Positions 1 through 64,000 of a stretch of DNA of 64,000 nucleotides are shown here, piece after piece. The translations under genes and the position numbers were made by a program. The notes beneath the pieces are model-generated. The model made no database searches and had not been told where the DNA came from. It saw nothing but the letters and a program-made list of their open reading frames with translations. The stretch lies in NCBI RefSeq assembly GCF_038069655.2, contig NZ_CP150951.2:248001-312000 (forward strand), given 5' to 3'. The DNA comes from Yoonia sp. BS5-3. Lineage in GTDB: Bacteria; Pseudomonadota; Alphaproteobacteria; Rhodobacterales; Rhodobacteraceae. How positions within the stretch are numbered: the first letter of the stretch is position 1; each line of letters begins with the position of its first letter.

Positions 1-156
1 ACCGGCCGCAAGTTTTGCCGCATCCGCAACACTGATGTGACGTGGGGATTTTTCGAAGAAAACAAAGCCGATATAGGCCGCGCCCGCCTGAACAGCCGCA
101 TCAATGGCCGCCGCATCGCGCAGCCCGCAAATCTTGACCCGCATGTCAGTGGCCAT
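1..156 (-). CDS. trpF: Phosphoribosylanthranilate isomerase, N-terminal part (cut by window edge)
   Basis: Tryptophan biosynthesis enzyme that isomerises N-(5'-phosphoribosyl)anthranilate in the cytoplasm. Only the first 52 residues are in the window. They contain the family's opening motif VKICGLRD (the first TIM-barrel strand with its active-site cysteine) followed by the second strand around YIGFVFF and SPRHIS. The start ATG at 156 overlaps the stop of the upstream LapA-like gene by one base, so the two are probably co-transcribed. An alternative start lies 4 codons in, just before RVKICG. The identification is firm although the gene is truncated by the window. Confidence 0.9.
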   Translation of the reverse strand, partial: MATDMRVKICGLRDAAAIDAAVQAGAAYIGFVFFEKSPRHISVADAAKLAAG

Positions 157-512
157 CAGCCTGTCTTTTCAAGCAATGCCAGCACGTCATCATCGTCTTT
201 AGCGCCGGCGGCAGCCCCTTTGAGCTGGTCAACTTCGCGTTTGAGCCGTTCGACCTCACGCGCTTTGACGCGCCTTTCGGCGCGCATCCGGCTTTCGCGC
301 AGCCATTCCCACAAGAAGCCAATTAACAAACCCGCCCCGACGCCGATGAATAGCACGACGTAAAGCGGCAGATCGATATCTGGTGAAATCCCAAACAAAT
401 CACCAAGCGCGACAGGCATCGCGCGCAGTGTGACATAGCTGCTATTTGCCAGCCCAACGAGCACAAGCAAAACAAGGATGATGCCCCAAAAGGCGTAACG
501 GATCGTTTTCAT
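156..512 (-). CDS. LapA-domain small inner-membrane protein
   Basis: 118-residue protein with two predicted membrane segments (about residues 5-25 and 48-72) followed by a charged, coiled-coil-like tail (ERRVKAREVERLKREVDQL). This is the layout of the LapA/DUF1049 family, whose Escherichia coli relative helps lipopolysaccharide assembly together with LapB. It lies between ihfB and trpF on the same strand, an arrangement common in Rhodobacteraceae. The role in this organism is inferred from family only. An AGGAC ribosome-binding site precedes the ATG. Confidence 0.8.
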   Translation of the reverse strand: MKTIRYAFWGIILVLLVLVGLANSSYVTLRAMPVALGDLFGISPDIDLPLYVVLFIGVGAGLLIGFLWEWLRESRMRAERRVKAREVERLKREVDQLKGAAAGAKDDDDVLALLEKTG

Positions 513-554
513 GGGTCTGTCCTATCGCAAACGGCCAGGGAAATGAACCAGAAT

Positions 555-836
555 TCAGTTCCCGTTCAAGCGATCACGCAAGAGTTTCCCCGTCTTAAAG
601 AAAGGAACGTGTTTTTCTTCGACATCGACAGATTCGCCTGTACGGGGGTTCCGGCCGACGCGTTGATCCCGCTTTTTGACCGAGAACGCGCCAAAACCAC
701 GCAGTTCGACCCGGTCACCATTCGACATCGCAGTCGTGATTTCTTCAAAAATGGTATTTACGATTTTCTCGACATCGCGTTGATAAAGATGCGGGTTTTC
801 ATCGGCGATTTTCTGAATCAATTCGGAACGGATCAT
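555..836 (-). CDS. ihfB: Integration host factor subunit beta
   Basis: 93-residue DNA-bending protein of the HU/IHF family that pairs with IhfA and acts in transcription, replication and recombination. The start [17 protein letters not shown] and the DNA-binding arm region [10 protein letters not shown] with VPFFKTGK match IhfB closely, and the length is standard. The ATG at 836 was chosen because the 10 upstream in-frame codons carry no family similarity. It follows rpsA on the same strand, as is usual in proteobacteria, but behind a terminator, so it probably has its own promoter. Confidence 0.93.
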
Positions 837-1189
837 AATTTTGGCCTCCCGCCAGTAATCTAACACTTAACACGCAGTTCTTCTTGCCTTTCAGCGACTA
901 TAGGCAGTTTGGTGCCATGGTGAAATAGCAGGAATCCCCACTTTCGCGTCAAAATCAGGGCAGATTTCGAATAATTCGCTGTGTTTTGATGGGATTACCG
1001 CAATCAAGGGGCATCGGCCAAACCATGCTCGCCTGTTTTGACAGCTTGCGATTCGGGTCACAGTTTCGAAGGGTTCGCCGTGGACATACCCTGCCTTTTT
1101 CGACGTTGCGTTCAGCAAATGGACATAGAAAAGGCCCCACCGCATGAATGCGATGGGGCCCAATGTTGCTTCGAACTCAGTTCGGGTCT
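837..1189. other. Intergenic stretch between rpsA and ihfB
   Basis: 353 bases without a credible gene. It holds the rpsA terminator at 1129-1161 and, closer to 836, the presumed ihfB promoter. A 90-codon minus-strand reading frame at 891-1163 runs through the terminator and has no recognisable features, so it was not called. Confidence 0.6.
1129..1161 (-). terminator. Rho-independent terminator after rpsA
   Basis: On the minus strand a GC-rich stem (GGCCCCAT-CGCAT paired with ATGCG-GTGGGGCC, small loop) is followed directly by TTTT. It sits about 30 bases past the rpsA stop codon. Confidence 0.85.
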
Positions 1190-2863
1190 TTAGTCGTCGC
1201 CCTTCAGAGCTGCACCAAGGATATCGCCCAAGGATGCGCCGCTGTCAGAGGAACCGAATTGCTCAACCGCTTCTTTTTCTTCTGCGATCTCACGCGCCTT
1301 GATCGACAGACCCAGCTTGCGGGTCTTGCTGTCGATATTGGTCACGCGCACGTCGACCTTGTCGCCAACGCCGAAACGCTCTGGACGCTGCTCGGCACGG
1401 TCACGGGACAGGTCAGAGCGACGGATGAAGGATTTTGCGCCTTCATAATCCACCTCGATGCCACCATCTTCGATCTTGGTGACTTCAACGGTGATAACCG
1501 AACCACGCTTGACGCCGCCAACAGCCTCGGCGAACGGATCACCGTCCAGGGCTTTGATCGACAGGCTGATACGCTCTTTTTCCACGTCAACTTCAGCAAC
1601 CTTGGCCTTGACCACGTCACCTTTGCGGAAATCACCGATGACGTCTTCGCCGCGGCCTTCCCATGTCAGGTCAGACAGGTGCACCATGCCGTCGATATCA
1701 CCTTCAAGGCCAACAAACAGACCGAATTCGGTGATGTTTTTGACTTCGCCTTCAACTTCAGTGCCTTCAGGGAACTGCTCGGCGAAGACTTCCCATGGGT
1801 TGCGCTGTGTCTGCTTCAGGCCAAGGGAAACGCGGCGCTTGGTGCTGTCGATTTCCAGAACCATGACTTCGACTTCCTGAGAGGTCGACACGATCTTGCC
1901 GGGGTGGACGTTTTTCTTGGTCCAAGACATCTCGGAGACGTGTACCAGACCTTCAACACCCGCTTCCAGCTCAACAAATGCACCATAGTCGGTGATGTTG
2001 GTTACGCGGCCCTGATGAACCGAACCAAGGCTGAACTTGGCTTCAACAGCATCCCAAGGATCGTCCTGCAGCTGCTTCATGCCCAGGCTGATACGGTGAG
2101 TTTCTTTGTTGATCTTGATGACCTGCACCTTGATCGTTTCACCAATTGTCAGGATCTCGGATGGGTGGTTGACCCGGCGCCATGCCATGTCAGTCACGTG
2201 CAACAGACCGTCAACACCGCCAAGGTCAACGAACGCACCGTATTCGGTGATGTTCTTGACGACGCCGTCAACTTCCTGGCCTTCGGTCAGGTTGCCAATG
2301 ACTTCGGCGCGCTGTTCGGCACGGGATTCTTCAAGGATCGCACGGCGGGAGACAACGATGTTGCCGCGGCGGCGGTCCATTTTCAGGATCTGGAATGGCT
2401 GCTTGAGACCCATCAATGGGCCCGCGTCACGCACTGGGCGGACATCAACCTGAGAGCCTGGCAAGAACGCCACAGCGCCACCAAGATCGACGGTAAAACC
2501 ACCTTTGACGCGGCCAAAGATCGCGCCATCGACGCGTTCTTCGTCGGCATAGGCTTTTTCCAGACGGTCCCAGGCCTCTTCGCGGCGGGCCATTTCGCGG
2601 GAAATGACGGCTTCGCCTTTGGCGTTCTCAACCTGGCGCAGAAACACTTCAACAGTGTCGCCAACGGCCAGTTCGGGGTCTTCGCCTGGGTTTGCAAATT
2701 CTTTCAGCTCAACGCGGCCTTCCATTTTGTAGCCTACGTCGATGATGGCTTGGCCCGCTTCAATTGCGATGACTTTGCCTTTGACAACAGACCCTTCGCT
2801 GGGCGTGTCCATTTCGAAGCTTTCATTCAGGAGCGCTTCAAACTCTTCCATTGTGTTAGCCAT
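1190..2863 (-). CDS. rpsA: 30S ribosomal protein S1
   Basis: 557-residue RNA-binding ribosomal protein needed for translation initiation on structured mRNAs. Repeated S1 (OB-fold) domains are visible, each with the signature pattern VKNITEYGAFVDLGG...GLLHVTDM and its variants. The C-terminus SGASLGDILGAALKGDD is typical of alphaproteobacterial S1. The start MANTMEEFEALLNESF at 2863 fits the family. The 40 upstream in-frame codons look like leader. The usual neighbour cmk is displaced by about 3.9 kb. Confidence 0.96.
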   Translation of the reverse strand: MANTMEEFEALLNESFEMDTPSEGSVVKGKVIAIEAGQAIIDVGYKMEGRVELKEFANPGEDPELAVGDTVEVFLRQVENAKGEAVISREMARREEAWDRLEKAYADEERVDGAIFGRVKGGFTVDLGGAVAFLPGSQVDVRPVRDAGPLMGLKQPFQILKMDRRRGNIVVSRRAILEESRAEQRAEVIGNLTEGQEVDGVVKNITEYGAFVDLGGVDGLLHVTDMAWRRVNHPSEILTIGETIKVQVIKINKETHRISLGMKQLQDDPWDAVEAKFSLGSVHQGRVTNITDYGAFVELEAGVEGLVHVSEMSWTKKNVHPGKIVSTSQEVEVMVLEIDSTKRRVSLGLKQTQRNPWEVFAEQFPEGTEVEGEVKNITEFGLFVGLEGDIDGMVHLSDLTWEGRGEDVIGDFRKGDVVKAKVAEVDVEKERISLSIKALDGDPFAEAVGGVKRGSVITVEVTKIEDGGIEVDYEGAKSFIRRSDLSRDRAEQRPERFGVGDKVDVRVTNIDSKTRKLGLSIKAREIAEEKEAVEQFGSSDSGASLGDILGAALKGDD

Positions 2864-3102
2864 TTGGCGTCGTTTTCCTAACGTTTGGTTTATACGGGCC
2901 GAGCGGTTGTCTCCGCCGGTCTTTGGATAAATGCCCATCAAAGATGAGCGGGGTTTCATTGGTCTGGCGTCACCCACGGACATAAAATAACAGGGCCGGT
3001 ATAGTACCGACCCCGCTCAAGTCTCACGCCCGCGCCTGTCTCGACGCTTCGACAAGGCCGCGTATAAGGCCCCGCGCCCCTTAAGACAAGGGGTTTTGAC
3101 GC

Positions 3103-4911
3103 CTATGCCACGGCCTTCATGGGATGTCCTTGTCCGCCGCTTTGTTCGACCTCAAAGACGGCGACCATTTCCATCATGGAGCGCGATCCGTTGCTCAGCT
3201 CATGCGCCAATTCGGAAGTTTCATTGACCACGGCGGCATTTTCCTGCGTGCTGCGATCAAGATCGGTGATAGCCGAACGGATTTCATCAATAGCGGTCGC
3301 TTGGTCGCTGGCCTTGGCCGAAATGTCTGCAATCTGGTTGCCGAGTTGATCAATCGATTCGACGATCTCGCCAATGGATTGACCCGCTTGCTGTGCCTGC
3401 TCCACGCCAAGCGAGATTTCCTCTGAACTTGTCGCGACCAAGGTCTTGATGCTGGACGCGGACTCCGACGTGCGCTGCGCCAGCGCCCTGACCTCTGAGG
3501 CAACGACAGCAAAACCGCGCCCGTGCTCACCCGCCCGGGCAGCTTCGACACCTGCGTTCAAAGCCAACAAATTGGTTTGAAACGCAACATCATCGATCAG
3601 TGTTACGATATCCGAGATACTCATTGAACTGTCGCGAATACCGTTCATCTTTTCGACTAAGCCAGTCACAACTTCCTGACCCTTACGTGCGTGCATATTT
3701 GCGGTATCTGAGATTGATTTGGCATCATGCGCGATCTGCGCCGTGCTCGATAGCGCGTCCGACACCACGGAAATAGAGGCAGTGGTTTCCTCAAGCGTCG
3801 CAGCATTATTTTGTGACCGGCGGGACGATTGATCTGACGAAGCGCTGAGCCGGCCTGCCGCTTGCTGTACTTCTCTGGCCCGTCCTTGGATCGCTTGGAT
3901 GGTCGCATTCAGCTCACTTGCTGTGCGGGCGACATCGTCGCGCAATTTGCCAAACGCACCTTCACCATCACCGCCCATACGAACGGTGAGGTCACGGTTG
4001 GACAGCCCTTCAAGCGCGCGTATGGTTTCCTTCAAACCGGTATCGACCGCCACCATCAGACCGTTGACAAGATTACGCAGATTATTCCGCTCATCCGCTG
4101 CATCACCCTCAATCTGAACACGCCCTGAGAAATCACCGTGCTTTGCCTTTTCCATGACGACTGACAGATCCTCAAGCAACCGCGCCCGTTCTTTCGTGAT
4201 ACCCAAGAACACCTCAACAGTGTCGACCATTTGACGCACCTCGGTCGTGTTAGAACGCGGCAAATGAACGTCCGTGCGCCCCTGCGCTACAGCAGTCAAT
4301 GCGCTGACCATCCCCGAGAGCGGGCGCCCGATAATCATGTAGATGCTGATCATCAAGGCCAATGCAACCGCACCGGCCGTCGCCAAAAACGCATTACGCA
4401 GAAAACCGGTCAAAGCCGCCGCTGATCTGAGATATTCTGACTTATCCCAAACGACCACAAGTTCGCCAACCAGCGTGGCGTTCTCACCCGCCCCCAAGAT
4501 AATTGGCGCACGCACTGACATGAAGCTGCCTTGAATCTCGGTGGTCGGCTCTAGTGAAAAATCCGGTGCAGACATCGCAGGGATATCGCTGGCAACCTGA
4601 TCCTCGGCCACCAAATTGGCGACCTCAACACCTTCGACATGCGTAACGCGCAAGGCTGCCGCATCCAGTGAAGGATCTTGCAAAAGCGCGTTCAACTGGG
4701 GCTCAATCATCGCCGCACGTTTTAGACGCGTTCCCGTGTTAATTTGGTTGGAAATGAAGCCGGTGATTTCGATCGACTTTTTGGCGAAATCATTCTCCAA
4801 ATTCAATTGGATTCTGTTATTGGCCGTCGACAACAGAACTGCCATACAGGCGCCAAGTACCAGCGTGGTGACCAAAACCGAACGCGTAATAACCGACTTC
4901 ATAAACTTCAT
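3103..4911 (-). CDS. Methyl-accepting chemotaxis protein
   Basis: 602-residue transmembrane chemoreceptor. The order is an N-terminal membrane segment (about 7-30), a periplasmic sensory region of about 130 residues, a second membrane segment (about 165-190), a HAMP linker and a long cytoplasmic signalling domain. The conserved hairpin tip is [21 protein letters not shown], here cut into [10 protein letters not shown] and [17 protein letters not shown] ribosome-binding site precedes the chosen ATG at 4911. It lies 19 bases after a secreted Cache-domain gene and is probably co-transcribed with it. The ligand is unknown. Confidence 0.92.
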
Positions 4912-4930
4912 TTTACGGCCCTCAAAAATA

Positions 4931-5371
4931 TTAACGGCACACCATGATGAGTGCTGTTCCTTCGATTGCCCACTCGCTGTAACACGCGTAGGTGTACTCA
5001 ACTTCTGTGTCGTAGTGGTACCATTCCAACATCGCGTCATCGCGCATATCCGCTGCCGCAACGATCCGAGGCCACATTGGCTCGCCCGTCAAATCCTCAA
5101 CCTCAGTATAGGCTGCAGCAAGCAATTCAGGCTCTCGGTTATCGCCGACGATAATACCGTCCTCAAACAGGTGAATCCCCAAGGTTGATGTCGAAAACGG
5201 TTGGGAAGGGTCGTGCATTGCGTCAATCCCAGCGTCTACGCCGCCGGTTTGCACGATCGCGGACAATTGACCCGCGATATCTTGTGATTGTTCCTTTGTA
5301 CCAAAATCGCTTGCCACGGCCACCGAGCCGCAAGACAACAACAGACTTACGAAAGTTATCAGTCGCTTCAT
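4931..5371 (-). CDS. Secreted Cache-type sensory domain protein
   Basis: 146-residue protein with a clear signal peptide ([20 protein letters not shown]) and a body resembling single Cache (dCache/sCache) ligand-binding domains: an [12 protein letters not shown]-like helix end followed by strands around [15 protein letters not shown] and a region near [11 protein letters not shown]. It has no membrane or signalling domain of its own. Three consecutive ATG codons follow an AGGAGG site. The third (5371) has the best spacing, 7 bases. It sits directly upstream of the chemoreceptor and may be a periplasmic ligand-binding partner; this is inference from context. Confidence 0.7.
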
Positions 5372-5518
5372 CATCATACCTCCTACAAAGCTTGATGATG
5401 GCTACGCACCAAAATTTAATATTCGGTCTACGACGTCCAAACTCGTTCGAATTTGCGATACTTTGGCTTAGGATTGCAGCAATCCCTGCTTGGCATAAGA
5501 GGCAAGCGCGATCATGCG

Positions 5519-6145
5519 CTAAATAGCGTCCAGCGCCTTCTGTACTGCTGCGAAATAGGCACCAACCTGCGCGCCATCCACAAGCGCGTGGTGGACTTCC
5601 AGCGTCATCGCCATGTCCCAGCGCCCGTCTTGTTCGACGAATTTGCCCCATGACACGCGCGGGATGCAGTCATCCGGGCCCGGCAAGGCATTATTCATCG
5701 ACGTGTAATCAAGCCATGGCATACAGGACAGATAGGCCAAATCATCCCGTTCACCGCTATTGGCGTTCAACGGCCCACCGCGTGCGGCCTGCGCAATCAA
5801 CGACTGGGCCTGAGCATCAAATGCTGCGAAACCCGCCAAATAAGGCACATACGCATAATTGAAAGACCCCGCATCTGTCGGCACCGACATCGAAAGCGTG
5901 ACCATGTCATAACGTAAGACCTGATCGCCGCGAAAACGCATCAACAGCTCGGGCACCGCATGCAGGCCGGTGCCAATCGCATAAAGGCAGGCGCGATAGG
6001 CCGAAACGCCCTCGGCTTTGCGGGCCCTCAGATGCGTTACATCCAGCCGCGATGTCACCGCATAATGCGGCTTTTCATAACTGCGAAAGAACCGGAACTG
6101 CGCGGCGCGCGGCCACGTAGATTGATCAACAATGTGATGGGCCAT
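5519..6145 (-). CDS. Chloramphenicol acetyltransferase-like protein
   Basis: 208 residues, close to the usual 210-220 of the classical trimeric CAT family. The catalytic signature is present near the C-terminus as EVHHALVDGAQVG (HHxxxDG, catalytic histidine). The N-terminal FFRSYEKPHYAVTSRLDVT and the central PTDAGSFNYAYVPY region also fit. Chromosomal CAT homologues in environmental bacteria often have unknown natural substrates, so resistance should not be assumed. It is part of the block that separates rpsA from cmk. Confidence 0.8.
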   Translation of the reverse strand: MAHHIVDQSTWPRAAQFRFFRSYEKPHYAVTSRLDVTHLRARKAEGVSAYRACLYAIGTGLHAVPELLMRFRGDQVLRYDMVTLSMSVPTDAGSFNYAYVPYLAGFAAFDAQAQSLIAQAARGGPLNANSGERDDLAYLSCMPWLDYTSMNNALPGPDDCIPRVSWGKFVEQDGRWDMAMTLEVHHALVDGAQVGAYFAAVQKALDAI

Positions 6146-6157
6146 GGACGTATCATG

Positions 6158-6676
6158 TCAGATATCCTGACCGCGCTCCAGCAATTCTTCGATCAACTCG
6201 CGTTGCAGATTGCCACTGTCACCAGCGCCAAATTGGCCCGCGCCGCTGGTGTAAAGCGTGCCATAGGTCTTGGCCACATTCACTGTCTGCGCCAGGCCAG
6301 AGATCAGCTGGTCGCGCTCCAGCTCTTTGAAAGGATGAATGAATATTCCCCAAAGGCGGCCCTGGGCCACAGCATAGCGCGCATCCAGGGCACTATCGAA
6401 ATTGGCCTGCATGACGCGCAGCATTTCCTCGGGTGTCATCCCCTCGGCCGAGCGGATCGGCACCATTGCCCGCATCCGGTTGGCCCTGACATCCGTCACA
6501 ATCAACACAGGGATATCATCAATGGAAAACTCAAAACCTGCGCCTGCGATCCGGGCATCGGGGTCAAGCGCCTGCACGATCTCTGCCATGCGTGGCAGGG
6601 TCATATGCGGCTCTGCCTCTTGGGCAGGCAAGCTGATAGGAAATAAGATGGCGATCAGGGCGAGGATACGGATCAT
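6158..6676 (-). CDS. Secreted YbjN-like domain protein
   Basis: 172 residues with a signal peptide (MIRILALIAILFPISLPAQ). The mature part resembles the YbjN/type III chaperone-like fold: a helix MAEIVQAL, then strands GAGFEFSIDDIPVLIVTDV, followed by FDSALDARYAVAQGRLWGIF. The start at 6676 has an AGGAG site 8 bases upstream; the 11 codons before it are not expected to be translated. The function is unknown. It precedes the CAT-like gene by 12 bases on the same strand. Confidence 0.65.
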   Translation of the reverse strand: MIRILALIAILFPISLPAQEAEPHMTLPRMAEIVQALDPDARIAGAGFEFSIDDIPVLIVTDVRANRMRAMVPIRSAEGMTPEEMLRVMQANFDSALDARYAVAQGRLWGIFIHPFKELERDQLISGLAQTVNVAKTYGTLYTSGAGQFGAGDSGNLQRELIEELLERGQDI

Positions 6677-6735
6677 GGGGCAAACTCCTTTGCACCCACG
6701 CTGCCCCAAAACAGTGCAGTTTGCCTATGCAAGCT

Positions 6736-7350
6736 TTAGTGAGTTTCTGAAACGCGGCTGATGACAGCGACCGCACGGGCCACCGCATCGTCGATCGCCA
6801 TATCGGTTGTGTCGATCAAAACAGCATCTGGTGCAGGGATCAGGGGGGCCGTGTCACGGCTGCGGTCCCGTTCGTCACGTTTGCGCACATCGGCCAGAAC
6901 GCTGTCATAGGTCAGCGACATGCCTTTATCCGAAAGCTCTTTGAAACGCCGCATAGCCCGGCATTCGGGGCTGGCGGTGACGAACAATTTCACATCTGCC
7001 TGGGGACAAATCACTGTTCCGATATCGCGGCCATCCAGCACTGCCCCGCCGGGGCGCGTGGCAAAACTGCGTTGAAAATCCGTCAGGGCCGCCCGCACCT
7101 GCGGATCCACCGCGACCTCACTGGCTGCCTGCGCCACTTGCGGGGTGCGCAATTGATCCCCCTCAAGGTCTTTGGGATCAAGCTGCTGCGCTGCGATTAG
7201 CCGGTCAGCGCCTGCCAGAACCTTGGCCCCCACCGCACGGTAAAGCAGCCCGGTATCCAAATGCGCAAAACCAAAATGCATTGCCACAGCCTTGGAGATC
7301 GTGCCCTTACCCGCCGCTGCAGGCCCATCAATTGCGACAGTGAAAGTCAC
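6736..7350 (-). CDS. cmk: Cytidylate kinase
   Basis: 204-residue enzyme that phosphorylates CMP and dCMP. The P-loop [15 protein letters not shown] is near the N-terminus, with the [20 protein letters not shown] and [14 protein letters not shown] segments typical of Cmk. The GTG at 7350 was chosen as start because a GAGGAG site lies 6 bases upstream and the protein then begins directly at the first strand. It is divergent from the BchE-like gene. In most proteobacteria cmk is immediately followed by rpsA, but here four other genes intervene. Confidence 0.93.
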
Positions 7351-7417
7351 CAAATGCTCCTCAAAAGATGCGCAAAGCGGGGCCAGATTGCAGACATCCG
7401 ACACCAAGGGGCCGCCC

Positions 7418-8923
7418 ATGCGCATCACATTGCTTCACCCACCGCATACATCCATCGGAAGCCGTATTCCACGCGAAAATCTACCGCCGTTCGGCCTGCT
7501 TTGTATTGGTGGGCCGTTGATTGACGCAGGGCACAGTGTGAACTTGATCAACGCTGATATCGGGCCGATGACATCGGCCCAAATCATCACAGCCATTATC
7601 GACAGCGCACCAGAGGCCGTTCTGATCGGGCATTCCGGGTCAACCTCGGCGCATCCGGTGGTGGTCAGGCTTGCGACAAGGATCAAGGCAGTATTGCCGG
7701 ATGTGGCGATCATCTATGGCGGGGTTTGGCCCAGCTACCACTGGGCCGAAGTGCTGAATGAATGCCCTGCAATTGATGTGATCGTGCGCGGTGAAGGCGA
7801 GATGACCGCGCCAAAATTAATGGCCGCGCTGGGACAGGACCTACGAAGGATCAATGGTATCGCTTATCGGCGCGGCGGCACACCCTATGCCACGGCGTCC
7901 GCCCCGATGGTCCAAGACCTGGATGCAAACCGGATCGGATGGGAGCTGGTCGATATAACCCAGCACGGGTATTGGGGCGGTAAGCGATCAGTAATCATGC
8001 AATTTTCCCGAGGCTGCCCGCATCTTTGCACCTATTGCGGGCAGCGGGGCTTTTGGACACGGTGGCGGCACCGGGATCCTGTGAAATTCGCAGCCGAGAT
8101 CGCTTGGCTGCATCGCACATATGGGGTTGAGCTGGTCAATCTGGCGGATGAGAACCCGACCACCTCGCCCAAAGCATGGCGCGCTTTTTTGGATGCCATG
8201 ATCGCAGAGAACGTCCCAGTTCAAATCATTGGCAGCACCCGCGCCGATGATATCGTGCGCGACAAAGATATCCTGCATCTTTATCGCAAAGCCGGGGTCA
8301 TCCGCTTTTTGATGGGGCTGGAAGGCACCGATGAAGCAACGCTTGAGGCTGTGAAAAAGGGCGGCAGCCGTGCCAAGGATCGACAAGCGATCCAACTGCT
8401 CCGGGCGCATGGGATCATTGGATTATGCACATTTGCAGTCGGGTTTGAGGAAGAAACAGATCGCGACTATTGGCGTATTCTCAAGCACTTACTAGTCTAT
8501 GACCCAGACCAGATCATGTCGGTTTACGCGACACCGCACCGCTGGACCCCCTTTTTCGACAAGGTGAAACATCGGCGCATTATCGACGCGGATCTGCGCA
8601 ATTGGGACTACAAGCATCAGGTCATAGAGGTCCCCGCCGTCCCCGCCTGGCGTGTGTTTCTTTGGGTCAAACTGATTGAGATTTGCCTGCAAGCCCGGCC
8701 CAAAGCGCTTTATCGCAGCTACCTGCATCCAGATCCTGATCTCCGGCACGCGATGCGTTGGTATACCGCAATGGGCCGCCGGGTCGTCCTGCGCGAGATA
8801 TACCATTGGCTGCGCCACAAACGGCGGCCTGGGATATCCGTCGGTGCATTCCTGGGGCAAGACCGGCTCGAGGAACATGCATTGGCACTGCCCCAAAAGA
8901 CCAAATCACGCGGCCGCGTCTAA
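7418..8923 (+). CDS. BchE-like cobalamin-binding radical SAM protein
   Basis: 501 residues. An N-terminal B12-binding-type domain ([10 protein letters not shown] start, [19 protein letters not shown]) is followed by a radical SAM core with the cluster motif [12 protein letters not shown] (CxxxCxxC) and the strand [12 protein letters not shown]. The architecture and several segments match BchE, the oxygen-independent Mg-protoporphyrin IX monomethyl ester cyclase. No other bacteriochlorophyll gene is in the window, so it may instead act on another substrate. An AAGGGG site supports the ATG at 7418. It overlaps the convergent DUF6500 gene by 4 bases. Confidence 0.75.
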
Positions 8924-9138
8924 ACGCCCTCTTTGATCATCTGGCGAATTTTCACAGCCTTTTCAAAATGATCCAATTCATGGGTTTTAATCCACCATTC
9001 GGCAGCTTCCATCAGCAAAGCGGGATCGTCATTCTTATTGGCAAAGAAAGCATAGAAGGACAGACCGACGCCCTCGCCTTTCTTGGCGATCTTATCATTG
9101 CAGATGGCAATGGCCTTGGTTCTAAGGGATTGGCGCAT
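8920..9138 (-). CDS. DUF6500-type small protein
   Basis: 72-residue soluble protein rich in charged residues, with a central GEGVGLSFYAFFANKNDDPALLMEAA segment seen here in two parts (GVGLSFYAFF and NKNDDPALLMEAAEWW). It resembles a small conserved Rhodobacteraceae family that I recall as DUF6500. No function is known. It lies 15 bases after ytoQ at the end of the pheT-GNAT-ytoQ run, so it is likely the last gene of that transcript. Confidence 0.65.
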   Translation of the reverse strand: MRQSLRTKAIAICNDKIAKKGEGVGLSFYAFFANKNDDPALLMEAAEWWIKTHELDHFEKAVKIRQMIKEGV

Positions 9139-9153
9139 TTGTGATAGTAGACC

Positions 9154-9603
9154 CTAGCTTGGCAGCGTTCCGTTCAGCACATAGGTCAGAATATCAACCA
9201 CTTGCTGCGGTTCAGTGACAACTGCAAGGGCGGCGGCGTCGACCTCTTTGAGCGCATGTTGATGATCATCGCCATGCATGACGATCAACGATTTGCCCAA
9301 AGCCGCCGCATAGCCCGCATCAAAGGCGGCATTCCACTGTTTGTACTTTTCGCCGAAACGAACAACGACAATATCGGCCATCTCGATCCCGTGGCGGGTG
9401 CGGATAGCGTTCAGCTTGGCGCCCTTATTATCGTGCCAGAACTTATTCGGCTCATCACCCATGATGGCCACACCGCAATCATCCGATGCAGCATGATCAG
9501 TGACGGGCCCGGTAAAATGCACGTCCAGACCTTGTGCGCCGGTCGTGATCTGTTCGCGCCAATCGGTATGGATTTCACCGGAAAGATAGATTGTCAGCGT
9601 CAT
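9154..9603 (-). CDS. YtoQ family protein
   Basis: 149 residues beginning MTLTIYLSGEIHTDWREQI and containing DHAASDDCGVAIMGDEPNKFWHD-type and FGEKYKQWNAAFDAGYAAALGK segments, characteristic of the YtoQ family (a conserved protein related in fold to nucleoside 2-deoxyribosyltransferase-like proteins). The biochemical role is not established. An AGGAG site lies upstream of the ATG. It sits 12 bases after the GNAT gene and is co-directional with pheT. Confidence 0.85.
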   Translation of the reverse strand: MTLTIYLSGEIHTDWREQITTGAQGLDVHFTGPVTDHAASDDCGVAIMGDEPNKFWHDNKGAKLNAIRTRHGIEMADIVVVRFGEKYKQWNAAFDAGYAAALGKSLIVMHGDDHQHALKEVDAAALAVVTEPQQVVDILTYVLNGTLPS

Positions 9604-9615
9604 CAGGCAGCTCCT

Positions 9616-10044
9616 TTAATTCAGTTGCGTCGCAAAATAGACCTTGTCGCCATCACGGCCAGTCTCGGTCCAGCCATGGCGGCGGTAAAAACCCTGCGTG
9701 CGGGTCATGCCACAATGGGTCACAAGGTGCACCTGCCCGTGACCGGCAGCCTTGGCAGCGGCCAAGGCCTGGGCGATCAGTTGCGGACCAACCCCCTGCC
9801 CGCTGGCATCAGGATGGACCGCGAGATTTGCAATATAGGCCCGTTTACCAAGAACCAAAACGACACCACCGCGTAAGGTGCCGTCTACTTCAGCAACCCA
9901 CACATTGTGATCGGCGATGTCCGCATCGACACCTTCGGTTACCGGGGGCAGTCCCAGATGTTGAAACGGCGCATAGGCCGCTGCGTAACAACCGGTCAGG
10001 GCCGGAACGTCAGCAGAGGCGGCCTTGCGGATGATCAAGCTCAC
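9616..10044 (-). CDS. GNAT family N-acetyltransferase
   Basis: 142 residues with the GNAT fold: LIIRKAASADVPAL at the start, the strand AYIANLAVHPDASGQGVGPQLI with the acetyl-CoA-binding Q/R-x-x-G-x-G/A pattern (QGVGPQL), and TQGFYRRHGW near the end. The substrate is unknown. The start is a GTG whose bases overlap the pheT stop codon (GTGA), implying translational coupling to pheT. Confidence 0.85.
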   Translation of the reverse strand: MSLIIRKAASADVPALTGCYAAAYAPFQHLGLPPVTEGVDADIADHNVWVAEVDGTLRGGVVLVLGKRAYIANLAVHPDASGQGVGPQLIAQALAAAKAAGHGQVHLVTHCGMTRTQGFYRRHGWTETGRDGDKVYFATQLN

Positions 10045-12437
10045 CCGCGCAGCGTCCCGCCAGTGGCCTTTGTGACCTTTTCGACAATCTTGGCGCTGAC
10101 CGCCTCGATATCCGCCTCTTTCAGGGTCTTTTCAGTGGGTTGCAGGCGGACCGTGACGGCAAGCGATTTTTTACCTTCACCCAACGCGCCGCCGATAAAT
10201 TCGTCAAAGACGCGCACATCAGCGATCAGTGCCTTATCGGCGCCCGAAGCCGCATTGACCAAGGTCAGCGCCTCAACTTGCGCATCGACGACAAAGGCAA
10301 AATCACGCTCAACCGCTTGCAGATCAGTTGCAGCAAGCGCTGTGCGGGTGGTGCTTTGCTTCTTCGGTTCAGGCACTTCGCCAGGCCAGATGGTAAAGGC
10401 CACGGCAGGGCCTTTGATATCCATTTCGCGCAGGATTTTGGGGTGCAATTCACCAAAGACGGCCAGGACCTTTTTGGGGCCAAGGCAAATCTTACCATGG
10501 CGACCAGGATGCCACCAATCTGCAGCGCCGCGCAAAATTTGGACCTTGGCCGGGGCGCCTATCGCTGTCAGCACGGCCTCGGCGTCGGCCTTGGCATCGT
10601 AAAGATCAACCGGCCGCGCAGCACCATGCACATCTTTCGGCCCGGTGCGTCCGATCAACAGACCCGAAACAAGCATATGCTGCTCGCCCGGCTCACCGCC
10701 ATGAAAACCCGCACCGACCTCAAACAAGGCCATATCCATAAAGCCGCGCGCCTGATTGCGGGCTGCAGCACGCAAAAGCCCCGGCAGCAAGCTTGGCCGC
10801 ATATGCGACATCTCTGAGCTGATCGGGTTTTCAAGCATCGTCGCGTCGTCACCGCCACCGAACAAAGCTGCGGCTTGGGCATCAATAAAGCTGTAAGTGA
10901 CGCATTCATTATAGCCCAGCGCAGCAGCAGTGCGGCGTGCGGCCTGCTGACGGGTTTGCGCGATAGTCAAAACCGGCTTGGGCACGCCTGCATCCAGGCG
11001 CGGCAGGGGTTTGCCTTCCAACTGGGTCAGCGACGCCACGCGCGCGACCTCTTCCACCAGATCAGCCGTGCCCTGAACATCAGGTCGCCAGGATGGGACA
11101 TGGGCCAAATCGCCGTCCATCTCAAACCCGAGCGCCGTGAGCGTCGCGCGCTGGGTCTCGGCCGGAATTTCCATACCCACCAGCGAAGAACAGCGGGCGG
11201 TGTCCAGCTTATAGGACCGGGCCGTATCTGGTACGGCACCCGCAACGATCACTTCAGAAGCTTCGCCGCCAGCATGATCAACGATCATTCGCACAGCATG
11301 TTCCAGCCCAACTGGGGTAAATTCCGGATCAACACCGCGCTCAAACCGGTACCGCGCATCCGAATTAATCTTGAGCGCGCGCCCCGCATAGGCGATCTGC
11401 ACCGGATCCCAATAGGCGCTTTCAACAAAGACATTCACGGTCTCATCGGTACAGCCAGTTGCCGCCCCGCCCATGATACCGGCGATGCTTTCGGGGCCAG
11501 TATCATCAGAGATGACCATTTGTCCCTTAAGGAAGGTGTATTCCTTGTCATCGAGCGCGATCAGGGTCTCGCCGCCTTTGGCGCGATGAACCCGCAGATT
11601 GCCATTGACCTTATCAGCGTCAAAAACGTGCAGCGGCCGGTTCAGATCGTAGGTGAACCAGTTGGTCACATCGACGAGGAAACTGATCGGGCGCAGGCCG
11701 ATGGCGCGCAGCTGTTGTTGCAGCCAATCGGGGCTAGGTCCGTTTTTGACGCCCTTGATCAGGCGGCCATAGAAAACCGGGCAACCATCCCGCGTATCAT
11801 CATCAATCGAGACCTTCAGATCGGTCGTGAAAGACGGCGCAACCGGATCGACGCTAAGCGATTTCAGCACGCCAATGCCGCGGGCGGCCAGATCACGGGC
11901 AATGCCATGCACACCCAGCGCATCGGGGCGGTTGGGTGTGATCGCGATCTCAATCACCGGATCGACTTTGGAGGGGTCATTTGCGCCCAGCCAATCGGTA
12001 AAGCTTTGCCCGACCTCGCCTGATGGCAGCTCAATGATGCCGTCATGTTCGTCTGACAGCTCCATCTCGCGCTCAGAGCACATCATACCGTAGCTTTCGA
12101 CGCCCCGGATTTTGCCGACCCCAATCGTGGTGTCGATACCAGGCACATAAGTTCCGGGGGAGGCGATGACGACGGTGATCCCTGCACGCGCATTGGGCGC
12201 ACCGCAGATGATCTGCGTCGGGCCATCCTTAGTGTCGACCTGGCAAATTTTCAGCTTGTCCGCATCGGGGTGCTTTTCGGCCTGGGTCACCTTGCCGATG
12301 GTGAAATCGGCCAGCCGTTCAGCCGGGTTTTCGATGCCTTCCACCTCAAGCCCCAGATCGGTCAGCGTATCTGCGATCTCGGCAACCGAGGCGTTCGTGT
12401 CGAGGTGGTGCTTTAGCCAGGAAAGGGTGAATTTCAT
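10041..12437 (-). CDS. pheT: Phenylalanine--tRNA ligase subunit beta
   Basis: 798-residue beta chain of the heterotetrameric enzyme that charges tRNA-Phe. Visible parts are the N-terminal tRNA-binding fold (FTIGKVTQAEKHPDADKL), the B3/B4 editing region, the B5 domain, the catalytic-like core (RYRFERGVDPEF earlier, NECVTYSFI later) and the C-terminal anticodon-binding FDX-ACB domain (VERDFAFVVD...EKTLKEADIEAVSAKIV). Length is normal. It is separated from pheS by 491 bases that hold a small gene on the opposite strand. Confidence 0.97.
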   Translation of the reverse strand: MKFTLSWLKHHLDTNASVAEIADTLTDLGLEVEGIENPAERLADFTIGKVTQAEKHPDADKLKICQVDTKDGPTQIICGAPNARAGITVVIASPGTYVPGIDTTIGVGKIRGVESYGMMCSEREMELSDEHDGIIELPSGEVGQSFTDWLGANDPSKVDPVIEIAITPNRPDALGVHGIARDLAARGIGVLKSLSVDPVAPSFTTDLKVSIDDDTRDGCPVFYGRLIKGVKNGPSPDWLQQQLRAIGLRPISFLVDVTNWFTYDLNRPLHVFDADKVNGNLRVHRAKGGETLIALDDKEYTFLKGQMVISDDTGPESIAGIMGGAATGCTDETVNVFVESAYWDPVQIAYAGRALKINSDARYRFERGVDPEFTPVGLEHAVRMIVDHAGGEASEVIVAGAVPDTARSYKLDTARCSSLVGMEIPAETQRATLTALGFEMDGDLAHVPSWRPDVQGTADLVEEVARVASLTQLEGKPLPRLDAGVPKPVLTIAQTRQQAARRTAAALGYNECVTYSFIDAQAAALFGGGDDATMLENPISSEMSHMRPSLLPGLLRAAARNQARGFMDMALFEVGAGFHGGEPGEQHMLVSGLLIGRTGPKDVHGAARPVDLYDAKADAEAVLTAIGAPAKVQILRGAADWWHPGRHGKICLGPKKVLAVFGELHPKILREMDIKGPAVAFTIWPGEVPEPKKQSTTRTALAATDLQAVERDFAFVVDAQVEALTLVNAASGADKALIADVRVFDEFIGGALGEGKKSLAVTVRLQPTEKTLKEADIEAVSAKIVEKVTKATGGTLRG

Positions 12438-12630
12438 CAGTCAGGCCCATGGTTCAGATAAGTTGATCCGGGCTTAGCGGATTACAGAGATAGGGGAAAG
12501 AGCCGGGGCGCGATCTTGCCCTTCAAACCGGGCTTTGCCGTTAACTAGCTCACTAAAATCAATCTTGCTCAAACAAATTTGTATCGTATTAGAGACAATA
12601 TTGAAGCTTCACATATCAGGGGGCGGCACA

Positions 12631-12918
12631 ATGACAGGCTTAAAATATATCGGAATAGCGTTGATACTTGCGGTTGTAGCGGCCTTCATCGCGCTGGACT
12701 TTGACCCGTTTGGCGAAAACGGGCCTGGCCTGACGTTGTTCTCAACAGCTAATATGTGCACGGACCCAGAACTGAAAGAATATGTCTTCTGGCCGTTCTC
12801 CTGCGACGAATTTAATCAGATCAAGGTTGTCGATTTTGGCGGCTCGGGGCCGATCAGCTCGCGCGACAAAATCCACGAGCTTAATCGAAACACCGATATC
12901 GTGCATATCGGCCAGTAG
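12631..12918 (+). CDS. Small single-span membrane protein between pheS and pheT
   Basis: 95 residues with one membrane segment or signal anchor (about 4-24: YIGIALILAVVAAFIALDF) and a short hydrophilic tail with two cysteines (NMCTD, FSCDE) that could form a disulfide outside the membrane. An AGGGGG site lies 8 bases before the ATG. It is read opposite to pheS and pheT and ends 10 bases before the pheS stop codon. I do not recognise a family. An upstream in-frame start at 12535 lacks a ribosome-binding site. Confidence 0.6.
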   Translation: MTGLKYIGIALILAVVAAFIALDFDPFGENGPGLTLFSTANMCTDPELKEYVFWPFSCDEFNQIKVVDFGGSGPISSRDKIHELNRNTDIVHIGQ

Positions 12919-12928
12919 CTGATATCGA

Positions 12929-13993
12929 CTACACACCACCATGCAATGTCGGAACGTCCAGCGCGCTGAAACCGTAATGGCGCAGCCACCGCAAATCCGA
13001 ATCGAAGAAGGCGCGCAGATCAGGGATACCGTATTTCAGCATGGCAATCCGGTCGATCCCGACGCCAAAGGCAAAGCCTTGCCATTGATCGGGGTCAATC
13101 TTGGCCGCTTGCAGCACTTTGGGATGCACCATACCGCTGCCAAGCACCTCTAGCCAGTCATCGCCCTCGCCGACTTTCAACTGCCCATCAACCCATGAAC
13201 ACTGGATATCGACCTCAGCCGAGGGTTCGGTGAAGGGGAAGTGCGAAGCGCGAAAGCGCGTTTTGACCTTGGCGCCGAAATAGGCGCTGAAAAACTCTTC
13301 GAGCACCCATTTCAGGTTCGCCATGCTGATATCCTTATCGATAGCGAGTCCTTCGACCTGGTTGAACATCGGCGTATGCGTCTGGTCGTAATCGGCGCGA
13401 TAGACGCGGCCAGGGCAAATGATGCGCAAGGGCGCGCCCTGCGCCTCCATGCTGCGGATCTGCACGGGGCTGGTATGGGTACGCAACACATGCGGCGGGC
13501 GGTTATCGCCTTCGCGCCGGTGGGTGTAGAACGTGTCCATTTCCGCCCGGGCGGGATGGTGGCCAGGGATGTTCAGCGCGTCGAAATTGTACCAATCGCT
13601 TTCGATCTGCGGACCTTCGGCAACAGAAAAGCCCATTTCAGCAAAGATCGCCGTGACCTCTTCGGTGACCCGGCTAATCGGATGGATGGTTCCTTGTCCG
13701 CGCCCGCGCGCGGGCAACGTCACGTCCAGCCATTCGGTGCGCAGACGTTCATCCAGCGCCGCATCCGCAAGGGCCGCTTTTTTGGCCGCCAGCGCGCTGT
13801 TGATCTCGTCCTTCAGCGCATTCAGCGCGGGTCCCGCGACTTGGCGTTCCTCGGGGGTCATCTTGCCCAGCTCGCGCATTTTTAGGCTGATCTCGCCTTT
13901 TTTGCCAACGGCCTGCACGCGCAGGTCCTCAATCGCCGTCTCATCCGCGGCATCAGCAATCAAAGAGAGATATTTTGCTTTCAGATCGTCCAT
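12929..13993 (-). CDS. pheS: Phenylalanine--tRNA ligase subunit alpha
   Basis: 354-residue catalytic alpha chain. It has the N-terminal coiled coil ([18 protein letters not shown]) and class II synthetase motifs: [10 protein letters not shown], the motif 2 loop around [17 protein letters not shown], and motif 3 [20 protein letters not shown]. The start at 13993 follows an AAGGG site, and the 18 codons upstream are not conserved in type. It is first in the pheS-pheT direction, with an opposite-strand gene between the two. Confidence 0.96.
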
Positions 13994-14076
13994 GGCACTG
14001 CCCTTTTTGTCCGGTCCCCTGCTAACGCGGCTACGAAGGCCTTGCAAGCCAAGGGTGGTTAAGGGTTTACGTAACG

Positions 14077-14084
14077 TTAACCAT
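14077..14084 (+). promoter_or_regulatory. Possible CtrA half-site before the diguanylate cyclase
   Basis: The octamer TTAACCAT lies 20 bases before the diguanylate cyclase start, in an AT-rich stretch between divergent pheS and this gene, with a further TTAA 15 bases upstream. TTAACCAT is a known alphaproteobacterial CtrA-type motif, but an octamer can occur by chance. Confidence 0.3.
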
Positions 14085-14103
14085 TACGAATTAGGTTTTT
14101 TGG

Positions 14104-15192
14104 ATGGGCGACACGAGGATACTTGCTGCGCTTTTTGAACAAACGCGTCCATTGCTTGATAACGCGTCCAAATCGGACGTGTCTTTGCCCGTTTCTTTTC
14201 TAGATGATCTGTACATGTCCCGGGATACTGAGGACCTGCTGCTTATCTATTCCAAATGGTGCCGCCGTCTGACCAAGTCGGATCGATGCTCGGTCTCGCT
14301 TGATGACGGGGCCGATGCGGTCGTCAAACACGCGCTGGACAGTGATTTTGCTTACGGCAACGGGATCCGGCATGATGTGAACAACACCGCGGTGGGTGAA
14401 GTTTTTCAGTCCTGTGAAACGGTCTTTATCCCTGATCTGTCAGAAATCTATCTTGAGGACACACAGCAAGTGTCGGCGATGGGGTATCGCGCTGCCATTC
14501 TGGCCCCGATCGTCACCGGCAGCCGCAGCTTTGGCACCCTTGCCAGCAGCTATCGCGAGCTGCCTTGCGATACCGGCATCCTTCTGGTTCTTACGCAGGC
14601 GATTGCGCGCTGTCTTGCTACGCAGCTTTTGGTCATCAAGCAGATGGAAAACCTTAATGAGATGGCACAGACCGACGCGCTGACAGGTGCCAAAAACCGG
14701 CATTTCCTGATGAAGCAACTCGGCCCCCTATGGGAAGGTTGGCGCAAAAGCGCAGCACCGTTTTGTTATGTATCCATCGATATCGACCATTTCAAACGGA
14801 TCAACGATGCGCATGGTCATGATGTCGGCGACGCTGTTCTGTGTGAGATCGTGCGCCGCCTACAATCGGTGTCCCGCCAAGGCGATCATGTTGTGCGCAC
14901 CGGCGGCGAGGAGTTTGGGATCATCCTGCGTGACTTGCCCTTGGCGCAGGCCATTCCGATCACCAGACGTCTCAAGGCCGCCGTCACCGCCAAGCCATTT
15001 GATGTGGGTGACACCGCCCTTGATGTGACAATCAGTGTTGGGCTGGCAAATGTCACAGATGATGACCGGGGTATCGATGATGCGCTCAAACGCAGTGATG
15101 CAGCGCTCTATCACGCCAAGAAGGTGGGGCGCGATCTGATCGTCGTTTCAAAAGAAAACGAATTCTTCCCGCAGGATGAGGTCTTGACCTAG
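14104..15192 (+). CDS. GAF-like sensor diguanylate cyclase
   Basis: 362 residues. Residues about 40-180 look like a GAF-type sensory domain (TGSRSFGTLASSYRE). The C-terminal GGDEF domain runs from about 190: TDALTGAKNRHFL, SIDIDHFKRINDAHGHDVGD and the active-site loop GGEEF. An RxxD inhibitory site (RQGD) stands exactly five residues before the GGEEF, so feedback inhibition by c-di-GMP is expected. There are no membrane segments, so it should be cytoplasmic. It could supply c-di-GMP for surface polysaccharide control, but no direct link is seen. Confidence 0.9.
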   Translation: MGDTRILAALFEQTRPLLDNASKSDVSLPVSFLDDLYMSRDTEDLLLIYSKWCRRLTKSDRCSVSLDDGADAVVKHALDSDFAYGNGIRHDVNNTAVGEVFQSCETVFIPDLSEIYLEDTQQVSAMGYRAAILAPIVTGSRSFGTLASSYRELPCDTGILLVLTQAIARCLATQLLVIKQMENLNEMAQTDALTGAKNRHFLMKQLGPLWEGWRKSAAPFCYVSIDIDHFKRINDAHGHDVGDAVLCEIVRRLQSVSRQGDHVVRTGGEEFGIILRDLPLAQAIPITRRLKAAVTAKPFDVGDTALDVTISVGLANVTDDDRGIDDALKRSDAALYHAKKVGRDLIVVSKENEFFPQDEVLT

Positions 15193-15290
15193 AGCATTTT
15201 GCGTCGGAACGGGATCGCAAATCGCTGCCTCTCCCTGCGGTCGAACGCAATTTGCGATGCGGGTGGCTCAGATAAAACGCAGAACGTTTT
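15191..15290. repeat. Candidate palindromic intergenic element
   Basis: Right after the diguanylate cyclase stop, perfect 9-base arms ATCGCAAAT (15214-15222) and ATTTGCGAT (15250-15258) flank a GC-rich middle, with related GCATTTTGCGT and AAAACGCAGAACG segments outside them. The stretch resembles short dispersed palindromic elements of Rhodobacteraceae, though only one copy is in the window. It could also act as a weak terminator. Confidence 0.4.
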
Positions 15291-15317
15291 AACAGCGCGA
15301 TAGACAAGCCAGCATTT

Positions 15318-16022
15318 TCAGCTTGGCCTAATCTTGGCGATCTCCGCCCGAAAATAGGCAAGGGTCACAGTCGCGCGGTTGCCAGCGACGCCGTGATATT
15401 TGGAACGCCCCGAGGTCGAAGGCAGCCCAGCCCAGATTGCAGCCAGATTATTCATGAACCGTTCCTGACTGAGTTGACCGGCCATGAAGTCGGCGAAACC
15501 AGCATCATCCAATAACACGTCAGCCAGACGGTCCTGCATTGCGGGGCTGAAGCGATCTTGCGGGCGCGCACCGACCTGATGGACAACGCGGGCCAAGGTA
15601 TCGGGAATGAATTGATAACGGCCAATGGCATGCGGCTGGCCAGGGGTGGCTTCGATCCATGCAAAAATCTCAGCAAGAGTCATTTGGGTGGGCGGTTTCG
15701 TGGGTTTGATCCGGGCACCGTGCTGGACCGCATCATAACCGTCACGCGGCGATTCGGCCTGACCGATGATGTACCGCAAATGCTGGACGGCATTTGTATT
15801 CCGCCCAAACAGGCCCAGCGCAGGCGGCGCAAAGAAGGTGCCGTCAGACCGGCCGGCAAACAGGCTGGCGCCGCCCTGCATCGGCGTCTGCGCATCATCA
15901 CCGCCAAGCAACGCATCGCGGCTCTGCGCGAAACCCGCCCCCAAAAGCGAGGCGGTTTCAGACCAGCACAGGGCGGGCCAGGCAAGAAACACACAACATA
16001 TGATCCACCGAACCAACTCCAT
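15318..16022 (-). CDS. Secreted lysozyme-like glycoside hydrolase (GH104-type)
   Basis: 234 residues with a signal peptide (residues 1-21, ending LCWS). The C-terminal half resembles lambda-endolysin-type muramidases: IIGQAESPRDGYDAV, carrying the likely catalytic glutamate, then IGRYQFIPDTLARV and a YHGVAGNRATVTLAYF tail. The N-terminal half is not recognised. The expected role is cutting peptidoglycan in the periplasm. No phage genes are nearby, so it looks like a host cell-wall enzyme. Assignment rests on the AES and GRYQF motifs. Confidence 0.65.
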   Translation of the reverse strand: MELVRWIICCVFLAWPALCWSETASLLGAGFAQSRDALLGGDDAQTPMQGGASLFAGRSDGTFFAPPALGLFGRNTNAVQHLRYIIGQAESPRDGYDAVQHGARIKPTKPPTQMTLAEIFAWIEATPGQPHAIGRYQFIPDTLARVVHQVGARPQDRFSPAMQDRLADVLLDDAGFADFMAGQLSQERFMNNLAAIWAGLPSTSGRSKYHGVAGNRATVTLAYFRAEIAKIRPS

Positions 16023-16079
16023 GATGATCGGTATCGATCAAATTCGTTGCGTTTTCGTTTCGCATTACGCGAAAGACAC

Positions 16080-16113
16080 AAAAAAGGGCCGCGTCAGCAA
16101 TCTGACGCGGCCC
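16080..16113 (-). terminator. Rho-independent terminator after rplT
   Basis: Perfect 12-base stem GGGCCGCGTCAG / CTGACGCGGCCC with a 4-base loop, followed on the minus strand by TTTTTT. It lies 25 bases beyond the rplT stop. Confidence 0.92.
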
Positions 16114-16137
16114 TAATATCATTAACTGGACCGGCGA

Positions 16138-16497
16138 TCAGGCCATTGCAGCCTTGGCTTTGCCAACAATGGCAGCAAATGCCTCAGGCTCGTTCACGGC
16201 CAGGTCAGCCAAAACTTTCCGGTCAACTTCGATACCGGCCAGGTTCAAGCCATTGATAAACTTCGAATAGTTCAGTGTTTCATCAACCGAACGCACACCG
16301 GCGTTGATCCGCTGGATCCACAAAGCGCGGAAGTTGCGCTTGCGGTTGTGGCGGTCACGGGTTGCATATTGGTTGGCTTTGTCGACGGCCTGCTTGGCGA
16401 CCTTGAAGGTCTTGGAGCGGCGATCGTAATATCCTTTGGCAGCGTCGAGAACTTTCTTGTGCCGACGGTGCGTGACGGTTCCACCTTTAACGCGCAT
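16138..16497 (-). CDS. rplT: 50S ribosomal protein L20
   Basis: 119-residue large-subunit assembly protein. It begins [18 protein letters not shown] and contains [18 protein letters not shown]-like and [19 protein letters not shown] segments typical of L20. An AAGGAG site lies 8 bases upstream. It follows rpmI by 12 bases, the usual rpmI-rplT pair, although infC is not adjacent here. Confidence 0.97.
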
Positions 16498-16509
16498 ATC
16501 AAATTCTCC

Positions 16510-16710
16510 TTATTTTGCGTAGGGCATCATAGGCTTGATGATACCTTCATCAGCCTTGCACAGGGTTGTTGTGCCGCGTGCATTACGCAGGAACTTGTTG
16601 GTGCGCTTGATCATACCGTGGCGCTTGCCCGCCTGGGCCGCCACGACACGGCCGGAGGCCGTCGTTTTGAACCGCTTTTTGCAGCTCGACTTTGTCTTCA
16701 TCTTCGGCAT
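16510..16710 (-). CDS. rpmI: 50S ribosomal protein L35
   Basis: 66 residues starting [20 protein letters not shown] with the basic pattern [20 protein letters not shown] typical of L35. The start at 16710 has a GGAG site upstream and matches the family; the four extra codons before it do not. It is co-transcribed with rplT. Confidence 0.96.
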
Positions 16711-16820
16711 TTCCGTCTCCATCTTTTGGTCGGTCGGACGCGACGCCTCGGCATGCCATATCGGCCGGACGCGCGGGTTAGGTGGCGGCGTATAGGACGC
16801 ATTGCGCTATCGCGCAAGCA

Positions 16821-17048
16821 CTATTCGTTCAAAAAACGCCCTATCACAGTGAGGATCGTGTCATCGATTGTCGCCAGACTATAGGCGCCCGGGTTCATGA
16901 TAATTGCATAGTAAATCATGGCACCGCCAATCAGGAAAACCACGATCGCGCGGGTCGGCCTACGCTTTTCCGCATAAGCCCCCGCAAAAGACGGTATCCC
17001 AAAGGCGACAACAAGCAGCCCCAGCACAAAGATAATGTCAAATTCCAC
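16821..17048 (-). CDS. Small two-span membrane protein
   Basis: 75 residues with two membrane segments (about 4-22 and 36-54) separated by a short basic loop (AEKRRPTR). I do not recognise a named family. It lies between rpmI and pyk, 36 bases past pyk on the same strand, and could be on the pyk transcript. Its clean coding frame and membrane topology support a real gene. Confidence 0.6.
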   Translation of the reverse strand: MEFDIIFVLGLLVVAFGIPSFAGAYAEKRRPTRAIVVFLIGGAMIYYAIIMNPGAYSLATIDDTILTVIGRFLNE

Positions 17049-17084
17049 GCGATCCTGCCCTTTTGATATCGCCCCCGGCGCAGA

Positions 17085-18530
17085 CTACTCTGTCTCGGAG
17101 GCGTAAATCAAACGCTCTTCGCATGGAGCGACGCGCAGGATGTTTGTTGAGCCCGGCGTGTTGAACGGCACACCTGCGGTCACAACAACCATGTCCTGCT
17201 CGGTCGCCAGACCTTGCGCGATCGCTGCCCGCACCGCCGCGATCACGGCATCCTTAAAGCGACTGACTTCGCCGGTGACGACGCAGTTTGTCCCCCAGGA
17301 CAAACACAGACGGCGGGCCGTACGGATATGGCTGGTCAGCGCAACAATAGGCACGCGCGGGCGTTCACGCGAAACCAAAAGGGCCGTGGTCCCCGATTGC
17401 GAGAAGCAGCAGATCGCCTTGATATCGGTTGTCTCTGCAATTTCACGGGCAGCAGACACGATCCCGTCCGCAACGGTGATCCCGTCTGAGCGGCGCGAAG
17501 CTTCGATAATTTCAGTATATGTCGGGTCGGTCTCAACCTCGCCTGCGACATTGTTCATCGTGGTCACAGCCTCAATCGGATAGGATCCGGCGGCAGATTC
17601 CGCAGACAACATGATCGCATCGGCGCCTTCATAGATCGCTGTGGCCACGTCCGAAACCTCGGCCCGCGTAGGCATCGGGCTGTCGATCATCGATTCGAGC
17701 ATCTGCGTGGCCACGATAACGGGCTTGGCTGCGGCACGGCATTTGCGCACCAGTTGCTTTTGGATAGGCGGGACGTTTTGGACCGGCAGTTCAACACCCA
17801 GATCACCCCGGGCAACCATGATCCCGTCAGACGCCTCAAGGATCGCGTCAAAAGACTTCACTGCATTGGGCTTTTCAATCTTGGAAAGAAGCGCAGCGCG
17901 GCCTTTGGCCAGTGCACGCGCCTCTTCAACATCCGCAGCTCGCTGCACGAACGACAAGGCCAGCCAGTCAACGCCCAGATCGCAAACAAATTCCAGATCC
18001 TTGCGGTCTTTTTCTGACAACGCCGCAAGCGGCAGCGTCACATCGGGGACATTCACACCTTTGCGGTTGGAAATCGTGCCGCCGACAACGACCTCGCAAT
18101 CGGCAAAATCGCCGCCGCAATCCTTGACGCGCAGCTTGATCTTACCGTCATTGACCAGCAGATGGGCACCAGGCTCAAGAGCGTCAAAAATTTCCTTATG
18201 GGGCAGCTTGACGCGGTTCACATCACCTTCGGCATCATCCAGATCCAAACGGAAGGCAGCGCCTTCGACCAGCTCTTCTTCACCGTTTTTGAAGACCCCG
18301 ACACGCAGCTTGGGGCCCTGCAGATCAGCCAAAATGGAGATCGGGCTGTTCAGATCCTTTTCCACCTGGCGAATGATCTCATGGCGCACCTTGATCTCGG
18401 CATGATCACCATGGGACATGTTCAAACGGAAGACATCAGCACCTGCTTCGTGAAGCGCCCGGATCATCTCGTAATCGTTTGAGGCCGGTCCAAGGGTGGC
18501 AACGATCTTTACATTCCGGTGGCGTCTCAT
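17085..18530 (-). CDS. pyk: Pyruvate kinase
   Basis: 481-residue glycolytic enzyme converting phosphoenolpyruvate and ADP to pyruvate and ATP. The barrel start RNVKIVATLGPASND, the LSKIEKPNAVKSFD catalytic lysine region, the MVARGDLGVELPVQNVP substrate/metal motif and the ATQMLESMIDSPMPTRAEV segment are all present, with a full C-terminal domain. Of two close ATG codons, 18530 has the better spacing from the AAGGA site; 18536 is nearly on top of it. Confidence 0.96.
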   Translation of the reverse strand: MRRHRNVKIVATLGPASNDYEMIRALHEAGADVFRLNMSHGDHAEIKVRHEIIRQVEKDLNSPISILADLQGPKLRVGVFKNGEEELVEGAAFRLDLDDAEGDVNRVKLPHKEIFDALEPGAHLLVNDGKIKLRVKDCGGDFADCEVVVGGTISNRKGVNVPDVTLPLAALSEKDRKDLEFVCDLGVDWLALSFVQRAADVEEARALAKGRAALLSKIEKPNAVKSFDAILEASDGIMVARGDLGVELPVQNVPPIQKQLVRKCRAAAKPVIVATQMLESMIDSPMPTRAEVSDVATAIYEGADAIMLSAESAAGSYPIEAVTTMNNVAGEVETDPTYTEIIEASRRSDGITVADGIVSAAREIAETTDIKAICCFSQSGTTALLVSRERPRVPIVALTSHIRTARRLCLSWGTNCVVTGEVSRFKDAVIAAVRAAIAQGLATEQDMVVVTAGVPFNTPGSTNILRVAPCEERLIYASETE

Positions 18531-18728
18531 TTTCATTCCTTCGCATCATATCCGTTAGCGATAACGGGCTTTTGAGGGGTCTTATAAGCAATTCACGCTG
18601 CGTCACAACTGCCGCAGACCGGTTTTTATCAAAACGTCACACAGGCGATGCCCGTCACGCCGCCGCCGCTTTCAGCGGTTCCCAATCCGCAGCCTTTGCC
18701 ATACATCGCATGGGAAAGGAAAGCAGAC

Positions 18729-19465
18729 ATGACCGATCACCCCTTCGAAATTCTCGGCGCCGCGCGGCAGGGGCGCTGGCTGATCACAGCCGATCACGCA
18801 TCAAACCATGTGCCATCCTGGGTAAATGGGGGGACCTGGGGCTGACTGCCGCCGATATGCAACGCCATATCGCCTATGATATCGGCGCGGCCGGGGTAAC
18901 CCACCATTTGGCGGCGCTGATGGACAGCCCCGCGATCTTGTCGCATTTTTCGCGTCTCGTTTGCGATCCCAACCGGGGCGAAGACGACCCGACCATCCTG
19001 ATGAAGCTGTATGACGGCACGATCATTCCCGGCAACCGGCATGCGGATGCCACTGAAAAAGAACAGCGCCTTGCACAGCTTTATCGGCCTTATCACGCGG
19101 CCTATGCGGATTTGCTGGATAAGATGTCACAGCCAGCCATCTGCGCCGTGCACAGTTTTACGCCGCGACTGCGCGGCAGACCGCCCCGCCCGTGGGAGAT
19201 CGGGATCCTTTATGCAAGCGACGACCGGCTGGCAAAGCCCTTGATCGAAGCCTGCCGCGCCGCAGGGTGGTGCACCGGCGATAACGAACCCTATGCAGGG
19301 CATCTGCCGGGGGACGCGATTGACCGGCACGCCTTGCAACATGGGCGGCCCAATGTCTTGATCGAGCTCAGACAGGATTTGATTGCCGATGACGCGGGGC
19401 AAAAACTTTGGGCCGCGCGTCTTGCACCTATATTAACAGATATACTGGCCCGATCCGGCCTTTGA
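18729..19465 (+). pseudogene. N-formylglutamate amidohydrolase, broken by a one-base shift
   Basis: The protein starts in one frame (MTDHPFEILGAARQGRWLIT...DHASNHVPSWVNGG) and continues in another (DLGLTAADMQRHIAYDIGAAG...). The switch is at 18828-18833, a run of six G; seven would restore one continuous protein of about 245 residues. Conserved family segments lie on both sides, including DPNRGEDDPT, DGTIIPGNRH, AVHSFTPRLRGRPPRPWEIG and RPNVLIELRQD. The family deformylates N-formylglutamate in histidine degradation or related amidohydrolysis. An AAGGA site precedes the ATG. Either a recent mutation or a homopolymer sequencing error; everything else looks functional. Confidence 0.85.
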
Positions 19466-19479
19466 ATGGGAGAGTGACC

Positions 19480-19773
19480 ATGGATGATCAAACGCGTATC
19501 GAAATCGAAGCCGCCGCCTTTCGCCGTCTGCAGCAGCATCTGATGGACGAGCGTAAAGACGTGCAAAACATTGATATGATGAACCTTGCGGGCTTTTGCC
19601 GAAACTGCCTGTCGCGCTGGTATCAGGAAGCCGCCAATGAACGTGGCATCGCGATGACCAAAGATGAAGGGCGCGAAGCTTATTACGGAATGCCCTTTGC
19701 CGAATGGAAAGAGAAGTACCAGACCGAAGCCAGCGCCGACGCGCAAGCTGCTTTTACGGAAAGCCATAAGTAA
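19480..19773 (+). CDS. DUF1244 (SMc04008-like) family protein
   Basis: 97-residue cytoplasmic protein with the conserved core NLAGFCRNCLSRWYQEAA and EGREAYYGMPFAEWK, diagnostic of DUF1244. The two cysteines in FCRNC are invariant in the family as I remember it. Function unknown. It begins 14 bases after the amidohydrolase gene with a GGGAG site upstream, so the two are likely co-transcribed, as in other Rhodobacteraceae. Confidence 0.85.
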   Translation: MDDQTRIEIEAAAFRRLQQHLMDERKDVQNIDMMNLAGFCRNCLSRWYQEAANERGIAMTKDEGREAYYGMPFAEWKEKYQTEASADAQAAFTESHK

Positions 19774-19815
19774 CGCACCGGTCGCAGCATCGGCATCTGA
19801 GGCAGGGCGCCCGGT

Positions 19816-20010
19816 TTAGGCATCGTCCTGAAATATCTCTTCAATCGATTTGCCAAACAAGCGCGCAATCTGAAAAGCAAGCGGCAAGGACGGATCATAT
19901 TTTCCGTTCTCAATCGCATTGACCGAGTTGCGCGACACGCCAAGATGCTTTGCCAGATCGGCCTGCGTCCAGCGCCGCTCAGCACGCAAAACACGTATAG
20001 TATTCTTCAT
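19816..20010 (-). CDS. XRE-family (YozG-like) transcriptional regulator
   Basis: 64 residues consisting of one helix-turn-helix: RVLRAERRWTQADLAKHLGVSRNSVNAIENGKYDPSL, followed by the LAFQIARLFGKSIEEIF tail typical of short XRE regulators. It lies 43 bases after a membrane-protein gene on the same strand, a common pairing in which the regulator controls its own small membrane-protein operon. Confidence 0.85.
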   Translation of the reverse strand: MKNTIRVLRAERRWTQADLAKHLGVSRNSVNAIENGKYDPSLPLAFQIARLFGKSIEEIFQDDA

Positions 20011-20053
20011 CTAAGGCCTTTCCCGGCAGCAACAACAGCAGACAGGCACCCGG

Positions 20054-20473
20054 TCATCGCTTGGCGGCCCACCAGCTCAGAACACCGGCCACAAAGGCCA
20101 GGGTCAACGTCAACATGGTGAAGGTGACGCCCATTCCAAAGCCAGCCGCCGCAGGGTGCAACCCGCTTCGTGCATAAGAGGCAAGCGATGCGATCTCGTT
20201 TTGTATGCCGCGTGTTTCAATCATCAACACAACGAAAAGACATGTGCAGGGCACGCCGACGCCACTGGCAAAGGCCAACGCGTATTTGATGCCCGCCGCC
20301 ACTACCTCATCCCGGCCGCGGAATATGGATATGAAGTGCCAGGCAGACCAGCCGATACAGGCCAGAACAAACAAGATCCGCACAGCCCGCGGTGCCCCGA
20401 TCAAAACGCAATAAGCGGTACCAATGACGACAGCCACAAAGGCCAAAATTTGTGTCGGTTTGTTAAACAGCAT
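20054..20473 (-). CDS. Four-span hypothetical membrane protein
   Basis: 139 residues with about four membrane segments (roughly 8-25, 29-46, 59-80, 110-132). I do not recognise the family by name; it resembles small membrane proteins that accompany YozG-like regulators. The start MLFNKPTQ at 20473 is preceded by an AAGGG site at 8 bases, while the ATG six codons further up has none. It is upstream of and co-directional with the XRE gene. Confidence 0.6.
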   Translation of the reverse strand: MLFNKPTQILAFVAVVIGTAYCVLIGAPRAVRILFVLACIGWSAWHFISIFRGRDEVVAAGIKYALAFASGVGVPCTCLFVVLMIETRGIQNEIASLASYARSGLHPAAAGFGMGVTFTMLTLTLAFVAGVLSWWAAKR

Positions 20474-20713
20474 TACAAGCACCCTTTTCATAATGTAAAG
20501 TTAACTTGTCACCGAGTCGTGAAAATGTAAAGGCCCCAAGGAGCCGACAAAGCAAAGACCAGCGATCACCCGCACAGAATTGCCAAACTATTGCTATGAC
20601 TTGTGCGCTTTTTGTTAGAATAAGGGGCCGACATCAAAGGCATTGATCCGCAATTGGGCAAAGGACGCACCCATGGCCTTACGAAAACAACAAGAAAAAG
20701 GGCCAAATATCCG

Positions 20714-21160
20714 GTGAAACAGGGTTTTCTGACCTTCGCGCTTATCTCTGGGACGGGGTGGTTATTGGATGTGGGAACAACCATGGGACTAGTCCACATG
20801 GGAACCACGCCGTTTGTGGCCAGCATGGCGGGTGCAGCGCTGGCTGTCACATTTGTATATGTCGTCTCGCGATTGGTTGTTTTCAGCGGGGGTCAGATTG
20901 GCACGACCACCGATTTTGTTCTTTATATAATCTGGCAAATATGCGCGATTTCGGTCGCATCTGCGCTGGTTGGCTGGATTGCATTTGCAATCACACCAGC
21001 CCTGAACGGGGCAAGTGCTTTCACAGGGATCGCGCCGCTAACGCTTGGGGCTGGCCTTGCAAAAGCGATTGTTACGCCCTTGACGCTCGGTATGAACTTT
21101 CTGTTTATGAAATGGCTGACACATCGGGGCAGCAACCCGGCACGTAAAGGACAAACATGA
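20714..21160 (+). CDS. GtrA-like four-helix membrane protein
   Basis: 148 residues with four membrane segments in the GtrA pattern (first helix FALISGTGWLLDVGTTMGL, then AGAALAVTFVYVVSRLVVF, and two more). GtrA-type proteins move or present polyprenyl-linked sugars. The GTG at 20714 is preceded by AAAAAGGG; a TTG at 20654 would add 20 basic residues, so the start is uncertain. It is the first gene of a six-gene operon in which the next start overlaps this stop as ATGA. Confidence 0.8.
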   Translation: MKQGFLTFALISGTGWLLDVGTTMGLVHMGTTPFVASMAGAALAVTFVYVVSRLVVFSGGQIGTTTDFVLYIIWQICAISVASALVGWIAFAITPALNGASAFTGIAPLTLGAGLAKAIVTPLTLGMNFLFMKWLTHRGSNPARKGQT

Positions 21161-21948
21161 GCATCCTGGTCTTCATCCCGATGTATAATTGTGCGCAACA
21201 GATCCCGCGCGTGCTGGATCAACTGCGTGATCCACGCATCGCCAAACTGATTGACGGGGTTGTTTGCGTCGATAACCGGTCGACCGATGGGACCGCCGAG
21301 GCAGCCGAGGCCGCCCTTGCGGACCTGCCCCTGCCGTCACGCACGCTTTTGCGCAATGATGACAATTACGGGCTGGGCGGGTCGCATAAAGTGGCGATCA
21401 ACTTTGCCCGTGACAATGGATTCACGCATTTAATTGTCCTGCATGGGGACGATCAGGGCTCTATCATTGATATTGCAGCGCATCTGGAAAACGGCACGTA
21501 TGAAAACTGCGATTTTCTGATGGGCGCGCGGTTCATGCGCGGATCACAGTTGCAGGGGTATTCGGCACTGCGGACCATAGCGAACCGTGTTTTTAACATG
21601 ATTTTCTCAGTTGTTTCGGGCAAGCGGCTGTATGATCTGGGCTCAGGTTTGAACCTGTTTCGCGTGTCGGCTTTTCAGGACGATTTCCATCTGAAATTCG
21701 CTGATGATCTGACCTTTAACTACTATCTGATCCTTGGGGTCGTCGCATACAAACACCGGGTCACTTTCTTTCCCCTGACCTGGCGCGAGGATGATCAGAT
21801 TTCCAACGCCAAGCTCAGCAAGATGGGTTTTCAAATCCTGCGGCTTCTCGGCGCACGGATCATGAGCAAACGTAAGTTTTTGCAAAGTGACCACCGCGCC
21901 GTGGCACGGGGCAGCTACCCATCAACACAAATCGGCCATTGGACAGAA
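21157..21948 (+). CDS. GT2-family glycosyltransferase (DPM/GtrB-like)
   Basis: About 264 residues; the stop codon ends at 21951, overlapping the next start. GT-A fold: MSILVFIPMYNCAQQIPRVL, CVDNRSTDGTAEAA, a metal-binding LHGDDQGS and a GARFMRGS strand, followed by a SGKRLYDLGSGLNLF acceptor region. This resembles dolichyl-phosphate-mannose synthase-type enzymes that load a sugar onto a polyprenyl phosphate. Paired with the preceding GtrA-like gene, it may form a lipid-linked sugar module. It has no obvious membrane helices of its own. Donor and acceptor are unknown. Confidence 0.85.
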
Positions 21949-22871
21949 TGAGCATCGCCCCCCTCACCTATTGGCGCGGCGCGGGGCGGTCGCAGCGGCT
22001 TGGTATTTTAGCAGGCTATCTTGTCGTCTACGCCGCAACCGTTGGCATCCTGCTGATCATAAGTAACGCGGTCTCGCCATTTGTGGCGATCGCAGCCGGG
22101 ACAATCTACATTTTCAGCCATATTTTTCGGGCATTGCGGCTGGCCGCCTTGTCGGTTGATGCGTTGGGGCTGTCGGCGCGCACCACCGCGGCAATGCATT
22201 TTGCAACGGCACCCTTTTCGCTGCTGCTGCCATTCAAATTGGGCGAGCTGGTACGCTTTTTCGCTCTGTACAAGATGGGCGGCAAAGCGGCCCATGCGGT
22301 AACGGTTCTGCTGCTGGATCGCATGTTCGACTCGCTCTTACTGGTGCCGATTCTGATGCTGCTGATCTTGCAAAGCGACGCCTCTATGGCACTGGCAACC
22401 TTCACGCTTTTGGCGGCGACACTCCCACTGGCAGTGATCTGCATTGGCCCTGGCCTTCTAAGCGAGGTGCAACGCTATGTGGTGGCCAGCCATGACAATC
22501 CGATGTCACTCAAATCGCTCAAGACGTTGGACCGGCTACGCCGCCTTGTTATTCACGCCACCCAAGTTGCCTGGCGTCAGGCCCCGCAGATGTTCGTTTT
22601 ATCCCTGCTGATCTGGCTTTGCGAATTTGTGGTTTGCATGATCCTTGTGGCACATGCAGACGCGCTATTTCAGGCCGCACTTGATCTGCTTGGCGCAAGA
22701 CTGGTTGCGTTCTGGACCCATGGCGGAATGGCACAGCCGCTGGCCGTCGCGATCGGGGTGACCTTGATGGCACAATTATTACTGTGGCCTATGATGGCGC
22801 TTTATTTCATGGACCGCTTAACGTCGCGCGGGGCAGATCCCGAGCAGAAAAAGAAAGAGGTCGCAGGATGA
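21948..22871 (+). CDS. LPG-synthase-TM-like (UPF0104/flippase-like) membrane protein
   Basis: 307 residues with about seven membrane segments. The pattern FATAPFSLLLPFKLGELVRFFALYK followed by LLLDRMFDSLLL, read here as separate pieces PFKLGELVRFF and DRMFDSLLL, matches the lysylphosphatidylglycerol synthase transmembrane (UPF0104) family, many of which are suspected lipid or lipid-linked sugar flippases. The ATG at 21948 overlaps the preceding stop as ATGA. Its place between a glycosyltransferase and an APH-type kinase suggests it handles the lipid-linked product. Confidence 0.75.
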   Translation: MSIAPLTYWRGAGRSQRLGILAGYLVVYAATVGILLIISNAVSPFVAIAAGTIYIFSHIFRALRLAALSVDALGLSARTTAAMHFATAPFSLLLPFKLGELVRFFALYKMGGKAAHAVTVLLLDRMFDSLLLVPILMLLILQSDASMALATFTLLAATLPLAVICIGPGLLSEVQRYVVASHDNPMSLKSLKTLDRLRRLVIHATQVAWRQAPQMFVLSLLIWLCEFVVCMILVAHADALFQAALDLLGARLVAFWTHGGMAQPLAVAIGVTLMAQLLLWPMMALYFMDRLTSRGADPEQKKKEVAG

Positions 22872-24331
22872 CCCCGGAATTCAATGTCATCATCGATGAT
22901 CGCGAAGCCCCGCCCCCGGAACTGGAAGGGCTGATCGGGTTTATGCATTTCGGCGATCTGCTCCGCCGGCGCAAACGGTACATTGATGAGATAACAGTCG
23001 CCGCGGCCAGCGCCGACGACACGATTGTCCTGCGCACACAAGCCGATGCCGAAAAGCTGGTCAGCCGGATCGAAGCCACACGCGGCGAGGCGCTTTGGCT
23101 TCGCCTACCGGCGGTCTACGCACCGCTGAACATGGACGCCTTGGATCACGTCATTCAAAAGATGCGCTTTGCACTCGACCCGATTTTGCTGGCGCCCGTG
23201 GATATCGATGATGCGCCTGCAGTGCTGTTCGGGACAGACGCCATTGACCTTATTGCCGCCGCCCCTGGAAAAGAACGGCGCTCATACCTGCTGCAATTCG
23301 CCCAAAAGGCCCAGGACATAAATCACAAGGCGCAGTTCATCGATCTGCGGCAACCCGGGGCGCTGCGCGACTTTCTTTCCAATGCGACTGAGCCCCGAAA
23401 CTTTAACAGCTTACGTGCCGAAACCGGCGTTTTCGTCAAAAGCTCATCTGACATTGCGAAGATGAAGGCGGAACATTCTTATTTCGGCATCGCACCCGAA
23501 CAGATGCGGCGCTTTTTCCTGCCGACATTCGGCTACGAAGAAACCAAAGATGGCGCATCCTACCGGATGGAACATCTACGTGTTCCGGACGCCGCATTGC
23601 AATTCGTCTTGGGTGCGATGCAGCCGACGCAATTCGATCAACTTCTGGACCAGTTCTTTGCGTTTGCAGGGTCGCGCGAACAGGACACCATCGGGCGCAA
23701 AGCGGTGTCAGCCAAGGGCAAAACGCAGATCATCGATAAGATGCATGACCGCCTGACTGTGTTTCAAACGACGGCTGAAGGGCAGAAAGTCAATGCGCAA
23801 CTGTTGGCCGGGGGCATTCCAGACGGGCTTGACGGGCTGACAAAGCGGGCGGCCACATTGCTTGGCAAGGCCCTGGATGACTTCACGGGCAGCACATTGG
23901 CCTTTAGCCATGGCGACCCCTGCCTGTCGAATATCCTGTTTGACGCACGGATCGGGCTGCTGCGCCTGATCGATCCGCGCGGCGCGCTGGAACGGGCGGA
24001 CGCGATGATGCACCCGCTCTATGACATTGCGAAGCTGTCGCATTCGATCTTGGGCGGCTATGACTTTGTCAATAACGGTCTGTTTTCGGTCGAGGTGAAC
24101 AGCGACCTTGCGCTCGAGCTGAACCTACATCGCGGAGGCGCCGCAACCTGGATTGGCGCGGCGTTCCAAAAGCGGCTCGCGGCCGAAGGGTGGGATTATC
24201 AGCAGGTCCGCGCCGTTGAGGCCTCGCTCTTTTTGTCGATGCTCCCGCTACATCTTGACCATCCGCGCAAACTGCTGGCCTTCGCGTTGATCGCAAACAC
24301 CATTATCACAGAGCTGGAAACATCCGCATGA
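22868..24331 (+). CDS. APH-type phosphotransferase with an N-terminal domain of unknown type
   Basis: 487 residues. The C-terminal half has the aminoglycoside/choline-kinase fold: a likely ATP-binding lysine in VFVKSSSD (about 191), the catalytic loop HGDPCLSNIL (348-357) and the metal-binding aspartate in RLIDPRG (369). The first roughly 180 residues are a separate alpha/beta domain I do not recognise. Starts by ATGA overlap. With the neighbouring HAD and nucleotidyltransferase genes it probably phosphorylates a small alcohol or sugar that is then activated. The substrate cannot be read from the sequence. Confidence 0.75.
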   Translation: MTPEFNVIIDDREAPPPELEGLIGFMHFGDLLRRRKRYIDEITVAAASADDTIVLRTQADAEKLVSRIEATRGEALWLRLPAVYAPLNMDALDHVIQKMRFALDPILLAPVDIDDAPAVLFGTDAIDLIAAAPGKERRSYLLQFAQKAQDINHKAQFIDLRQPGALRDFLSNATEPRNFNSLRAETGVFVKSSSDIAKMKAEHSYFGIAPEQMRRFFLPTFGYEETKDGASYRMEHLRVPDAALQFVLGAMQPTQFDQLLDQFFAFAGSREQDTIGRKAVSAKGKTQIIDKMHDRLTVFQTTAEGQKVNAQLLAGGIPDGLDGLTKRAATLLGKALDDFTGSTLAFSHGDPCLSNILFDARIGLLRLIDPRGALERADAMMHPLYDIAKLSHSILGGYDFVNNGLFSVEVNSDLALELNLHRGGAATWIGAAFQKRLAAEGWDYQQVRAVEASLFLSMLPLHLDHPRKLLAFALIANTIITELETSA

Positions 24332-24747
24332 TCGAAACAGACCGCGCACTTGTCGTCGATATCGACGGTACGCTTTGCCCGATAAAGCAATCGCACGAAG
24401 ACTACGCGGATATGGTGCCCGAACCATTGATGCTAAAGAAAATCCGCGAATTGCAGGCAGAAGGCTGGCATATTATCCTGTCGACCGCACGCGGGATGCG
24501 CAGCAATGATGGCAATCCGGGCAAAATCACCAAACATGTCGGGCCCACCCTGCTCAACTGGCTGGCCAAGCACGATATCCCATTTGACGAACTTCACCTG
24601 TCTAAACCATGGCCTGGACGACAGGGGGTGTATATCGATGACCGGGCCGTCCGCCCCCGTGAATTTGTCGAACTCAGCTTTGCTGAACTTGAGGCGCTCA
24701 TGGAACGCGACCGTATCGCAGTACCCACGCCGGACCGGAACACATGA
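24328..24747 (+). CDS. HAD-family phosphatase, capsule-biosynthesis type
   Basis: 139 residues, the small no-cap HAD type. Motif I is VVDIDGTLCP (nucleophile D11, acid D13), motif II is the threonine or serine of ILSTARGM, and the late aspartates are in YIDDRAV. Related small HAD proteins occur in capsule loci, where they dephosphorylate a sugar- or polyol-phosphate. ATGA overlaps at both ends tie it to the kinase before and the nucleotidyltransferase after it. Confidence 0.8.
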   Translation: MIETDRALVVDIDGTLCPIKQSHEDYADMVPEPLMLKKIRELQAEGWHIILSTARGMRSNDGNPGKITKHVGPTLLNWLAKHDIPFDELHLSKPWPGRQGVYIDDRAVRPREFVELSFAELEALMERDRIAVPTPDRNT

Positions 24748-25505
24748 CCGGCACACTTGCAATCACAATGGCAGGGCTGGGAAGCCGGTTCGCCAAGGCC
24801 GGGTACACACGTCCCAAATATGAGATTGAGGCCCATGGCAGACCGCTCTTCGATTGGTCGATGCTAAGCCTCGCCCAATTCAGGGATGCAGGCTATCGCT
24901 TTCGCTTTTTGGCGCGCGATGGGCTCGGCGCACCGGATTACATTGCACAAAGGGGCAAGATACTGGGCCTTGGGGATGTTAATGTCGATGTGATTGATCA
25001 CGTGACAGATGGGCAGGCCACCAGCGCATATCTGCTTGCTGCCGATGCCCAACAAGACGCGCCCTTCGCCGTCTACAACATCGATACGTTCGTCAATCCA
25101 GACGTCATCGCGCCGCCGCAGGAAGCAGGGCTCGCCGGTTGGATCCCGTGTTTTCCCGCACCGGGCGACAGCTGGTCCTTTGCGCGGCTCGACCCCGATG
25201 GCAAGGTTGTCGAATTGCGCGAGAAGAAAAGAATATCAGATCACGCCACTGTTGGGCTTTATTGGTTTGACAGCGCCGCGCGATATCGCACGCTTTACGA
25301 GACTTATTTCGCATCCGGTGACGGCGAGGAAATGGGCGAACGCTACATCGCCCCGCTTTACAACCAAATGATCGCCGAGGGTGCACCGGTGAGCATATCG
25401 CAGATGACAATGGATGATGTCGGCATGCTGGGCACACCAGATCAGGTTGCCAGCTTTGCCGCAGCCCCGCCGGGTTCGGCGCAAAAATTCATTAAACTGG
25501 GTTGA
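24744..25505 (+). CDS. Sugar-phosphate-type nucleotidyltransferase
   Basis: 253 residues with the nucleotidyltransferase signature LAITMAGLGSRFAKAGYTRPK (seen as MAGLGSRF then RPKYEIE), a metal-binding aspartate in VYNIDTFV and a GERYIAPLYN segment. The family couples NTP with a phosphorylated sugar or alcohol to give a nucleotide-activated donor. It is last in the six-gene operon and overlaps the HAD gene by ATGA. It could make the donor used by the GT2 enzyme. The actual substrate is unknown. Confidence 0.8.
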   Translation: MTGTLAITMAGLGSRFAKAGYTRPKYEIEAHGRPLFDWSMLSLAQFRDAGYRFRFLARDGLGAPDYIAQRGKILGLGDVNVDVIDHVTDGQATSAYLLAADAQQDAPFAVYNIDTFVNPDVIAPPQEAGLAGWIPCFPAPGDSWSFARLDPDGKVVELREKKRISDHATVGLYWFDSAARYRTLYETYFASGDGEEMGERYIAPLYNQMIAEGAPVSISQMTMDDVGMLGTPDQVASFAAAPPGSAQKFIKLG

Positions 25506-25763
25506 GTCGCGGATACAAAGCACACGCGGCGGATAATCGCCCCCTGATCGGTTAGCCTTCTGCAAAGATTATGAAACTTCCGTAACAAAACGGGCATTCT
25601 TTAGACACATAGCGTAACTTCGCCGCTTAAATGGTAGGATTTCGCTTATCAAAATGTCACTTTACGCGCGTAAAATCATTTCGGACTTGATTGACCATAA
25701 GTTAACGGCGAGGTTTGCTTCAGTTTAAGGTTCGTCTTTCATGTGGGGGGAGGAAGAACCGCA
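25506..25763. other. Intergenic region before the LuxR-type regulator
   Basis: AT-rich stretch of 258 bases between the nucleotidyltransferase stop and a possible short upstream ORF. It presumably holds the promoter of the regulator. I see no convincing -35/-10 pair or strong hairpin. Confidence 0.5.
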
Positions 25764-25898
25764 ATGATATTTTTTGAAAGACGCGCCGATAGCCGGGTTA
25801 CCGGCACTTATTGTTGGATCGTAAGTGTTCTTGATCGCAAAGCCCAAAATGGGCTGCGCCAGCGGGAACACGAGGAGTTTAAAGTTGACCAAGTTTGA
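25764..25898 (+). CDS. Possible 44-residue upstream ORF overlapping the LuxR-type gene
   Basis: The ATG at 25764 stands 10 bases after a strong GGAGG site inside GGGGGGAGGAAG. It opens a 44-codon frame (MIFFERRADSRVTG... ending KVDQV) whose stop lies 11 bases inside the regulator's coding region. The regulator's own GAGGAG site is within this ORF. The peptide is basic with no recognised domain. It could be a leader peptide that couples translation to the regulator; conservation would be needed to call it a gene. Confidence 0.35.
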   Translation: MIFFERRADSRVTGTYCWIVSVLDRKAQNGLRQREHEEFKVDQV

Positions 25899-26577
25899 AG
25901 ATTTTCAATTGGCGATCACGCCACCCAACCGCGGTTCCAAACAAACCGTATTGGTGTCAGATCGTAATCCGATGTTTGCCGAAATGCTGGTCAATGAACT
26001 CAGCGTGACAGCGGCTCTGGATTGCCATTTTGTGCCGCAAGGCGCCGATCTCTTCACGCTTGTGACATCTTTGAAGCCCGACATTCTAATCCTGGACCCC
26101 GCTAATCTACAGCTTAGCCCAAATCAGGATCTGGTATCATTCGGGCGTCAAATCAGACACGCCAACCCAACAACGCGCTTGCTTAGCTATAGCTTCAAGA
26201 TCAGCGATTCGATGGTGCGCGGCGCGCTTGAGGCGGGATTCTCAGGCTGTATCGCAAAGGACGTCAATCTGCGGCAGCTGACAATTGCACTGGCGGTCAT
26301 TCTTGATGGTGGGCTGTATTTCGACAAGCGCTATGGCGCCTTCCTGCGGCCCGTTATGGCCGAGCGTACGCCATCAAATGGCCTTAGCGAACGTGAACAA
26401 GAGGTCCTGGTGGGTTTCGCGCGCGGGTTGAGCGCAAAGCAAATATCGCGTGACCTGAATATTAGTGACAAGACCGTCGATACGTATAAGGCGCGCGCCT
26501 GTAAGAAGTTGAACCTGACGGACCGTGCGTCATTGGTCCAGTATGTGTTCGACAACGGCTGGATCACTTCAGCCTAA
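25885..26577 (+). CDS. LuxR/FixJ-type response regulator next to the alginate-type operon
   Basis: 230 residues. The N-terminal receiver-like domain has an early aspartate in VLVSDRNPM, a phosphoacceptor-position aspartate in ILILDPANL and a lysine in GCIAKDVN. The C-terminal LuxR helix-turn-helix is LSEREQEVLVGFARGLSAKQISRDLNISDKTVDTYK, seen as LSEREQEVL and ISDKTVDTYKARACKKL. The start is taken as TTG at 25885 because a GAGGAG site lies 7 bases upstream; a GTG at 25825 is the alternative. Its position just before algD suggests it regulates polysaccharide synthesis, like CsgD or VpsT. That is inference. Confidence 0.82.
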   Translation: MTKFEDFQLAITPPNRGSKQTVLVSDRNPMFAEMLVNELSVTAALDCHFVPQGADLFTLVTSLKPDILILDPANLQLSPNQDLVSFGRQIRHANPTTRLLSYSFKISDSMVRGALEAGFSGCIAKDVNLRQLTIALAVILDGGLYFDKRYGAFLRPVMAERTPSNGLSEREQEVLVGFARGLSAKQISRDLNISDKTVDTYKARACKKLNLTDRASLVQYVFDNGWITSA

Positions 26578-26649
26578 ATCTGCCCTCAGTTTTTCAAAAA
26601 GTATAATGCAGATGCAGCATAAATCGCCCCTGCATTGTTTCCATTATTA

Positions 26650-26664
26650 CGAAACAGTGTTTCG
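26650..26664. promoter_or_regulatory. Inverted repeat with ACAGTGT core upstream of algD (distal)
   Basis: CGAAACAGTGTTTCG has perfect 7-base arms around a central G, 140 bases before the algD start. It shares its ACAGTGT core with the second palindrome 63 bases downstream, suggesting a pair of binding sites for one dimeric regulator. Confidence 0.5.
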
Positions 26665-26711
26665 CTTACTTTACAGTTAATTAAGCAGCAAATCGCCTTT
26701 TATTCGCAAAA

Positions 26712-26728
26712 CCCCTACAGTGTAGGGG
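26712..26728. promoter_or_regulatory. Inverted repeat with ACAGTGT core upstream of algD (proximal)
   Basis: CCCCTACAGTGTAGGGG has perfect 8-base arms around a central G, 76 bases before algD. It could be an operator for the adjacent LuxR-type protein. An RNA hairpin role is also possible, but there is no T-run after it. Confidence 0.55.
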
Positions 26729-26803
26729 ATTTTCCTGACTGGCTTATTTTCTGCATCGCAGCAACTCTCCTCATACATATTTTGAAATCACGCCGAGGGG
26801 AAA

Positions 26804-28123
26804 ATGGCTCGTATAAGTATATTTGGAATTGGGTATGTCGGCGTCGTTGCGGCGGGCTGCCTCGCGAAAGATGGTCACACCGTTATCGCCGTTGACGTCG
26901 ATCCCGGTAAAATTGATGCAATCAACTCTGGATTGTCACCTATTGTCGAAAACGGCCTTGATGATCTGATCAAAGAAGTCGTCTCGGCAGGCCGGCTCAG
27001 CGCGACCGATGATGTCGCATATGCGGTCGAAAACACCGATGCGTCATTCATTTGCGTCGGCACACCCAGCGCCCCTGATGGCTCGGTCGGTTTGAAATTT
27101 GTAGAAATCGTTTGTCAGAATATCGGCGAGGCGCTCGCCAATAAAGAGAGCTTCCACTCGGTCATCATCCGCTCAACGATTGTACCGGGTAGCTGCGAAG
27201 GCACCTGCATTCCGACCCTCGAAAAAGCCTCTGGTAAGACAGCGGGCACCGAGTTCGGCATCGGCTACTATCCTGAATTCTTGCGGGAAAGCACCGCTAT
27301 CGAAGACTATTACGACCCCGGTCTGATCGTCTTCGGCGCGATGGATGACGGTACACGCGCGATCCTGACCGAGCTGAACGAGAACCTGAACTGCAAGATC
27401 CACATGGTCGATCTGCGCACCGCCGAGATGGTGAAATACACCTCGAACACATGGCGTGCGGTCAAAGTGACCTTCGCCAATGAGATCGGGAATATCGCCA
27501 AATCTTGCGGCCTTGATGGGCAAGAGGTGATGGAAATCCTCTGCTCGGACGACAAGGTCAACATCTCTCCCTATTTCATGCGACCCGGATTTGCTTTTGG
27601 CGGCTCTTGCCTGCCCAAAGACGTCCGCGCTTTGCGCCATCTGGCCGCCGAGAAAGATACACCGGCCCCACTTTTGAACGCCGTTTTGGACGCCAATGAG
27701 GCCCAGATTGTCAAAGCACAAAGCATGATCGTTGCGGCCAAAGCGAAGAATGTCAGCATGATCGGCGTCAGCTTCAAGCCTGGTACAGATGACATGCGTG
27801 AAAGCCCGCTGGCTGAACTGGCCGCTCGGCTGATCAAGGACGGGATCAACGTGGAAATCTACGACCCCTTCGTTCACGAAGCCTATGCGAACGACAATTC
27901 CACTGCCGGGCGGGGCAATGATGTGATCCCCGATCTGAAACAGCGGCTGAACCCCGACCTGTCAGCGGTGATCGATGGGTCAGACATGATTGTGGTCGGC
28001 AATATCTACAAAGACACGCTGCCCCAACTTGATGCTGCCATTGCCGCCAAACCGATGGTTGATTTGACACGCATCAGCCGTGCCCGCGCATCGGGCGGTG
28101 GTTACGACGGGATCTGCTGGTAA
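26804..28123 (+). CDS. algD: GDP-mannose 6-dehydrogenase
   Basis: 439 residues. It makes GDP-mannuronic acid, the committed precursor for alginate-type polymers. The Rossmann start ISIFGIGYVGVVAAGCLAKDGH, the PIVENGLDDLI and PEFLRESTAIEDY segments, the catalytic cysteine in FAFGGSCLPKDVRAL and the C-terminal GICW ending all match AlgD rather than the UDP-glucose enzyme. The last four residues are the same as in the Pseudomonas protein as I remember it. First gene of the operon, with a GAGGGG site; alg8 follows after 6 bases. Confidence 0.93.
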   Translation: MARISIFGIGYVGVVAAGCLAKDGHTVIAVDVDPGKIDAINSGLSPIVENGLDDLIKEVVSAGRLSATDDVAYAVENTDASFICVGTPSAPDGSVGLKFVEIVCQNIGEALANKESFHSVIIRSTIVPGSCEGTCIPTLEKASGKTAGTEFGIGYYPEFLRESTAIEDYYDPGLIVFGAMDDGTRAILTELNENLNCKIHMVDLRTAEMVKYTSNTWRAVKVTFANEIGNIAKSCGLDGQEVMEILCSDDKVNISPYFMRPGFAFGGSCLPKDVRALRHLAAEKDTPAPLLNAVLDANEAQIVKAQSMIVAAKAKNVSMIGVSFKPGTDDMRESPLAELAARLIKDGINVEIYDPFVHEAYANDNSTAGRGNDVIPDLKQRLNPDLSAVIDGSDMIVVGNIYKDTLPQLDAAIAAKPMVDLTRISRARASGGGYDGICW

Positions 28124-28129
28124 TCCACC

Positions 28130-29608
28130 ATGATCAACGCCCTCAGCCATATTACCTATCTTTCGGTCGCCGTCATGCTTGCCGCGCTTGTCCCCGCTGG
28201 CTTGCTGGGCGAGGTCGAAGGCACGATAATTGTGCTGGGGGTGCTTGGTGCCTGGCGGTATTCCTGGGCCGTCATCAATTTCACACGCGCCGCGATCTTT
28301 TTGCGGCTCGTGTATCCGCGCCGCAAAGCCAGGGCTATGGCCCGCTATGCCGAACGCGGCGTCGGTGCACATGCGTTCTTTTTGACAACATCCTACATGA
28401 TCGAAAGCAGCGTCACGATTCCGGTCTATCGCAGCATCTTTTTGGCGGCGTCAAAGTCTGAAAACGGGGCAACAATCGTATCATCTGTCGTGGATGGCGC
28501 TGATGAACGTCTGATCCAGGACATTTACGCGACAATGCCAGTGGACATGTCGTCGGTGAAGCTGATCATTGACCGGATCCCCGGCACTGGCAAACGCGAT
28601 GCGCTGGCCAAATCCCTGCACTTGATCGATCGCGAATGCCCTTCGCACAATGACATCGTCATCTTTGTAGACGGTGACAGCTGCGTGCCCGAAGATATCG
28701 TCGCACAAGCCGCCCCAATGTTCACCAACCCCAAAGTTGGCGCGCTGACAACCGACGAAGCTGTTGAAATCCCCGATCCGGGTCTTTTCCGCGATTGGTT
28801 TGAGCTGCGCTTTGACCAGCGGCAGGTTATGATGTGCTCAATGGGGCTTAGCAACCGTGTGCTGACACTGACCGGGCGCATGTCTGTTTTCCGGGGTGAT
28901 CTGGCGACCAACCCTGATTTTATTCGCTCAGTACAACATGATTATATCGATCATTGGCGCCTGGGCCGGGTCAATTTTTTGACCGGCGATGACAAATCGA
29001 CATGGTATTGGCTGATGAAAAACGGCTTTGAAATGGCCTATTTGCCGGATGTTGCCAGCTCTTCGATGGAAACCCAACCCAAGCCAACCTTTGTCGGCAG
29101 TGCAAGCGCGCTGATGGTCCGCTGGTTCGGCAATATGCTGCGAACGAACGGGCGCGCGCTGGAATTGTCACCGCGTCAGATCGGCTGGTTTACATGGTGG
29201 TCCATCCTGGACCAACGCATGTCGATGTGGACAACCCTGGCCGGACCACTTTGCATGTTGGCCGCCGCGATCTTTTTCGACCCGATGGTTGTGCCCGCCT
29301 ATATCGCCTGGGTGATGCTGACGCGCTACGTGTTCTGCACAGCGATCTGCCTTTTTCGGGGGCACAGCTTCCCGATTGTCTATACAGGGCTGCTCTATTT
29401 CAGCCAGCTCTTTGGCGCCGCAGTCAAAAGCTATGTGCTGTTCCGGCTGGACCGCCAGAAATGGACCCGCCAAGCCAGCGCTTCGGCTGGCAAGAGCGCC
29501 CGCAAACCACTCGGCGAACGGCTGCGCACCGCCAGCTCTGCCTATCTTCACGCACTTAGCCTTGGATGGCTCGCCATGGGTACGCTGTACCTGACCGGCG
29601 TTCTTTAA
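28130..29608 (+). CDS. alg8: Alginate polymerase catalytic subunit (Alg8-like GT2 glycosyltransferase)
   Basis: 492-residue membrane glycosyltransferase. There are N-terminal membrane segments, a cytoplasmic GT2 domain with a metal-binding IVIFVDGDSCVPED, a catalytic-loop region VNFLTGDDKSTWYW, then several C-terminal membrane segments (LAGPLCMLAAAIFF, YIAWVMLTRYVFCTAICLF). This is the layout of Alg8, which polymerises mannuronate from GDP-ManA at the inner membrane together with Alg44. Gene order directly after algD supports it. Confidence 0.9.
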   Translation: MINALSHITYLSVAVMLAALVPAGLLGEVEGTIIVLGVLGAWRYSWAVINFTRAAIFLRLVYPRRKARAMARYAERGVGAHAFFLTTSYMIESSVTIPVYRSIFLAASKSENGATIVSSVVDGADERLIQDIYATMPVDMSSVKLIIDRIPGTGKRDALAKSLHLIDRECPSHNDIVIFVDGDSCVPEDIVAQAAPMFTNPKVGALTTDEAVEIPDPGLFRDWFELRFDQRQVMMCSMGLSNRVLTLTGRMSVFRGDLATNPDFIRSVQHDYIDHWRLGRVNFLTGDDKSTWYWLMKNGFEMAYLPDVASSSMETQPKPTFVGSASALMVRWFGNMLRTNGRALELSPRQIGWFTWWSILDQRMSMWTTLAGPLCMLAAAIFFDPMVVPAYIAWVMLTRYVFCTAICLFRGHSFPIVYTGLLYFSQLFGAAVKSYVLFRLDRQKWTRQASASAGKSARKPLGERLRTASSAYLHALSLGWLAMGTLYLTGVL

Positions 29609-29634
29609 ACCTTTCGCGACGAACGGATCTTCAA

Positions 29635-30723
29635 ATGAGTGATACGCAACCAACGCAGACGACCGAACCAAAAGCTGAGGTTTCAGGCAGCTTCATCTAC
29701 GAGACCGAGCATCCTCAGCTTGCCCTGCCCTTTACCGCGCGCGTCGGTGACCGCCGGGTCGAAGGCAAATCGATCTCAATCACTCATGCGGTGGTTTCTG
29801 GGTTGATGCCGCCCAATGGGAATTTCGAAAAGGTGCCGACATCGCTGCAATTCAACTTCGAAGGGTTTTCCGTGAACCTGTTCGTCGAGGTGAATGTCGA
29901 AAAGATCGGCGATGCGGAAAACCCCGATCTGCGGCTGCAGTTCTGCGATCCGGCAGGCAGTCATCTGCCAACTTTGCGCTACATCATGAACAGCCATCTG
30001 GCGGGCGATCTCGTGACGGTGGGCCGCTTTTTGGGCTATACCGGTCCAACACAAGTCAAAACCAAACCGCCCGCAGCCAAGCCCGGCACGGTCCAGCGTG
30101 TCGCGCGGACCATCCGGCAAGGCGGGATCCTTGCGCTTAGCCTGGTTCTGATCGGGCTCGCCGCAAATGTGGTGCACGAACGGATCATGTTCCAATATGA
30201 AGGACGGCCCGTTGTCATCGCGCAAAGCGGCGAAACCTTGCGGGCCACCACAGCCGGTCAGATCACATATGTGAACGAAGACGCAGGCCTTGGGGATGTC
30301 GTCTATTCGGTCGCGGCCAATTCAGGCTCTTTGCTGAGCGTCAGAATGCCATGCGACTGTACGATCTTGCCAGGTGCCGAGTTCTTTGAAGGGGCCACGG
30401 TTTTGGCAGGCGCACCGCTTGTGACATTGACCGAAGATAGCGCCGCGATTGAGGCATCGGCCCTTGTCAGTTTTGAAGGGATCGCCCGCATGATGGCGGG
30501 CGACACGCCCCAGCTTGAATTCAGCGACGGGCGTATTCTGCCCGTCTCGCTAGAGGTCACAGAAACGGCGGACACGGCCCAAGCTAACGCTGCTGTTCCG
30601 GTGCAGGTCATCCTGCCCGAAGAAAACATCGATCAAGTGGCGATCGGCGACACGGCGCGCTTGCGCTTCAAACGGAACATTCTGCCCGAAGGTCTGCAGC
30701 AAACCATCTGGGGCAGCATTTAA
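29635..30723 (+). CDS. alg44: Alg44-like polymerase co-subunit (PilZ-like domain plus periplasmic adaptor)
   Basis: 362 residues: a cytoplasmic PilZ-like region (about 20-125), one membrane segment (about 160-180, GILALSLVLIGLAANVV) and a periplasmic HlyD-like barrel region. Alg44 normally binds c-di-GMP through RxxxR and D/NxSxxG. Here the only RxxxR is RVGDR at 36-40, inside a strand, and the second motif position reads SISITHAVVSG (46-56), so c-di-GMP binding looks doubtful. The ATG at 29635 was chosen by domain start. Membership in the operon is clear. Confidence 0.8.
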   Translation: MSDTQPTQTTEPKAEVSGSFIYETEHPQLALPFTARVGDRRVEGKSISITHAVVSGLMPPNGNFEKVPTSLQFNFEGFSVNLFVEVNVEKIGDAENPDLRLQFCDPAGSHLPTLRYIMNSHLAGDLVTVGRFLGYTGPTQVKTKPPAAKPGTVQRVARTIRQGGILALSLVLIGLAANVVHERIMFQYEGRPVVIAQSGETLRATTAGQITYVNEDAGLGDVVYSVAANSGSLLSVRMPCDCTILPGAEFFEGATVLAGAPLVTLTEDSAAIEASALVSFEGIARMMAGDTPQLEFSDGRILPVSLEVTETADTAQANAAVPVQVILPEENIDQVAIGDTARLRFKRNILPEGLQQTIWGSI

Positions 30724-30811
30724 CCACGGCCCCATCCCGCATCCAGCCAGATCGGGGCAGACCATCTTCATCTACCAGTAAGTCAGGTTTCAAAACAGGA
30801 CGATTAGATCA

Positions 30812-32212
30812 ATGAGAGATATTAGACCAATTATTCTTTGCGGCGGGACTGGCTCGCGCTTGTGGCCCATGTCCCGGACCAAAAGCCCAAAGCAGTTTCA
30901 GACTGTGGCCGGTCCCGGCTCCCTGACATTTTTTCAGGCAACCGTTCAGCGGCACCGGACCAAAGGTTTTGGTAAGCCCGTTGTCGTCACGGCCCTGCAG
31001 CATGTGCGGACAGTGCAGCAGCAGCTGACCGAATTGCAGTGTGACGCCACCATCATTTGCGAACCAATGGCGCGCAACACCGGGCCCGCTGTGCTTGCAG
31101 CAGCGCGGGTGCTGGCCAAGGAAGATCCCAAATCACTGATGCTGATCCTGCCTGCTGATCATATCATTTCAGGCAATCTGAACACGCCAATCCTAGCGAT
31201 GCGGCAAGCGGCCTCTGATGGGCGGATCGTGACTTTTGGGATCACGCCAACCTATCCCGAAACGGGCTATGGCTACATCACTGACGGGGGCAAATTCACG
31301 AATTACAACGGTCTGCATAACGTAGCCGAATTCGTTGAAAAGCCCCCCCTCAGCCGCGCGACCTCGCTGGTGGCAACGGGTATGGCCTATTGGGCTTCGG
31401 GCATTTCGCTATATTCGGCACAAACGATTATGGATGAATTTGCGCGGCTCGACACGGTCTCATCCGAGGCCGTCGCGCAAGCCGTCGATCAGGGCGAATG
31501 GGCCGATAACTGCCTGACGCTCCATCCTGACAGCTTCCGCAAATCCACCAATGAACCGACCGAGCGGATCATCTTCGAAAGAGCCAAATCTGTCGCGCTC
31601 GCACCACTTGATGTGGAATGGAGCGATGTGGGCTGCTGGACCTCTATGCAGGCGATCGGCACCGCCGATGACAACGGCAATGTGCTGACAGGTGATGTGA
31701 TCTCGGTTGATACCAGGAACACGCTTGTCCGCGGTGACAAACGTCTTGTGGCCGTTGTGGGTGTGTCAGATGTGATCGTGGTTGATACGCCCGATGCGGT
31801 TCTGGTGACAGCGCGCGGTAAATGTCAGGACGTCAAGAAAGTGGTCGAAACGCTCAAAGGCGAATCCCGCCGCGAGGCCGTGCGCCACAGCGCCCAGGAT
31901 CACCAATGGGGGCAAAGCCAGCATGTGATGACATCGCAGGATCACGACATGACCATGCTCAGCATCAATCCAGGCTCTTCGATCACGGTTGATCCGCTGC
32001 CCGGGCGGCAAATCATCGCCGGGCGCGGCGGTCTGTCGGTCTTTGACGGGATCAGCAACCGAACCTTGGAACAGGGCGAACGGACGATGCTGGATATTAT
32101 CGACCGGACCAAGCTGACCAACACCTCTAGCGACAAGATCGATGTGCTGATGGTGACGCTGCATTCGTCCATATCGACACCCGAAAAGGTGGATGCAGTT
32201 CTGAATGCTTAA
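30812..32212 (+). CDS. algA: Mannose-1-phosphate guanylyltransferase (AlgA-like, isomerase half degenerate)
   Basis: 466 residues. The N-terminal guanylyltransferase domain is intact: PIILCGGTGSRLWPMSRTKSPKQF (seen as GGTGSRLWPMSR and SPKQF), ILPADHII, ETGYGYI and FVEKP. It makes GDP-mannose for AlgD. The C-terminal cupin domain aligns with the phosphomannose isomerase half, but where that family has the metal ligands QMHHHRAEHW this protein has VDPLPGRQIIAG. Isomerase activity is therefore unlikely and mannose-6-phosphate must come from elsewhere. An 88-base gap precedes it; its end overlaps the algG-like start by 8 bases. Confidence 0.88.
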   Translation: MRDIRPIILCGGTGSRLWPMSRTKSPKQFQTVAGPGSLTFFQATVQRHRTKGFGKPVVVTALQHVRTVQQQLTELQCDATIICEPMARNTGPAVLAAARVLAKEDPKSLMLILPADHIISGNLNTPILAMRQAASDGRIVTFGITPTYPETGYGYITDGGKFTNYNGLHNVAEFVEKPPLSRATSLVATGMAYWASGISLYSAQTIMDEFARLDTVSSEAVAQAVDQGEWADNCLTLHPDSFRKSTNEPTERIIFERAKSVALAPLDVEWSDVGCWTSMQAIGTADDNGNVLTGDVISVDTRNTLVRGDKRLVAVVGVSDVIVVDTPDAVLVTARGKCQDVKKVVETLKGESRREAVRHSAQDHQWGQSQHVMTSQDHDMTMLSINPGSSITVDPLPGRQIIAGRGGLSVFDGISNRTLEQGERTMLDIIDRTKLTNTSSDKIDVLMVTLHSSISTPEKVDAVLNA

Positions 32213-33716
32213 CCGCTGCCATCATATGCTTTGGGCCGGCTGCATGGCCGTCTGCACCGCCCTGCCCCAAGGGGCAGCGGCGCAACGCGACATGCAAAGC
32301 TATGCTGCATTGCAGGCGCAGCTGACCGATCTGGACGCAGCGCTGACCGATGTGGCGGGCACCATCCTGTCGGTCAGCGATCTGCCTGAAACGGCCACAC
32401 AGGTGATCCCTGGCGAGAACGCGGCGATGCGACCTGCCATGGACGCGCAGCAGATGGCGCCCGCCTCGATCACAATGGTCGATCTGCGGGTGGCGCTGTT
32501 GCAACTGGCCTTTGCAGTTGGGGGCAATGATCAGATCCCGTTGGTACGGGCACAAAATACGCAAGCACCCCAGGTGATTGGAATCCGGGGCGGCAGCGTT
32601 GATCTGGCCACGCTGCAGGAATGGGCGGCAGAACAGCCCGGCGCTATCTTCGACGGAGATACACTGCGCCGACCCATCATCATTTTTCAGGACGGGCGGC
32701 TTGCGCTCAAAGCCGGCGATCAGCTGACCTTGTCACGCGAAGACGGGGCATTTGTCGTCAACCTAGGCAAACTGACCGCCCAAAACGCCATGATCCTTGG
32801 CACAGCCGAGGCTAGTCCCGGCGATGACAGCTTCGCCCCCTTCGTGACAACGGTCGGCACCGGCATGGCGCAGGTGTCAGATAGTTTGATCGAAAACCTG
32901 GGCTTTGGATCAACCATCGCATTCTCGGGCTTTTCTGTGGTCAATCGGGGGCTTTACGCACCCGTTGGAACCTCTTTTTTGACCGATAGCGTGCTACGCG
33001 ATGTGGGGGTTGTCGGATTCGACAGTACCGAAGACACGGTGATTGCCGGGAACCTGTTTACCGGCGGCGATGCAGGCGGGTTGGAACTGCGCGGCGTTGA
33101 AAGGGTGCAGGTTTCAGAAAATATCTTCGCAGCTAATGAAGATGGCAGCGCGCTGCTGGTCACAGACGGATCAACCGGCGGGACGATCGCGAGCAACACG
33201 ATCCTCAGCAGCGCCGGCACCGGGATTATCGTGAACAAGGGCAGCGACAATACGGTGATCACCCACAACGTGATCTGGAATGCAGCGGGCAGCGGCGTGA
33301 CTATTGCGGATTCCGATTGCGGCTATCTGGATGCGAATATCGCGATCGAAAACCGGCGCAAAGGGATCGAGCTGCGCAGTAGCCAACGATCAGCGGTCGT
33401 CGATAACAGCCTGATGGGCAATCGCAGCGCGGGACTATTCATTAGCGATCAGCCCCAAGGGACCGAAACAACCGTGCGCGGGAATGCGTTTATTGGCAAT
33501 CGGATCGGCCTGTCTTCGGCATCGGCCGATCATGTGCAGCTTTATGGCAATGATTTCACCAACCAATTCCCACGCTTTCTGGACGGCGATTTCGCGTCAG
33601 ACAGCTTGGCGATCATGGCCGATTTACGCGGGCAGCAAAGCCTGACCCTGACAGCAACCGGCATCGCCTCATTCACCGGCGCCCCCGCAACCTGCACCTA
33701 CAAACTGGAAGGCTAG
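32205..33716 (+). CDS. AlgG-like periplasmic beta-helix protein lacking the epimerase DPHD motif
   Basis: 503 residues with a signal peptide (about 1-26, ending GAAAQ). A central block (DGAFVVNLGKLTAQNAMILG, then FAPFVTTVGTG) and a right-handed parallel beta-helix of N-x-x-x-x-N-type coils (roughly 220-460) align with AlgG, the mannuronan C5-epimerase. The active-site loop that reads GIDPHDRSH in Pseudomonas is GLELRGVER here (292-300), with no DPHD anywhere. It may protect or guide the polymer rather than epimerise it. It overlaps algA and is 3 bases before algI. Confidence 0.75.
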   Translation: MLNRCHHMLWAGCMAVCTALPQGAAAQRDMQSYAALQAQLTDLDAALTDVAGTILSVSDLPETATQVIPGENAAMRPAMDAQQMAPASITMVDLRVALLQLAFAVGGNDQIPLVRAQNTQAPQVIGIRGGSVDLATLQEWAAEQPGAIFDGDTLRRPIIIFQDGRLALKAGDQLTLSREDGAFVVNLGKLTAQNAMILGTAEASPGDDSFAPFVTTVGTGMAQVSDSLIENLGFGSTIAFSGFSVVNRGLYAPVGTSFLTDSVLRDVGVVGFDSTEDTVIAGNLFTGGDAGGLELRGVERVQVSENIFAANEDGSALLVTDGSTGGTIASNTILSSAGTGIIVNKGSDNTVITHNVIWNAAGSGVTIADSDCGYLDANIAIENRRKGIELRSSQRSAVVDNSLMGNRSAGLFISDQPQGTETTVRGNAFIGNRIGLSSASADHVQLYGNDFTNQFPRFLDGDFASDSLAIMADLRGQQSLTLTATGIASFTGAPATCTYKLEG

Positions 33717-33719
33717 AAC

Positions 33720-35165
33720 ATGGTTTTCTCATCTGAATCGTTTCTCTTCCTGTTTTTGCCAGTGTTTTTGCTGGTCTATTACGCGACACCAGAACGGATG
33801 AAATCCTACGCGATCCTGGCAGGGTCTTATGTGTTCTACGCCTGGTGGCGGGTGGATTTTCTGGGGCTTTTGTTCCTGACCACGGCCTTTGCCTATGTGA
33901 TCGGACAAAAAATATCGCAGCACCGGGGCACCGCGAAAGGGCGGAGCTATCTGACCATCGGGGTCATTGGGTGCCTTGGGGTGCTTGGGGTGTTCAAATA
34001 CCTTAATTTCTTTATCGACAGCTTTGCGGTGCTGCTGGGTACAGATGCAGCGGGGCTTGGAATTCACTGGCGGCTGATCCTGCCGATTGGGATTTCCTTC
34101 TATGTGTTCCAGGCGCTCAGCTACCTGATCGATGTGTATCGGGGCGACGCCAAGGCAGATGCACCCTTCATCGATTTTGCGGCCTTTATCGCGCTGTTTC
34201 CGCAGCTGATCGCCGGGCCCATCCTGCGCTACAAAGACCTTGAGGATCAGTTCCGCAAGCGTACCCATTCGGTTGAAATGTTCTGCGACGGTTTCGCGCG
34301 GTTCATCATCGGGCTGGCCAAAAAGGTCATTCTGGCAGATGCGGTCGCGCCGCTGGCCGATTTGGCATTCGCCACCGAAAATCCAGGCATGGCTTTGGCT
34401 TGGGCAGGGGCGATTGCCTATATGCTGCAGCTCTATTTCGATTTCTCGGGATATAGCGATATGGCCATCGGTCTGGGCAAGATGATGGGGTTCAATTTTC
34501 TGGAAAACTTCCGGTTCCCCTATATCAGCAAATCAATCACCGAGTTCTGGCGGCGCTGGCACATTTCGCTATCGAATTGGCTGCGCGATTACCTCTACAT
34601 TTCGCTTGGCGGCAACCGCAAAGGACCCGGGCGCACCTATTTCAACCTGATGGCTGTGATGGTGCTTGGCGGGCTTTGGCACGGGGCCAACTGGACCTTC
34701 GTTCTCTGGGGATTCTGGCATGGCGGTCTGCTTGCGGCAGAACGCTATCTCGGCTGGGACCGGAACGCAGCACGCTACTGGTTTGCGCTGCCGATGACAC
34801 TGACCTTCGTGCTGATCGGCTGGGTAATGTTCCGCGCAGCCTATGTCGGCGAAGCGTTTGAGATTTACGGCGGAATGATCGGTCTAAACGGCCTGCTGGG
34901 CGACCCCGCGGTCTGGATGCAGATGACCCGCGAAAGCGTGGCGCTGATGATGCTGGCGATCCTCGTTGTCTTTGCAGAGCCGCATGCCTGGAACGCAGTC
35001 GCATCACTGCGGTCCCAAGATGGGCAAATCAACCCTGACGGGACAATGTCCGCATCCGCGACGGGTCAGGCTGTTCTGACCACGGCTGTTTTGGTGATTG
35101 GTACAATCACGATTTTGAAGCTGGCCGAGCAAAGTTTTTCACCCTTCCTGTATTTCCAGTTCTAG
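33720..35165 (+). CDS. algI: MBOAT O-acyltransferase, AlgI-type
   Basis: 481-residue polytopic membrane protein that carries acetyl groups across the inner membrane for polymer O-acetylation. It starts MVFSSESFLFLFLPVFLL as AlgI does and contains YLIDVYRGD, FPQLIAGPILRY, FYFDFSGYSDMAIG-type (LYFDFSGYSDMAIGLG), FWRRWHISLSNWLRDYLYI and the catalytic-histidine segment GGLWHGANWTFVLWG. All hallmark MBOAT residues are present. It is followed directly by the AlgJ-like gene. Confidence 0.93.
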   Translation: MVFSSESFLFLFLPVFLLVYYATPERMKSYAILAGSYVFYAWWRVDFLGLLFLTTAFAYVIGQKISQHRGTAKGRSYLTIGVIGCLGVLGVFKYLNFFIDSFAVLLGTDAAGLGIHWRLILPIGISFYVFQALSYLIDVYRGDAKADAPFIDFAAFIALFPQLIAGPILRYKDLEDQFRKRTHSVEMFCDGFARFIIGLAKKVILADAVAPLADLAFATENPGMALAWAGAIAYMLQLYFDFSGYSDMAIGLGKMMGFNFLENFRFPYISKSITEFWRRWHISLSNWLRDYLYISLGGNRKGPGRTYFNLMAVMVLGGLWHGANWTFVLWGFWHGGLLAAERYLGWDRNAARYWFALPMTLTFVLIGWVMFRAAYVGEAFEIYGGMIGLNGLLGDPAVWMQMTRESVALMMLAILVVFAEPHAWNAVASLRSQDGQINPDGTMSASATGQAVLTTAVLVIGTITILKLAEQSFSPFLYFQF

Positions 35166-35171
35166 GTGGCA

Positions 35172-36269
35172 ATGGGCATGATGATCACAACTGCAATCAG
35201 ATTAACTGCACCGCTTGCGTTCTTTGGATACGCCGCCTTCGCCAATCTCAGCCTGCTCCAGGGCGATGTCGAAGGCCCCGATGCGGGCGGTTTCCTGAAG
35301 GGCGAATTTTCCCAAGAACTCGACACGCTCTATCGGACGAACCTGCCCCACCGTGAAGTGGCCGTCGGTTGGGTCGGCATGGCACGTTATGCGCTTTTGA
35401 ATGAAGGGCGTGATGGGGTCGTACCGGGATCGGATGATTGGCTTTTCAGTTCGGAAGAATTCCGCAGCCATGATCCCGATACGATCAAACTGAATGATAC
35501 GCTGGACTACATGTCGCAAGTTCATATGGCGTTGCAGGCGATGGGCAGCGAGCTGGTCATCGTCCCCCTGCCCGCCAAAATCGACGTTGCGCGCAGCTAT
35601 GCACCAAGCGCCGATCAGATCAACGTGATGAGCGCGGCCTATGACCAATTCCTGACCGATTTGGATACGCGGGGCATCAAAGCCGTCGATACACGGCCCG
35701 CCCTGGTAGCGGCTGACCAGCCGTTCTTTCAGACCGACACCCATTGGACAGATAGCGGTGCGCTTGCGGTCGCCGGCGCTGTCGCGGCCTCTGGCTTGAT
35801 CGCGACGGGCAACACCGAATTTACTCGTACCGATCAAGCGCCCGTCTCTTTCGCAGGTGATCTGGTGGCATTCGTAACATCAGAAACCCTGGGGCCAATT
35901 GTCGGGCTGCATAGCGAAACGATCACGCCCTATGTGGCCGAAAGCGCCACCGGCGATACGGGCGGCGGCGGGATCGATCTGTTTGGCAATAGCGGACCAA
36001 AGCCGGTTGATCTGGTGGGCACCAGCTATTCAGCCAACACCAATTGGAGCTTCGCCGAAGCGCTGAAACTGAGCCTCGCACAAGACGTTTTGAACCATGC
36101 CGAAGAGGGGCAAGGACCCGTTGCTCCGATGCATGCATATCTTGAAAACCTAGACCCGGCCGACGCACCGCCCGCCGTGATCTGGGAATTTCCTGTGCGG
36201 TATCTCAGCGATCCTAAACTAATGGATGCACTGACGGATGAAGAGGAGGCCAGCGATGAAAACGCTTAA
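35172..36269 (+). CDS. algJ: AlgJ-like alginate O-acetyltransferase (SGNH-type)
   Basis: About 365 residues with an N-terminal signal anchor (about 5-28). The family signature DxH appears as FFQTDTHWTDSGA and the nucleophile serine as LVGTSYSANTN, about 95 residues later. AlgJ works with AlgI in the periplasm to acetylate the polymer. Several starts are possible: GTG 35166 and ATG 35172, 35178 and 35181; an AGGTGG sits just upstream of the later ones. A glycine-rich stretch GDTGGGGIDLFGN before the serine motif recurs in the AlgX-like protein. Confidence 0.85.
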   Translation: MGMMITTAIRLTAPLAFFGYAAFANLSLLQGDVEGPDAGGFLKGEFSQELDTLYRTNLPHREVAVGWVGMARYALLNEGRDGVVPGSDDWLFSSEEFRSHDPDTIKLNDTLDYMSQVHMALQAMGSELVIVPLPAKIDVARSYAPSADQINVMSAAYDQFLTDLDTRGIKAVDTRPALVAADQPFFQTDTHWTDSGALAVAGAVAASGLIATGNTEFTRTDQAPVSFAGDLVAFVTSETLGPIVGLHSETITPYVAESATGDTGGGGIDLFGNSGPKPVDLVGTSYSANTNWSFAEALKLSLAQDVLNHAEEGQGPVAPMHAYLENLDPADAPPAVIWEFPVRYLSDPKLMDALTDEEEASDENA

Positions 36270-37017
36270 ACTTGCCGCCGCGCTTGTCCTGATGGCCGCA
36301 CCGGCCTTTGCGCAAACAAATGATGCCTCTGTCGATCCGAACCGGATCACGGTGCAGATGATGCCAGGGCTGACCTCGTCCAATCAATTGCCAACTGAAC
36401 GGCTGATCAACGCGCGCAAGGCGCTGGCGGCGGGGCAGTCGATCTACGTGTCCGACATGCGGGCGATTGCCGATTTTGGGGATGGTTTTGCCGCCTATCG
36501 CTTTGCGGACTGGCTGGCCGAAAATTCGGACGATCCATCTTATTCGGATATCGCGCATTACTACGGGATTGCGGCCGCAACAGCACGCGGCGGGGCGATC
36601 CGGCAAATGATCCGGGCCCTTGACCAAGTGAACCCCGAAACGCTTGTCCGGGCGCGCAGTGACGTTCTGGAAAACATCCTGTTTACCTATGCCAAAGCGG
36701 GCAATGCGCTCGCGGTTGAGGCGGTGATCCGCTATGATACCGCCCAGCGACCCTTCGGCAGGCTCGGATCCGAAGTTGCAACCTTGCTTGACCATATCGA
36801 CGGGGAAAACGCAGTGCAGGTTTCCCTGCATCTGGCCGCTGGTATTTTGCAGAACCCGCAAGCCACGCAATTCGATCTGGATCAGGCACAGACCTATCTG
36901 GACATCGCCATGAGCTCGCAATCGCTTGAATCGCGGCTTGTGGCGTCCAACCTTGCCCCGCTTTTGGATGAGGCATCCATCAAACTCACCAGCGCGTCGA
37001 CGGAGACATCCCAATGA
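36256..37017 (+). CDS. Secreted alpha-helical repeat protein in the alginate-type operon
   Basis: 253 residues with a signal peptide (MKTLKLAAALVLMAAPAFAQ). The mature part is built of helical hairpins such as GFAAYRFADWLAENSDDPSYSDIAHYYGIAAA and ends with LDQAQTYLDIAMSS, resembling TPR/Sel1-type solenoids. The start at 36256 has a GAGGAGG site and overlaps the AlgJ-like gene by 14 bases; the next gene overlaps by ATGA. I do not recognise an ortholog. It may be a periplasmic scaffold that does part of the job of AlgK. Confidence 0.7.
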   Translation: MKTLKLAAALVLMAAPAFAQTNDASVDPNRITVQMMPGLTSSNQLPTERLINARKALAAGQSIYVSDMRAIADFGDGFAAYRFADWLAENSDDPSYSDIAHYYGIAAATARGGAIRQMIRALDQVNPETLVRARSDVLENILFTYAKAGNALAVEAVIRYDTAQRPFGRLGSEVATLLDHIDGENAVQVSLHLAAGILQNPQATQFDLDQAQTYLDIAMSSQSLESRLVASNLAPLLDEASIKLTSASTETSQ

Positions 37018-38411
37018 ACCAGCTCCCCCGCCAGATTTTCACCATCGCCCTTGGGATCGGATTGGCGCTTGGCGCCAGCCCGCTTGCAGCGCAGTCGCAA
37101 TATGGCTGCACCGGGCTTGAACTGCATGACACGGTACCCAGCTTGGAAGGCAAGGACGGTGTGTTCTTTCGCGTGAATCTGGATATCCGCATGCACCACC
37201 CCTTTTCGGACGAAAGTGTCGCTTTTCTGTCCGATTTCTCCGATGCGCTGGCAGAAAGCGGCACGACGCTGGTTTTCGTGCCGGTCCCAACAAAAAGCGT
37301 CACAATGCCAGACCATCTGCCCGAAGAGGCTGCGCTTTACGGCTTTGATCTTGATGTGGCGACAGCCGTGCACGACGACATCTTAAACCGGCTCGAGGCG
37401 GCAGGGGTCGCGACCGTGGATGCCCGGGCGGCAATGCGGCAAGCACCAGAAGGGGAATTGCCGTTCTTTAAAGCCGATTTCCACTGGTCCGCCGTTGGCG
37501 CGCGCGAAACGGCTCGGGCAGTGGCAGAACGCATCAAAGCGCTGCCCCTCTATGACGAGTTGCCCAAAACCACATTTGAGACAAACGAAACAGGTGTTTC
37601 GGTCGCGTTCTCAGGGATGCGGCGCGAGCTGCAGGAACATTGCCTTGAAACGCTGCCAGAAGCCGAAAGCATGACCTATGAAACGACGATCGTACAAAGC
37701 GGCGGTCAGGACGGCACTGTGGATCTGGGGCTTGGCACCGTTGATTTGGGGCTGGGCGGCGACAGCGGCGGGGGCATTGATATTTTCGGCAATACCGAAG
37801 AATCGACCGTGCCTATCGCGCTGCTGGGCACGTCCTTTTCGGCAACAGATATCAACAACTTCTCCGGTTTCATCGCCGAATTTACCGAAGTGGAATTGGT
37901 CAATTACGCCCTGACAGGGGGGAACCAATTCGGGGCGATGATCTCTTATCTGACCTCTGCCGAATTCCGCGAGACGCGGCCGCGCGTGCTGATCTGGGAA
38001 AACCCGATCTATACCAATCTGGCCCAATTCGGGGATCAACCGACCCGTGAACTTGTGGCGGCTGCGGGACAGACCTGCACCTTGCCGCTTGATCCGGTGG
38101 TCAGCGAAGACCGGCAGGTCATGAATGTTGATCTATCCGGCTATGATTTCGGGCCCGAGGACACGCTTTTCGTTGATCTGAACCAATTGGCAGGCAGCGA
38201 AGCCGTGTTCAGATTTCATTCCAGCGAAGGATACACCCGGACCAAAGTCATCGAACGCGGCGAACGCCTGAAACGAACCGGGCGGTTCTACATGCCACTT
38301 TCGGGGCTATGGGATGACGGGGCCGTTTCCGTCGATATCACCAGTTCACTACCGTTTACCAACCAACCAAGCGTGTTTGCTTGTACCACTCAACCAACGG
38401 AGAAAACATGA
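37014..38411 (+). CDS. algX: AlgX-like O-acetyltransferase with C-terminal carbohydrate-binding-type domain
   Basis: 465 residues, near the 474 of Pseudomonas AlgX. After a signal peptide (to about 26), an SGNH-like domain carries the catalytic DxH as FFKADFHWSAVGA (D155, H157) and the serine as LLGTSFSATD (S274). The last roughly 120 residues form a beta-rich region where AlgX has its polymer-binding module. A 7-residue tandem repeat (GTVDLGL twice, 234-247) precedes a glycine-rich loop GGGIDIFGN shared with the AlgJ-like protein. Its stop overlaps the AlgF-like start. Confidence 0.85.
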   Translation: MNQLPRQIFTIALGIGLALGASPLAAQSQYGCTGLELHDTVPSLEGKDGVFFRVNLDIRMHHPFSDESVAFLSDFSDALAESGTTLVFVPVPTKSVTMPDHLPEEAALYGFDLDVATAVHDDILNRLEAAGVATVDARAAMRQAPEGELPFFKADFHWSAVGARETARAVAERIKALPLYDELPKTTFETNETGVSVAFSGMRRELQEHCLETLPEAESMTYETTIVQSGGQDGTVDLGLGTVDLGLGGDSGGGIDIFGNTEESTVPIALLGTSFSATDINNFSGFIAEFTEVELVNYALTGGNQFGAMISYLTSAEFRETRPRVLIWENPIYTNLAQFGDQPTRELVAAAGQTCTLPLDPVVSEDRQVMNVDLSGYDFGPEDTLFVDLNQLAGSEAVFRFHSSEGYTRTKVIERGERLKRTGRFYMPLSGLWDDGAVSVDITSSLPFTNQPSVFACTTQPTEKT

Positions 38412-39025
38412 GACAGACATTCCTATCCACCTGTGCATTTGTATTGGTGAGCAGCGTGGCGATCGCCGATACCGGGCTGTATGAAGGTGTTGTTGATCCC
38501 AATTCCAGTTTTGTACGTGTTGTTACCCAGGACCAAACAATTGCAACCATCGGCGGCGAAAATATCCGTGATATCGACAGCGGGATCTCGGGCTATGTGA
38601 ATGTGATGCCCGGTGAAATCGACGTCGTCTTGCCAACCGCTTCGGAAGTGATCGAAGTCGGGCCAAGCAGCTTTTACACCGTCGTCTTTGACGCTGATGG
38701 TGAGGCCGAAGTTTTCACCGATGACATCACAAACAGCCCCTCGAAGGCAGATGTGTCTTTCTACAACCTGACCGATACAGCTGATATCTCTGTCTACGTG
38801 CCGCAGGCAGACGCAGTTGCGCTTGAAGCCGTTGGCGCCATGCAAGGGCAATCGGTTGCAATCAACGCACCGCTGACCTTGGATTTCGAGCTGAGGGCAG
38901 GCGATGAAACGCTTTCCAGTGTCTCTGGCGTCGATCTGGTGCGCGGCGCGGGCGTGTCCATCGTGCTGCTGGAATCCGATCAAGGCTATGCCGCCTTTGC
39001 CACGGCCAATTCCTATCTGAAATAA
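38408..39025 (+). CDS. algF: AlgF-like periplasmic acetylation protein
   Basis: 205 residues with a signal peptide (to about 20, ending VAIA). The mature protein begins DTGLYEGVVDPNSSFVRVV, like the LYGPxxPxGSAFVRV start of AlgF, and comprises two similar beta-sandwich halves, the second from ADVSFYNLTDTADISVY. AlgF is required with AlgI, AlgJ and AlgX for O-acetylation. The start by ATGA overlap was preferred over an ATG 9 codons upstream. Divergent in sequence, so the assignment rests on both the opening motif and position. Confidence 0.75.
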   Translation: MRQTFLSTCAFVLVSSVAIADTGLYEGVVDPNSSFVRVVTQDQTIATIGGENIRDIDSGISGYVNVMPGEIDVVLPTASEVIEVGPSSFYTVVFDADGEAEVFTDDITNSPSKADVSFYNLTDTADISVYVPQADAVALEAVGAMQGQSVAINAPLTLDFELRAGDETLSSVSGVDLVRGAGVSIVLLESDQGYAAFATANSYLK

Positions 39026-39047
39026 ACGCCACCGACAGGAGTTTCAC

Positions 39048-41819
39048 ATGCTTAAAAGAATATCCTTTTCGCGACCTGCACTCACGGTTTGCGCCGCTTT
39101 GTGGACTTCTGTCGCGCCCTTTGCGACCAACGCACAAGAGACGAACGCCAACGCGCTCGCACTTTCATTTGTCCCGCCCGAGATTGACCCGGTAAAGGTC
39201 TGCGTCCCACGCGAACCCGATATCGATACGGTCGCCAAATGGGAAGAGTGGGACGGACAGCGCCTGCCGAATATCTCGCCTGCGCTGATCAAACGGGATG
39301 TGAACCGCCTGCTCCAGATCGACCCCGATTATTGGGGGGCAACGGTCCAGCTGGTCATCACCCGGCTGGAAGAAGCAGACCCTGCATATGCTGGGCATAA
39401 TGCACTTCTGGCGCGGATTAACGCTTATGTCGCTGCTGGTGATTATGCGACGCTGAATGATCAACAATTGGTCGCCCAACTGGCCGAAGATGGCACGACG
39501 CATTCACCGCGCATTCAAAACGCACTCGCCGAATTCTACCGCGATGGCATCGGGGTAGAACGCGATATTGACCGCGCGAACGCACTTTTGGTCGAAGCCG
39601 GTTTTGCGGGCAATGCCGACGCGCTTTTGGCACTGACAAAGATGCAGCTCGACGGCGATGGCGTTCCCGGCTGGGATCTTGACCCCGGCCTGGCGGTGAC
39701 CATGGCCTTTGGTAGCCTTGTGGGCGAATTGGATGCGTCCATTTGCGACCGGGTGACACGTATCGCCCGCGAATATCACAACGGCGAAATCGTCGCGCCG
39801 AACACGGATCTTGCCCATGATTGGTACCGTTTTGCGGCGGATCTTGGGGATTCGAACGCGGCTTGGAAGGTGGCCGAATACCACCTGCAAGCCGAAAACT
39901 TCACAAAAGATAATGACCTGCTTTTGCATTATCTGACGCAAGCCTCTGACGACGGTCTGCCATATGCGCAGATCGCACTCGGCGGCATGTATGAGGCTGG
40001 ATCCCTGGTCGAGCAGGATCTCGACAAGACGCTGGAACTTTACCGCGTAGCGGCCACATCAGGCCTGCGCCCGGGACTGACCCGGTTGACCCTGTTCCTA
40101 GAATCCCATGCAGATCGTTTTGGGGAATTCGATATCGAAAGAGTGCGCGCACTTCAGGCGCTCGCGACACTCGATGATGTTCCTGGCTGGGTCTACACCC
40201 GGCTCGCGAAAGAAGTCTATGAAGACAAGGGCATATGGGCCGGTCAGGACGAAGCCATTGTTTATCTGGAACGTGCCGCTGAGCTGGGCGACATGGATGG
40301 GATGATTGCTCTTGCCGAAGCGCTTGTCGCGCGGCGCGGCGATCCTGCCGAATTTGAACGTGCGGTTGACCTGCTCAGCTACTCGGTTTCGACCTTGGGC
40401 GGCGTGTTGCCATCGCAAACACTGCACGGGATGTTCATGTGTCAGGCCACCGATAGCCCGCGCGTCGCTGAGGCCGAACATTGGGCCGCGACCCAGTTTG
40501 CGACAGATACCGCAAATCTCGAAATCGCTGCGCGCGAACTGACCCAGCTGGACCCTAGCGAAAATGCATTGACGGTCGCGTCGCTCCAGTCGCATGCACT
40601 TTATGGACGCCCAGGGGCTTTGGCCAACTATCTGAAATTCCTTGAAAGCTCTCCCGACACCGATCCGGCGCTCCTGGCCTTCTGGCAGGAATATGCAGAC
40701 CGGTATTCCAGCGTTCTTGAGGCGCTTGCCGAGCTGGAATTCGAATTGGCCGCAAACCCGCAACAACGCCTGGTCGCTTTTGATCTGCTGCGGCGGCAAT
40801 ATCAGCGCGCTGGCTCGGATGCGGCCCTGGCGCTGGCGCAGGCGATGCTGGACTACGAAATCAGCGATGAAGATTTCAACACAAACGAAGTGCGGGCGCT
40901 ACTGGAGCAACCTGCATCACGCGGTCAAGGCGCGGCGATGCACCTGCTGACCTCTCTTAGCGGGTCAGAGAGCGGCGGGCGCCACGTTTATCTGCAATAT
41001 GCGGATGTGATCGCGGCCAATGGTGATTTCGACGCCCTGCTGTTTGCGGTGCCATTCGTCGATGAACAGACGCAGAAAACCTACCTTTCGCGGGCGGCAG
41101 GGATCATCCGTTGCGACTACAAAAACACCATGACCATGGCGCAGATCTATCTCGATATCGGCGATCAGGATTTAGCCATGCACTGGATCGACGTGGCCGA
41201 GAACCTGTTGGGCGACAATACATGGGCGATGATCGATCTGGCCGAAGTCAAACTGGACCTGCACGGGACTGCGGCGGCCGAAAGCGCGATGGCGCTGTTT
41301 GAAACAGCATTGGCCAGGGGCGATGTGAATGCGGCACGCGGGGTCTTTGATCTGGCACTCGACACCGAAGCGGCAACCTTTGACCCCACCCGTGCGGCCG
41401 AATTGATCACTGCGGCGCTTGAGGATCCAAATAAGGAAAATCTGGCGCGGTTCCTGGGGCGCTACCGCCGGGCGGGCGAAGCCGTGCAGGCGCAGATCGG
41501 CCAACAGCTTGATATGCCGCAGGTGTTCCTTGCCTCGGCACAGACGGGCGATATCTACTCAATGCGGGTCTATGCAATGTATCTGCGCGAAACTGCGGCA
41601 AACGGCGATCAGCTGATGGAATCGACGCAATGGCTAGCGCGTGCGGCCGAAGGCGGGGACACAACGGCAATGGCCGAATATGGCTATGCGCTGGCCTTTG
41701 GCATCGGGACCGAGGCTGACTTGCCCAGCGCGCTGCAATGGCTTGAACAGGCGGCCGCAAACGGATCAATCAAAGCCGGGGCAATCACTGCTCTGCTCGA
41801 CCTGAACGGAGACACCTAA
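39048..41819 (+). CDS. Large secreted Sel1/TPR-repeat protein (possible AlgK counterpart)
   Basis: 923 residues with a signal peptide ending at FATNAQ (about 30) and no lipobox cysteine. Nearly the whole protein is Sel1-like helical repeats, for example AHDWYRFAADLGDSNAAWKVAEYHL and LPYAQIALGGMYEAGSLVEQDLDKTLELYRVAA, ending with AMAEYGYALAFGIGTEADLPSALQWLEQAAANG. AlgK, the outer-membrane scaffold lipoprotein of alginate export, is also a Sel1/TPR solenoid but about half this size and lipidated. This protein could replace it as a periplasmic scaffold. Its stop overlaps the next start by one base. Confidence 0.75.
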   Translation: MLKRISFSRPALTVCAALWTSVAPFATNAQETNANALALSFVPPEIDPVKVCVPREPDIDTVAKWEEWDGQRLPNISPALIKRDVNRLLQIDPDYWGATVQLVITRLEEADPAYAGHNALLARINAYVAAGDYATLNDQQLVAQLAEDGTTHSPRIQNALAEFYRDGIGVERDIDRANALLVEAGFAGNADALLALTKMQLDGDGVPGWDLDPGLAVTMAFGSLVGELDASICDRVTRIAREYHNGEIVAPNTDLAHDWYRFAADLGDSNAAWKVAEYHLQAENFTKDNDLLLHYLTQASDDGLPYAQIALGGMYEAGSLVEQDLDKTLELYRVAATSGLRPGLTRLTLFLESHADRFGEFDIERVRALQALATLDDVPGWVYTRLAKEVYEDKGIWAGQDEAIVYLERAAELGDMDGMIALAEALVARRGDPAEFERAVDLLSYSVSTLGGVLPSQTLHGMFMCQATDSPRVAEAEHWAATQFATDTANLEIAARELTQLDPSENALTVASLQSHALYGRPGALANYLKFLESSPDTDPALLAFWQEYADRYSSVLEALAELEFELAANPQQRLVAFDLLRRQYQRAGSDAALALAQAMLDYEISDEDFNTNEVRALLEQPASRGQGAAMHLLTSLSGSESGGRHVYLQYADVIAANGDFDALLFAVPFVDEQTQKTYLSRAAGIIRCDYKNTMTMAQIYLDIGDQDLAMHWIDVAENLLGDNTWAMIDLAEVKLDLHGTAAAESAMALFETALARGDVNAARGVFDLALDTEAATFDPTRAAELITAALEDPNKENLARFLGRYRRAGEAVQAQIGQQLDMPQVFLASAQTGDIYSMRVYAMYLRETAANGDQLMESTQWLARAAEGGDTTAMAEYGYALAFGIGTEADLPSALQWLEQAAANGSIKAGAITALLDLNGDT

Positions 41820-42841
41820 TGCGTGGATTACTGGCCATCACAAGCACCGCCCTCGCCGCAGGACTGACCACGCCTGTGCTGGCCGCAGCCGAAGATTGCA
41901 TCGCAGCGCCCACACCGGTGATCGCGCTCGGGTTCGGCAGCCGCTACACCGATGAAAGCGAAACACGCTCTGATATCGATGAAGCAGGCAATGCCGAGGT
42001 GAACGCGGCACTTGGCCCGATTGATGATTTCATCCGGGATCTGACGAACACAGCGAACGACGTGACCGAAGGCAAGGACGGACAGCTTGAGATGGCCGAA
42101 TGCGCAATCGCGCAACTGGCCGCCTGGGCCGAAGCCGATGCTCTCAGCGAGATGAACACGATCACCGCGAATTTCTCTGTCGGATCACGGATCGCGGGGT
42201 TTGCGCTGGCCTATGTGCAGCTGGCGCCGTTCAGCACCAATCTTGAAGCACGCAGCACAATCGAAGACTGGCTGGGACGCCGGGCGGCAGATCAAATGAC
42301 CTTCTGGGAAGAAGACGCGACACAAGGGGCCAAATCAGGGAACCTGCGGGCTTGGGCCACACTGGGGATCAACGTGGTTGGCGATCTGCGGGATGATCCG
42401 GTTGCACTGCGCTGGTCGGCCTGGTCGGCGACCTTCCTGCAATGCGAGGCGCTTGACGATGGCAGCCTGCCGCAGGAAATGCGGCGGGGGAAATATGCGC
42501 TGCATTACCAACTGCATGCGGTGGCACCACTGGTGCTGACAACGCTGCTTTTGGAAAAGCAGGATCTGTCGATCCGGGGCGTCTGCAACAATGCGCTGGA
42601 TCGGATCGTGGAATTTACGATCAATGACCTAGAAACAGGCGCCGCAAGCGAAGCCTATTCCGGGGTACCGCAAAGTCTGTTTGACGGCACGGATGAACTA
42701 GAAAGCTTCCAGCTGGCCTGGCTTGAGGCCTATCTAGCGCTTGAACCCAACCCAGAGCTTGATGCATTTGCCGAAGCCTACCGGCCCTTCGGGCACAGCA
42801 AAATGGGTGGGGATCAGGCACTGCTTTGGGCGGTCGATTAG
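41819..42841 (+). CDS. AlgL-like (PL5-type) protein with altered active site
   Basis: 340 residues with a signal peptide (to about 23, ending VLAAA). The all-helical body resembles alginate lyase AlgL: MAECAIAQLAAWAEADAL, the active-site helix, and MRRGKYALHYQLHAVAPLV, with an arginine (223) and tyrosine (230) spaced as in the family. Where AlgL has NNHxYW, this protein reads GNLRAW (174-179), so the asparagine is kept but the catalytic histidine is a leucine. It may be a weak or non-catalytic polymer-binding protein. Last gene of the operon. Confidence 0.7.
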   Translation: MRGLLAITSTALAAGLTTPVLAAAEDCIAAPTPVIALGFGSRYTDESETRSDIDEAGNAEVNAALGPIDDFIRDLTNTANDVTEGKDGQLEMAECAIAQLAAWAEADALSEMNTITANFSVGSRIAGFALAYVQLAPFSTNLEARSTIEDWLGRRAADQMTFWEEDATQGAKSGNLRAWATLGINVVGDLRDDPVALRWSAWSATFLQCEALDDGSLPQEMRRGKYALHYQLHAVAPLVLTTLLLEKQDLSIRGVCNNALDRIVEFTINDLETGAASEAYSGVPQSLFDGTDELESFQLAWLEAYLALEPNPELDAFAEAYRPFGHSKMGGDQALLWAVD

Positions 42842-42853
42842 GACAGCCCGAAT

Positions 42854-42870
42854 GGGGGGCGGTGCCCCCC
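42854..42870. terminator. GC hairpin between the alginate-type operon and the ABC exporter
   Basis: Perfect 7-base stem GGGGGGC / GCCCCCC with a GGT loop, 13 bases after the algL-like stop and 25 bases before the end of the convergent ABC gene. There is no clear T-run on either side, so termination is probable but not certain. Confidence 0.5.
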
Positions 42871-42894
42871 GGGTCAGGACCTCAAGCATACAGA

Positions 42895-44727
42895 TCAGTC
42901 ATCCTTGGCCAAAAAGCCACCCGATTGGCGGGACCATAGATCGGCATAAAGGCCGTTCTGGGCCAATAGCGCCTCATGGGTGCCGTCTTCAACAACGCGG
43001 CCCTGATCCAAAACCACGATCCGGTCCATCTGGGCGATGGTGGATAGACGGTGGGCAATGGCAATAACGGTCTTGCCTTCCATAACGCCATAAAGGGTCT
43101 TTTGAATGGCGGCCTCGACCTCACTGTCCAGGGCGGACGTGGCCTCATCCAAGATCAAAATCGGGGCGTCCTTCAGGATGACACGGGCGATGGCAATCCG
43201 CTGACGCTGACCACCGGACAGTTTGACACCGCGCTCACCAACTTGGGCATTGTAACCTGCGCGGCCCTCAGGATCACGCAGGTCCTGAATGAACTGATGG
43301 GCCTCGGCGCGTTCAGCGGCGGCAATCATCTCGGCCTCGGTCGCGCCGGGCTTGCCGTAAAGGATATTAGCACGGACCGAACGGTGCAAAAGCGAACTGT
43401 CCTGCGTGACCATCCCAATCTGCTGACGCAAACTGTCCTGGGTCACACCAGACACGGACTGACCGTCAATCAAGATACGGCCACTTTCGGCATCGCGAAA
43501 GCGCAGCAAAAGGTTCACAAGGCTGGATTTACCCGCGCCGGAACGACCAATCAGACCTATCTTTTGACCCGCAGGGATCGTCAGGCTGACATTGTCCAGA
43601 CCGCCATGGCCTTTGCCATAATGATGGGTCAGGTTTTCAATCTGAACAGCTGCATTCGTGACAACCAGTGGCTTTGCATCCGGGGCGTCGACCACATCCT
43701 GTTTGACGGCGATTGAACGCAGACCTTCACGCATGACACCGGCATGCTCAAAAAGGCGGATCGTGACCCACATGATCCAACCGCTCATGCCATTCAGGCG
43801 AATGACCAGTGCAGCAGCCGCGGCCACCTCACCCACTGTGACCAGCTCAAGGGTCCACAGCCAGACAGCCGGGGCAATGACGCCCACCATCAACAGGCCA
43901 TTCAGCGCGTTCAGGCCAAATGACAGCTCGGTCATCAAGCGCAGGAACCGCTGAAAGCGCAGACGCAAACGGCGCATCGCGGACAGGGCATAGGCCTCTT
44001 CCCGGGCGCCATGGGCAAATAGTTTCACCGTTTCGACATTGGCATAGGCATCAACAACGCGGCCCGTCACCAGCGACCTTGCATCGGACCATTTTTCCGA
44101 GGCCGAGGCGACACGGACCGCAATTTTGCGCACATACATTATGTAAAGCGCCAGCCAGATGGCCATCGGGATACCCAGACGATAATCGATCTGGGTCAGC
44201 ACCAATGTGGCACCGACAACATAGGTGACCGAATACCAGATCCCTTCAAACGCCATATAGACACTGTCTTCCAGGGCGGGGCCCATCTGCATAACGCGGT
44301 TGCTCAGACGGCCGGCAAAATCGTTCTGAAAAAAGCTGGTCGACTGGCCCAGCAGATGTTTATGGGCGCGCCAGCGCACCTGCTCTTGCATGTTCGAGGC
44401 CAGGGTTTGCTCAAGAAACAGGTGGTTAAAGGTGATCACCAATGGACGCAGAAACAGGATGAAGAAGGCGACGCAAAGCACTTCAACCTTATGGGCGTCC
44501 CAAAAGGCTGCCGCGCCCGCCGCGTTCATCAAGTCAATCAAGCGGCCTGAATAAAACACCAACCCGCTTTCCATCAGCGCAACCAACATACCCGTCAGCG
44601 CCATCCAGGGCAGCCATTTATGGAACGGTTTCAGCTCGGTGCGCAGATAGGTCCAAAGCGACGCAGAGGGCGTCCCGTGGTCAGCAGGCGTAAAAGGATC
44701 GATGAGGTCTTCGAATTTGCGAAACAT
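42895..44727 (-). CDS. ABC exporter, fused permease and ATPase (MsbA/multidrug type)
   Basis: 610 residues: six membrane segments in the first roughly 340 residues, then an ATPase domain with Walker A IGLIGRSGAGKSSLVNLLL, Q-loop MVTQDSSLLHRSV, signature VKLSGGQRQRIAIAR, Walker B ILILDEATSALD and H-loop VIAIAHRLSTIAQM. The start at 44727 has a GGAGGG site; the 23 codons upstream are unlikely. It should work as a dimer in the inner membrane, exporting a lipid or drug-like compound. The substrate is not evident. It is convergent with the alginate-type operon. Confidence 0.92.
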   Translation of the reverse strand: MFRKFEDLIDPFTPADHGTPSASLWTYLRTELKPFHKWLPWMALTGMLVALMESGLVFYSGRLIDLMNAAGAAAFWDAHKVEVLCVAFFILFLRPLVITFNHLFLEQTLASNMQEQVRWRAHKHLLGQSTSFFQNDFAGRLSNRVMQMGPALEDSVYMAFEGIWYSVTYVVGATLVLTQIDYRLGIPMAIWLALYIMYVRKIAVRVASASEKWSDARSLVTGRVVDAYANVETVKLFAHGAREEAYALSAMRRLRLRFQRFLRLMTELSFGLNALNGLLMVGVIAPAVWLWTLELVTVGEVAAAAALVIRLNGMSGWIMWVTIRLFEHAGVMREGLRSIAVKQDVVDAPDAKPLVVTNAAVQIENLTHHYGKGHGGLDNVSLTIPAGQKIGLIGRSGAGKSSLVNLLLRFRDAESGRILIDGQSVSGVTQDSLRQQIGMVTQDSSLLHRSVRANILYGKPGATEAEMIAAAERAEAHQFIQDLRDPEGRAGYNAQVGERGVKLSGGQRQRIAIARVILKDAPILILDEATSALDSEVEAAIQKTLYGVMEGKTVIAIAHRLSTIAQMDRIVVLDQGRVVEDGTHEALLAQNGLYADLWSRQSGGFLAKDD

Positions 44728-45265
44728 GTCTGCCCTCCAACGGGCGAAAGTAGCAGTAAGATGGAGAAAGAAGGGGGGTGGCATTTGCCAACCCATCAGG
44801 ACCGGCTTCAGCGCAGCGGTGAAAAGATCCTGATATTATCCATCTGTATGCTCTCCGACATGAATCGTTATGGAGTGCATAACGCATTGATCACCTTCTG
44901 TCAGGCCTAAATTTGAGGCGATCCGCAAAGAGAAGGTCATGGCCCGCGCCCCATCATCATGGAATGGCGCAATTGGGGGTCCGGGGGCTGGCCTGCAGTT
45001 CTTCCGTTTCGTCAGCACATCTGTACGTACAGATTATGTACGCGGTATGTACGGTTTCTGTACGGCGATCAGACCATCCCTACGGCGATGACGCCCCGCG
45101 AACCGAACCCAAAAGACCTCAGGCCAAAGTGCGGCTATGGTCCGCTATGAGCCCTTCGTGTACGATGCTGCGCGGCGCATGAATGTCGGCTTGCGCCAAC
45201 TCGACAACCCAATTGCTGTCTGGCAGTCTCGACATCATCTTATCAATTGCAGTTGGTGACTTAAA
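44728..45265. other. Gene-free region between the ABC exporter and LysE genes
   Basis: 538 bases with only short, unconvincing reading frames. It carries both divergent promoters and the TGTACG repeat cluster at 45019-45064. A fifth TGTACG is at 45159-45164. Segments near 45125-45185 look like the degenerate repeated sequences often found between genes in marine Rhodobacteraceae. Confidence 0.6.
45019..45064. promoter_or_regulatory. TGTACG repeat cluster with a 16-bp perfect palindrome
   Basis: ATCTGTACGTACAGAT at 45019-45034 is a perfect palindrome of the kind bound by TetR-type dimers. It is followed by TGTACG at 45037, 45048 and 45059 in addition to the copy at 45022 within the palindrome. 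The last three copies are spaced 11 bases apart, about one helical turn. No regulator gene is adjacent. Confidence 0.55.
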
Positions 45266-45889
45266 ATGGACCCAGTCCTTTTCGCGGCTTTTTTGACGAC
45301 AACTGTGGTGTTCTTGGCTGTGCCAGGGCCATCCGTTGCATTTGCCACCGCACAAGCCATCCGACATGGACCAAGAGCAGCTTATATTGCTGTTGCAGGC
45401 GACGCCCTCGGAACAATGGTTCATGTCACTGTTGCTGTTGTAGGGCTAACGGCACTGGTCGCGATCTCAGAAATGGTTCTCCCATTCCTGCAAATCTTGG
45501 GCGGTTTGTTCATTCTTTGGATGGCGGTGAGTGCGTTCAAGAACATGGGCAAACCAGCTGGATATGTCGCTATGCAATCGGACCGGACAACGTTTTGGGC
45601 GGGCTTCTTTGCCTGCGTGACAAACCCCAAAGCAATAGTGTTCTTTGTGGCGCTGTTCCCGGCCTTCATTTCATCCGACCACAACGTGTTTGTTCAAGGT
45701 GCTGTTTACGGCATCATCTTTATTATCTTGGACGCAATGTCCATTTTGGCCTACGCATTTTTCGCCACCGCAGCGGTAAAACGCACGACATCTCGTTGGC
45801 TGAATCCAGAGCTTTTAAGTGGCTTAGGGCTCACTGGGGCAGGCATTGGTATGGTCATCAAAGGATACCGCTCGATTCCATCAAACTAG
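45266..45889 (+). CDS. LysE/RhtB-family amino-acid exporter
   Basis: 207 residues with about six membrane segments. The family signature is present: VFLAVPGPSVAFATAQAIRHG near the N-terminus (the P-GP motif), a GLFILWMAVSAFKNM helix and WAGFFACVTNPKAIVFFVALFPAF. Members export amino acids or homoserine lactone-like compounds; the substrate here is unknown. Its base composition is less GC-rich than the neighbouring alginate-type operon, and it sits in a region with decayed sequence, so it may be acquired. Confidence 0.85.
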   Translation: MDPVLFAAFLTTTVVFLAVPGPSVAFATAQAIRHGPRAAYIAVAGDALGTMVHVTVAVVGLTALVAISEMVLPFLQILGGLFILWMAVSAFKNMGKPAGYVAMQSDRTTFWAGFFACVTNPKAIVFFVALFPAFISSDHNVFVQGAVYGIIFIILDAMSILAYAFFATAAVKRTTSRWLNPELLSGLGLTGAGIGMVIKGYRSIPSN

Positions 45890-46015
45890 CTCCAGAACGG
45901 ACATTGGCGCAGCCGCAGCGAAATGGAACTTCGTCCCGCACATCGGAACCGAATTTAGCATCGCTGCAACGCCGCAAGTCCGCTTCGCGCCCAAACATAC
46001 CGAGGATAACCCATG
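45890..46015. repeat. Possible degenerate dispersed repeat
   Basis: The stretch beginning with AACGGACATTGGCGCAGCC and ending near GCAAGTCCGCTTC resembles degenerate intergenic repeats I recall from marine Rhodobacteraceae genomes. It has no open reading frame of note. The assignment is from memory of their look. Confidence 0.25.
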
Positions 46016-46602
46016 TCATTGTTCTAGCTCGGTTGCGAAATCCCATGACATTTGTTCCGGAATTGGTCGATCTTTGGTCGCGCGCAGGTAGAGAACAGGA
46101 ACGTCCAAGTTTTTCAGCGCATCAACGACATCGACCTGTAAGACGCTGATGAGACGCTTGGCTAGGGTTGCAGGCGGGAGGTTTTGCAATGCTTGCCGGA
46201 ACTGATTTGTGAATGCAGGATTTGCCCATTTTCCCATCAAAAACGGCTGCGCCAAGTTGGTCATGAGCGAAGACTGGAGCGCAAAATCTCGATTAGATTC
46301 GCGTGAAAAGCAGGCAGTTTTCGCGGTTTTCGGGCGAAGGTGGCAATGAACACGATACCTTTCAGGCCAAGAGGGTTTTGCGCCCCAACAAGTACCGCAA
46401 CAGGCCCGGAAAACGACTCTGCAACCAGAATGTAATCCTCGCGGGGAAGCCGTGGGAGGATCCATTCAAGTATATCTTCGTACCGAAATAGGTGATGTGG
46501 ATAAGAAAATACTGTGACGGAATGGCCGCCGTACAGCGCATCTTGCAGTTTTGGAATGAGCCGCCCGGTGCCGTCCAGGCCAGGTAAGACAACAATCTTC
46601 AT
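46016..46602 (-). pseudogene. Alpha/beta hydrolase remnant, frameshifted and C-terminally truncated
   Basis: The N-terminal part (MKIVVLPGLDGTGRLIPKLQ...YILVAESFSGPVAVLVGAQ) holds the oxyanion and nucleophile-serine elements and ends at a stop at 46261. The C-terminal part (SSLMTNLAQPFLMGKWANPAF...VPVLYLRATKDRPIPEQM) continues in another frame, starting near 46270. One missing base would join them. The protein then stops at TELEQ, before the expected catalytic histidine. There is no homopolymer at the break. Two lesions suggest a decaying gene. Confidence 0.7.
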
Positions 46603-47058
46603 TCGAACACGCTAGCGCCCGCGCTCAACAATGTCTTCAAGGTTTGAACGGCAGTTAGGCCCGCATTCAAGAACAATTCCACGTGATAGAATCCTGGCGC
46701 GCGGCAAGCGAGCACTGGGCCATTTCTGCAATTTTAATAAGCAACAATATTGCGAGAGCGCTCCCCTATTTGCCGTAAAATTAGCCATATATCTAAATTT
46801 TAGTCATTTTTTTGGGCAAATGCGGTGAATCGATAGTGTCACCGATCCATTTTCTGGAGAATCTTTAATCATTCGCCCCAAGTAACTGTGCCTTCATCTT
46901 AGAGGGCGCACGCCGTGCGGAGGGTTATCTTGGCAGATTACGCCCATCGCGCGACTACAACAACACTGTTGCGGGTTCTGACTTTGTGAGTTGGGCTGCC
47001 TTTGGTACGCATGTTGCGTCCCTAATTCGCCCGCAGCAACAACTGGGACGATGAACCT
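46603..47058. other. Regulatory region upstream of urtA
   Basis: 456 bases, AT-rich in the middle (46730-46830), with no credible gene. It contains a sigma-54-type promoter at 47002-47017 and a palindrome CGCACG-C-CGTGCG at 46907-46919, about 110 bases upstream of the predicted transcription start, where an enhancer-binding protein such as NtrC could bind. Confidence 0.6.
47002..47017 (+). promoter_or_regulatory. Sigma-54 (RpoN) promoter of urtA
   Basis: TTGGTACGCATGTTGC matches the -24/-12 consensus TTGGCACG-N4-TTGC with one change. GG and GC are exactly 12 bases apart. The predicted start site is near 47029, leaving a 30-base leader before urtA. This fits nitrogen-regulated urea uptake. 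Confidence 0.7.
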
Positions 47059-48339
47059 ATGACAATTAAATTCTCATCTCTTGTGACGGTTGCTTTGATG
47101 GGCTCCGCAAGTATTGCAGCGGCTGAATGCGCTGACCCGATCAAGGTCGGTGTTCTGCACTCGCTGTCGGGCACCATGGCGATCTCCGAGACGACATTGA
47201 AAGACACAATGGAGCTTTTGATCGAAGAGCAAAACGCCGCTGGTGGCCTGCTTGACTGTCAGATCGAAGCCGTTGTGGTTGACCCCGCATCCGACTGGCC
47301 ACTGTTCGCTGAAAAAGCACGCGAGCTTTTGACCGTCCAAGAAGTTGACGTGATCTTCGGGTCATGGACCTCCGTCAGCCGCAAATCCGCCCTGCCTGTT
47401 CTGGAAGAGCTGAACGGCCTGATGTTCTACCCAGTGCAATACGAGGGCGAAGAAAGCTCGCGCAACGTATTCTACACAGGTGCGGCACCAAACCAGCAGG
47501 CTATCCCTGCGACAGATTACTTCCTGGAAGAGCTGGGCGTTGAGAAGTTCGCGCTGTTGGGCACGGACTATGTCTACCCACGTACAACAAACAACATCCT
47601 GGAAAGCTATCTGCAAGATAACGGCATCCCTGCCGAAGATATCTTCGTGAACTACACCCCATTCGGTCACTCTGACTGGGCAACAATCGTCGCAGACGTT
47701 GTGGCACTTGGCGAAGACGGCAAGCAGGTTGGTGTGATCTCAACCATCAACGGTGACGCAAACATCGGCTTCTACAAAGAACTGGCTGCGGCTGGTATCT
47801 CGGCTGATGACATCCCTGTCGTTGCTTTCTCTGTAGGTGAAGAAGAGCTGTCCGGTCTGGACACATCCGACCTTGTTGGTCACCTGGCTGCCTGGAACTA
47901 CTTCCAGTCCGCTGAATCTGACCTGAACGACGAATGGGTTGCCGCATGGAAAGCCAAAATGGGCGAAGACCGTGTGACCAACGACCCAATGGAAGCCCAC
48001 TATATCGGCTTCAACATGTGGGTAAACGCGGTCACTGAAGCAGGCACAACAGACGTGGATGCGGTGCGTGAAGCCATGTACGGTCAGGAATTCCCGAACC
48101 TGACAGGCGGTACAGCGGTCATGCTGCCAAACCACCACCTGGCCAAGCCAGTGCTGATCGGCGAAATCACAGCTGACGGTCAGTTCGACATCATCAGCCA
48201 GACAGAAGAAGTCCCCGGCGATGCATGGACAGACTTCCTGCCAGAATCTGCTGTTCTGACATCTGACTGGAAAGATCTGGGTTGCGGTATGTACAACACC
48301 GAAACTGAGACCTGTGTTCAGCTGACTTCGAACTACTAA
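47059..48339 (+). CDS. urtA: Urea ABC transporter substrate-binding protein
   Basis: 426 residues with a signal peptide (to about 21, SIAAAEC). It binds urea in the periplasm. Family features are DPIKVGVLHSLSGTMAISETTLKD near the start (seen as KVGVLHSLSGTMAISE), EQNAAGGLL, VFGSWTSVSRKSALPV, LFYPVQYEGEESS-type (FYPVQYEGEESSRNVFY) and GTDYVYPRTTN. The length is normal. First gene of the urtABCDE operon behind a sigma-54-type promoter. Confidence 0.96.
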   Translation: MTIKFSSLVTVALMGSASIAAAECADPIKVGVLHSLSGTMAISETTLKDTMELLIEEQNAAGGLLDCQIEAVVVDPASDWPLFAEKARELLTVQEVDVIFGSWTSVSRKSALPVLEELNGLMFYPVQYEGEESSRNVFYTGAAPNQQAIPATDYFLEELGVEKFALLGTDYVYPRTTNNILESYLQDNGIPAEDIFVNYTPFGHSDWATIVADVVALGEDGKQVGVISTINGDANIGFYKELAAAGISADDIPVVAFSVGEEELSGLDTSDLVGHLAAWNYFQSAESDLNDEWVAAWKAKMGEDRVTNDPMEAHYIGFNMWVNAVTEAGTTDVDAVREAMYGQEFPNLTGGTAVMLPNHHLAKPVLIGEITADGQFDIISQTEEVPGDAWTDFLPESAVLTSDWKDLGCGMYNTETETCVQLTSNY

Positions 48340-48349
48340 TAAGCCTCTC

Positions 48350-48382
48350 GTGTGGCGCGCGACCTTTCGCGCGCCGCACACA
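48350..48382 (+). other. Intercistronic stem-loop between urtA and urtB
   Basis: GTGTGGCGCGCGA pairs with TCGCGCGCCGCACAC across a 4-base CCTT loop with one bulge. It lies 10 bases after the urtA stop and has no T-run. Such hairpins often protect the upstream message and let the binding protein be made in excess over the permease. Confidence 0.65.
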
Positions 48383-48383
48383 A

Positions 48384-50348
48384 ATGACAGATCGGCCCCT
48401 TCCCATGCTACGAATATTCCTTCTGGCGCTCGCGATGTGCCTGATGACCCCTGCGATGGTGGCAGCCCAGTCATTACAATCCCTGCTGCAAACCCACGCA
48501 GAAGAAGTTCTTAAACCCGGCCGCCGCACTGTCGGCGTTGTGCTGGATGATCTGGTCGATAGCGGCCTGCCCCAAGCCCTGCCCTTTCTCGAAGCCTGGC
48601 GTGACCGCGCCATTGTCCAACGCACCAGCGACGGGCTGTTTTTCCGCGCCGAGGAAACCGGGGATGAGGTCGCCCTATTTGATCTGGACAGTGGCGAGGC
48701 CGTGGCCACAGTGCCGGAGGATGACGTCACAGAATCCCGCCCCAACGGCGGTGTCCGCCGCGCCATTGGCGACGCGCTGGTCCAGTTCCAACTGTCCGAT
48801 CCCGATATCGAAAAACGCCGCGCGGCGGTTGAGGCGATTGCCCGCAGCATGGACGCCAGTCAATTGGCACCGCTGCAAGCCTCAATCGAAGGCGAACCCG
48901 ACGCGGAGCTTCAACAGATCAAAACCCGCCTGGCAGGCATGCTGGGCGCGCAGTTCGCGGAAACAACCGACGAACGGATTGCGGCAATCGAAGCGCTCTC
49001 AGGCGATCTGTCCGTCGACGTGCGCGCCGTCCTGAACCGTATTCTGTCAACAGACACCGGCGTCGCGACCGACGTGCCCGAAGATGCCAACATCGCCGCG
49101 ATCCTGACCCCCGGCGTGGATTTGACCGAGGCCGAGGCTTACGACCAACTTGTCGCCGCAGAACTGGCCCCGCCCCTGATCACAGCCGCCTATATCCGCG
49201 CAGAGCTTGAGGCCAATATCGAAGGCGCGTTCGTCGGCGGCCAGCCTGTCGCAAAATTGAACACGGATGCGAACCGCGAAATCGCCTATGATGCGCTCGC
49301 AGATGCAGGCATTGTTCCACCGCGCGTCACACCGGCGCAGCAGTCCGAAGCACTTGATGCCCACGTCTTCTTTGCCAGCTACGCCGAGCCCGACACCGCC
49401 ATCACCGATGCCGCACGCAGCGCGTTGGACGCGATTGAAACCCGCGTGGGCTTTAGCCAAGCCGCTGACCTGGGACTGGACGCGCTATCGCTCGCTTCGA
49501 TCTACTTTCTAGCCGCGATTGGTCTGGCGATCACCTTTGGTGTGATGGGCGTGATCAACATGGCCCATGGTGAGTTTATCATGATGGGCGCCTATACGGG
49601 CTTTGTCGTGCAGCAGTTTGTGCCGGATTACACACTGTCGATCCTGATCGCCCTGCCGCTGGCCTTTGCCATCACCTTTGGCGCGGGCGTTGCCATGGAA
49701 CGGCTGGTGATCCGCCATCTGTATCACCGCCCGCTTGAAACACTTTTGGCCACCTTCGGGATTTCGATTGCTCTGCAGCAGCTGGCCAAGAACATCTTTG
49801 GCACACAAGCCCGCCCGCTGACCTCACCTGAATGGCTGGACGGCGCCTGGGTGCTGAATGACGTGATCGCGATCAGCTATATCCGGATCGCCATCTTCGT
49901 TCTGGCGCTGATCTTCCTGGCGCTGATCCTGTTTGTGCTCAAACGCACCCGGCTTGGGCTTGAGGTGCGCGCAGTCACACAAAACCCCGGCATGGCCGCA
50001 TCCATGGGGATCAACCCCGACCGGATCAACATGCTGACCTTTGGGTTCGGCTCTGGCATCGCCGGGATCGCGGGTGTTGCGATTGGGCTTTATGCCAAGG
50101 TGACCTCGGAAATGGGTGCGGATTACATCGTGCAAAGCTTCATGACCGTCGTTGTTGGCGGTGTGGGGAACGTCTGGGGCACGCTTGCGGGTGCGTCTTT
50201 GATCGGTTTCCTGCAAAAAGGGATCGAATGGTTGAACCCGTCCAACACGTTGGCAGCACAAACCTATATGATCCTGTTCATCATCCTATTTATTCAATTC
50301 CGGCCCAAGGGCATCGTCGCCCTCAAAGGCCGTGCGGCGGCGGATTAA
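48384..50348 (+). CDS. urtB: Urea ABC transporter permease UrtB
   Basis: 654 residues. The first roughly 370 form a signal peptide and an extracytoplasmic region typical of long UrtB proteins. The rest is a LivH-type permease with about eight membrane segments, including IGLAITFGVMGVINMAHGEFIMMGAY and FGFGSGIAGIAGVAIGLYAKV, read here as INMAHGEFIMMGAY and GSGIAGIAGVAIG. It forms the channel with UrtC. A second ATG at 48405 is possible, as neither start has a strong ribosome-binding site. Confidence 0.94.
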   Translation: MTDRPLPMLRIFLLALAMCLMTPAMVAAQSLQSLLQTHAEEVLKPGRRTVGVVLDDLVDSGLPQALPFLEAWRDRAIVQRTSDGLFFRAEETGDEVALFDLDSGEAVATVPEDDVTESRPNGGVRRAIGDALVQFQLSDPDIEKRRAAVEAIARSMDASQLAPLQASIEGEPDAELQQIKTRLAGMLGAQFAETTDERIAAIEALSGDLSVDVRAVLNRILSTDTGVATDVPEDANIAAILTPGVDLTEAEAYDQLVAAELAPPLITAAYIRAELEANIEGAFVGGQPVAKLNTDANREIAYDALADAGIVPPRVTPAQQSEALDAHVFFASYAEPDTAITDAARSALDAIETRVGFSQAADLGLDALSLASIYFLAAIGLAITFGVMGVINMAHGEFIMMGAYTGFVVQQFVPDYTLSILIALPLAFAITFGAGVAMERLVIRHLYHRPLETLLATFGISIALQQLAKNIFGTQARPLTSPEWLDGAWVLNDVIAISYIRIAIFVLALIFLALILFVLKRTRLGLEVRAVTQNPGMAASMGINPDRINMLTFGFGSGIAGIAGVAIGLYAKVTSEMGADYIVQSFMTVVVGGVGNVWGTLAGASLIGFLQKGIEWLNPSNTLAAQTYMILFIILFIQFRPKGIVALKGRAAAD

Positions 50349-50351
50349 CCC

Positions 50352-51518
50352 ATGCGCAGACCATTTCTTATCGAAAATCCCTCCGTCATGTGGTTTCTGG
50401 CCGGGCTTGGCCTGTTCACCATCGTCGTGACGCTGATGTCAGAAGTGACAGGGGTTGGCCTGATCTCAACCTCATTCGTCAAGACCTTGGGCAAGACCCT
50501 GTGCCTCTGCCTGATCGCCATCGCGATGGATGTGGTCTGGGGCTATTGCGGGATCCTGTCGCTGGGCCACTTCGCCTTTTTCGGGATCGGCGGCTATGCC
50601 ATCGGCATGTGGCTGATGTATGCGCGGACCGAGATCGTGGTGCTGGACAGCCTTTCAGGCCAAGCCATCCCCCCCACCCCGCAAGAGATATCAGATGCTA
50701 TCGGCAACCAGATCTTCGGGGTTGTGGGCAGCTCTGAATTCCCCCTGATCTGGGCCTTCGCGGACAGCCTGTTTTTGCAGCTTGTGATGGTCATCCTGAT
50801 CCCCGGACTGCTTGCGCTGGTCTTTGGCTGGCTCGCCTTCCGGTCACGGGTCACGGGTGTCTATCTGTCGATCCTGACGCAAGCGATGACCCTCGCCCTA
50901 TCGCTCTACCTATTCCAGAACGACAGCGGGTTGCGCGGCAACAACGGCCTGTCCGGGTTGCAGAACATTCCCGGCTATGAAGGGACATCGCAAGCGACGA
51001 TATCAATCATCTTCTTTGTCGCTTCTGCCATCGCCTTGGCCGCAGGCTATGTCTTCTTTGCCTGGGTCGTCTCGGGCAAGATGGGCAGCGTGATCAAAGG
51101 CATCCGCGATAACGAAGCCCGTGTGCGGTTTCTCGGCTATCACGTCGAAAGCTACAAACTGTTCATCTTCACCATCACTGCCGTCGTGTCGGGCATCGCA
51201 GGCGCGCTCTACTACCCACAAGCGGGCATCATCAACCCCGGTGAGATCGCACCTATCGCGTCGATCTATCTGGCGGTCTGGGTCGCCATTGGCGGACGCG
51301 GGCGGCTTTACGGGGCGGTCATCGGGGCGGCCTTCGTGTCGCTTGTCTCAAGCTGGTTCACCGGAGGCGGCGCGCCGAATGTCGATCTTGGGTTCTACAC
51401 CATCCAATGGACCGATTGGTGGCTGATCGTCCTCGGGCTGTCCTTCGTGGCCGTAACCTTATTCTTCCCCAAAGGCATCGGCGGGTTGTTCGATTATCTG
51501 GTGAGGAAGCCATCATGA
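50352..51518 (+). CDS. urtC: Urea ABC transporter permease UrtC
   Basis: 388-residue LivM-type permease with about nine membrane segments. Characteristic segments are AMDVVWGYCGILSLGHFAFF, FRSRVTGVYLSILTQAMTLAL, NNGLSGLQNIPG and AVVSGIAGALYYPQAGIINP. It pairs with UrtB. It begins 3 bases after urtB, and the urtD start overlaps its stop as ATGA. Confidence 0.95.
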   Translation: MRRPFLIENPSVMWFLAGLGLFTIVVTLMSEVTGVGLISTSFVKTLGKTLCLCLIAIAMDVVWGYCGILSLGHFAFFGIGGYAIGMWLMYARTEIVVLDSLSGQAIPPTPQEISDAIGNQIFGVVGSSEFPLIWAFADSLFLQLVMVILIPGLLALVFGWLAFRSRVTGVYLSILTQAMTLALSLYLFQNDSGLRGNNGLSGLQNIPGYEGTSQATISIIFFVASAIALAAGYVFFAWVVSGKMGSVIKGIRDNEARVRFLGYHVESYKLFIFTITAVVSGIAGALYYPQAGIINPGEIAPIASIYLAVWVAIGGRGRLYGAVIGAAFVSLVSSWFTGGGAPNVDLGFYTIQWTDWWLIVLGLSFVAVTLFFPKGIGGLFDYLVRKPS

Positions 51519-52264
51519 GCATGCTTCTGGAAGTCTCGGGCGTGTCCGTCACCTTTGACGGGTTTCGCGCGATCAACAACCTGTCGATCAACTTTGCCGA
51601 GGGTGAATTGCGCGCCATCATCGGACCGAATGGTGCAGGCAAGACGACCTTTATGGATATCGTGACCGGCAAGACGAAACCGGACGAAGGCACCGTGATC
51701 TGGGGAGAGCGGAACATTTCGCTGCTGGGCATGTCCGAAAGCAAGATCGCGACCGAAGGCATCGGGCGCAAGTTCCAGAAACCCACCGTGTTTGAGGCCC
51801 AGACCGTGCGCCAAAACCTGGCCATGGCGCTGAAAAACCCGCGCAGCCCATTTGATGTGCTGATGCATAAGAAAACCAAGCATAACGCGGAACGGATTGA
51901 GGCGATTGCCGAGAATATCGGCCTGTTGGACAATCTGACCCGTATCGCCGGTGAACTCAGCCACGGGCAAAAGCAATGGCTTGAGATTGGTATGTTGCTG
52001 GCGCAGGAACCCCGGTTGTTGCTGGTTGATGAACCTGCGGCAGGTATGACCGTGGAAGAGCGGGAAAAGACGACCGATATCCTCAAAGAGGCCGCCAAGA
52101 CACGCGCCGTTGTGGTGGTCGAACACGATATGGAATTCGTGCGCCGCTTGGATTGCAAGGTCACCGTGCTGCACGAAGGGTCTGTTCTGGCCGAAGGTCG
52201 CTTGGACCACGTGACCTCTAATCAAACCGTCATCGACGTATATCTGGGACGCGGCCATGCTTGA
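51515..52264 (+). CDS. urtD: Urea ABC transporter ATP-binding protein UrtD
   Basis: 249 residues. Walker A is IGPNGAGKTTFMDIVTG, the signature is the UrtD-typical LSHGQKQWLEIGMLLA, and Walker B is LLLVDEPAAGMT, followed by VVVVEHDMEFVRRL. It powers urea import with UrtE. The start at 51515 overlaps the urtC stop; the long in-frame extension upstream lies inside urtC and is not used. Confidence 0.96.
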   Translation: MSMLLEVSGVSVTFDGFRAINNLSINFAEGELRAIIGPNGAGKTTFMDIVTGKTKPDEGTVIWGERNISLLGMSESKIATEGIGRKFQKPTVFEAQTVRQNLAMALKNPRSPFDVLMHKKTKHNAERIEAIAENIGLLDNLTRIAGELSHGQKQWLEIGMLLAQEPRLLLVDEPAAGMTVEEREKTTDILKEAAKTRAVVVVEHDMEFVRRLDCKVTVLHEGSVLAEGRLDHVTSNQTVIDVYLGRGHA

Positions 52265-52952
52265 AGTCAGCAATCTTGATCTGCATTACGGGCAGAGCCA
52301 AATCCTGTTCGGCATTTCCATGTCCGCCGTGGTGGGTGAAATTACAGCCGTGATGGGCAACAACGGGGTAGGGAAAACCAGCCTGCTCAAGGCCATCGCC
52401 GGGCGGCACGGCGCGAGCAGCGGTGATGTGCAGATCAACGGCACAAACGTGCGTCTCTCCTCGGCTTTTCACGCCGCACGCGCCGGGATCGCCTATGTCC
52501 CGCAAGGCCGCGAAGTCTTTCCGATGATGACCGTGTTGGAAAACCTAGAGACCGGCTTTGCATGCCTACCAAAGACCGATCACAGCATCCCCGATCACGT
52601 GTTTGAGCTTTTCCCCGTCTTGGCCGAGATGCGGTCACGCCGTGGCGGTGACCTGTCCGGCGGGCAACAGCAACAGCTGGCCATCGCGCGGGCGCTGATC
52701 ATGCGCCCCAAGGTCTTGTTGCTGGATGAACCGACCGAGGGCATTCAGCCCAACGTAATCCAGCAAATCGGCGATGCGCTGGAACAGCTGCGCGCGGGTG
52801 GCGATATGGCGATTGTTCTGGTCGAGCAAAACGCCGACTTCGCCTACCGGCTGGGGGATCGGTTTGTGGTTGTCGAACGCGGGCATGTGAAGCAAAGCAA
52901 GCTGCGCGCTGACTATTCCCGCGATGATCTGTTAGAAGACTTGGCCCTTTAA
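52257..52952 (+). CDS. urtE: Urea ABC transporter ATP-binding protein UrtE
   Basis: 231 residues. Walker A is GNNGVGKTSLLKAIAG, the signature is LSGGQQQQLAIARALIM and Walker B is LLLDEPTEGIQPN, the last phrase being typical of UrtE. It starts within the last codons of urtD (8-base overlap). Its stop overlaps that of the convergent enoyl-CoA hydratase gene by 4 bases. No urease genes follow within the window. Confidence 0.96.
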   Translation: MLEVSNLDLHYGQSQILFGISMSAVVGEITAVMGNNGVGKTSLLKAIAGRHGASSGDVQINGTNVRLSSAFHAARAGIAYVPQGREVFPMMTVLENLETGFACLPKTDHSIPDHVFELFPVLAEMRSRRGGDLSGGQQQQLAIARALIMRPKVLLLDEPTEGIQPNVIQQIGDALEQLRAGGDMAIVLVEQNADFAYRLGDRFVVVERGHVKQSKLRADYSRDDLLEDLAL

Positions 52953-53734
52953 CGCCCTTTCCAGACCGGGTCGCGCTTTTCGGCAAAAGCGCGTGCGCCT
53001 TCCAACTGGTCTTCGGATGTATAAAGCCGCTCAACCGTTTCAAACTGGCTTTTCGTGATCTTGTTCATCGCGTCTTGGAACTTCATATCCTCTGCCTCGC
53101 GCACCACCTCCTTGATCGCGGCATTCACCAAGGGCGGACCAGAGGCGATCAGGGCCGCCATTTCGCGGGCCTGTGTCATCAGATCAGCTGCAGGCACAAC
53201 CCGGTTCACTAACCCCCAACGGGCCGCCTCTTGCGCGTCGATCCAGCGCCCGGTTAGCAACATCTCCATCGCGATGTGATAGGGAATACGTTTCGGCATT
53301 TTGATTGATGCGGCATCTGCGACCGTACCTGACCGGATTTCAGGCAAAGCAAATGATGCATGATCCGCCGCCAGCAAAATATCTGCAGACAGCGCCAGTT
53401 CCAGCCCGCCGCCGCAGCAAATCCCGTTAATGGCGGCAATCACCGGTTTGTTCATGCGGGGCAATTCCTGCAAGCCACCAAAGCCGCCGCGCCCGTAATC
53501 CCCGTCCACCGCGTCGCCGTCAGCCGCCGCTTTCAGATCCCACCCGGGGCAGAAGAATTTCTCGCCCGCACCCGTGATAATCGCCACGCGCAAATCAGGA
53601 TCATCCCGAAAATCGGCAAAGACATCGCCCATGATCCGGCTGGTCGCCAGATCAATCGCATTGGCCTTGGGCCGATCCAAAGTCACCTCAAGCACATGGC
53701 CGTCGCGTTGCGTCTTGATGGGGCTGTCGGTCAT
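52949..53734 (-). CDS. Enoyl-CoA hydratase/isomerase family protein (carnitinyl-CoA dehydratase type)
   Basis: 261-residue crotonase-fold enzyme. The oxyanion-hole segments are GAGEKFFCPGWDLKA and AAINGICCGGGLELALSADI. LPEIRSGTVADAASIKMPKRIPYHIAMEML and the FAEKRDPVWKGR end resemble CaiD, which interconverts crotonobetainyl-CoA and carnitinyl-CoA. It is last in a three-gene CoA-ester operon, and its start overlaps the preceding stop by 4 bases. Substrate assignment to carnitine is inference from family look and operon. Confidence 0.85.
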   Translation of the reverse strand: MTDSPIKTQRDGHVLEVTLDRPKANAIDLATSRIMGDVFADFRDDPDLRVAIITGAGEKFFCPGWDLKAAADGDAVDGDYGRGGFGGLQELPRMNKPVIAAINGICCGGGLELALSADILLAADHASFALPEIRSGTVADAASIKMPKRIPYHIAMEMLLTGRWIDAQEAARWGLVNRVVPAADLMTQAREMAALIASGPPLVNAAIKEVVREAEDMKFQDAMNKITKSQFETVERLYTSEDQLEGARAFAEKRDPVWKGR

Positions 53735-55766
53735 GGGGTGTCTCCTGTGATGATCAATGCGTCCGCCGCGATGGCCCCGTCAGGGCAACACAGCAGCGGG
53801 TTTACTTCAACTTCGATGGGCCTCTGCGCGCAGACATAGGACTGGATGGCCAAGACCGCGTCAATGACCGCCGCGCGATCCGCGGCAGGTGCGCCGCGAT
53901 AGCCTGACAGCACGCGGTCGATCCGCAAACCGGCGAGGGCTTGGTCGATGTCCAGCGCGGTCACGGGCAACAGCAAGGACACGCGGTCATCGAAAAGTTC
54001 CGCCAAGACACCGCCAGCGGCCAGCGTCAGCACAAACCCATGCGCCGGGTCAGACACGACCCCGACCAGCAACTCGGCCACAACGCCTTGGATCATTTGC
54101 TCGGCCAAAAACTGGGTGCAAGGCATGGCCTCCGCCGCAGCCAGGACCGCAGGCAAGTCTGCTAGGTTCAACGCCACCGCACCGGCTTCGGTCTTATGGG
54201 CCACCCCCTCGCCTTTCAGGACCAAGGGGAAACCTACGGCTGCAACGGCATCAGGCAATGCCTCAGGCGTCGCGGCACGTTTGGCGCGTGGGACGACCAA
54301 ACCGTGCTCCTGCAAAGCCAGTTTCGCCGTAACCTCTGACATGGCGGTGCCGGTCAGGGCATCTGCAAAGGGCAACACCAACGGCCCAGAGGCATCAGAT
54401 GCTTGGCCAATCGACGCCGCAACCGAGATCGCCTGCATCGCCTCAGGGATACCGCAGAGCGGCACAACCCCGCGCGCGACCAATGCCCGTGCGACGTCCT
54501 CTGGCATGGTTTCCACCAACGAGCTGAGCAGACCAACGGGCTTTCCTGCGGCGGCCTGCGCGCGGGCAACGGCGTTGATCACCAGTGTCCATGCCTCAAA
54601 ACTGCAGCGATCAGAGCGCGGAAAGTCCAAGACAACGACCCCAAAGGCCATCCGGTCATCCATCATCGCGGTAAACGTCGCCGTCATCGCGTCCTCATCA
54701 CCCCAGATATAGGTGTGGTAATCCAATGGGTTAGCCAAGGCGACCAAGGGACCAAGGGCGGCACGCAGTTGCGACGATTGATCCTCTGTCAGCGCCGGAT
54801 AGAACACGGCGGTGCCATGGGCCGCATCCGCCATCAGGCTGGCCTCGCCCCCGAACATGACATCGATGCGATCTGCGCCGACGGCAGGGGCCCGCAGACA
54901 TGCAGCAGTTTCAACGCCTCAAGTAACCCCGACAGCGAGGTTGCCTGCCCAATCCCAAGCCGCGCAAATAAGGCACGCGCGCCCGCATCACTTCCCGCAA
55001 GCGAGGCCGTATGCGACACCGCTGCGGTTCGGGCTTGCTGAGATGTCCCAACCTTCAACGCCACAATTGGCTTGCCCTTTTCGCGCGCCATCGCCGCCAG
55101 TTTTTCAAACGCTCGAAGGTCACCAACCCCTTCGATATGCAACCCCAAAGCCGTGACGTTAGGATCATCCAGCAAGGCCATCCCAATTTCCGCAAACCCA
55201 GTCTGCGCCTGATTGCCGACCGTGACCACATAGGCAATCGGCAAGCCGCGCTTTTGCATGGTCAGATTGATCGCAATATTCGACGACTGCGTGATCAGTG
55301 CGACCCCTTTGTCGACCCGCACGCCGCCATGCTGATCCGGCCAAAGCGTGGCCCCGTCCACATAGTTCAGCAGCCCATAGCAGTTCGGCCCGATGATCGG
55401 CATATCACCAGCCGCCGCCAGCAGCTCAGCCTGCAAATGCGCGCCGCCCGCGTCTTCACCCGCAGCTTCCCGAAACCCCGAGGCAAAGCAAATCGCCCCA
55501 CCGGCCCCCATGCCCGCCAGATCACGCACGACATCAATCGTGGCCTTGCGGTTCACACCGACAAACACGGCGTCGGGTACGCCGGGTAACTCCGCAAGGC
55601 TCCGAAACGGGCGCAGCCCTGCGATCTTGTCTTTGGTCGGATGCACGACCCAGAGACCACCTGCAAAGCCGATTTTTTGGCATTGCAGCAGCATATCCCG
55701 GCCCCAGGTGCCTCCGCCGACCACAAGGATCGACTTGGGGCGCAGCAGACGATCAAGCCGCCCCAT
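53731..55766 (-). pseudogene. ADP-forming acyl-CoA synthetase, broken by a one-base shift
   Basis: The N-terminal part (MGRLDRLLRPKSILVVGGG, GPNCYGLLNYVDGATLWP, VALITQSSNIAINL; about 310 residues) and the C-terminal part (GGEASLMADAAHG, then an ATP-grasp region with PLVLKGEGVAHKTEAGAVAL and VEVNPLLCC; about 370 residues) are in different frames. They join at a run of five G (minus strand, near 54853-54857). A sixth G gives continuous ...SCSGGEASLMAD.... The intact enzyme would be about 678 residues and form acyl-CoA from acid, CoA and ATP. Either a recent mutation or a homopolymer sequencing error. Confidence 0.85.
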
Positions 55767-56927
55767 TTAGGCGCCCAAAGGCCGCAATAATTCGCGGCTG
55801 ATGATATGGCGTTGGATCTCAGACGTACCGTCCCAAATCCGCTCCACACGGGCATCGCGCCAGAACCGTTCAATCGGGAAATCCTGCATCAGCCCCATGC
55901 CCCCGTAAATCTGCAGTGTCGCATCCGTCACGCGAGCGAGCATTTCACTGGCATAGAGTTTAGCCGACGCAATTTCCCGGTTCGCGGGCAACCCCTGATC
56001 CAACCGCCAAGCTGCTGCGAGGGTCAGCATGTCAGCCGCGTCGATCTCGGTAATCATGTCTGCGATCTGAAAACCCACACCCTGAAACTTGCCGATCGGC
56101 TGGCCAAACTGTTCGCGCTCAGCCGCGTAGTTCAACGCATAGTCAAAGCATCGCCGTGCCCGGCCCACCGACATCGTGGCAACGGTGATACGCGTCGCAT
56201 AGAGCCACTCATTCATCACAGCAAAACCGCCATCGACGTCACCTAGAACCTGCGCATCGGGCAAGCGGCAATCGTCAAATTCCAGAATGCAATTTTTGTA
56301 CCCTTTGTGGCTGACCGAGTTGTAACCATCGCGCACCACAAATCCCGGCGTGTCCCGATCCACCAGAAACGTGGTGATCCGTTTCTTGGGCCCGCGCGGG
56401 GTTTCATCCACGCCTGTGGCCACAAAAACGATAAAGAAATCGGCATGATCCGCGCCCGATATAAAATGCTTGGAGCCATTGAGTACCCAATCGCCCCCAT
56501 CGCGCACAGCCGTGCATTTCATGCCGCGCACGTCCGATCCGGCGTCCGGTTCCGTCATCGCAAGCGCATCCATTTTCTCGCCCCGGACAGCAGGCAGCAG
56601 ATACCGGTCTTTCTGATCCCCTTCACAGGCCATCAGGACGTTTTGCGGACGTCCGAAGAAATGGTTCAAAGCCATCGATCCGCGACCCAGCTCGCGCTCA
56701 ACCAGCGCGAAATCGAGATGGTTCAGGCCTGCGCCGCCGACGCTTTCAGGGAAGTTACAAGCGTAAAACCCCAGCTCAATGGTCTTGCGCTTGATGTCAT
56801 CGGCAATCTCGGCGGGCACTTCGCCAGTCCGTTCGACCAGGTCCTCATGCGGGTAGATTTCGTTTTCGACAAAAGACCGGACCGTGTCGACGATCATCTC
56901 TTGTTCCTGGGTCAGGCTGAATTGCAT
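55767..56927 (-). CDS. Acyl-CoA dehydrogenase
   Basis: 386 residues, the standard length. MQFSLTQEQEMIVDTVRSFVENEIYPHEDLVE at the start is seen here as QEMIVDTVRSF and NEIYPHE; AMTEPDAGSDVRGMKC is the FAD/substrate signature, and YGGMGLMQDFPIERFWRDAR with RIWDGTSEIQRHIISRELL the C-terminal signature. It oxidises an acyl-CoA to the 2-enoyl form. It is first in an operon with the acyl-CoA synthetase and CaiD-like genes, a set reminiscent of gamma-butyrobetaine/carnitine breakdown. Confidence 0.92.
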   Translation of the reverse strand: MQFSLTQEQEMIVDTVRSFVENEIYPHEDLVERTGEVPAEIADDIKRKTIELGFYACNFPESVGGAGLNHLDFALVERELGRGSMALNHFFGRPQNVLMACEGDQKDRYLLPAVRGEKMDALAMTEPDAGSDVRGMKCTAVRDGGDWVLNGSKHFISGADHADFFIVFVATGVDETPRGPKKRITTFLVDRDTPGFVVRDGYNSVSHKGYKNCILEFDDCRLPDAQVLGDVDGGFAVMNEWLYATRITVATMSVGRARRCFDYALNYAAEREQFGQPIGKFQGVGFQIADMITEIDAADMLTLAAAWRLDQGLPANREIASAKLYASEMLARVTDATLQIYGGMGLMQDFPIERFWRDARVERIWDGTSEIQRHIISRELLRPLGA

Positions 56928-57111
56928 GGGCAGGCTCCGCTTGTTGACAGCAGCGTAATCCGCCTTGCGCAGGAAATCATGCCAATTTGGTCATCACATG
57001 CATAAAACAAGCAGGGCATTCAGGCCATCTTGTTCGACGATTTCTCAAACTCCTGACTTACCAATGCAATGAAACCGCTGCGGCTACGGTTTGGGATGAC
57101 GCCATCAACGC

Positions 57112-58254
57112 TTAAGCGACCTGACGCCCCTCGGACCACACCGACCGCACCACAGGCATATCATCCAGCACAGAAAAGCGAATGATATCAGCGCGTTTGC
57201 CGATCTCAATCACCCCGCGATCCGCCAATTGCACATGCCGCGCGGGGTTCGCCGTGACCGTCGCAATGCCCTTGGCCCAATCATCCCAAAGCTGGGCGAC
57301 ACGCACCGCCCCCATCAGCAAGGCGGCGGGCACATAGTCTGATGACAGGATATCCAACCGGTCCAGACGCGCCAATTCATGTGCCGCGACATTGCCCGAG
57401 TGTGATCCGCCGCGCACGAGGTTCGGGGCACCCATGATCGTGGCGATGCCAGAGGTGTGACACGCCTCGGCGGCTTCCACCGTTGTGGGGAATTCGGCCA
57501 AGGTCACGCCGTGCGCTTTGCTGGCCGCAACCTGATCTGCTGTGGTGTCATCATGGCTGGCCAAGGTCGCGCCATAGCGCTTGGCGGCGGCGACGGCGGC
57601 GGCCTCGTGGACCTTGCCATATTGGTCCTGCAATCCGTACAGAAACTGTACATATTCGGTAAAGCCATCGCGGTCGAGATTGTGCTTGCCGCAAACGTAA
57701 TCCTCAAACTTGCTCAAATCCCGAAACTGGCGCTGCCCGGGCGTGTGATCCATCAAGGATACGATGCCCACCCGGTCGGCCTCGCCGAATTCGGCCAATT
57801 CATCGGCCAAAGTCTCGGAACAAATCTCGGCCCGCAGATGGATATGGTGCGATATCTTTAGCGCTCCCGCCGCGCGCATCTGCAAAATTTCATCCGCCAT
57901 CTGACGCGCGTATTTACCGTAGCCCTTGCTGCCGGACAGGATCGAGCCTACCCGGATCGCATCAAACACCGTGGTAATACCCGTACCCGCCAATTCGCGG
58001 TCGTGGGCCACGATGGCTTCGCGGTGCGGCCAGTCGACCTTGGGACGCGGGGTCATGTGCCGCTCCAGATTATCGGTGTGTAATTCGATCAGGCCCGGGC
58101 AGACGAAATCAGCCGCGCAATTAATCGCCCCAGCGGGCACCACTGTGCCTTGGGCAATATCCGCGATCTGCCCGTCTTTGATCTTTAGGCTGCCCGTAAC
58201 CACCTCATCAGATAGGATAATCTTAGCATTGGCGAGAATTGTTTCTTCTGTCAT
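57112..58254 (-). CDS. phnM: Alpha-D-ribose 1-methylphosphonate 5-triphosphate diphosphatase
   Basis: 380-residue amidohydrolase-fold enzyme of the C-P lyase pathway that removes pyrophosphate from the triphosphate intermediate. Visible signatures are DFVCPGLIELHTDNLERHMTPRP (seen as PGLIELHTDNLERHM), SLMDHTPGQRQFRD, LASHDDTTADQV and the C-terminal ADIIRFSVLDD. It stands apart from the rest of phn, downstream of a DUF1045 gene on the other strand. Divergent promoters lie in the 34-base gap at 58255-58288. Confidence 0.94.
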   Translation of the reverse strand: MTEETILANAKIILSDEVVTGSLKIKDGQIADIAQGTVVPAGAINCAADFVCPGLIELHTDNLERHMTPRPKVDWPHREAIVAHDRELAGTGITTVFDAIRVGSILSGSKGYGKYARQMADEILQMRAAGALKISHHIHLRAEICSETLADELAEFGEADRVGIVSLMDHTPGQRQFRDLSKFEDYVCGKHNLDRDGFTEYVQFLYGLQDQYGKVHEAAAVAAAKRYGATLASHDDTTADQVAASKAHGVTLAEFPTTVEAAEACHTSGIATIMGAPNLVRGGSHSGNVAAHELARLDRLDILSSDYVPAALLMGAVRVAQLWDDWAKGIATVTANPARHVQLADRGVIEIGKRADIIRFSVLDDMPVVRSVWSEGRQVA

Positions 58255-58288
58255 GGGTTTGTCACGCTACCTTGGCAATGAGGGTTTC

Positions 58289-58966
58289 ATGTTTGAACGC
58301 TACGCAGTCTTTTACACAGCGCCACCGGGCGCATTCGCGGATTTTTGCGCCAGTTGGCTGGGCTGGGATAGCCGGGCGGGCGCCTATATCCCGCACCCGA
58401 ATATCGGCGATCTTGACGTGGCCACCTTGACCGCTGTCCCACGCAAATACGGGTTTCACGGGACGTTGAAAGCGCCGTTTCGGCCGGCCCAAAACGCGGG
58501 TGAGGCGGTTTTGCGCGACGCGATTGCAGCTTTCGCCAAGACCGCCGCTCCGATTGAAAACCTGCCGATGGCTTTGCAACTGCACCGGGGCTTCATTGCG
58601 CTGCGCCCGACGGGCGAGACGCCCGCGCTGAATAAGCTCGCCAACCGGATTGTGACCGACCTTGATAGCTTCCGCGCCGCCGCCCCGCCCGAAGAGCTGG
58701 CGCGCAGGCGTGCGGCCGGGCTGACCCCCCGGCAGGACCACAATATGATGACCTGGGGCTATCCATACGTGCTGGAGGATTTCCATTTCCACTTGACCCT
58801 GACCGGCAGGCTGGATGACGCCATCGGCGCCCATGTCATGGATGTGCTGAGGCCGCATATGGAGCATGTCTTGCCCCACGCGATCTCGGTCGATCATATC
58901 GCCCTGATGGGGCAGGCCAGCGATGGGATGTTTCATGAAATCCACCGCTATGCGCTGACCGGATAA
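58289..58966 (+). CDS. DUF1045 putative 2H phosphoesterase of phosphonate metabolism
   Basis: 225 residues with two HxT/S-type motifs, KYGFHGTLKAPF and FHFHLTLTG, the active-site pairs of 2H phosphodiesterases. DUF1045 proteins are regular members of C-P lyase loci and are thought to act like the cyclic phosphate phosphodiesterases (PhnP) on ribosyl cyclic phosphate; that role is inference. The start at 58289 has a GAGGG site 4 bases upstream. It is divergent from phnM and its end overlaps the end of phnN by 19 bases. Confidence 0.85.
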   Translation: MFERYAVFYTAPPGAFADFCASWLGWDSRAGAYIPHPNIGDLDVATLTAVPRKYGFHGTLKAPFRPAQNAGEAVLRDAIAAFAKTAAPIENLPMALQLHRGFIALRPTGETPALNKLANRIVTDLDSFRAAAPPEELARRRAAGLTPRQDHNMMTWGYPYVLEDFHFHLTLTGRLDDAIGAHVMDVLRPHMEHVLPHAISVDHIALMGQASDGMFHEIHRYALTG

Positions 58967-59490
58967 AGCGCAGCAAGGGCCGCAGTGACGGTCGTCTGCA
59001 GCGGTCCATCATTGGCGATTGTCAGCGGGGTAAATTCCGGCGGTACATCGAAATCGGCCTGCGCCAAACGCCGCGCGACCTCATCCGCATTTTCGCGCCC
59101 CCGGGCGGCAAGCCTTTCGGCCAAAACCTGGCGCGAAGCTGTCAGCGAGATGACCATGAAGTTCTCATACCGGGCCTTTGCCGTCGCCAGACTGCGTCGC
59201 GACAGGTTCGCCACCACATCGCGCCCGGCATCCAATTCCGCATCCAGCGTCACGGGAATGCCATAGCGCAGCCCATGCGCGGGCCAATGCAACGCGAATG
59301 CGCCCTCCGCCACCATATTAGTGAAGCGGGCATCATCGACGCCATCAAAATCCTCGCCCCCTGCATCTGAAGGCCGGGTGATCACGCGGCGGGCCAAGAC
59401 GATACGTGGTTCGGCTGCGGCCATCGCCCGCATAACGCTGTCCTTGCCCACACCAGAGGGGCCGACGACCGCGATGAAACGCCCCGTCAT
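58948..59490 (-). CDS. phnN: Ribose 1,5-bisphosphate phosphokinase
   Basis: 180 residues, guanylate-kinase-like. The P-loop is [19 protein letters not shown], followed by [20 protein letters not shown] and [15 protein letters not shown]. It converts ribose 1,5-bisphosphate to PRPP, returning phosphonate-derived ribose to metabolism. The ATG at 59490 overlaps the phnL stop as ATGA; 16 upstream codons in frame lie inside phnL. Confidence 0.93.
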
Positions 59491-60170
59491 GCAGCGGCCT
59501 GTGGGGTGAAGCCGGTGACGTCGATCTCCTTGTCGCAAACCCGCGCCCGCGCCGCGTCATCGTGGAAAATCCCGATGATGGCGGCACCGCGCGCTTTGGC
59601 GGCCTCAATCATTTGCAACACAACCTCGCGATTGGCCGCATCAAGGCTGGCTGTGGGTTCATCCAGTAACATGGCCGGGTAATCATAGGCAAAGCCGCGC
59701 GCGATATTCACGCGCTGCTGTTCACCGCCCGAGAACGTCGTGGGGCTAAGCGCCCAGAGCCGTTCGGGGATGTTCAGATTGGCAAGCAAGGTTTTTGCCC
59801 GCGCATGTGCCGCATCCCGGTCAGTACCTGTAGCCAGCAAAGGTTCGGCCACGACATCCAACGTGGACACACGCGGTACCACCCGCAGGAATTGGCTAAC
59901 ATAGCCCAAGACGTGACGGCGCAACTGCAAAATCTCGCGCGGTTCGGCCTGGGCCACATCCACGTCGCCAATCATGATCCGACCGGAGGCCGCCAGATAG
60001 TTCCCATAGATCATCCGCATCAGCGTGGATTTGCCCGCGCCCGAGGCACCTACAAGGGCCACGCATTCGCCCGCAGCGACCTGCAAATTGGCCTCGGCCA
60101 TCACAGGAATGACCGCCGCCCCTTGGTTATGCAGCGTGAAGGATTTTGAGACGTTTTCGACGTTGATCAT
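59487..60170 (-). CDS. phnL: C-P lyase complex ATP-binding protein PhnL
   Basis: 227-residue ABC-type ATPase. Walker A is [21 protein letters not shown], seen as [13 protein letters not shown]; the signature is [16 protein letters not shown] and Walker [16 protein letters not shown]. The GNYLA segment after Walker A is typical of PhnL. It is part of the C-P lyase machinery rather than a transporter. The start [17 protein letters not shown] at 60170 follows phnK by 4 bases. Confidence 0.94.
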
Positions 60171-60174
60171 CGGT

Positions 60175-60945
60175 TCATACCTGCAAGACTGAGGAAACGA
60201 GAAGCTGGGTGTAGCCATGCTGTGGATCGTCCAGCACCTGATCAGTCAGGCCGGTTTCAACCACATGGCCGTCTTTCATGACCATCAACCGATCCGCCAG
60301 CAATCGCACCACGGCCAGATCATGGGTGACGATAATCGCGCTAAGGTTCATTTCCCGCACCAACCCGCGTAGCAGATCAAGCAGACGTGCCTGCACGCTG
60401 ACATCAAGGCCGCCGGTGGGTTCATCCATGAACACCAGACGCGGGCCAGTGACCAGATTACGGGCAATCTGCAGGCGTTGTTGCATACCGCCTGAAAAGG
60501 CTGTGGGGCGGTCATCGACCCGGTCGGCGCTAATCTCAACCCGGCCGAGCCAGTCGGTCGCGCTCTCCCTGATATCGCCATAATGCCGGGCACCCACAGC
60601 CATCAACCGTTCGCCCACATTGCCGCCCGCGCTGACATTCATCCGCAGCCCGTCCCGGGCATGCTGATGGACAAAGGCCCAATCGGTGCGCGACAACATC
60701 CGCCGCTCAGGCTCGGACATGGTGACAGTGTCGCGCAACCCGCCCACACGTGTGTCGAAATTGACCTGGCCCTGATCTGGAGTCAGATGCCCGGCAAGGC
60801 AGTTCAGCAGCGTTGATTTGCCCGAACCGCTTTCGCCGACGATGCCCATGACTTCGCCGGGGTAAAGATCAAAGGACACGTCCTTGCACCCAATCCGGTG
60901 GCCGTAGAACTTTGCGATATCAGTGACTTGTAAAAGCGGTGTCAT
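60175..60945 (-). CDS. phnK: C-P lyase complex ATP-binding protein PhnK
   Basis: 256-residue ABC-type ATPase that binds the PhnGHIJ core. Walker A is [21 protein letters not shown]. Then come [25 protein letters not shown], seen as [11 protein letters not shown], the signature [16 protein letters not shown] and Walker [17 protein letters not shown]. The start at 60945 overlaps the phnJ stop as ATGA. Confidence 0.95.
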
Positions 60946-61811
60946 GCTGCGTCCCCCTGCACTGGCACGCCTTGTGCGCCGACATGGCCTGCGGCGCGGC
61001 GTTTGGCGCAGTAGTCCGTATCCGAGCACATGAACATCCGCCCGCCTTCGTCATCGACGATCAATTCGTCCAGATAGCTGTCCGTGGCCCCGCAAAGATC
61101 GCAGGCGCAATCGGCCTTAGAGGCTTCAAACGGATAGTCTTCAAAATCGAGGCTGACGACTTGGGTATAGGGCGGGATCGCATAGATGCGCTGTTCGCGC
61201 CCCGCCCCGAAGAGTTGGATACCCGCCATTTCCAGCTTGGGGTTGTCGAACTTCGGGATCGGCGATGGATCCATCACATAGCGCCCTTCGACCTTGACCG
61301 GATAGGCGTAGGATGTCGCAATCGCCCCGTGCTGGCTGATGTCTTCATACAGTTTCACATGCATTAGCCCGTATTCCTCAAGGCTATGCATCTTGCGGGT
61401 CTCAACCTCGGAGGGTTCCAGGAACCGCAGGGGTTCAGGGATGGGCACCTGATAGACCAATATCTGATCGTCCCTCAGGGACTGTTCAGGGATGCGGTGA
61501 CGGGTCTGGATCACACTGGCCTCGGTCGTGGCTTCCGTCACAGCTACCCCGGCGGTTTTTTCAAAAAACCGCCGGATTGAAACCGCGTTGGTTGTGTCAT
61601 CCGCCCCTTGGTCGATGACTTTGAACGTATCTTTCGGGGTCAGCACAGCGGCTGAGACCTGCACGCCGCCCGTACCCCAACCATAAGGCATCGGCATTTC
61701 ACGGCTGGCGAAAGGGACCTGATAGCCGGGGATCGCCAGACCCTTCAGAATGGCCCGGCGGATCATCCGTTTGGTTTGCTCATCGAGATATGCAAAATTG
61801 TAATCAGACAT
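60942..61811 (-). CDS. phnJ: C-P lyase, catalytic radical SAM subunit PhnJ
   Basis: 289 residues. It cleaves the carbon-phosphorus bond using a 4Fe-4S cluster and S-adenosylmethionine. The start SDYNFAYLDEQTKRMIRRAI and the glycyl-radical region IPGYQVPFASREMPMPYGWG match the family. The cluster cysteines are in CDLCGATDSYLDE and MFMCSDTDYC, with the usual C-x2-C-x21-C-x5-C spacing. An ATG four codons upstream at 61823 is also possible; neither has a strong ribosome-binding site. Confidence 0.95.
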   Translation of the reverse strand: MSDYNFAYLDEQTKRMIRRAILKGLAIPGYQVPFASREMPMPYGWGTGGVQVSAAVLTPKDTFKVIDQGADDTTNAVSIRRFFEKTAGVAVTEATTEASVIQTRHRIPEQSLRDDQILVYQVPIPEPLRFLEPSEVETRKMHSLEEYGLMHVKLYEDISQHGAIATSYAYPVKVEGRYVMDPSPIPKFDNPKLEMAGIQLFGAGREQRIYAIPPYTQVVSLDFEDYPFEASKADCACDLCGATDSYLDELIVDDEGGRMFMCSDTDYCAKRRAAGHVGAQGVPVQGDAA

Positions 61812-61863
61812 AAGATCGCTCATGTTGCGAAGAAATGGTTGCATTGCGCAAAGGAGGCCACGG

Positions 61864-62118
61864 ATGTTCGACAGCTGCCGCGAGACAGTCAGTATCCTTC
61901 ACGCGTTGATATTTGGCGCAGATGGGGCTTGCGTCAGTATCGGGATCAGTTCGCTTTTGTGGGCCTTCGGCGCGTTCATGGTGTTGGTCGTCATTGCCCA
62001 ATTTGCCGCACGCAAACTGTGGAACGCGCTGCTTGGCACAGGCCCACGCAAAGAGGCCCGGAGCGTCGGCACGATCTATGACGACCCGCCCCCGCCCGAT
62101 GACGGACCGATACGCTAG
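61864..62118 (+). CDS. Small membrane protein on the opposite strand between phnI and phnJ
   Basis: 84 residues with one strong membrane segment (about 24-48: SLLWAFGAFMVLVVIAQFAA) and a proline- and aspartate-rich C-terminus (DDPPPPDDGP). An excellent AAAGGAGG site lies 6 bases before the ATG at 61864, which argues for real translation. It is read against the phn operon and fills the phnI-phnJ gap, ending 5 bases before the phnI stop. I do not recognise a family. Confidence 0.65.
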   Translation: MFDSCRETVSILHALIFGADGACVSIGISSLLWAFGAFMVLVVIAQFAARKLWNALLGTGPRKEARSVGTIYDDPPPPDDGPIR

Positions 62119-62123
62119 ACCGG

Positions 62124-63206
62124 TCATTCGGCAGCCTCTTGCAAGCCTTGCGCCTCGCGGCGCAGTTTGCGGATCAGTTCCAGCTCGGACTGGAAATCGA
62201 CGTAATGGGGCAGTTTGATATGCTCCAGGAACCCTGTCGCCTGGATGTTGTCGGAATGATAAAGGACAAATTCTTCGTCCTGCGCAGGCGCGCCAACGTT
62301 GTCTTCGCCCAGTTCCTTCCAGCGCAGCGCCCGGTCAACCAGCGCCATGGAAATCGCCTTGCGTTCGGTCATACCGAACACCAGCCCATAGCCCCGCGTG
62401 AATTGTGGTGGTTCGGTTTTTGAGCCTTTGAACTGGTTGACTGTTTCGCATTCGGTCAGGGTGATCTCGCCAATTTCGATGGCAAACCCCAGCTCGGGGA
62501 TTTCCATTTCGACGGGCACCGCGCCGATGCGCAGCTCGGCCACAAAGGCGTGGTTGCGCGCATAGCCGCGCTGGGTGGAATAGGCCATGCCGAGGATAAA
62601 GCCCTCATCCCCGCGCGTCAGCGATTGCAGCCGCAGGGCACGCTCAGCTGGAAGTTCTAGCGGCGTTCGGGTCAGATCGGGTGGTACATCGTTGCCGGAA
62701 ACTTCGTTTTGGATCAGGTCTTCACGATCCAGAAAGTCCATGATGTGGGGCGTGGGGGCTTGCGTGGCCTCGGCCTTGACGCCCTCGGGCACCTCACCAT
62801 CTGCGGCCAGTTTGAAATCCAACAGCCGGTGCGTGTAGTCAAAGGTTGGCCCCAGCACCTGCCCGCCGGGCGCGTCTTTGAAGGTGGCCGATACGCGGCG
62901 GTCGCAGGCCATGGCTTCGGTATCCACCGGCGCGGTCCCGCCAAAGCGCGGCAGGGTCGTCCGGTAAGCGCGGATCAGAAAGATCGCCTCGATCAAATCG
63001 CCACGGGCTTGTTTGATCGCCAAAGCCGCCAAGTCAGGATCATAAAGTGAGCCTTCGGCCATCACCCGGTTCACCGCCAGGCTCAGCTGTTCGCGGATTT
63101 GTTCCACCGACAGTTCAGCCACAGATAAATCGCCACGCCGCTCTTCGGCCAGCCAGGCATGCGCATTGTCGATGGCCTTTTCGCCACCCTTTACAGCCAC
63201 ATACAT
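62124..63206 (-). CDS. phnI: C-P lyase core subunit PhnI
   Basis: 360 residues. PhnI, with PhnG, H and L, transfers the phosphonate to the ribose of ATP, displacing adenine. Recognisable segments are MYVAVKGGEKAIDNAHAWLAEERRG (seen as YVAVKGGEKAI), IRAYRTTLPRFG, TFDYTHRLLDFKL and FVLYHSDNIQATGFLEHIKLPHYVDFQSEL. The start overlaps the phnH stop by one base. Full length. Confidence 0.95.
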   Translation of the reverse strand: MYVAVKGGEKAIDNAHAWLAEERRGDLSVAELSVEQIREQLSLAVNRVMAEGSLYDPDLAALAIKQARGDLIEAIFLIRAYRTTLPRFGGTAPVDTEAMACDRRVSATFKDAPGGQVLGPTFDYTHRLLDFKLAADGEVPEGVKAEATQAPTPHIMDFLDREDLIQNEVSGNDVPPDLTRTPLELPAERALRLQSLTRGDEGFILGMAYSTQRGYARNHAFVAELRIGAVPVEMEIPELGFAIEIGEITLTECETVNQFKGSKTEPPQFTRGYGLVFGMTERKAISMALVDRALRWKELGEDNVGAPAQDEEFVLYHSDNIQATGFLEHIKLPHYVDFQSELELIRKLRREAQGLQEAAE

Positions 63207-63769
63207 CAGGACACCTTTGTCGTTCGGGGCAAAGCCGCCAAGCGGCTGTCGCAGGTGAAAATGAAGTCAAGGCCCAGCGGGAACAGGGCGGCGTTGGCCT
63301 GAAAAGCTGATATTTCAGGCAGGGATAGGGCGGCGCTGTCCTTGATCCCCGGCCCGCTGAGCGCGGCACCTTGGGCCGCAAGCTCTGCGCATTCCACGAT
63401 CAGGGTCGCAGAGCGGTCAGGGTACTCGGACGTACCAATGGCAAAGTCGCTCAATTGCAGGTCGGTCCAATCACCGATGGCGAACATAGCCTGATTTGCG
63501 GCAACCAAGGGGGCGCTTGTGTGAAAGGTAATCCAGTCGCGCAGCGCGTCGGTGTCAAACCGCCCCGCCAGATGCACCGGCGTTTCAGCATCGCAAAGCG
63601 TCAGCACTGCGGCACCCGCCGCGACAGACAAAGGTGCGGGGGGCGCGGCGCCCGCAACCGTTTGGATCGTGCCGGGACAGGCCATCGCTGTCATGATCCC
63701 GCGAAACGCCTGGGCAGAGGCGATGGGTGCGTTTTCGAACCCGCCTTCAAGTGCGGCCAGCTGCATCAA
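63206..63769 (-). CDS. phnH: C-P lyase core subunit PhnH
   Basis: 187 residues, the usual size. The start AALEGGFENAPIASAQAFRG and the AMACPGTIQTV segment match PhnH, with LTLCDAETPVHL and FPLGLDFIFTCDSRLAALPRTT near the end. It is a structural subunit of the PhnGHIJ core. It overlaps phnG upstream by 4 bases. Confidence 0.93.
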   Translation of the reverse strand: MMQLAALEGGFENAPIASAQAFRGIMTAMACPGTIQTVAGAAPPAPLSVAAGAAVLTLCDAETPVHLAGRFDTDALRDWITFHTSAPLVAANQAMFAIGDWTDLQLSDFAIGTSEYPDRSATLIVECAELAAQGAALSGPGIKDSAALSLPEISAFQANAALFPLGLDFIFTCDSRLAALPRTTKVS

Positions 63770-64000
63770 TCCTCTCCTCGGACCATGGTAAAGAAATCCA
63801 CTTTGGTGGCAGCCGCCTTGGCCGCCCGCGCCGTTTTGGCCGCGTCATAACCTGTGCGCAGAGGGGCCAGCACCTGCGCCTCGACCTTATCGGCCTGCGC
63901 GGTCTGCATCAGCGCATCGACCAGCGCCGCTTGCAACGCTTTGTCCCGGCTGCGCCCTTGCACATAGGCGTGACCGACAGCGCCGCAACCCAGCTTGACC
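63766..64000 (-). CDS. phnG: C-P lyase core subunit PhnG, C-terminal part (cut by window edge)
   Basis: The frame is open to the window edge, giving the last roughly 77 residues: VKLGCGAVGHAYVQGRSRDKA, seen as GCGAVGHAYVQGR, then ALVDALMQ and the ATKVDFFTMVRGED end, all typical of PhnG. The true start lies outside the window; a GTG at 63963 is internal and not the start. First known gene of this phnGHIJKLN run. Confidence 0.92.
   Translation of the reverse strand, partial: VKLGCGAVGHAYVQGRSRDKALQAALVDALMQTAQADKVEAQVLAPLRTGYDAAKTARAAKAAATKVDFFTMVRGED

Follow-up and report, generated by a model that had tools for sequence, protein, structure and literature searches.

A divergent alginate-type operon of Rhodobacterales with the predicted makings of a polymannuronate pathway

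In Pseudomonas and Azotobacter, the alginate operon has the gene order algD-8-44-K-E-G-X-L-I-J-F-A. The Pseudomonas-type reference operons read here show this order, with the names of K and E missing. In the text available to us, a survey of 1733 genomes describes 'atypical', rearranged alginate operons with losses of algKE or of modification genes, and points out divergent alg44 and algX (Bundalovic-Torma 2020, PMC7112194). According to a 2015 review, pure polymannuronate is not known from any natural producer.

We analysed a window, a stretch of 64,000 nucleotides from Yoonia sp. BS5-3, in which twelve plus-strand open reading frames lie in a row between positions 26804 and 42841. Homology gives the order algD-8-44-A-G-I-J-[orf8]-X-F-[SEL1 solenoid]-algL. 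The original prediction for this locus had named twelve contiguous same-strand genes, with counterparts of algD, alg8, alg44, algA, algG, algI, algJ, algX, algF and algL in an order unlike that of Pseudomonas. The coordinates agree, the order does differ, and each counterpart is borne out by profile, structure or reference matches. Our main reading, to which we give a probability of about 60%, is that the operon encodes a derived alginate machine producing a G-free polymannuronate that is acetylated in the long form of the operon, with AlgG as a scaffold and an exit other than a recognisable AlgE. We infer the identity, composition and export of this polymer from sequence comparison. The features are as follows.

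25825..26577, plus strand: LuxR-type response regulator just 5' of algD, a candidate regulator (PF00196 and PF00072)
26804..28123, plus strand: algD, GDP-mannose 6-dehydrogenase, 439 aa (full-length match to the solved structure 1mfz)
28130..29608, plus strand: alg8, GT2 polymerase, 492 aa (PF13641; DGD, TGDD and RW sites; Alg8 tree)
29566..30723, plus strand: alg44-like co-polymerase, PilZ motifs not recognisable, 385 aa from the first start; the true start is perhaps further downstream
30812..32212, plus strand: algA-like mannose-1-phosphate guanylyltransferase, isomerase half without its motif, 466 aa (PF00483, PF22640)
32205..33716, plus strand: algG-like beta-helix protein without DPHD, which would align near residue 294, 503 aa (epimerase_AlgG, solved C5-epimerases)
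33720..35165, plus strand: algI, MBOAT O-acyltransferase, catalytic His present, 481 aa (PF03062)
35166..36269, plus strand: algJ, SGNH acetyltransferase, Asp/His/Ser present, 367 aa (PF16822)
36238..37017, plus strand: orf8, all-alpha repeat protein, 259 aa (AlphaFold2; no Pfam match; found in both operon forms)
37014..38411, plus strand: algX, SGNH acetyltransferase with a C-terminal domain, Asp155/His157/Ser274 present, 465 aa (PF16822)
38381..39025, plus strand: algF, acetylation adaptor, 214 aa (PF11182, 44 bits, cut-off 34.4)
39048..41819, plus strand: SEL1 solenoid in the place of AlgK, 923 aa, no lipobox, no beta-barrel (PF08238, AlphaFold2, Foldseek)
41819..42841, plus strand: algL-like PL5 protein with a changed active site, 340 aa (PF05426, solved PL5 lyases)

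Mapping the gene order in other alphaproteobacteria, as suggested with the original prediction, located the operon in 24 of 390 Rhodobacterales genomes; in the genus of the window it was found in 4 of 22 sampled genomes. A set of 26 further loci, selected by Alg8, has open frames and a constant order with few exceptions, and these loci share a twelve-gene or a nine-gene form, which rules out chance assembly of the operon. The nine-gene (short) form lacks algI, algJ and algF, which are present in the twelve-gene (long) form. Neither this short form nor the PilZ loss in Alg44 was on the list of the original prediction. A second set consists of named loci from the best 80 of 120 relatives, queried with two AlgL peptides, one of which contained NLRAW. 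Seventeen of these 80 loci have rows 99–100% identical to the 26 Alg8-selected loci, so the two sets overlap. Among the 80, 75 were classified by form (44 long, 31 short); the other five (L123, L132, L137, L143 and L173) are incomplete or contain a lone AlgL. In a tree of AlgX, calculated without three of the 75 classified loci with ORFs of at least 560 aa, the short form is one clade. This indicates a single origin and rules out multiple origins, and the link between AlgX and AlgI thus counts as one event. Of 11 long-form loci retrieved together with their upstream flank, 10 have a homologue of the LuxR-type regulator there, as opposed to none of 12 short-form loci and none of 3 long-type loci without algD and algA. 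No conserved exporter gene adjoining the operon was recognised among the flanks. The most widespread flanking cluster occurs at 28 of 106 loci, and the example shown is, by eye, an ABC-type ATPase.

The precursor and polymerase genes are clearly of the alginate type. AlgD scores 424 bits as a GDP-mannose dehydrogenase, whereas the top-scoring UDP-glucose dehydrogenase reaches 247, and the GGSCLPKD motif of AlgD is present in 24/24 aligned family copies, including that of the window. The in-operon AlgA scores 357 bits against GMP_PMI, below the cut-off of 373, and the QxHHHRxEH isomerase motif of the references is not present in it throughout the family; the predicted loss of the isomerase residues is therefore general. 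A second, intact bifunctional AlgA, above the profile cut-off, is encoded elsewhere in the genome. Identity to six Pseudomonas-type references is 41–44% for Alg8 and 26–33% for Alg44. The DGD, TGDD and RW sites of Alg8, which we take to be catalytic, are invariant (27/27), in line with the original view that the polymerising parts keep their catalytic residues. In the Alg8 tree the family is nested among alginate synthases, three of them with alphaproteobacterial operons that keep the AlgG motif DPHD. It forms one clade (100/100), with locus L098 as its sister (88/94, below the star of the tree tool). Since L098 keeps both DPHD in AlgG and PilZ in Alg44, the losses in the family look derived. 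With a threshold of E ≤ 10, PilZ is not matched by the Alg44 of the window; the same search detects it in Alg44 of L093, L094, L098 and L100. Counting only loci that extend to the gene, RxxxR is found at the aligned PilZ place in 0/27 Alg44 copies, and four of the 27 have an incidental RxxxR near this place. The genome of the window contains 15 GGDEF matches.

The acetylation set differs between the two forms. AlgX matches PF16822, as does AlgJ. Among the best 80 of 120 relatives, the catalytic His of AlgI is present in 44/44 long loci and the Asp/His/Ser set of AlgJ in 43/44, the remaining one being gapped. In the same relatives, AlgX has Asp/His/Ser in 44/44 long and 0/31 short loci, and the His is missing in all 31 short ones. 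The expectation that the acetylating parts keep their catalytic residues is thus correct for AlgI, AlgJ and AlgX in the window and in the long form only. In the available text on P. aeruginosa, secretion is intact after loss of AlgI, AlgJ or AlgF and compromised after loss of AlgX (PMC9734138).

AlgG scores 73 bits against epimerase_AlgG, for which the cut-off is 700, and matches four solved C5-epimerase chains. DPHD is kept in 6/6 Pseudomonas-type references. In the family it occurs in 0/27 Alg8-selected copies and in 0/74 copies from the best 80 of 120 relatives, two overlapping sets limited to loci that extend to algG and counted on beta-helix alignments that may slip; the loss foreseen for AlgG in the window is thus found throughout. 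No His column reaches 85% conservation. A kept series of Asn residues, spaced by 23–25 residues, can be read as a beta-helix ladder. Among the best 80 of 120 relatives, AlgG is detected in 43/44 long and 31/31 short loci; the exception is L164, where the operon is found from algI onward. In the sections available, P. aeruginosa mutants without AlgG release oligomers, and strains with mutated AlgG make mannuronan (PMC4444821). Together with the AlgX data (PMC9734138), as far as these texts go, this fits an AlgG and an AlgX that are catalytically dead but retained.

It is also conceivable that the product is an ordinary M/G alginate, epimerised by another active site of AlgG or by a secreted epimerase, and that the operon has merely diverged. 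The retention of AlgG would agree with this, as would the invariant set of C-terminal polar residues (Asn432, Asn449, Gln454 and Asp462), which makes another AlgG activity possible. The G-blocks of Azotobacter come from secreted epimerases, according to the portion of PMC4444821 at hand, and RTX beta-helix secreted proteins adjoin six loci, all of the long form. One of these proteins, at L176, carries a DPHD string, which by eye lies in a Pro-rich stretch outside the beta-helix-like part; three others inspected contain no DPHD. The genome of the window matches such an RTX protein in the RTX repeats only, and its single PF12708 protein, the sole candidate epimerase in a narrow search, has no DPH motif. 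With the absence of DPHD and of a conserved His from AlgG itself, we regard this alternative as unlikely, and return to polymannuronate as the preferred product.

AlgL was predicted to have lost its catalytic residues, and this holds in part. The protein matches PF05426 with 59 bits (cut-off 22.2) as well as solved PL5 lyases, and its active-site set in the window reads Arg42, Asn175, Leu176, Arg177, Trp179, Arg223, Tyr230 and His233. As far as the P. aeruginosa AlgL and PL5 lyases are described in the available text (PMC8829089), the family is the same and the equivalents of Asn, Trp, Arg249 and Tyr256 are kept, while His202 is replaced by Leu, the neighbouring Ser by Arg and Lys66 by Arg. 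Tyr259 corresponds to His in 76/79 loci from the best 80 of 120 relatives. The catalytic Tyr and Arg are present in the window and in 79/79 loci among the best 80 of 120 relatives, and Asn and Trp are also invariant. The change from His-Ser to Leu-Arg is likewise found in 79/79 of these loci, a count that is partly circular because one query peptide contained NLRAW; the 17 loci matched by the other AlgL peptide alone still carry NLR. In the Alg8-selected set, the replacement residues are present in 25/25 copies, including Leu for the intermediate-stabilising His in all 25. The original claim therefore stands for the His and fails for Asn, Arg and Tyr.

The invariance of the swap suggests an altered protein that is probably under selection rather than in decay. 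Degeneration toward loss of the pathway, with the changes in AlgG, the AlgA isomerase, Alg44 and AlgL as its signs, could explain the patchy occurrence in genus and order and a lone AlgL at L123, where the rest of the operon is not found within 21 kb. It appears very improbable given the open frames and constant order of the 26 further loci, the fixed AlgL residues and the conservation of Alg8, in which 190 of about 490 columns are conserved at 92% or more.

The fixed Lys-to-Arg, His-to-Leu and Ser-to-Arg changes would also be compatible with a polymer other than mannuronate, for which the synthase and the periplasmic set were re-tooled to handle another uronate or a hexose, so that AlgG, AlgL and PilZ diverged jointly. 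Upstream of 9/12 short-form loci there is a polysaccharide lyase of the PF14099 type, and the clusters at L046, L048 and L059 are without algD and algA. Each of these three genomes, however, has a second copy with both genes. AlgD fits a GDP-mannose dehydrogenase by a wide margin, a guanylyltransferase is encoded in the same operon and Alg8 is nested among alginate synthases, all of which makes this explanation quite unlikely and favours polymannuronate.

The original prediction that there is neither a lipidated AlgK nor an AlgE-type porin agrees with our searches. The place of AlgK is held by the 923-aa SEL1 protein, which in the window has no lipobox; a loose lipobox pattern matches 5/76 relatives. 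Its AlphaFold2 model is all-alpha (pLDDT 89.9), which rules out a concealed beta-barrel, and Foldseek matches it to Sel1 proteins. Orf8, present in 44/44 long and 28/31 short loci among the best 80 of 120 relatives, has by eye a signal-peptide-like N-terminus and an all-alpha AlphaFold2 model (pLDDT 91). It has no Pfam match at E 0.01 and no Foldseek match at E 0.001; its weak matches include SEL1L. AlgE (PF13372) has no match in the genome of the window and is absent from 23 of the 24 operon genomes, with both Pseudomonas-type controls positive. The remaining genome, G336, has two partial AlgE-family matches above the cut-off (50.6 and 37.3 bits) away from the operon. Genome G860, which carries L098, likewise has no AlgE-family match; the absence is thus not peculiar to the Rhodobacterales family.

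We propose the following mechanism. AlgA and AlgD would supply GDP-mannuronate, the step from fructose 6-phosphate to mannose 6-phosphate presumably coming from the second AlgA of the genome, which is intact, bifunctional and encoded outside the operon. Alg8 and Alg44 would polymerise the chain and push it across the inner membrane, and this synthesis is probably not regulated by c-di-GMP at the customary PilZ site of Alg44. Without its epimerase motif, AlgG would act only as a beta-helical guide, so that the chain would stay polymannuronate. AlgI, AlgJ, AlgF and AlgX would O-acetylate it in the periplasm; in the nine-gene relatives, without algI, algJ and algF and with the AlgX catalytic residues lost, it would be unacetylated. 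Orf8, the SEL1 solenoid and AlgX may form a periplasmic conduit that replaces AlgK, and AlgL may clear or trim stray polymer, either with an altered form of PL5 catalysis or simply as a binding protein. The chain would leave through something other than a recognisable AlgE.

The original prediction had named two findings that would speak against it, and neither was made: a second, canonical alginate operon was not found in the genome (one PF05426 match, one AlgG match, none for PF13372), and the catalytic losses in AlgG and the AlgA isomerase are family-wide. Its reading of a coherent pathway to an acetylated, mannuronate-rich polymer fits these losses, with the correction that AlgL is not simply dead. 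Some marine Rhodobacterales may make pure, often acetylated polymannuronate. If the reading is true, the family predicts many natural producers. It would provide natural tests of the scaffold roles of AlgG and AlgX apart from catalysis, of polymerase switching without PilZ and c-di-GMP, and of the exit of alginate-type polymers from cells without a recognisable AlgE. There would also be practical interest in an acetylated polymannuronate that is free of G and has a defined composition. More tentatively, and with the odds somewhat against it as a whole, the family could be a large natural group of mannuronan producers with a distinct secretion architecture of the synthase-dependent type, combining pseudo-enzyme scaffolds (AlgG in all copies read, and AlgX in one clade), an Alg44 without PilZ c-di-GMP sensing, a newly fixed AlgL site and export through a SEL1 solenoid and a porin unrelated to AlgE; one cell would sometimes make both an acetylated and an unacetylated product.

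Compared with acetylated cellulose (wss), as described in the accessible part of PMC7112194, the synthase here is of the Alg8 type and not of the BcsA type. The atypical operons of that survey are the nearest published comparison; loss of catalytic residues, Rhodobacterales operons and two operon forms are not mentioned in the text available. The alphaproteobacterial L098, with its sister Alg8, combines algD-8-44-G with SEL1 proteins. With Pseudomonas and Azotobacter, the family has in common the GDP-mannose dehydrogenase, Alg8/Alg44, the AlgI/J/F/X set and homologues of AlgG and AlgL. It differs from them in its gene order, in the absence of AlgE, in a 923-aa SEL1 solenoid in place of the lipoprotein AlgK and in the extra orf8, as well as in an AlgG without DPHD, an Alg44 without PilZ, an in-operon AlgA without the isomerase motif and an AlgL that reads NLR instead of NHS.

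Twelve consecutive ORFs occupy one strand of the window. They were named by profile and structure-sequence searches, except the alg44-like gene, which was named from its identity to Pseudomonas-type references.

Operon and flanking genes in the window
26804-42841, + strand: algD, alg8, alg44-like, algA-like, algG-like, algI, algJ, orf8, algX, algF, SEL1-repeat protein, algL-like
36238-37017, + strand: orf8, an ORF without a Pfam match between algJ and algX
+ strand, between algF and the algL-like gene: SEL1-repeat protein, 923 aa
Directly ahead of the twelve genes: LuxR-type regulator
After the twelve genes, opposite strand: ABC-transporter ORF

Outside the operon, the 3.98-Mb genome contains no second AlgL-family or AlgG-family match. 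A second, full-length copy of the bifunctional AlgA/ManC is present elsewhere and lies near nucleotide-sugar genes, named by eye from their first residues.

Using the window's Alg8 as query against 390 genomes of the order, we found 27 places in 24 genomes, including the window, with at least 58% identity; the next match drops to 41%. Among 385 genomes of the class, a sample with few members of the window's taxonomic family, only the window's own genome exceeded 45%. Our first set comprises twenty-six 20-kb regions around the close Alg8 matches, reaching upstream of algD or alg8. Eleven of the 26 share the window's arrangement, algI, algJ and algF included (long form); in one of them, L041, algL was not detected and the SEL1 ORF is short. 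Twelve regions carry a nine-gene short form without algI, algJ and algF (algD, alg8, alg44, algA, algG, orf8, algX, SEL1, algL). Three (L046, L048 and L059) are long-type but lack algD and algA; orf8 and algL were also undetected in L048. Each of their genomes also holds a nine-gene copy with algD and algA (pairs L046/L057, L048/L058 and L059/L045). Cells with both copies may produce two polymers, acetylated and unacetylated, from a shared precursor pool.

The second set, from an AlgL-alignment scan of named genomes, contains the best 80 of 120 relatives, 17 of which repeat first-set loci. Record titles among these 80 include Yoonia, Loktanella, Cognatishimia, Maritimibacter, Oceaniglobus, Tabrizicola, Sulfitobacter, Jannaschia and one Roseibium MAG. 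By form, the 80 divide into 44 long and 31 short loci, with 5 left unclassified. In Shimia sp. R9_2, an AlgL of the family type stands alone (L123:10001-10939), with no other operon gene in the 21 kb retrieved. A different Alg8-like synthase (38-40% identity), which falls outside the family's clade, is present in two further Rhodobacterales genomes (L060:5770-10208 and L061:5821-9922), where one ORF separates it from a distant AlgL-like protein that follows.

The 80 named loci (best 80 of 120) were aligned with six Pseudomonas-type references for site counts. The AlgG epimerase motif DPHD is present in 6/6 references but in 0/43 long and 0/31 short loci, and in 0/27 of the Alg8-selected set. 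No column of the family AlgG holds a conserved His at 85%. The protein keeps an Asn series (283, 306, 331, 355, 378, 401), which we interpret as a beta-helix ladder; towards its C-terminus, Asn432, Asn449, Gln454 and Asp462 are invariant. In the long form, the AlgX Asp, His and Ser are all present in 44/44 copies, the AlgJ triad in 43/44 (the remaining one gapped) and the AlgI His in 44/44. Short AlgX copies (n=31) keep the Asp; none retains the His, which is Arg in 29 of them, and 30 lack the Ser. The isomerase motif of the in-operon AlgA is found in 0/66 copies, one gapped. The clusters L096:9317-16554 and L097:9839-17229, found in two further genomes of the phylum, combine algI, algJ, algF, algX and algL with an AlgG-like protein without DPHD; their AlgL keeps NNH. 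Epimerase function was possibly lost there independently of the family.

AlgL numbering follows P. aeruginosa (PMC8829089), with Asn201 numbered by analogy. All 79 AlgL loci keep the equivalents of Arg249, Tyr256, Asn201 and Trp205, and all 79 show His202 replaced by Leu, the adjacent Ser by Arg and Lys66 by Arg, counts that are partly circular since the named loci were selected with two AlgL peptides, one containing NLRAW. Tyr259 is His in 76/79. The same residue states are seen in 17 loci matched only by the other peptide and in 25 Alg8-selected copies. According to excerpts of PMC8829089, P. aeruginosa AlgL H202A has no detectable in vitro activity, and the H202A strain grows and looks like the complemented strain; the family AlgL may therefore function without this His.

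The c-di-GMP motif RxxxR of Alg44 is present in 6/6 references but at the aligned place in none of the 27 Alg8-selected or 31 short copies (one gapped). An invariant His-Pro occupies its place, and 4/27 family copies have an incidental RxxxR nearby. A Pfam search for PilZ was negative for the window's Alg44 even at E 10, and positive for the Alg44 proteins of two Pseudomonas-type operons and two further alphaproteobacterial ones. Genome-wide there are 15 GGDEF matches and a single PilZ match, located outside the operon, which makes it likely that c-di-GMP is read by proteins other than PilZ. One GGDEF lies at about 14665-15135 of the window.

For the SEL1 protein, the predicted structure is an all-alpha solenoid (pLDDT 89.9, 44-sequence alignment), and its best structural matches include Sel1-repeat proteins. 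The orf8 model is also all-alpha (pLDDT 91), with weak structural matches. Neither predicted structure contains a beta-barrel, and neither window protein has a lipobox. AlgE-family genes are absent in 23/24 operon genomes, including the window's. In G336, the one exception, two partial matches exceed the cut-off (C17:50547-51128 and C20:305261-306226); its operon is on another contig, C12.

Within the first set, the LuxR-type regulator is a neighbour of 10/11 long loci but of none of the short loci or those without algD. A protein cluster whose one scanned member matches the polysaccharide lyase family PF14099 (58.7 bits) is represented beside 9/12 short loci of this set versus 0/14 others, and may have the unacetylated polymer as substrate. 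Secreted RTX-repeat proteins adjoin six second-set loci, all long. They combine calcium-binding repeats with a beta-helix-like N-terminal part and are candidate lyases, epimerases or adhesins. The L176 protein contains a DPHD string, located in a Pro-rich stretch.

Form-specific neighbours
PF14099-type lyase-like protein: L040:1372-2274; also beside L047, L050, L051, L053, L054, L055, L056, L057
RTX secreted proteins: L139:11038-13092, L148:10982-13033, L150:11399-13927, L176:11033-13075; also beside L153, L192

The Alg8 tree (50 rows) recovers the family as a single clade (100/100), with the alphaproteobacterial locus L098 as sister (88/94). Both group with Pseudomonas-type Alg8, L099, L100 and L104 (85/89), the latter two values being below the tool's starred level. 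DPHD is kept in L098, L099 and L100, and PilZ in L098 and L100, so their loss in the Rhodobacterales family is most simply read as derived. L099 has an AlgE-family gene in the region fetched around its operon, and the genome of L098 gave no AlgE-family match; AlgE loss may be older than the other losses. The AlgX tree (79 rows) places the short form in a single clade (100/100), which joins 19 long rows (94/98); AlgX of the window falls with Loktanella and Yoonia. Loss of algI, algJ, algF and the AlgX triad thus need have occurred only once. Such a single event, with no repeated correlation, would agree with P. aeruginosa, where, in excerpts of PMC9734138, secretion of the polymer withstands the removal of AlgI, AlgJ or AlgF but is compromised when AlgX is removed.

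From the genes observed, their order and conservation, and the residues present at key sites, we infer that the product is polymannuronate without guluronate. AlgD would convert GDP-mannose to GDP-mannuronate, which Alg8/Alg44 would polymerize without PilZ control. AlgG, AlgX, orf8 and the SEL1 solenoid would act as scaffolds guiding the chain, O-acetylated by AlgI/J/F/X in the long form. The chain would leave the cell via a putative porin, and AlgL would clean up polymer.

Judged by titles and abstract openings, no published account of this operon family appeared among the matches listed, which cover few subscription journals. In the matched text, the Phaeobacter and Yangia papers mention alginate only in passing, and the match in a sargassum paper is a reference title. 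Excerpts of a survey of 1733 genomes (PMC7112194) report 64 alginate operons, mostly from Pseudomonas, and describe atypical ones without outer-membrane or modification loci.
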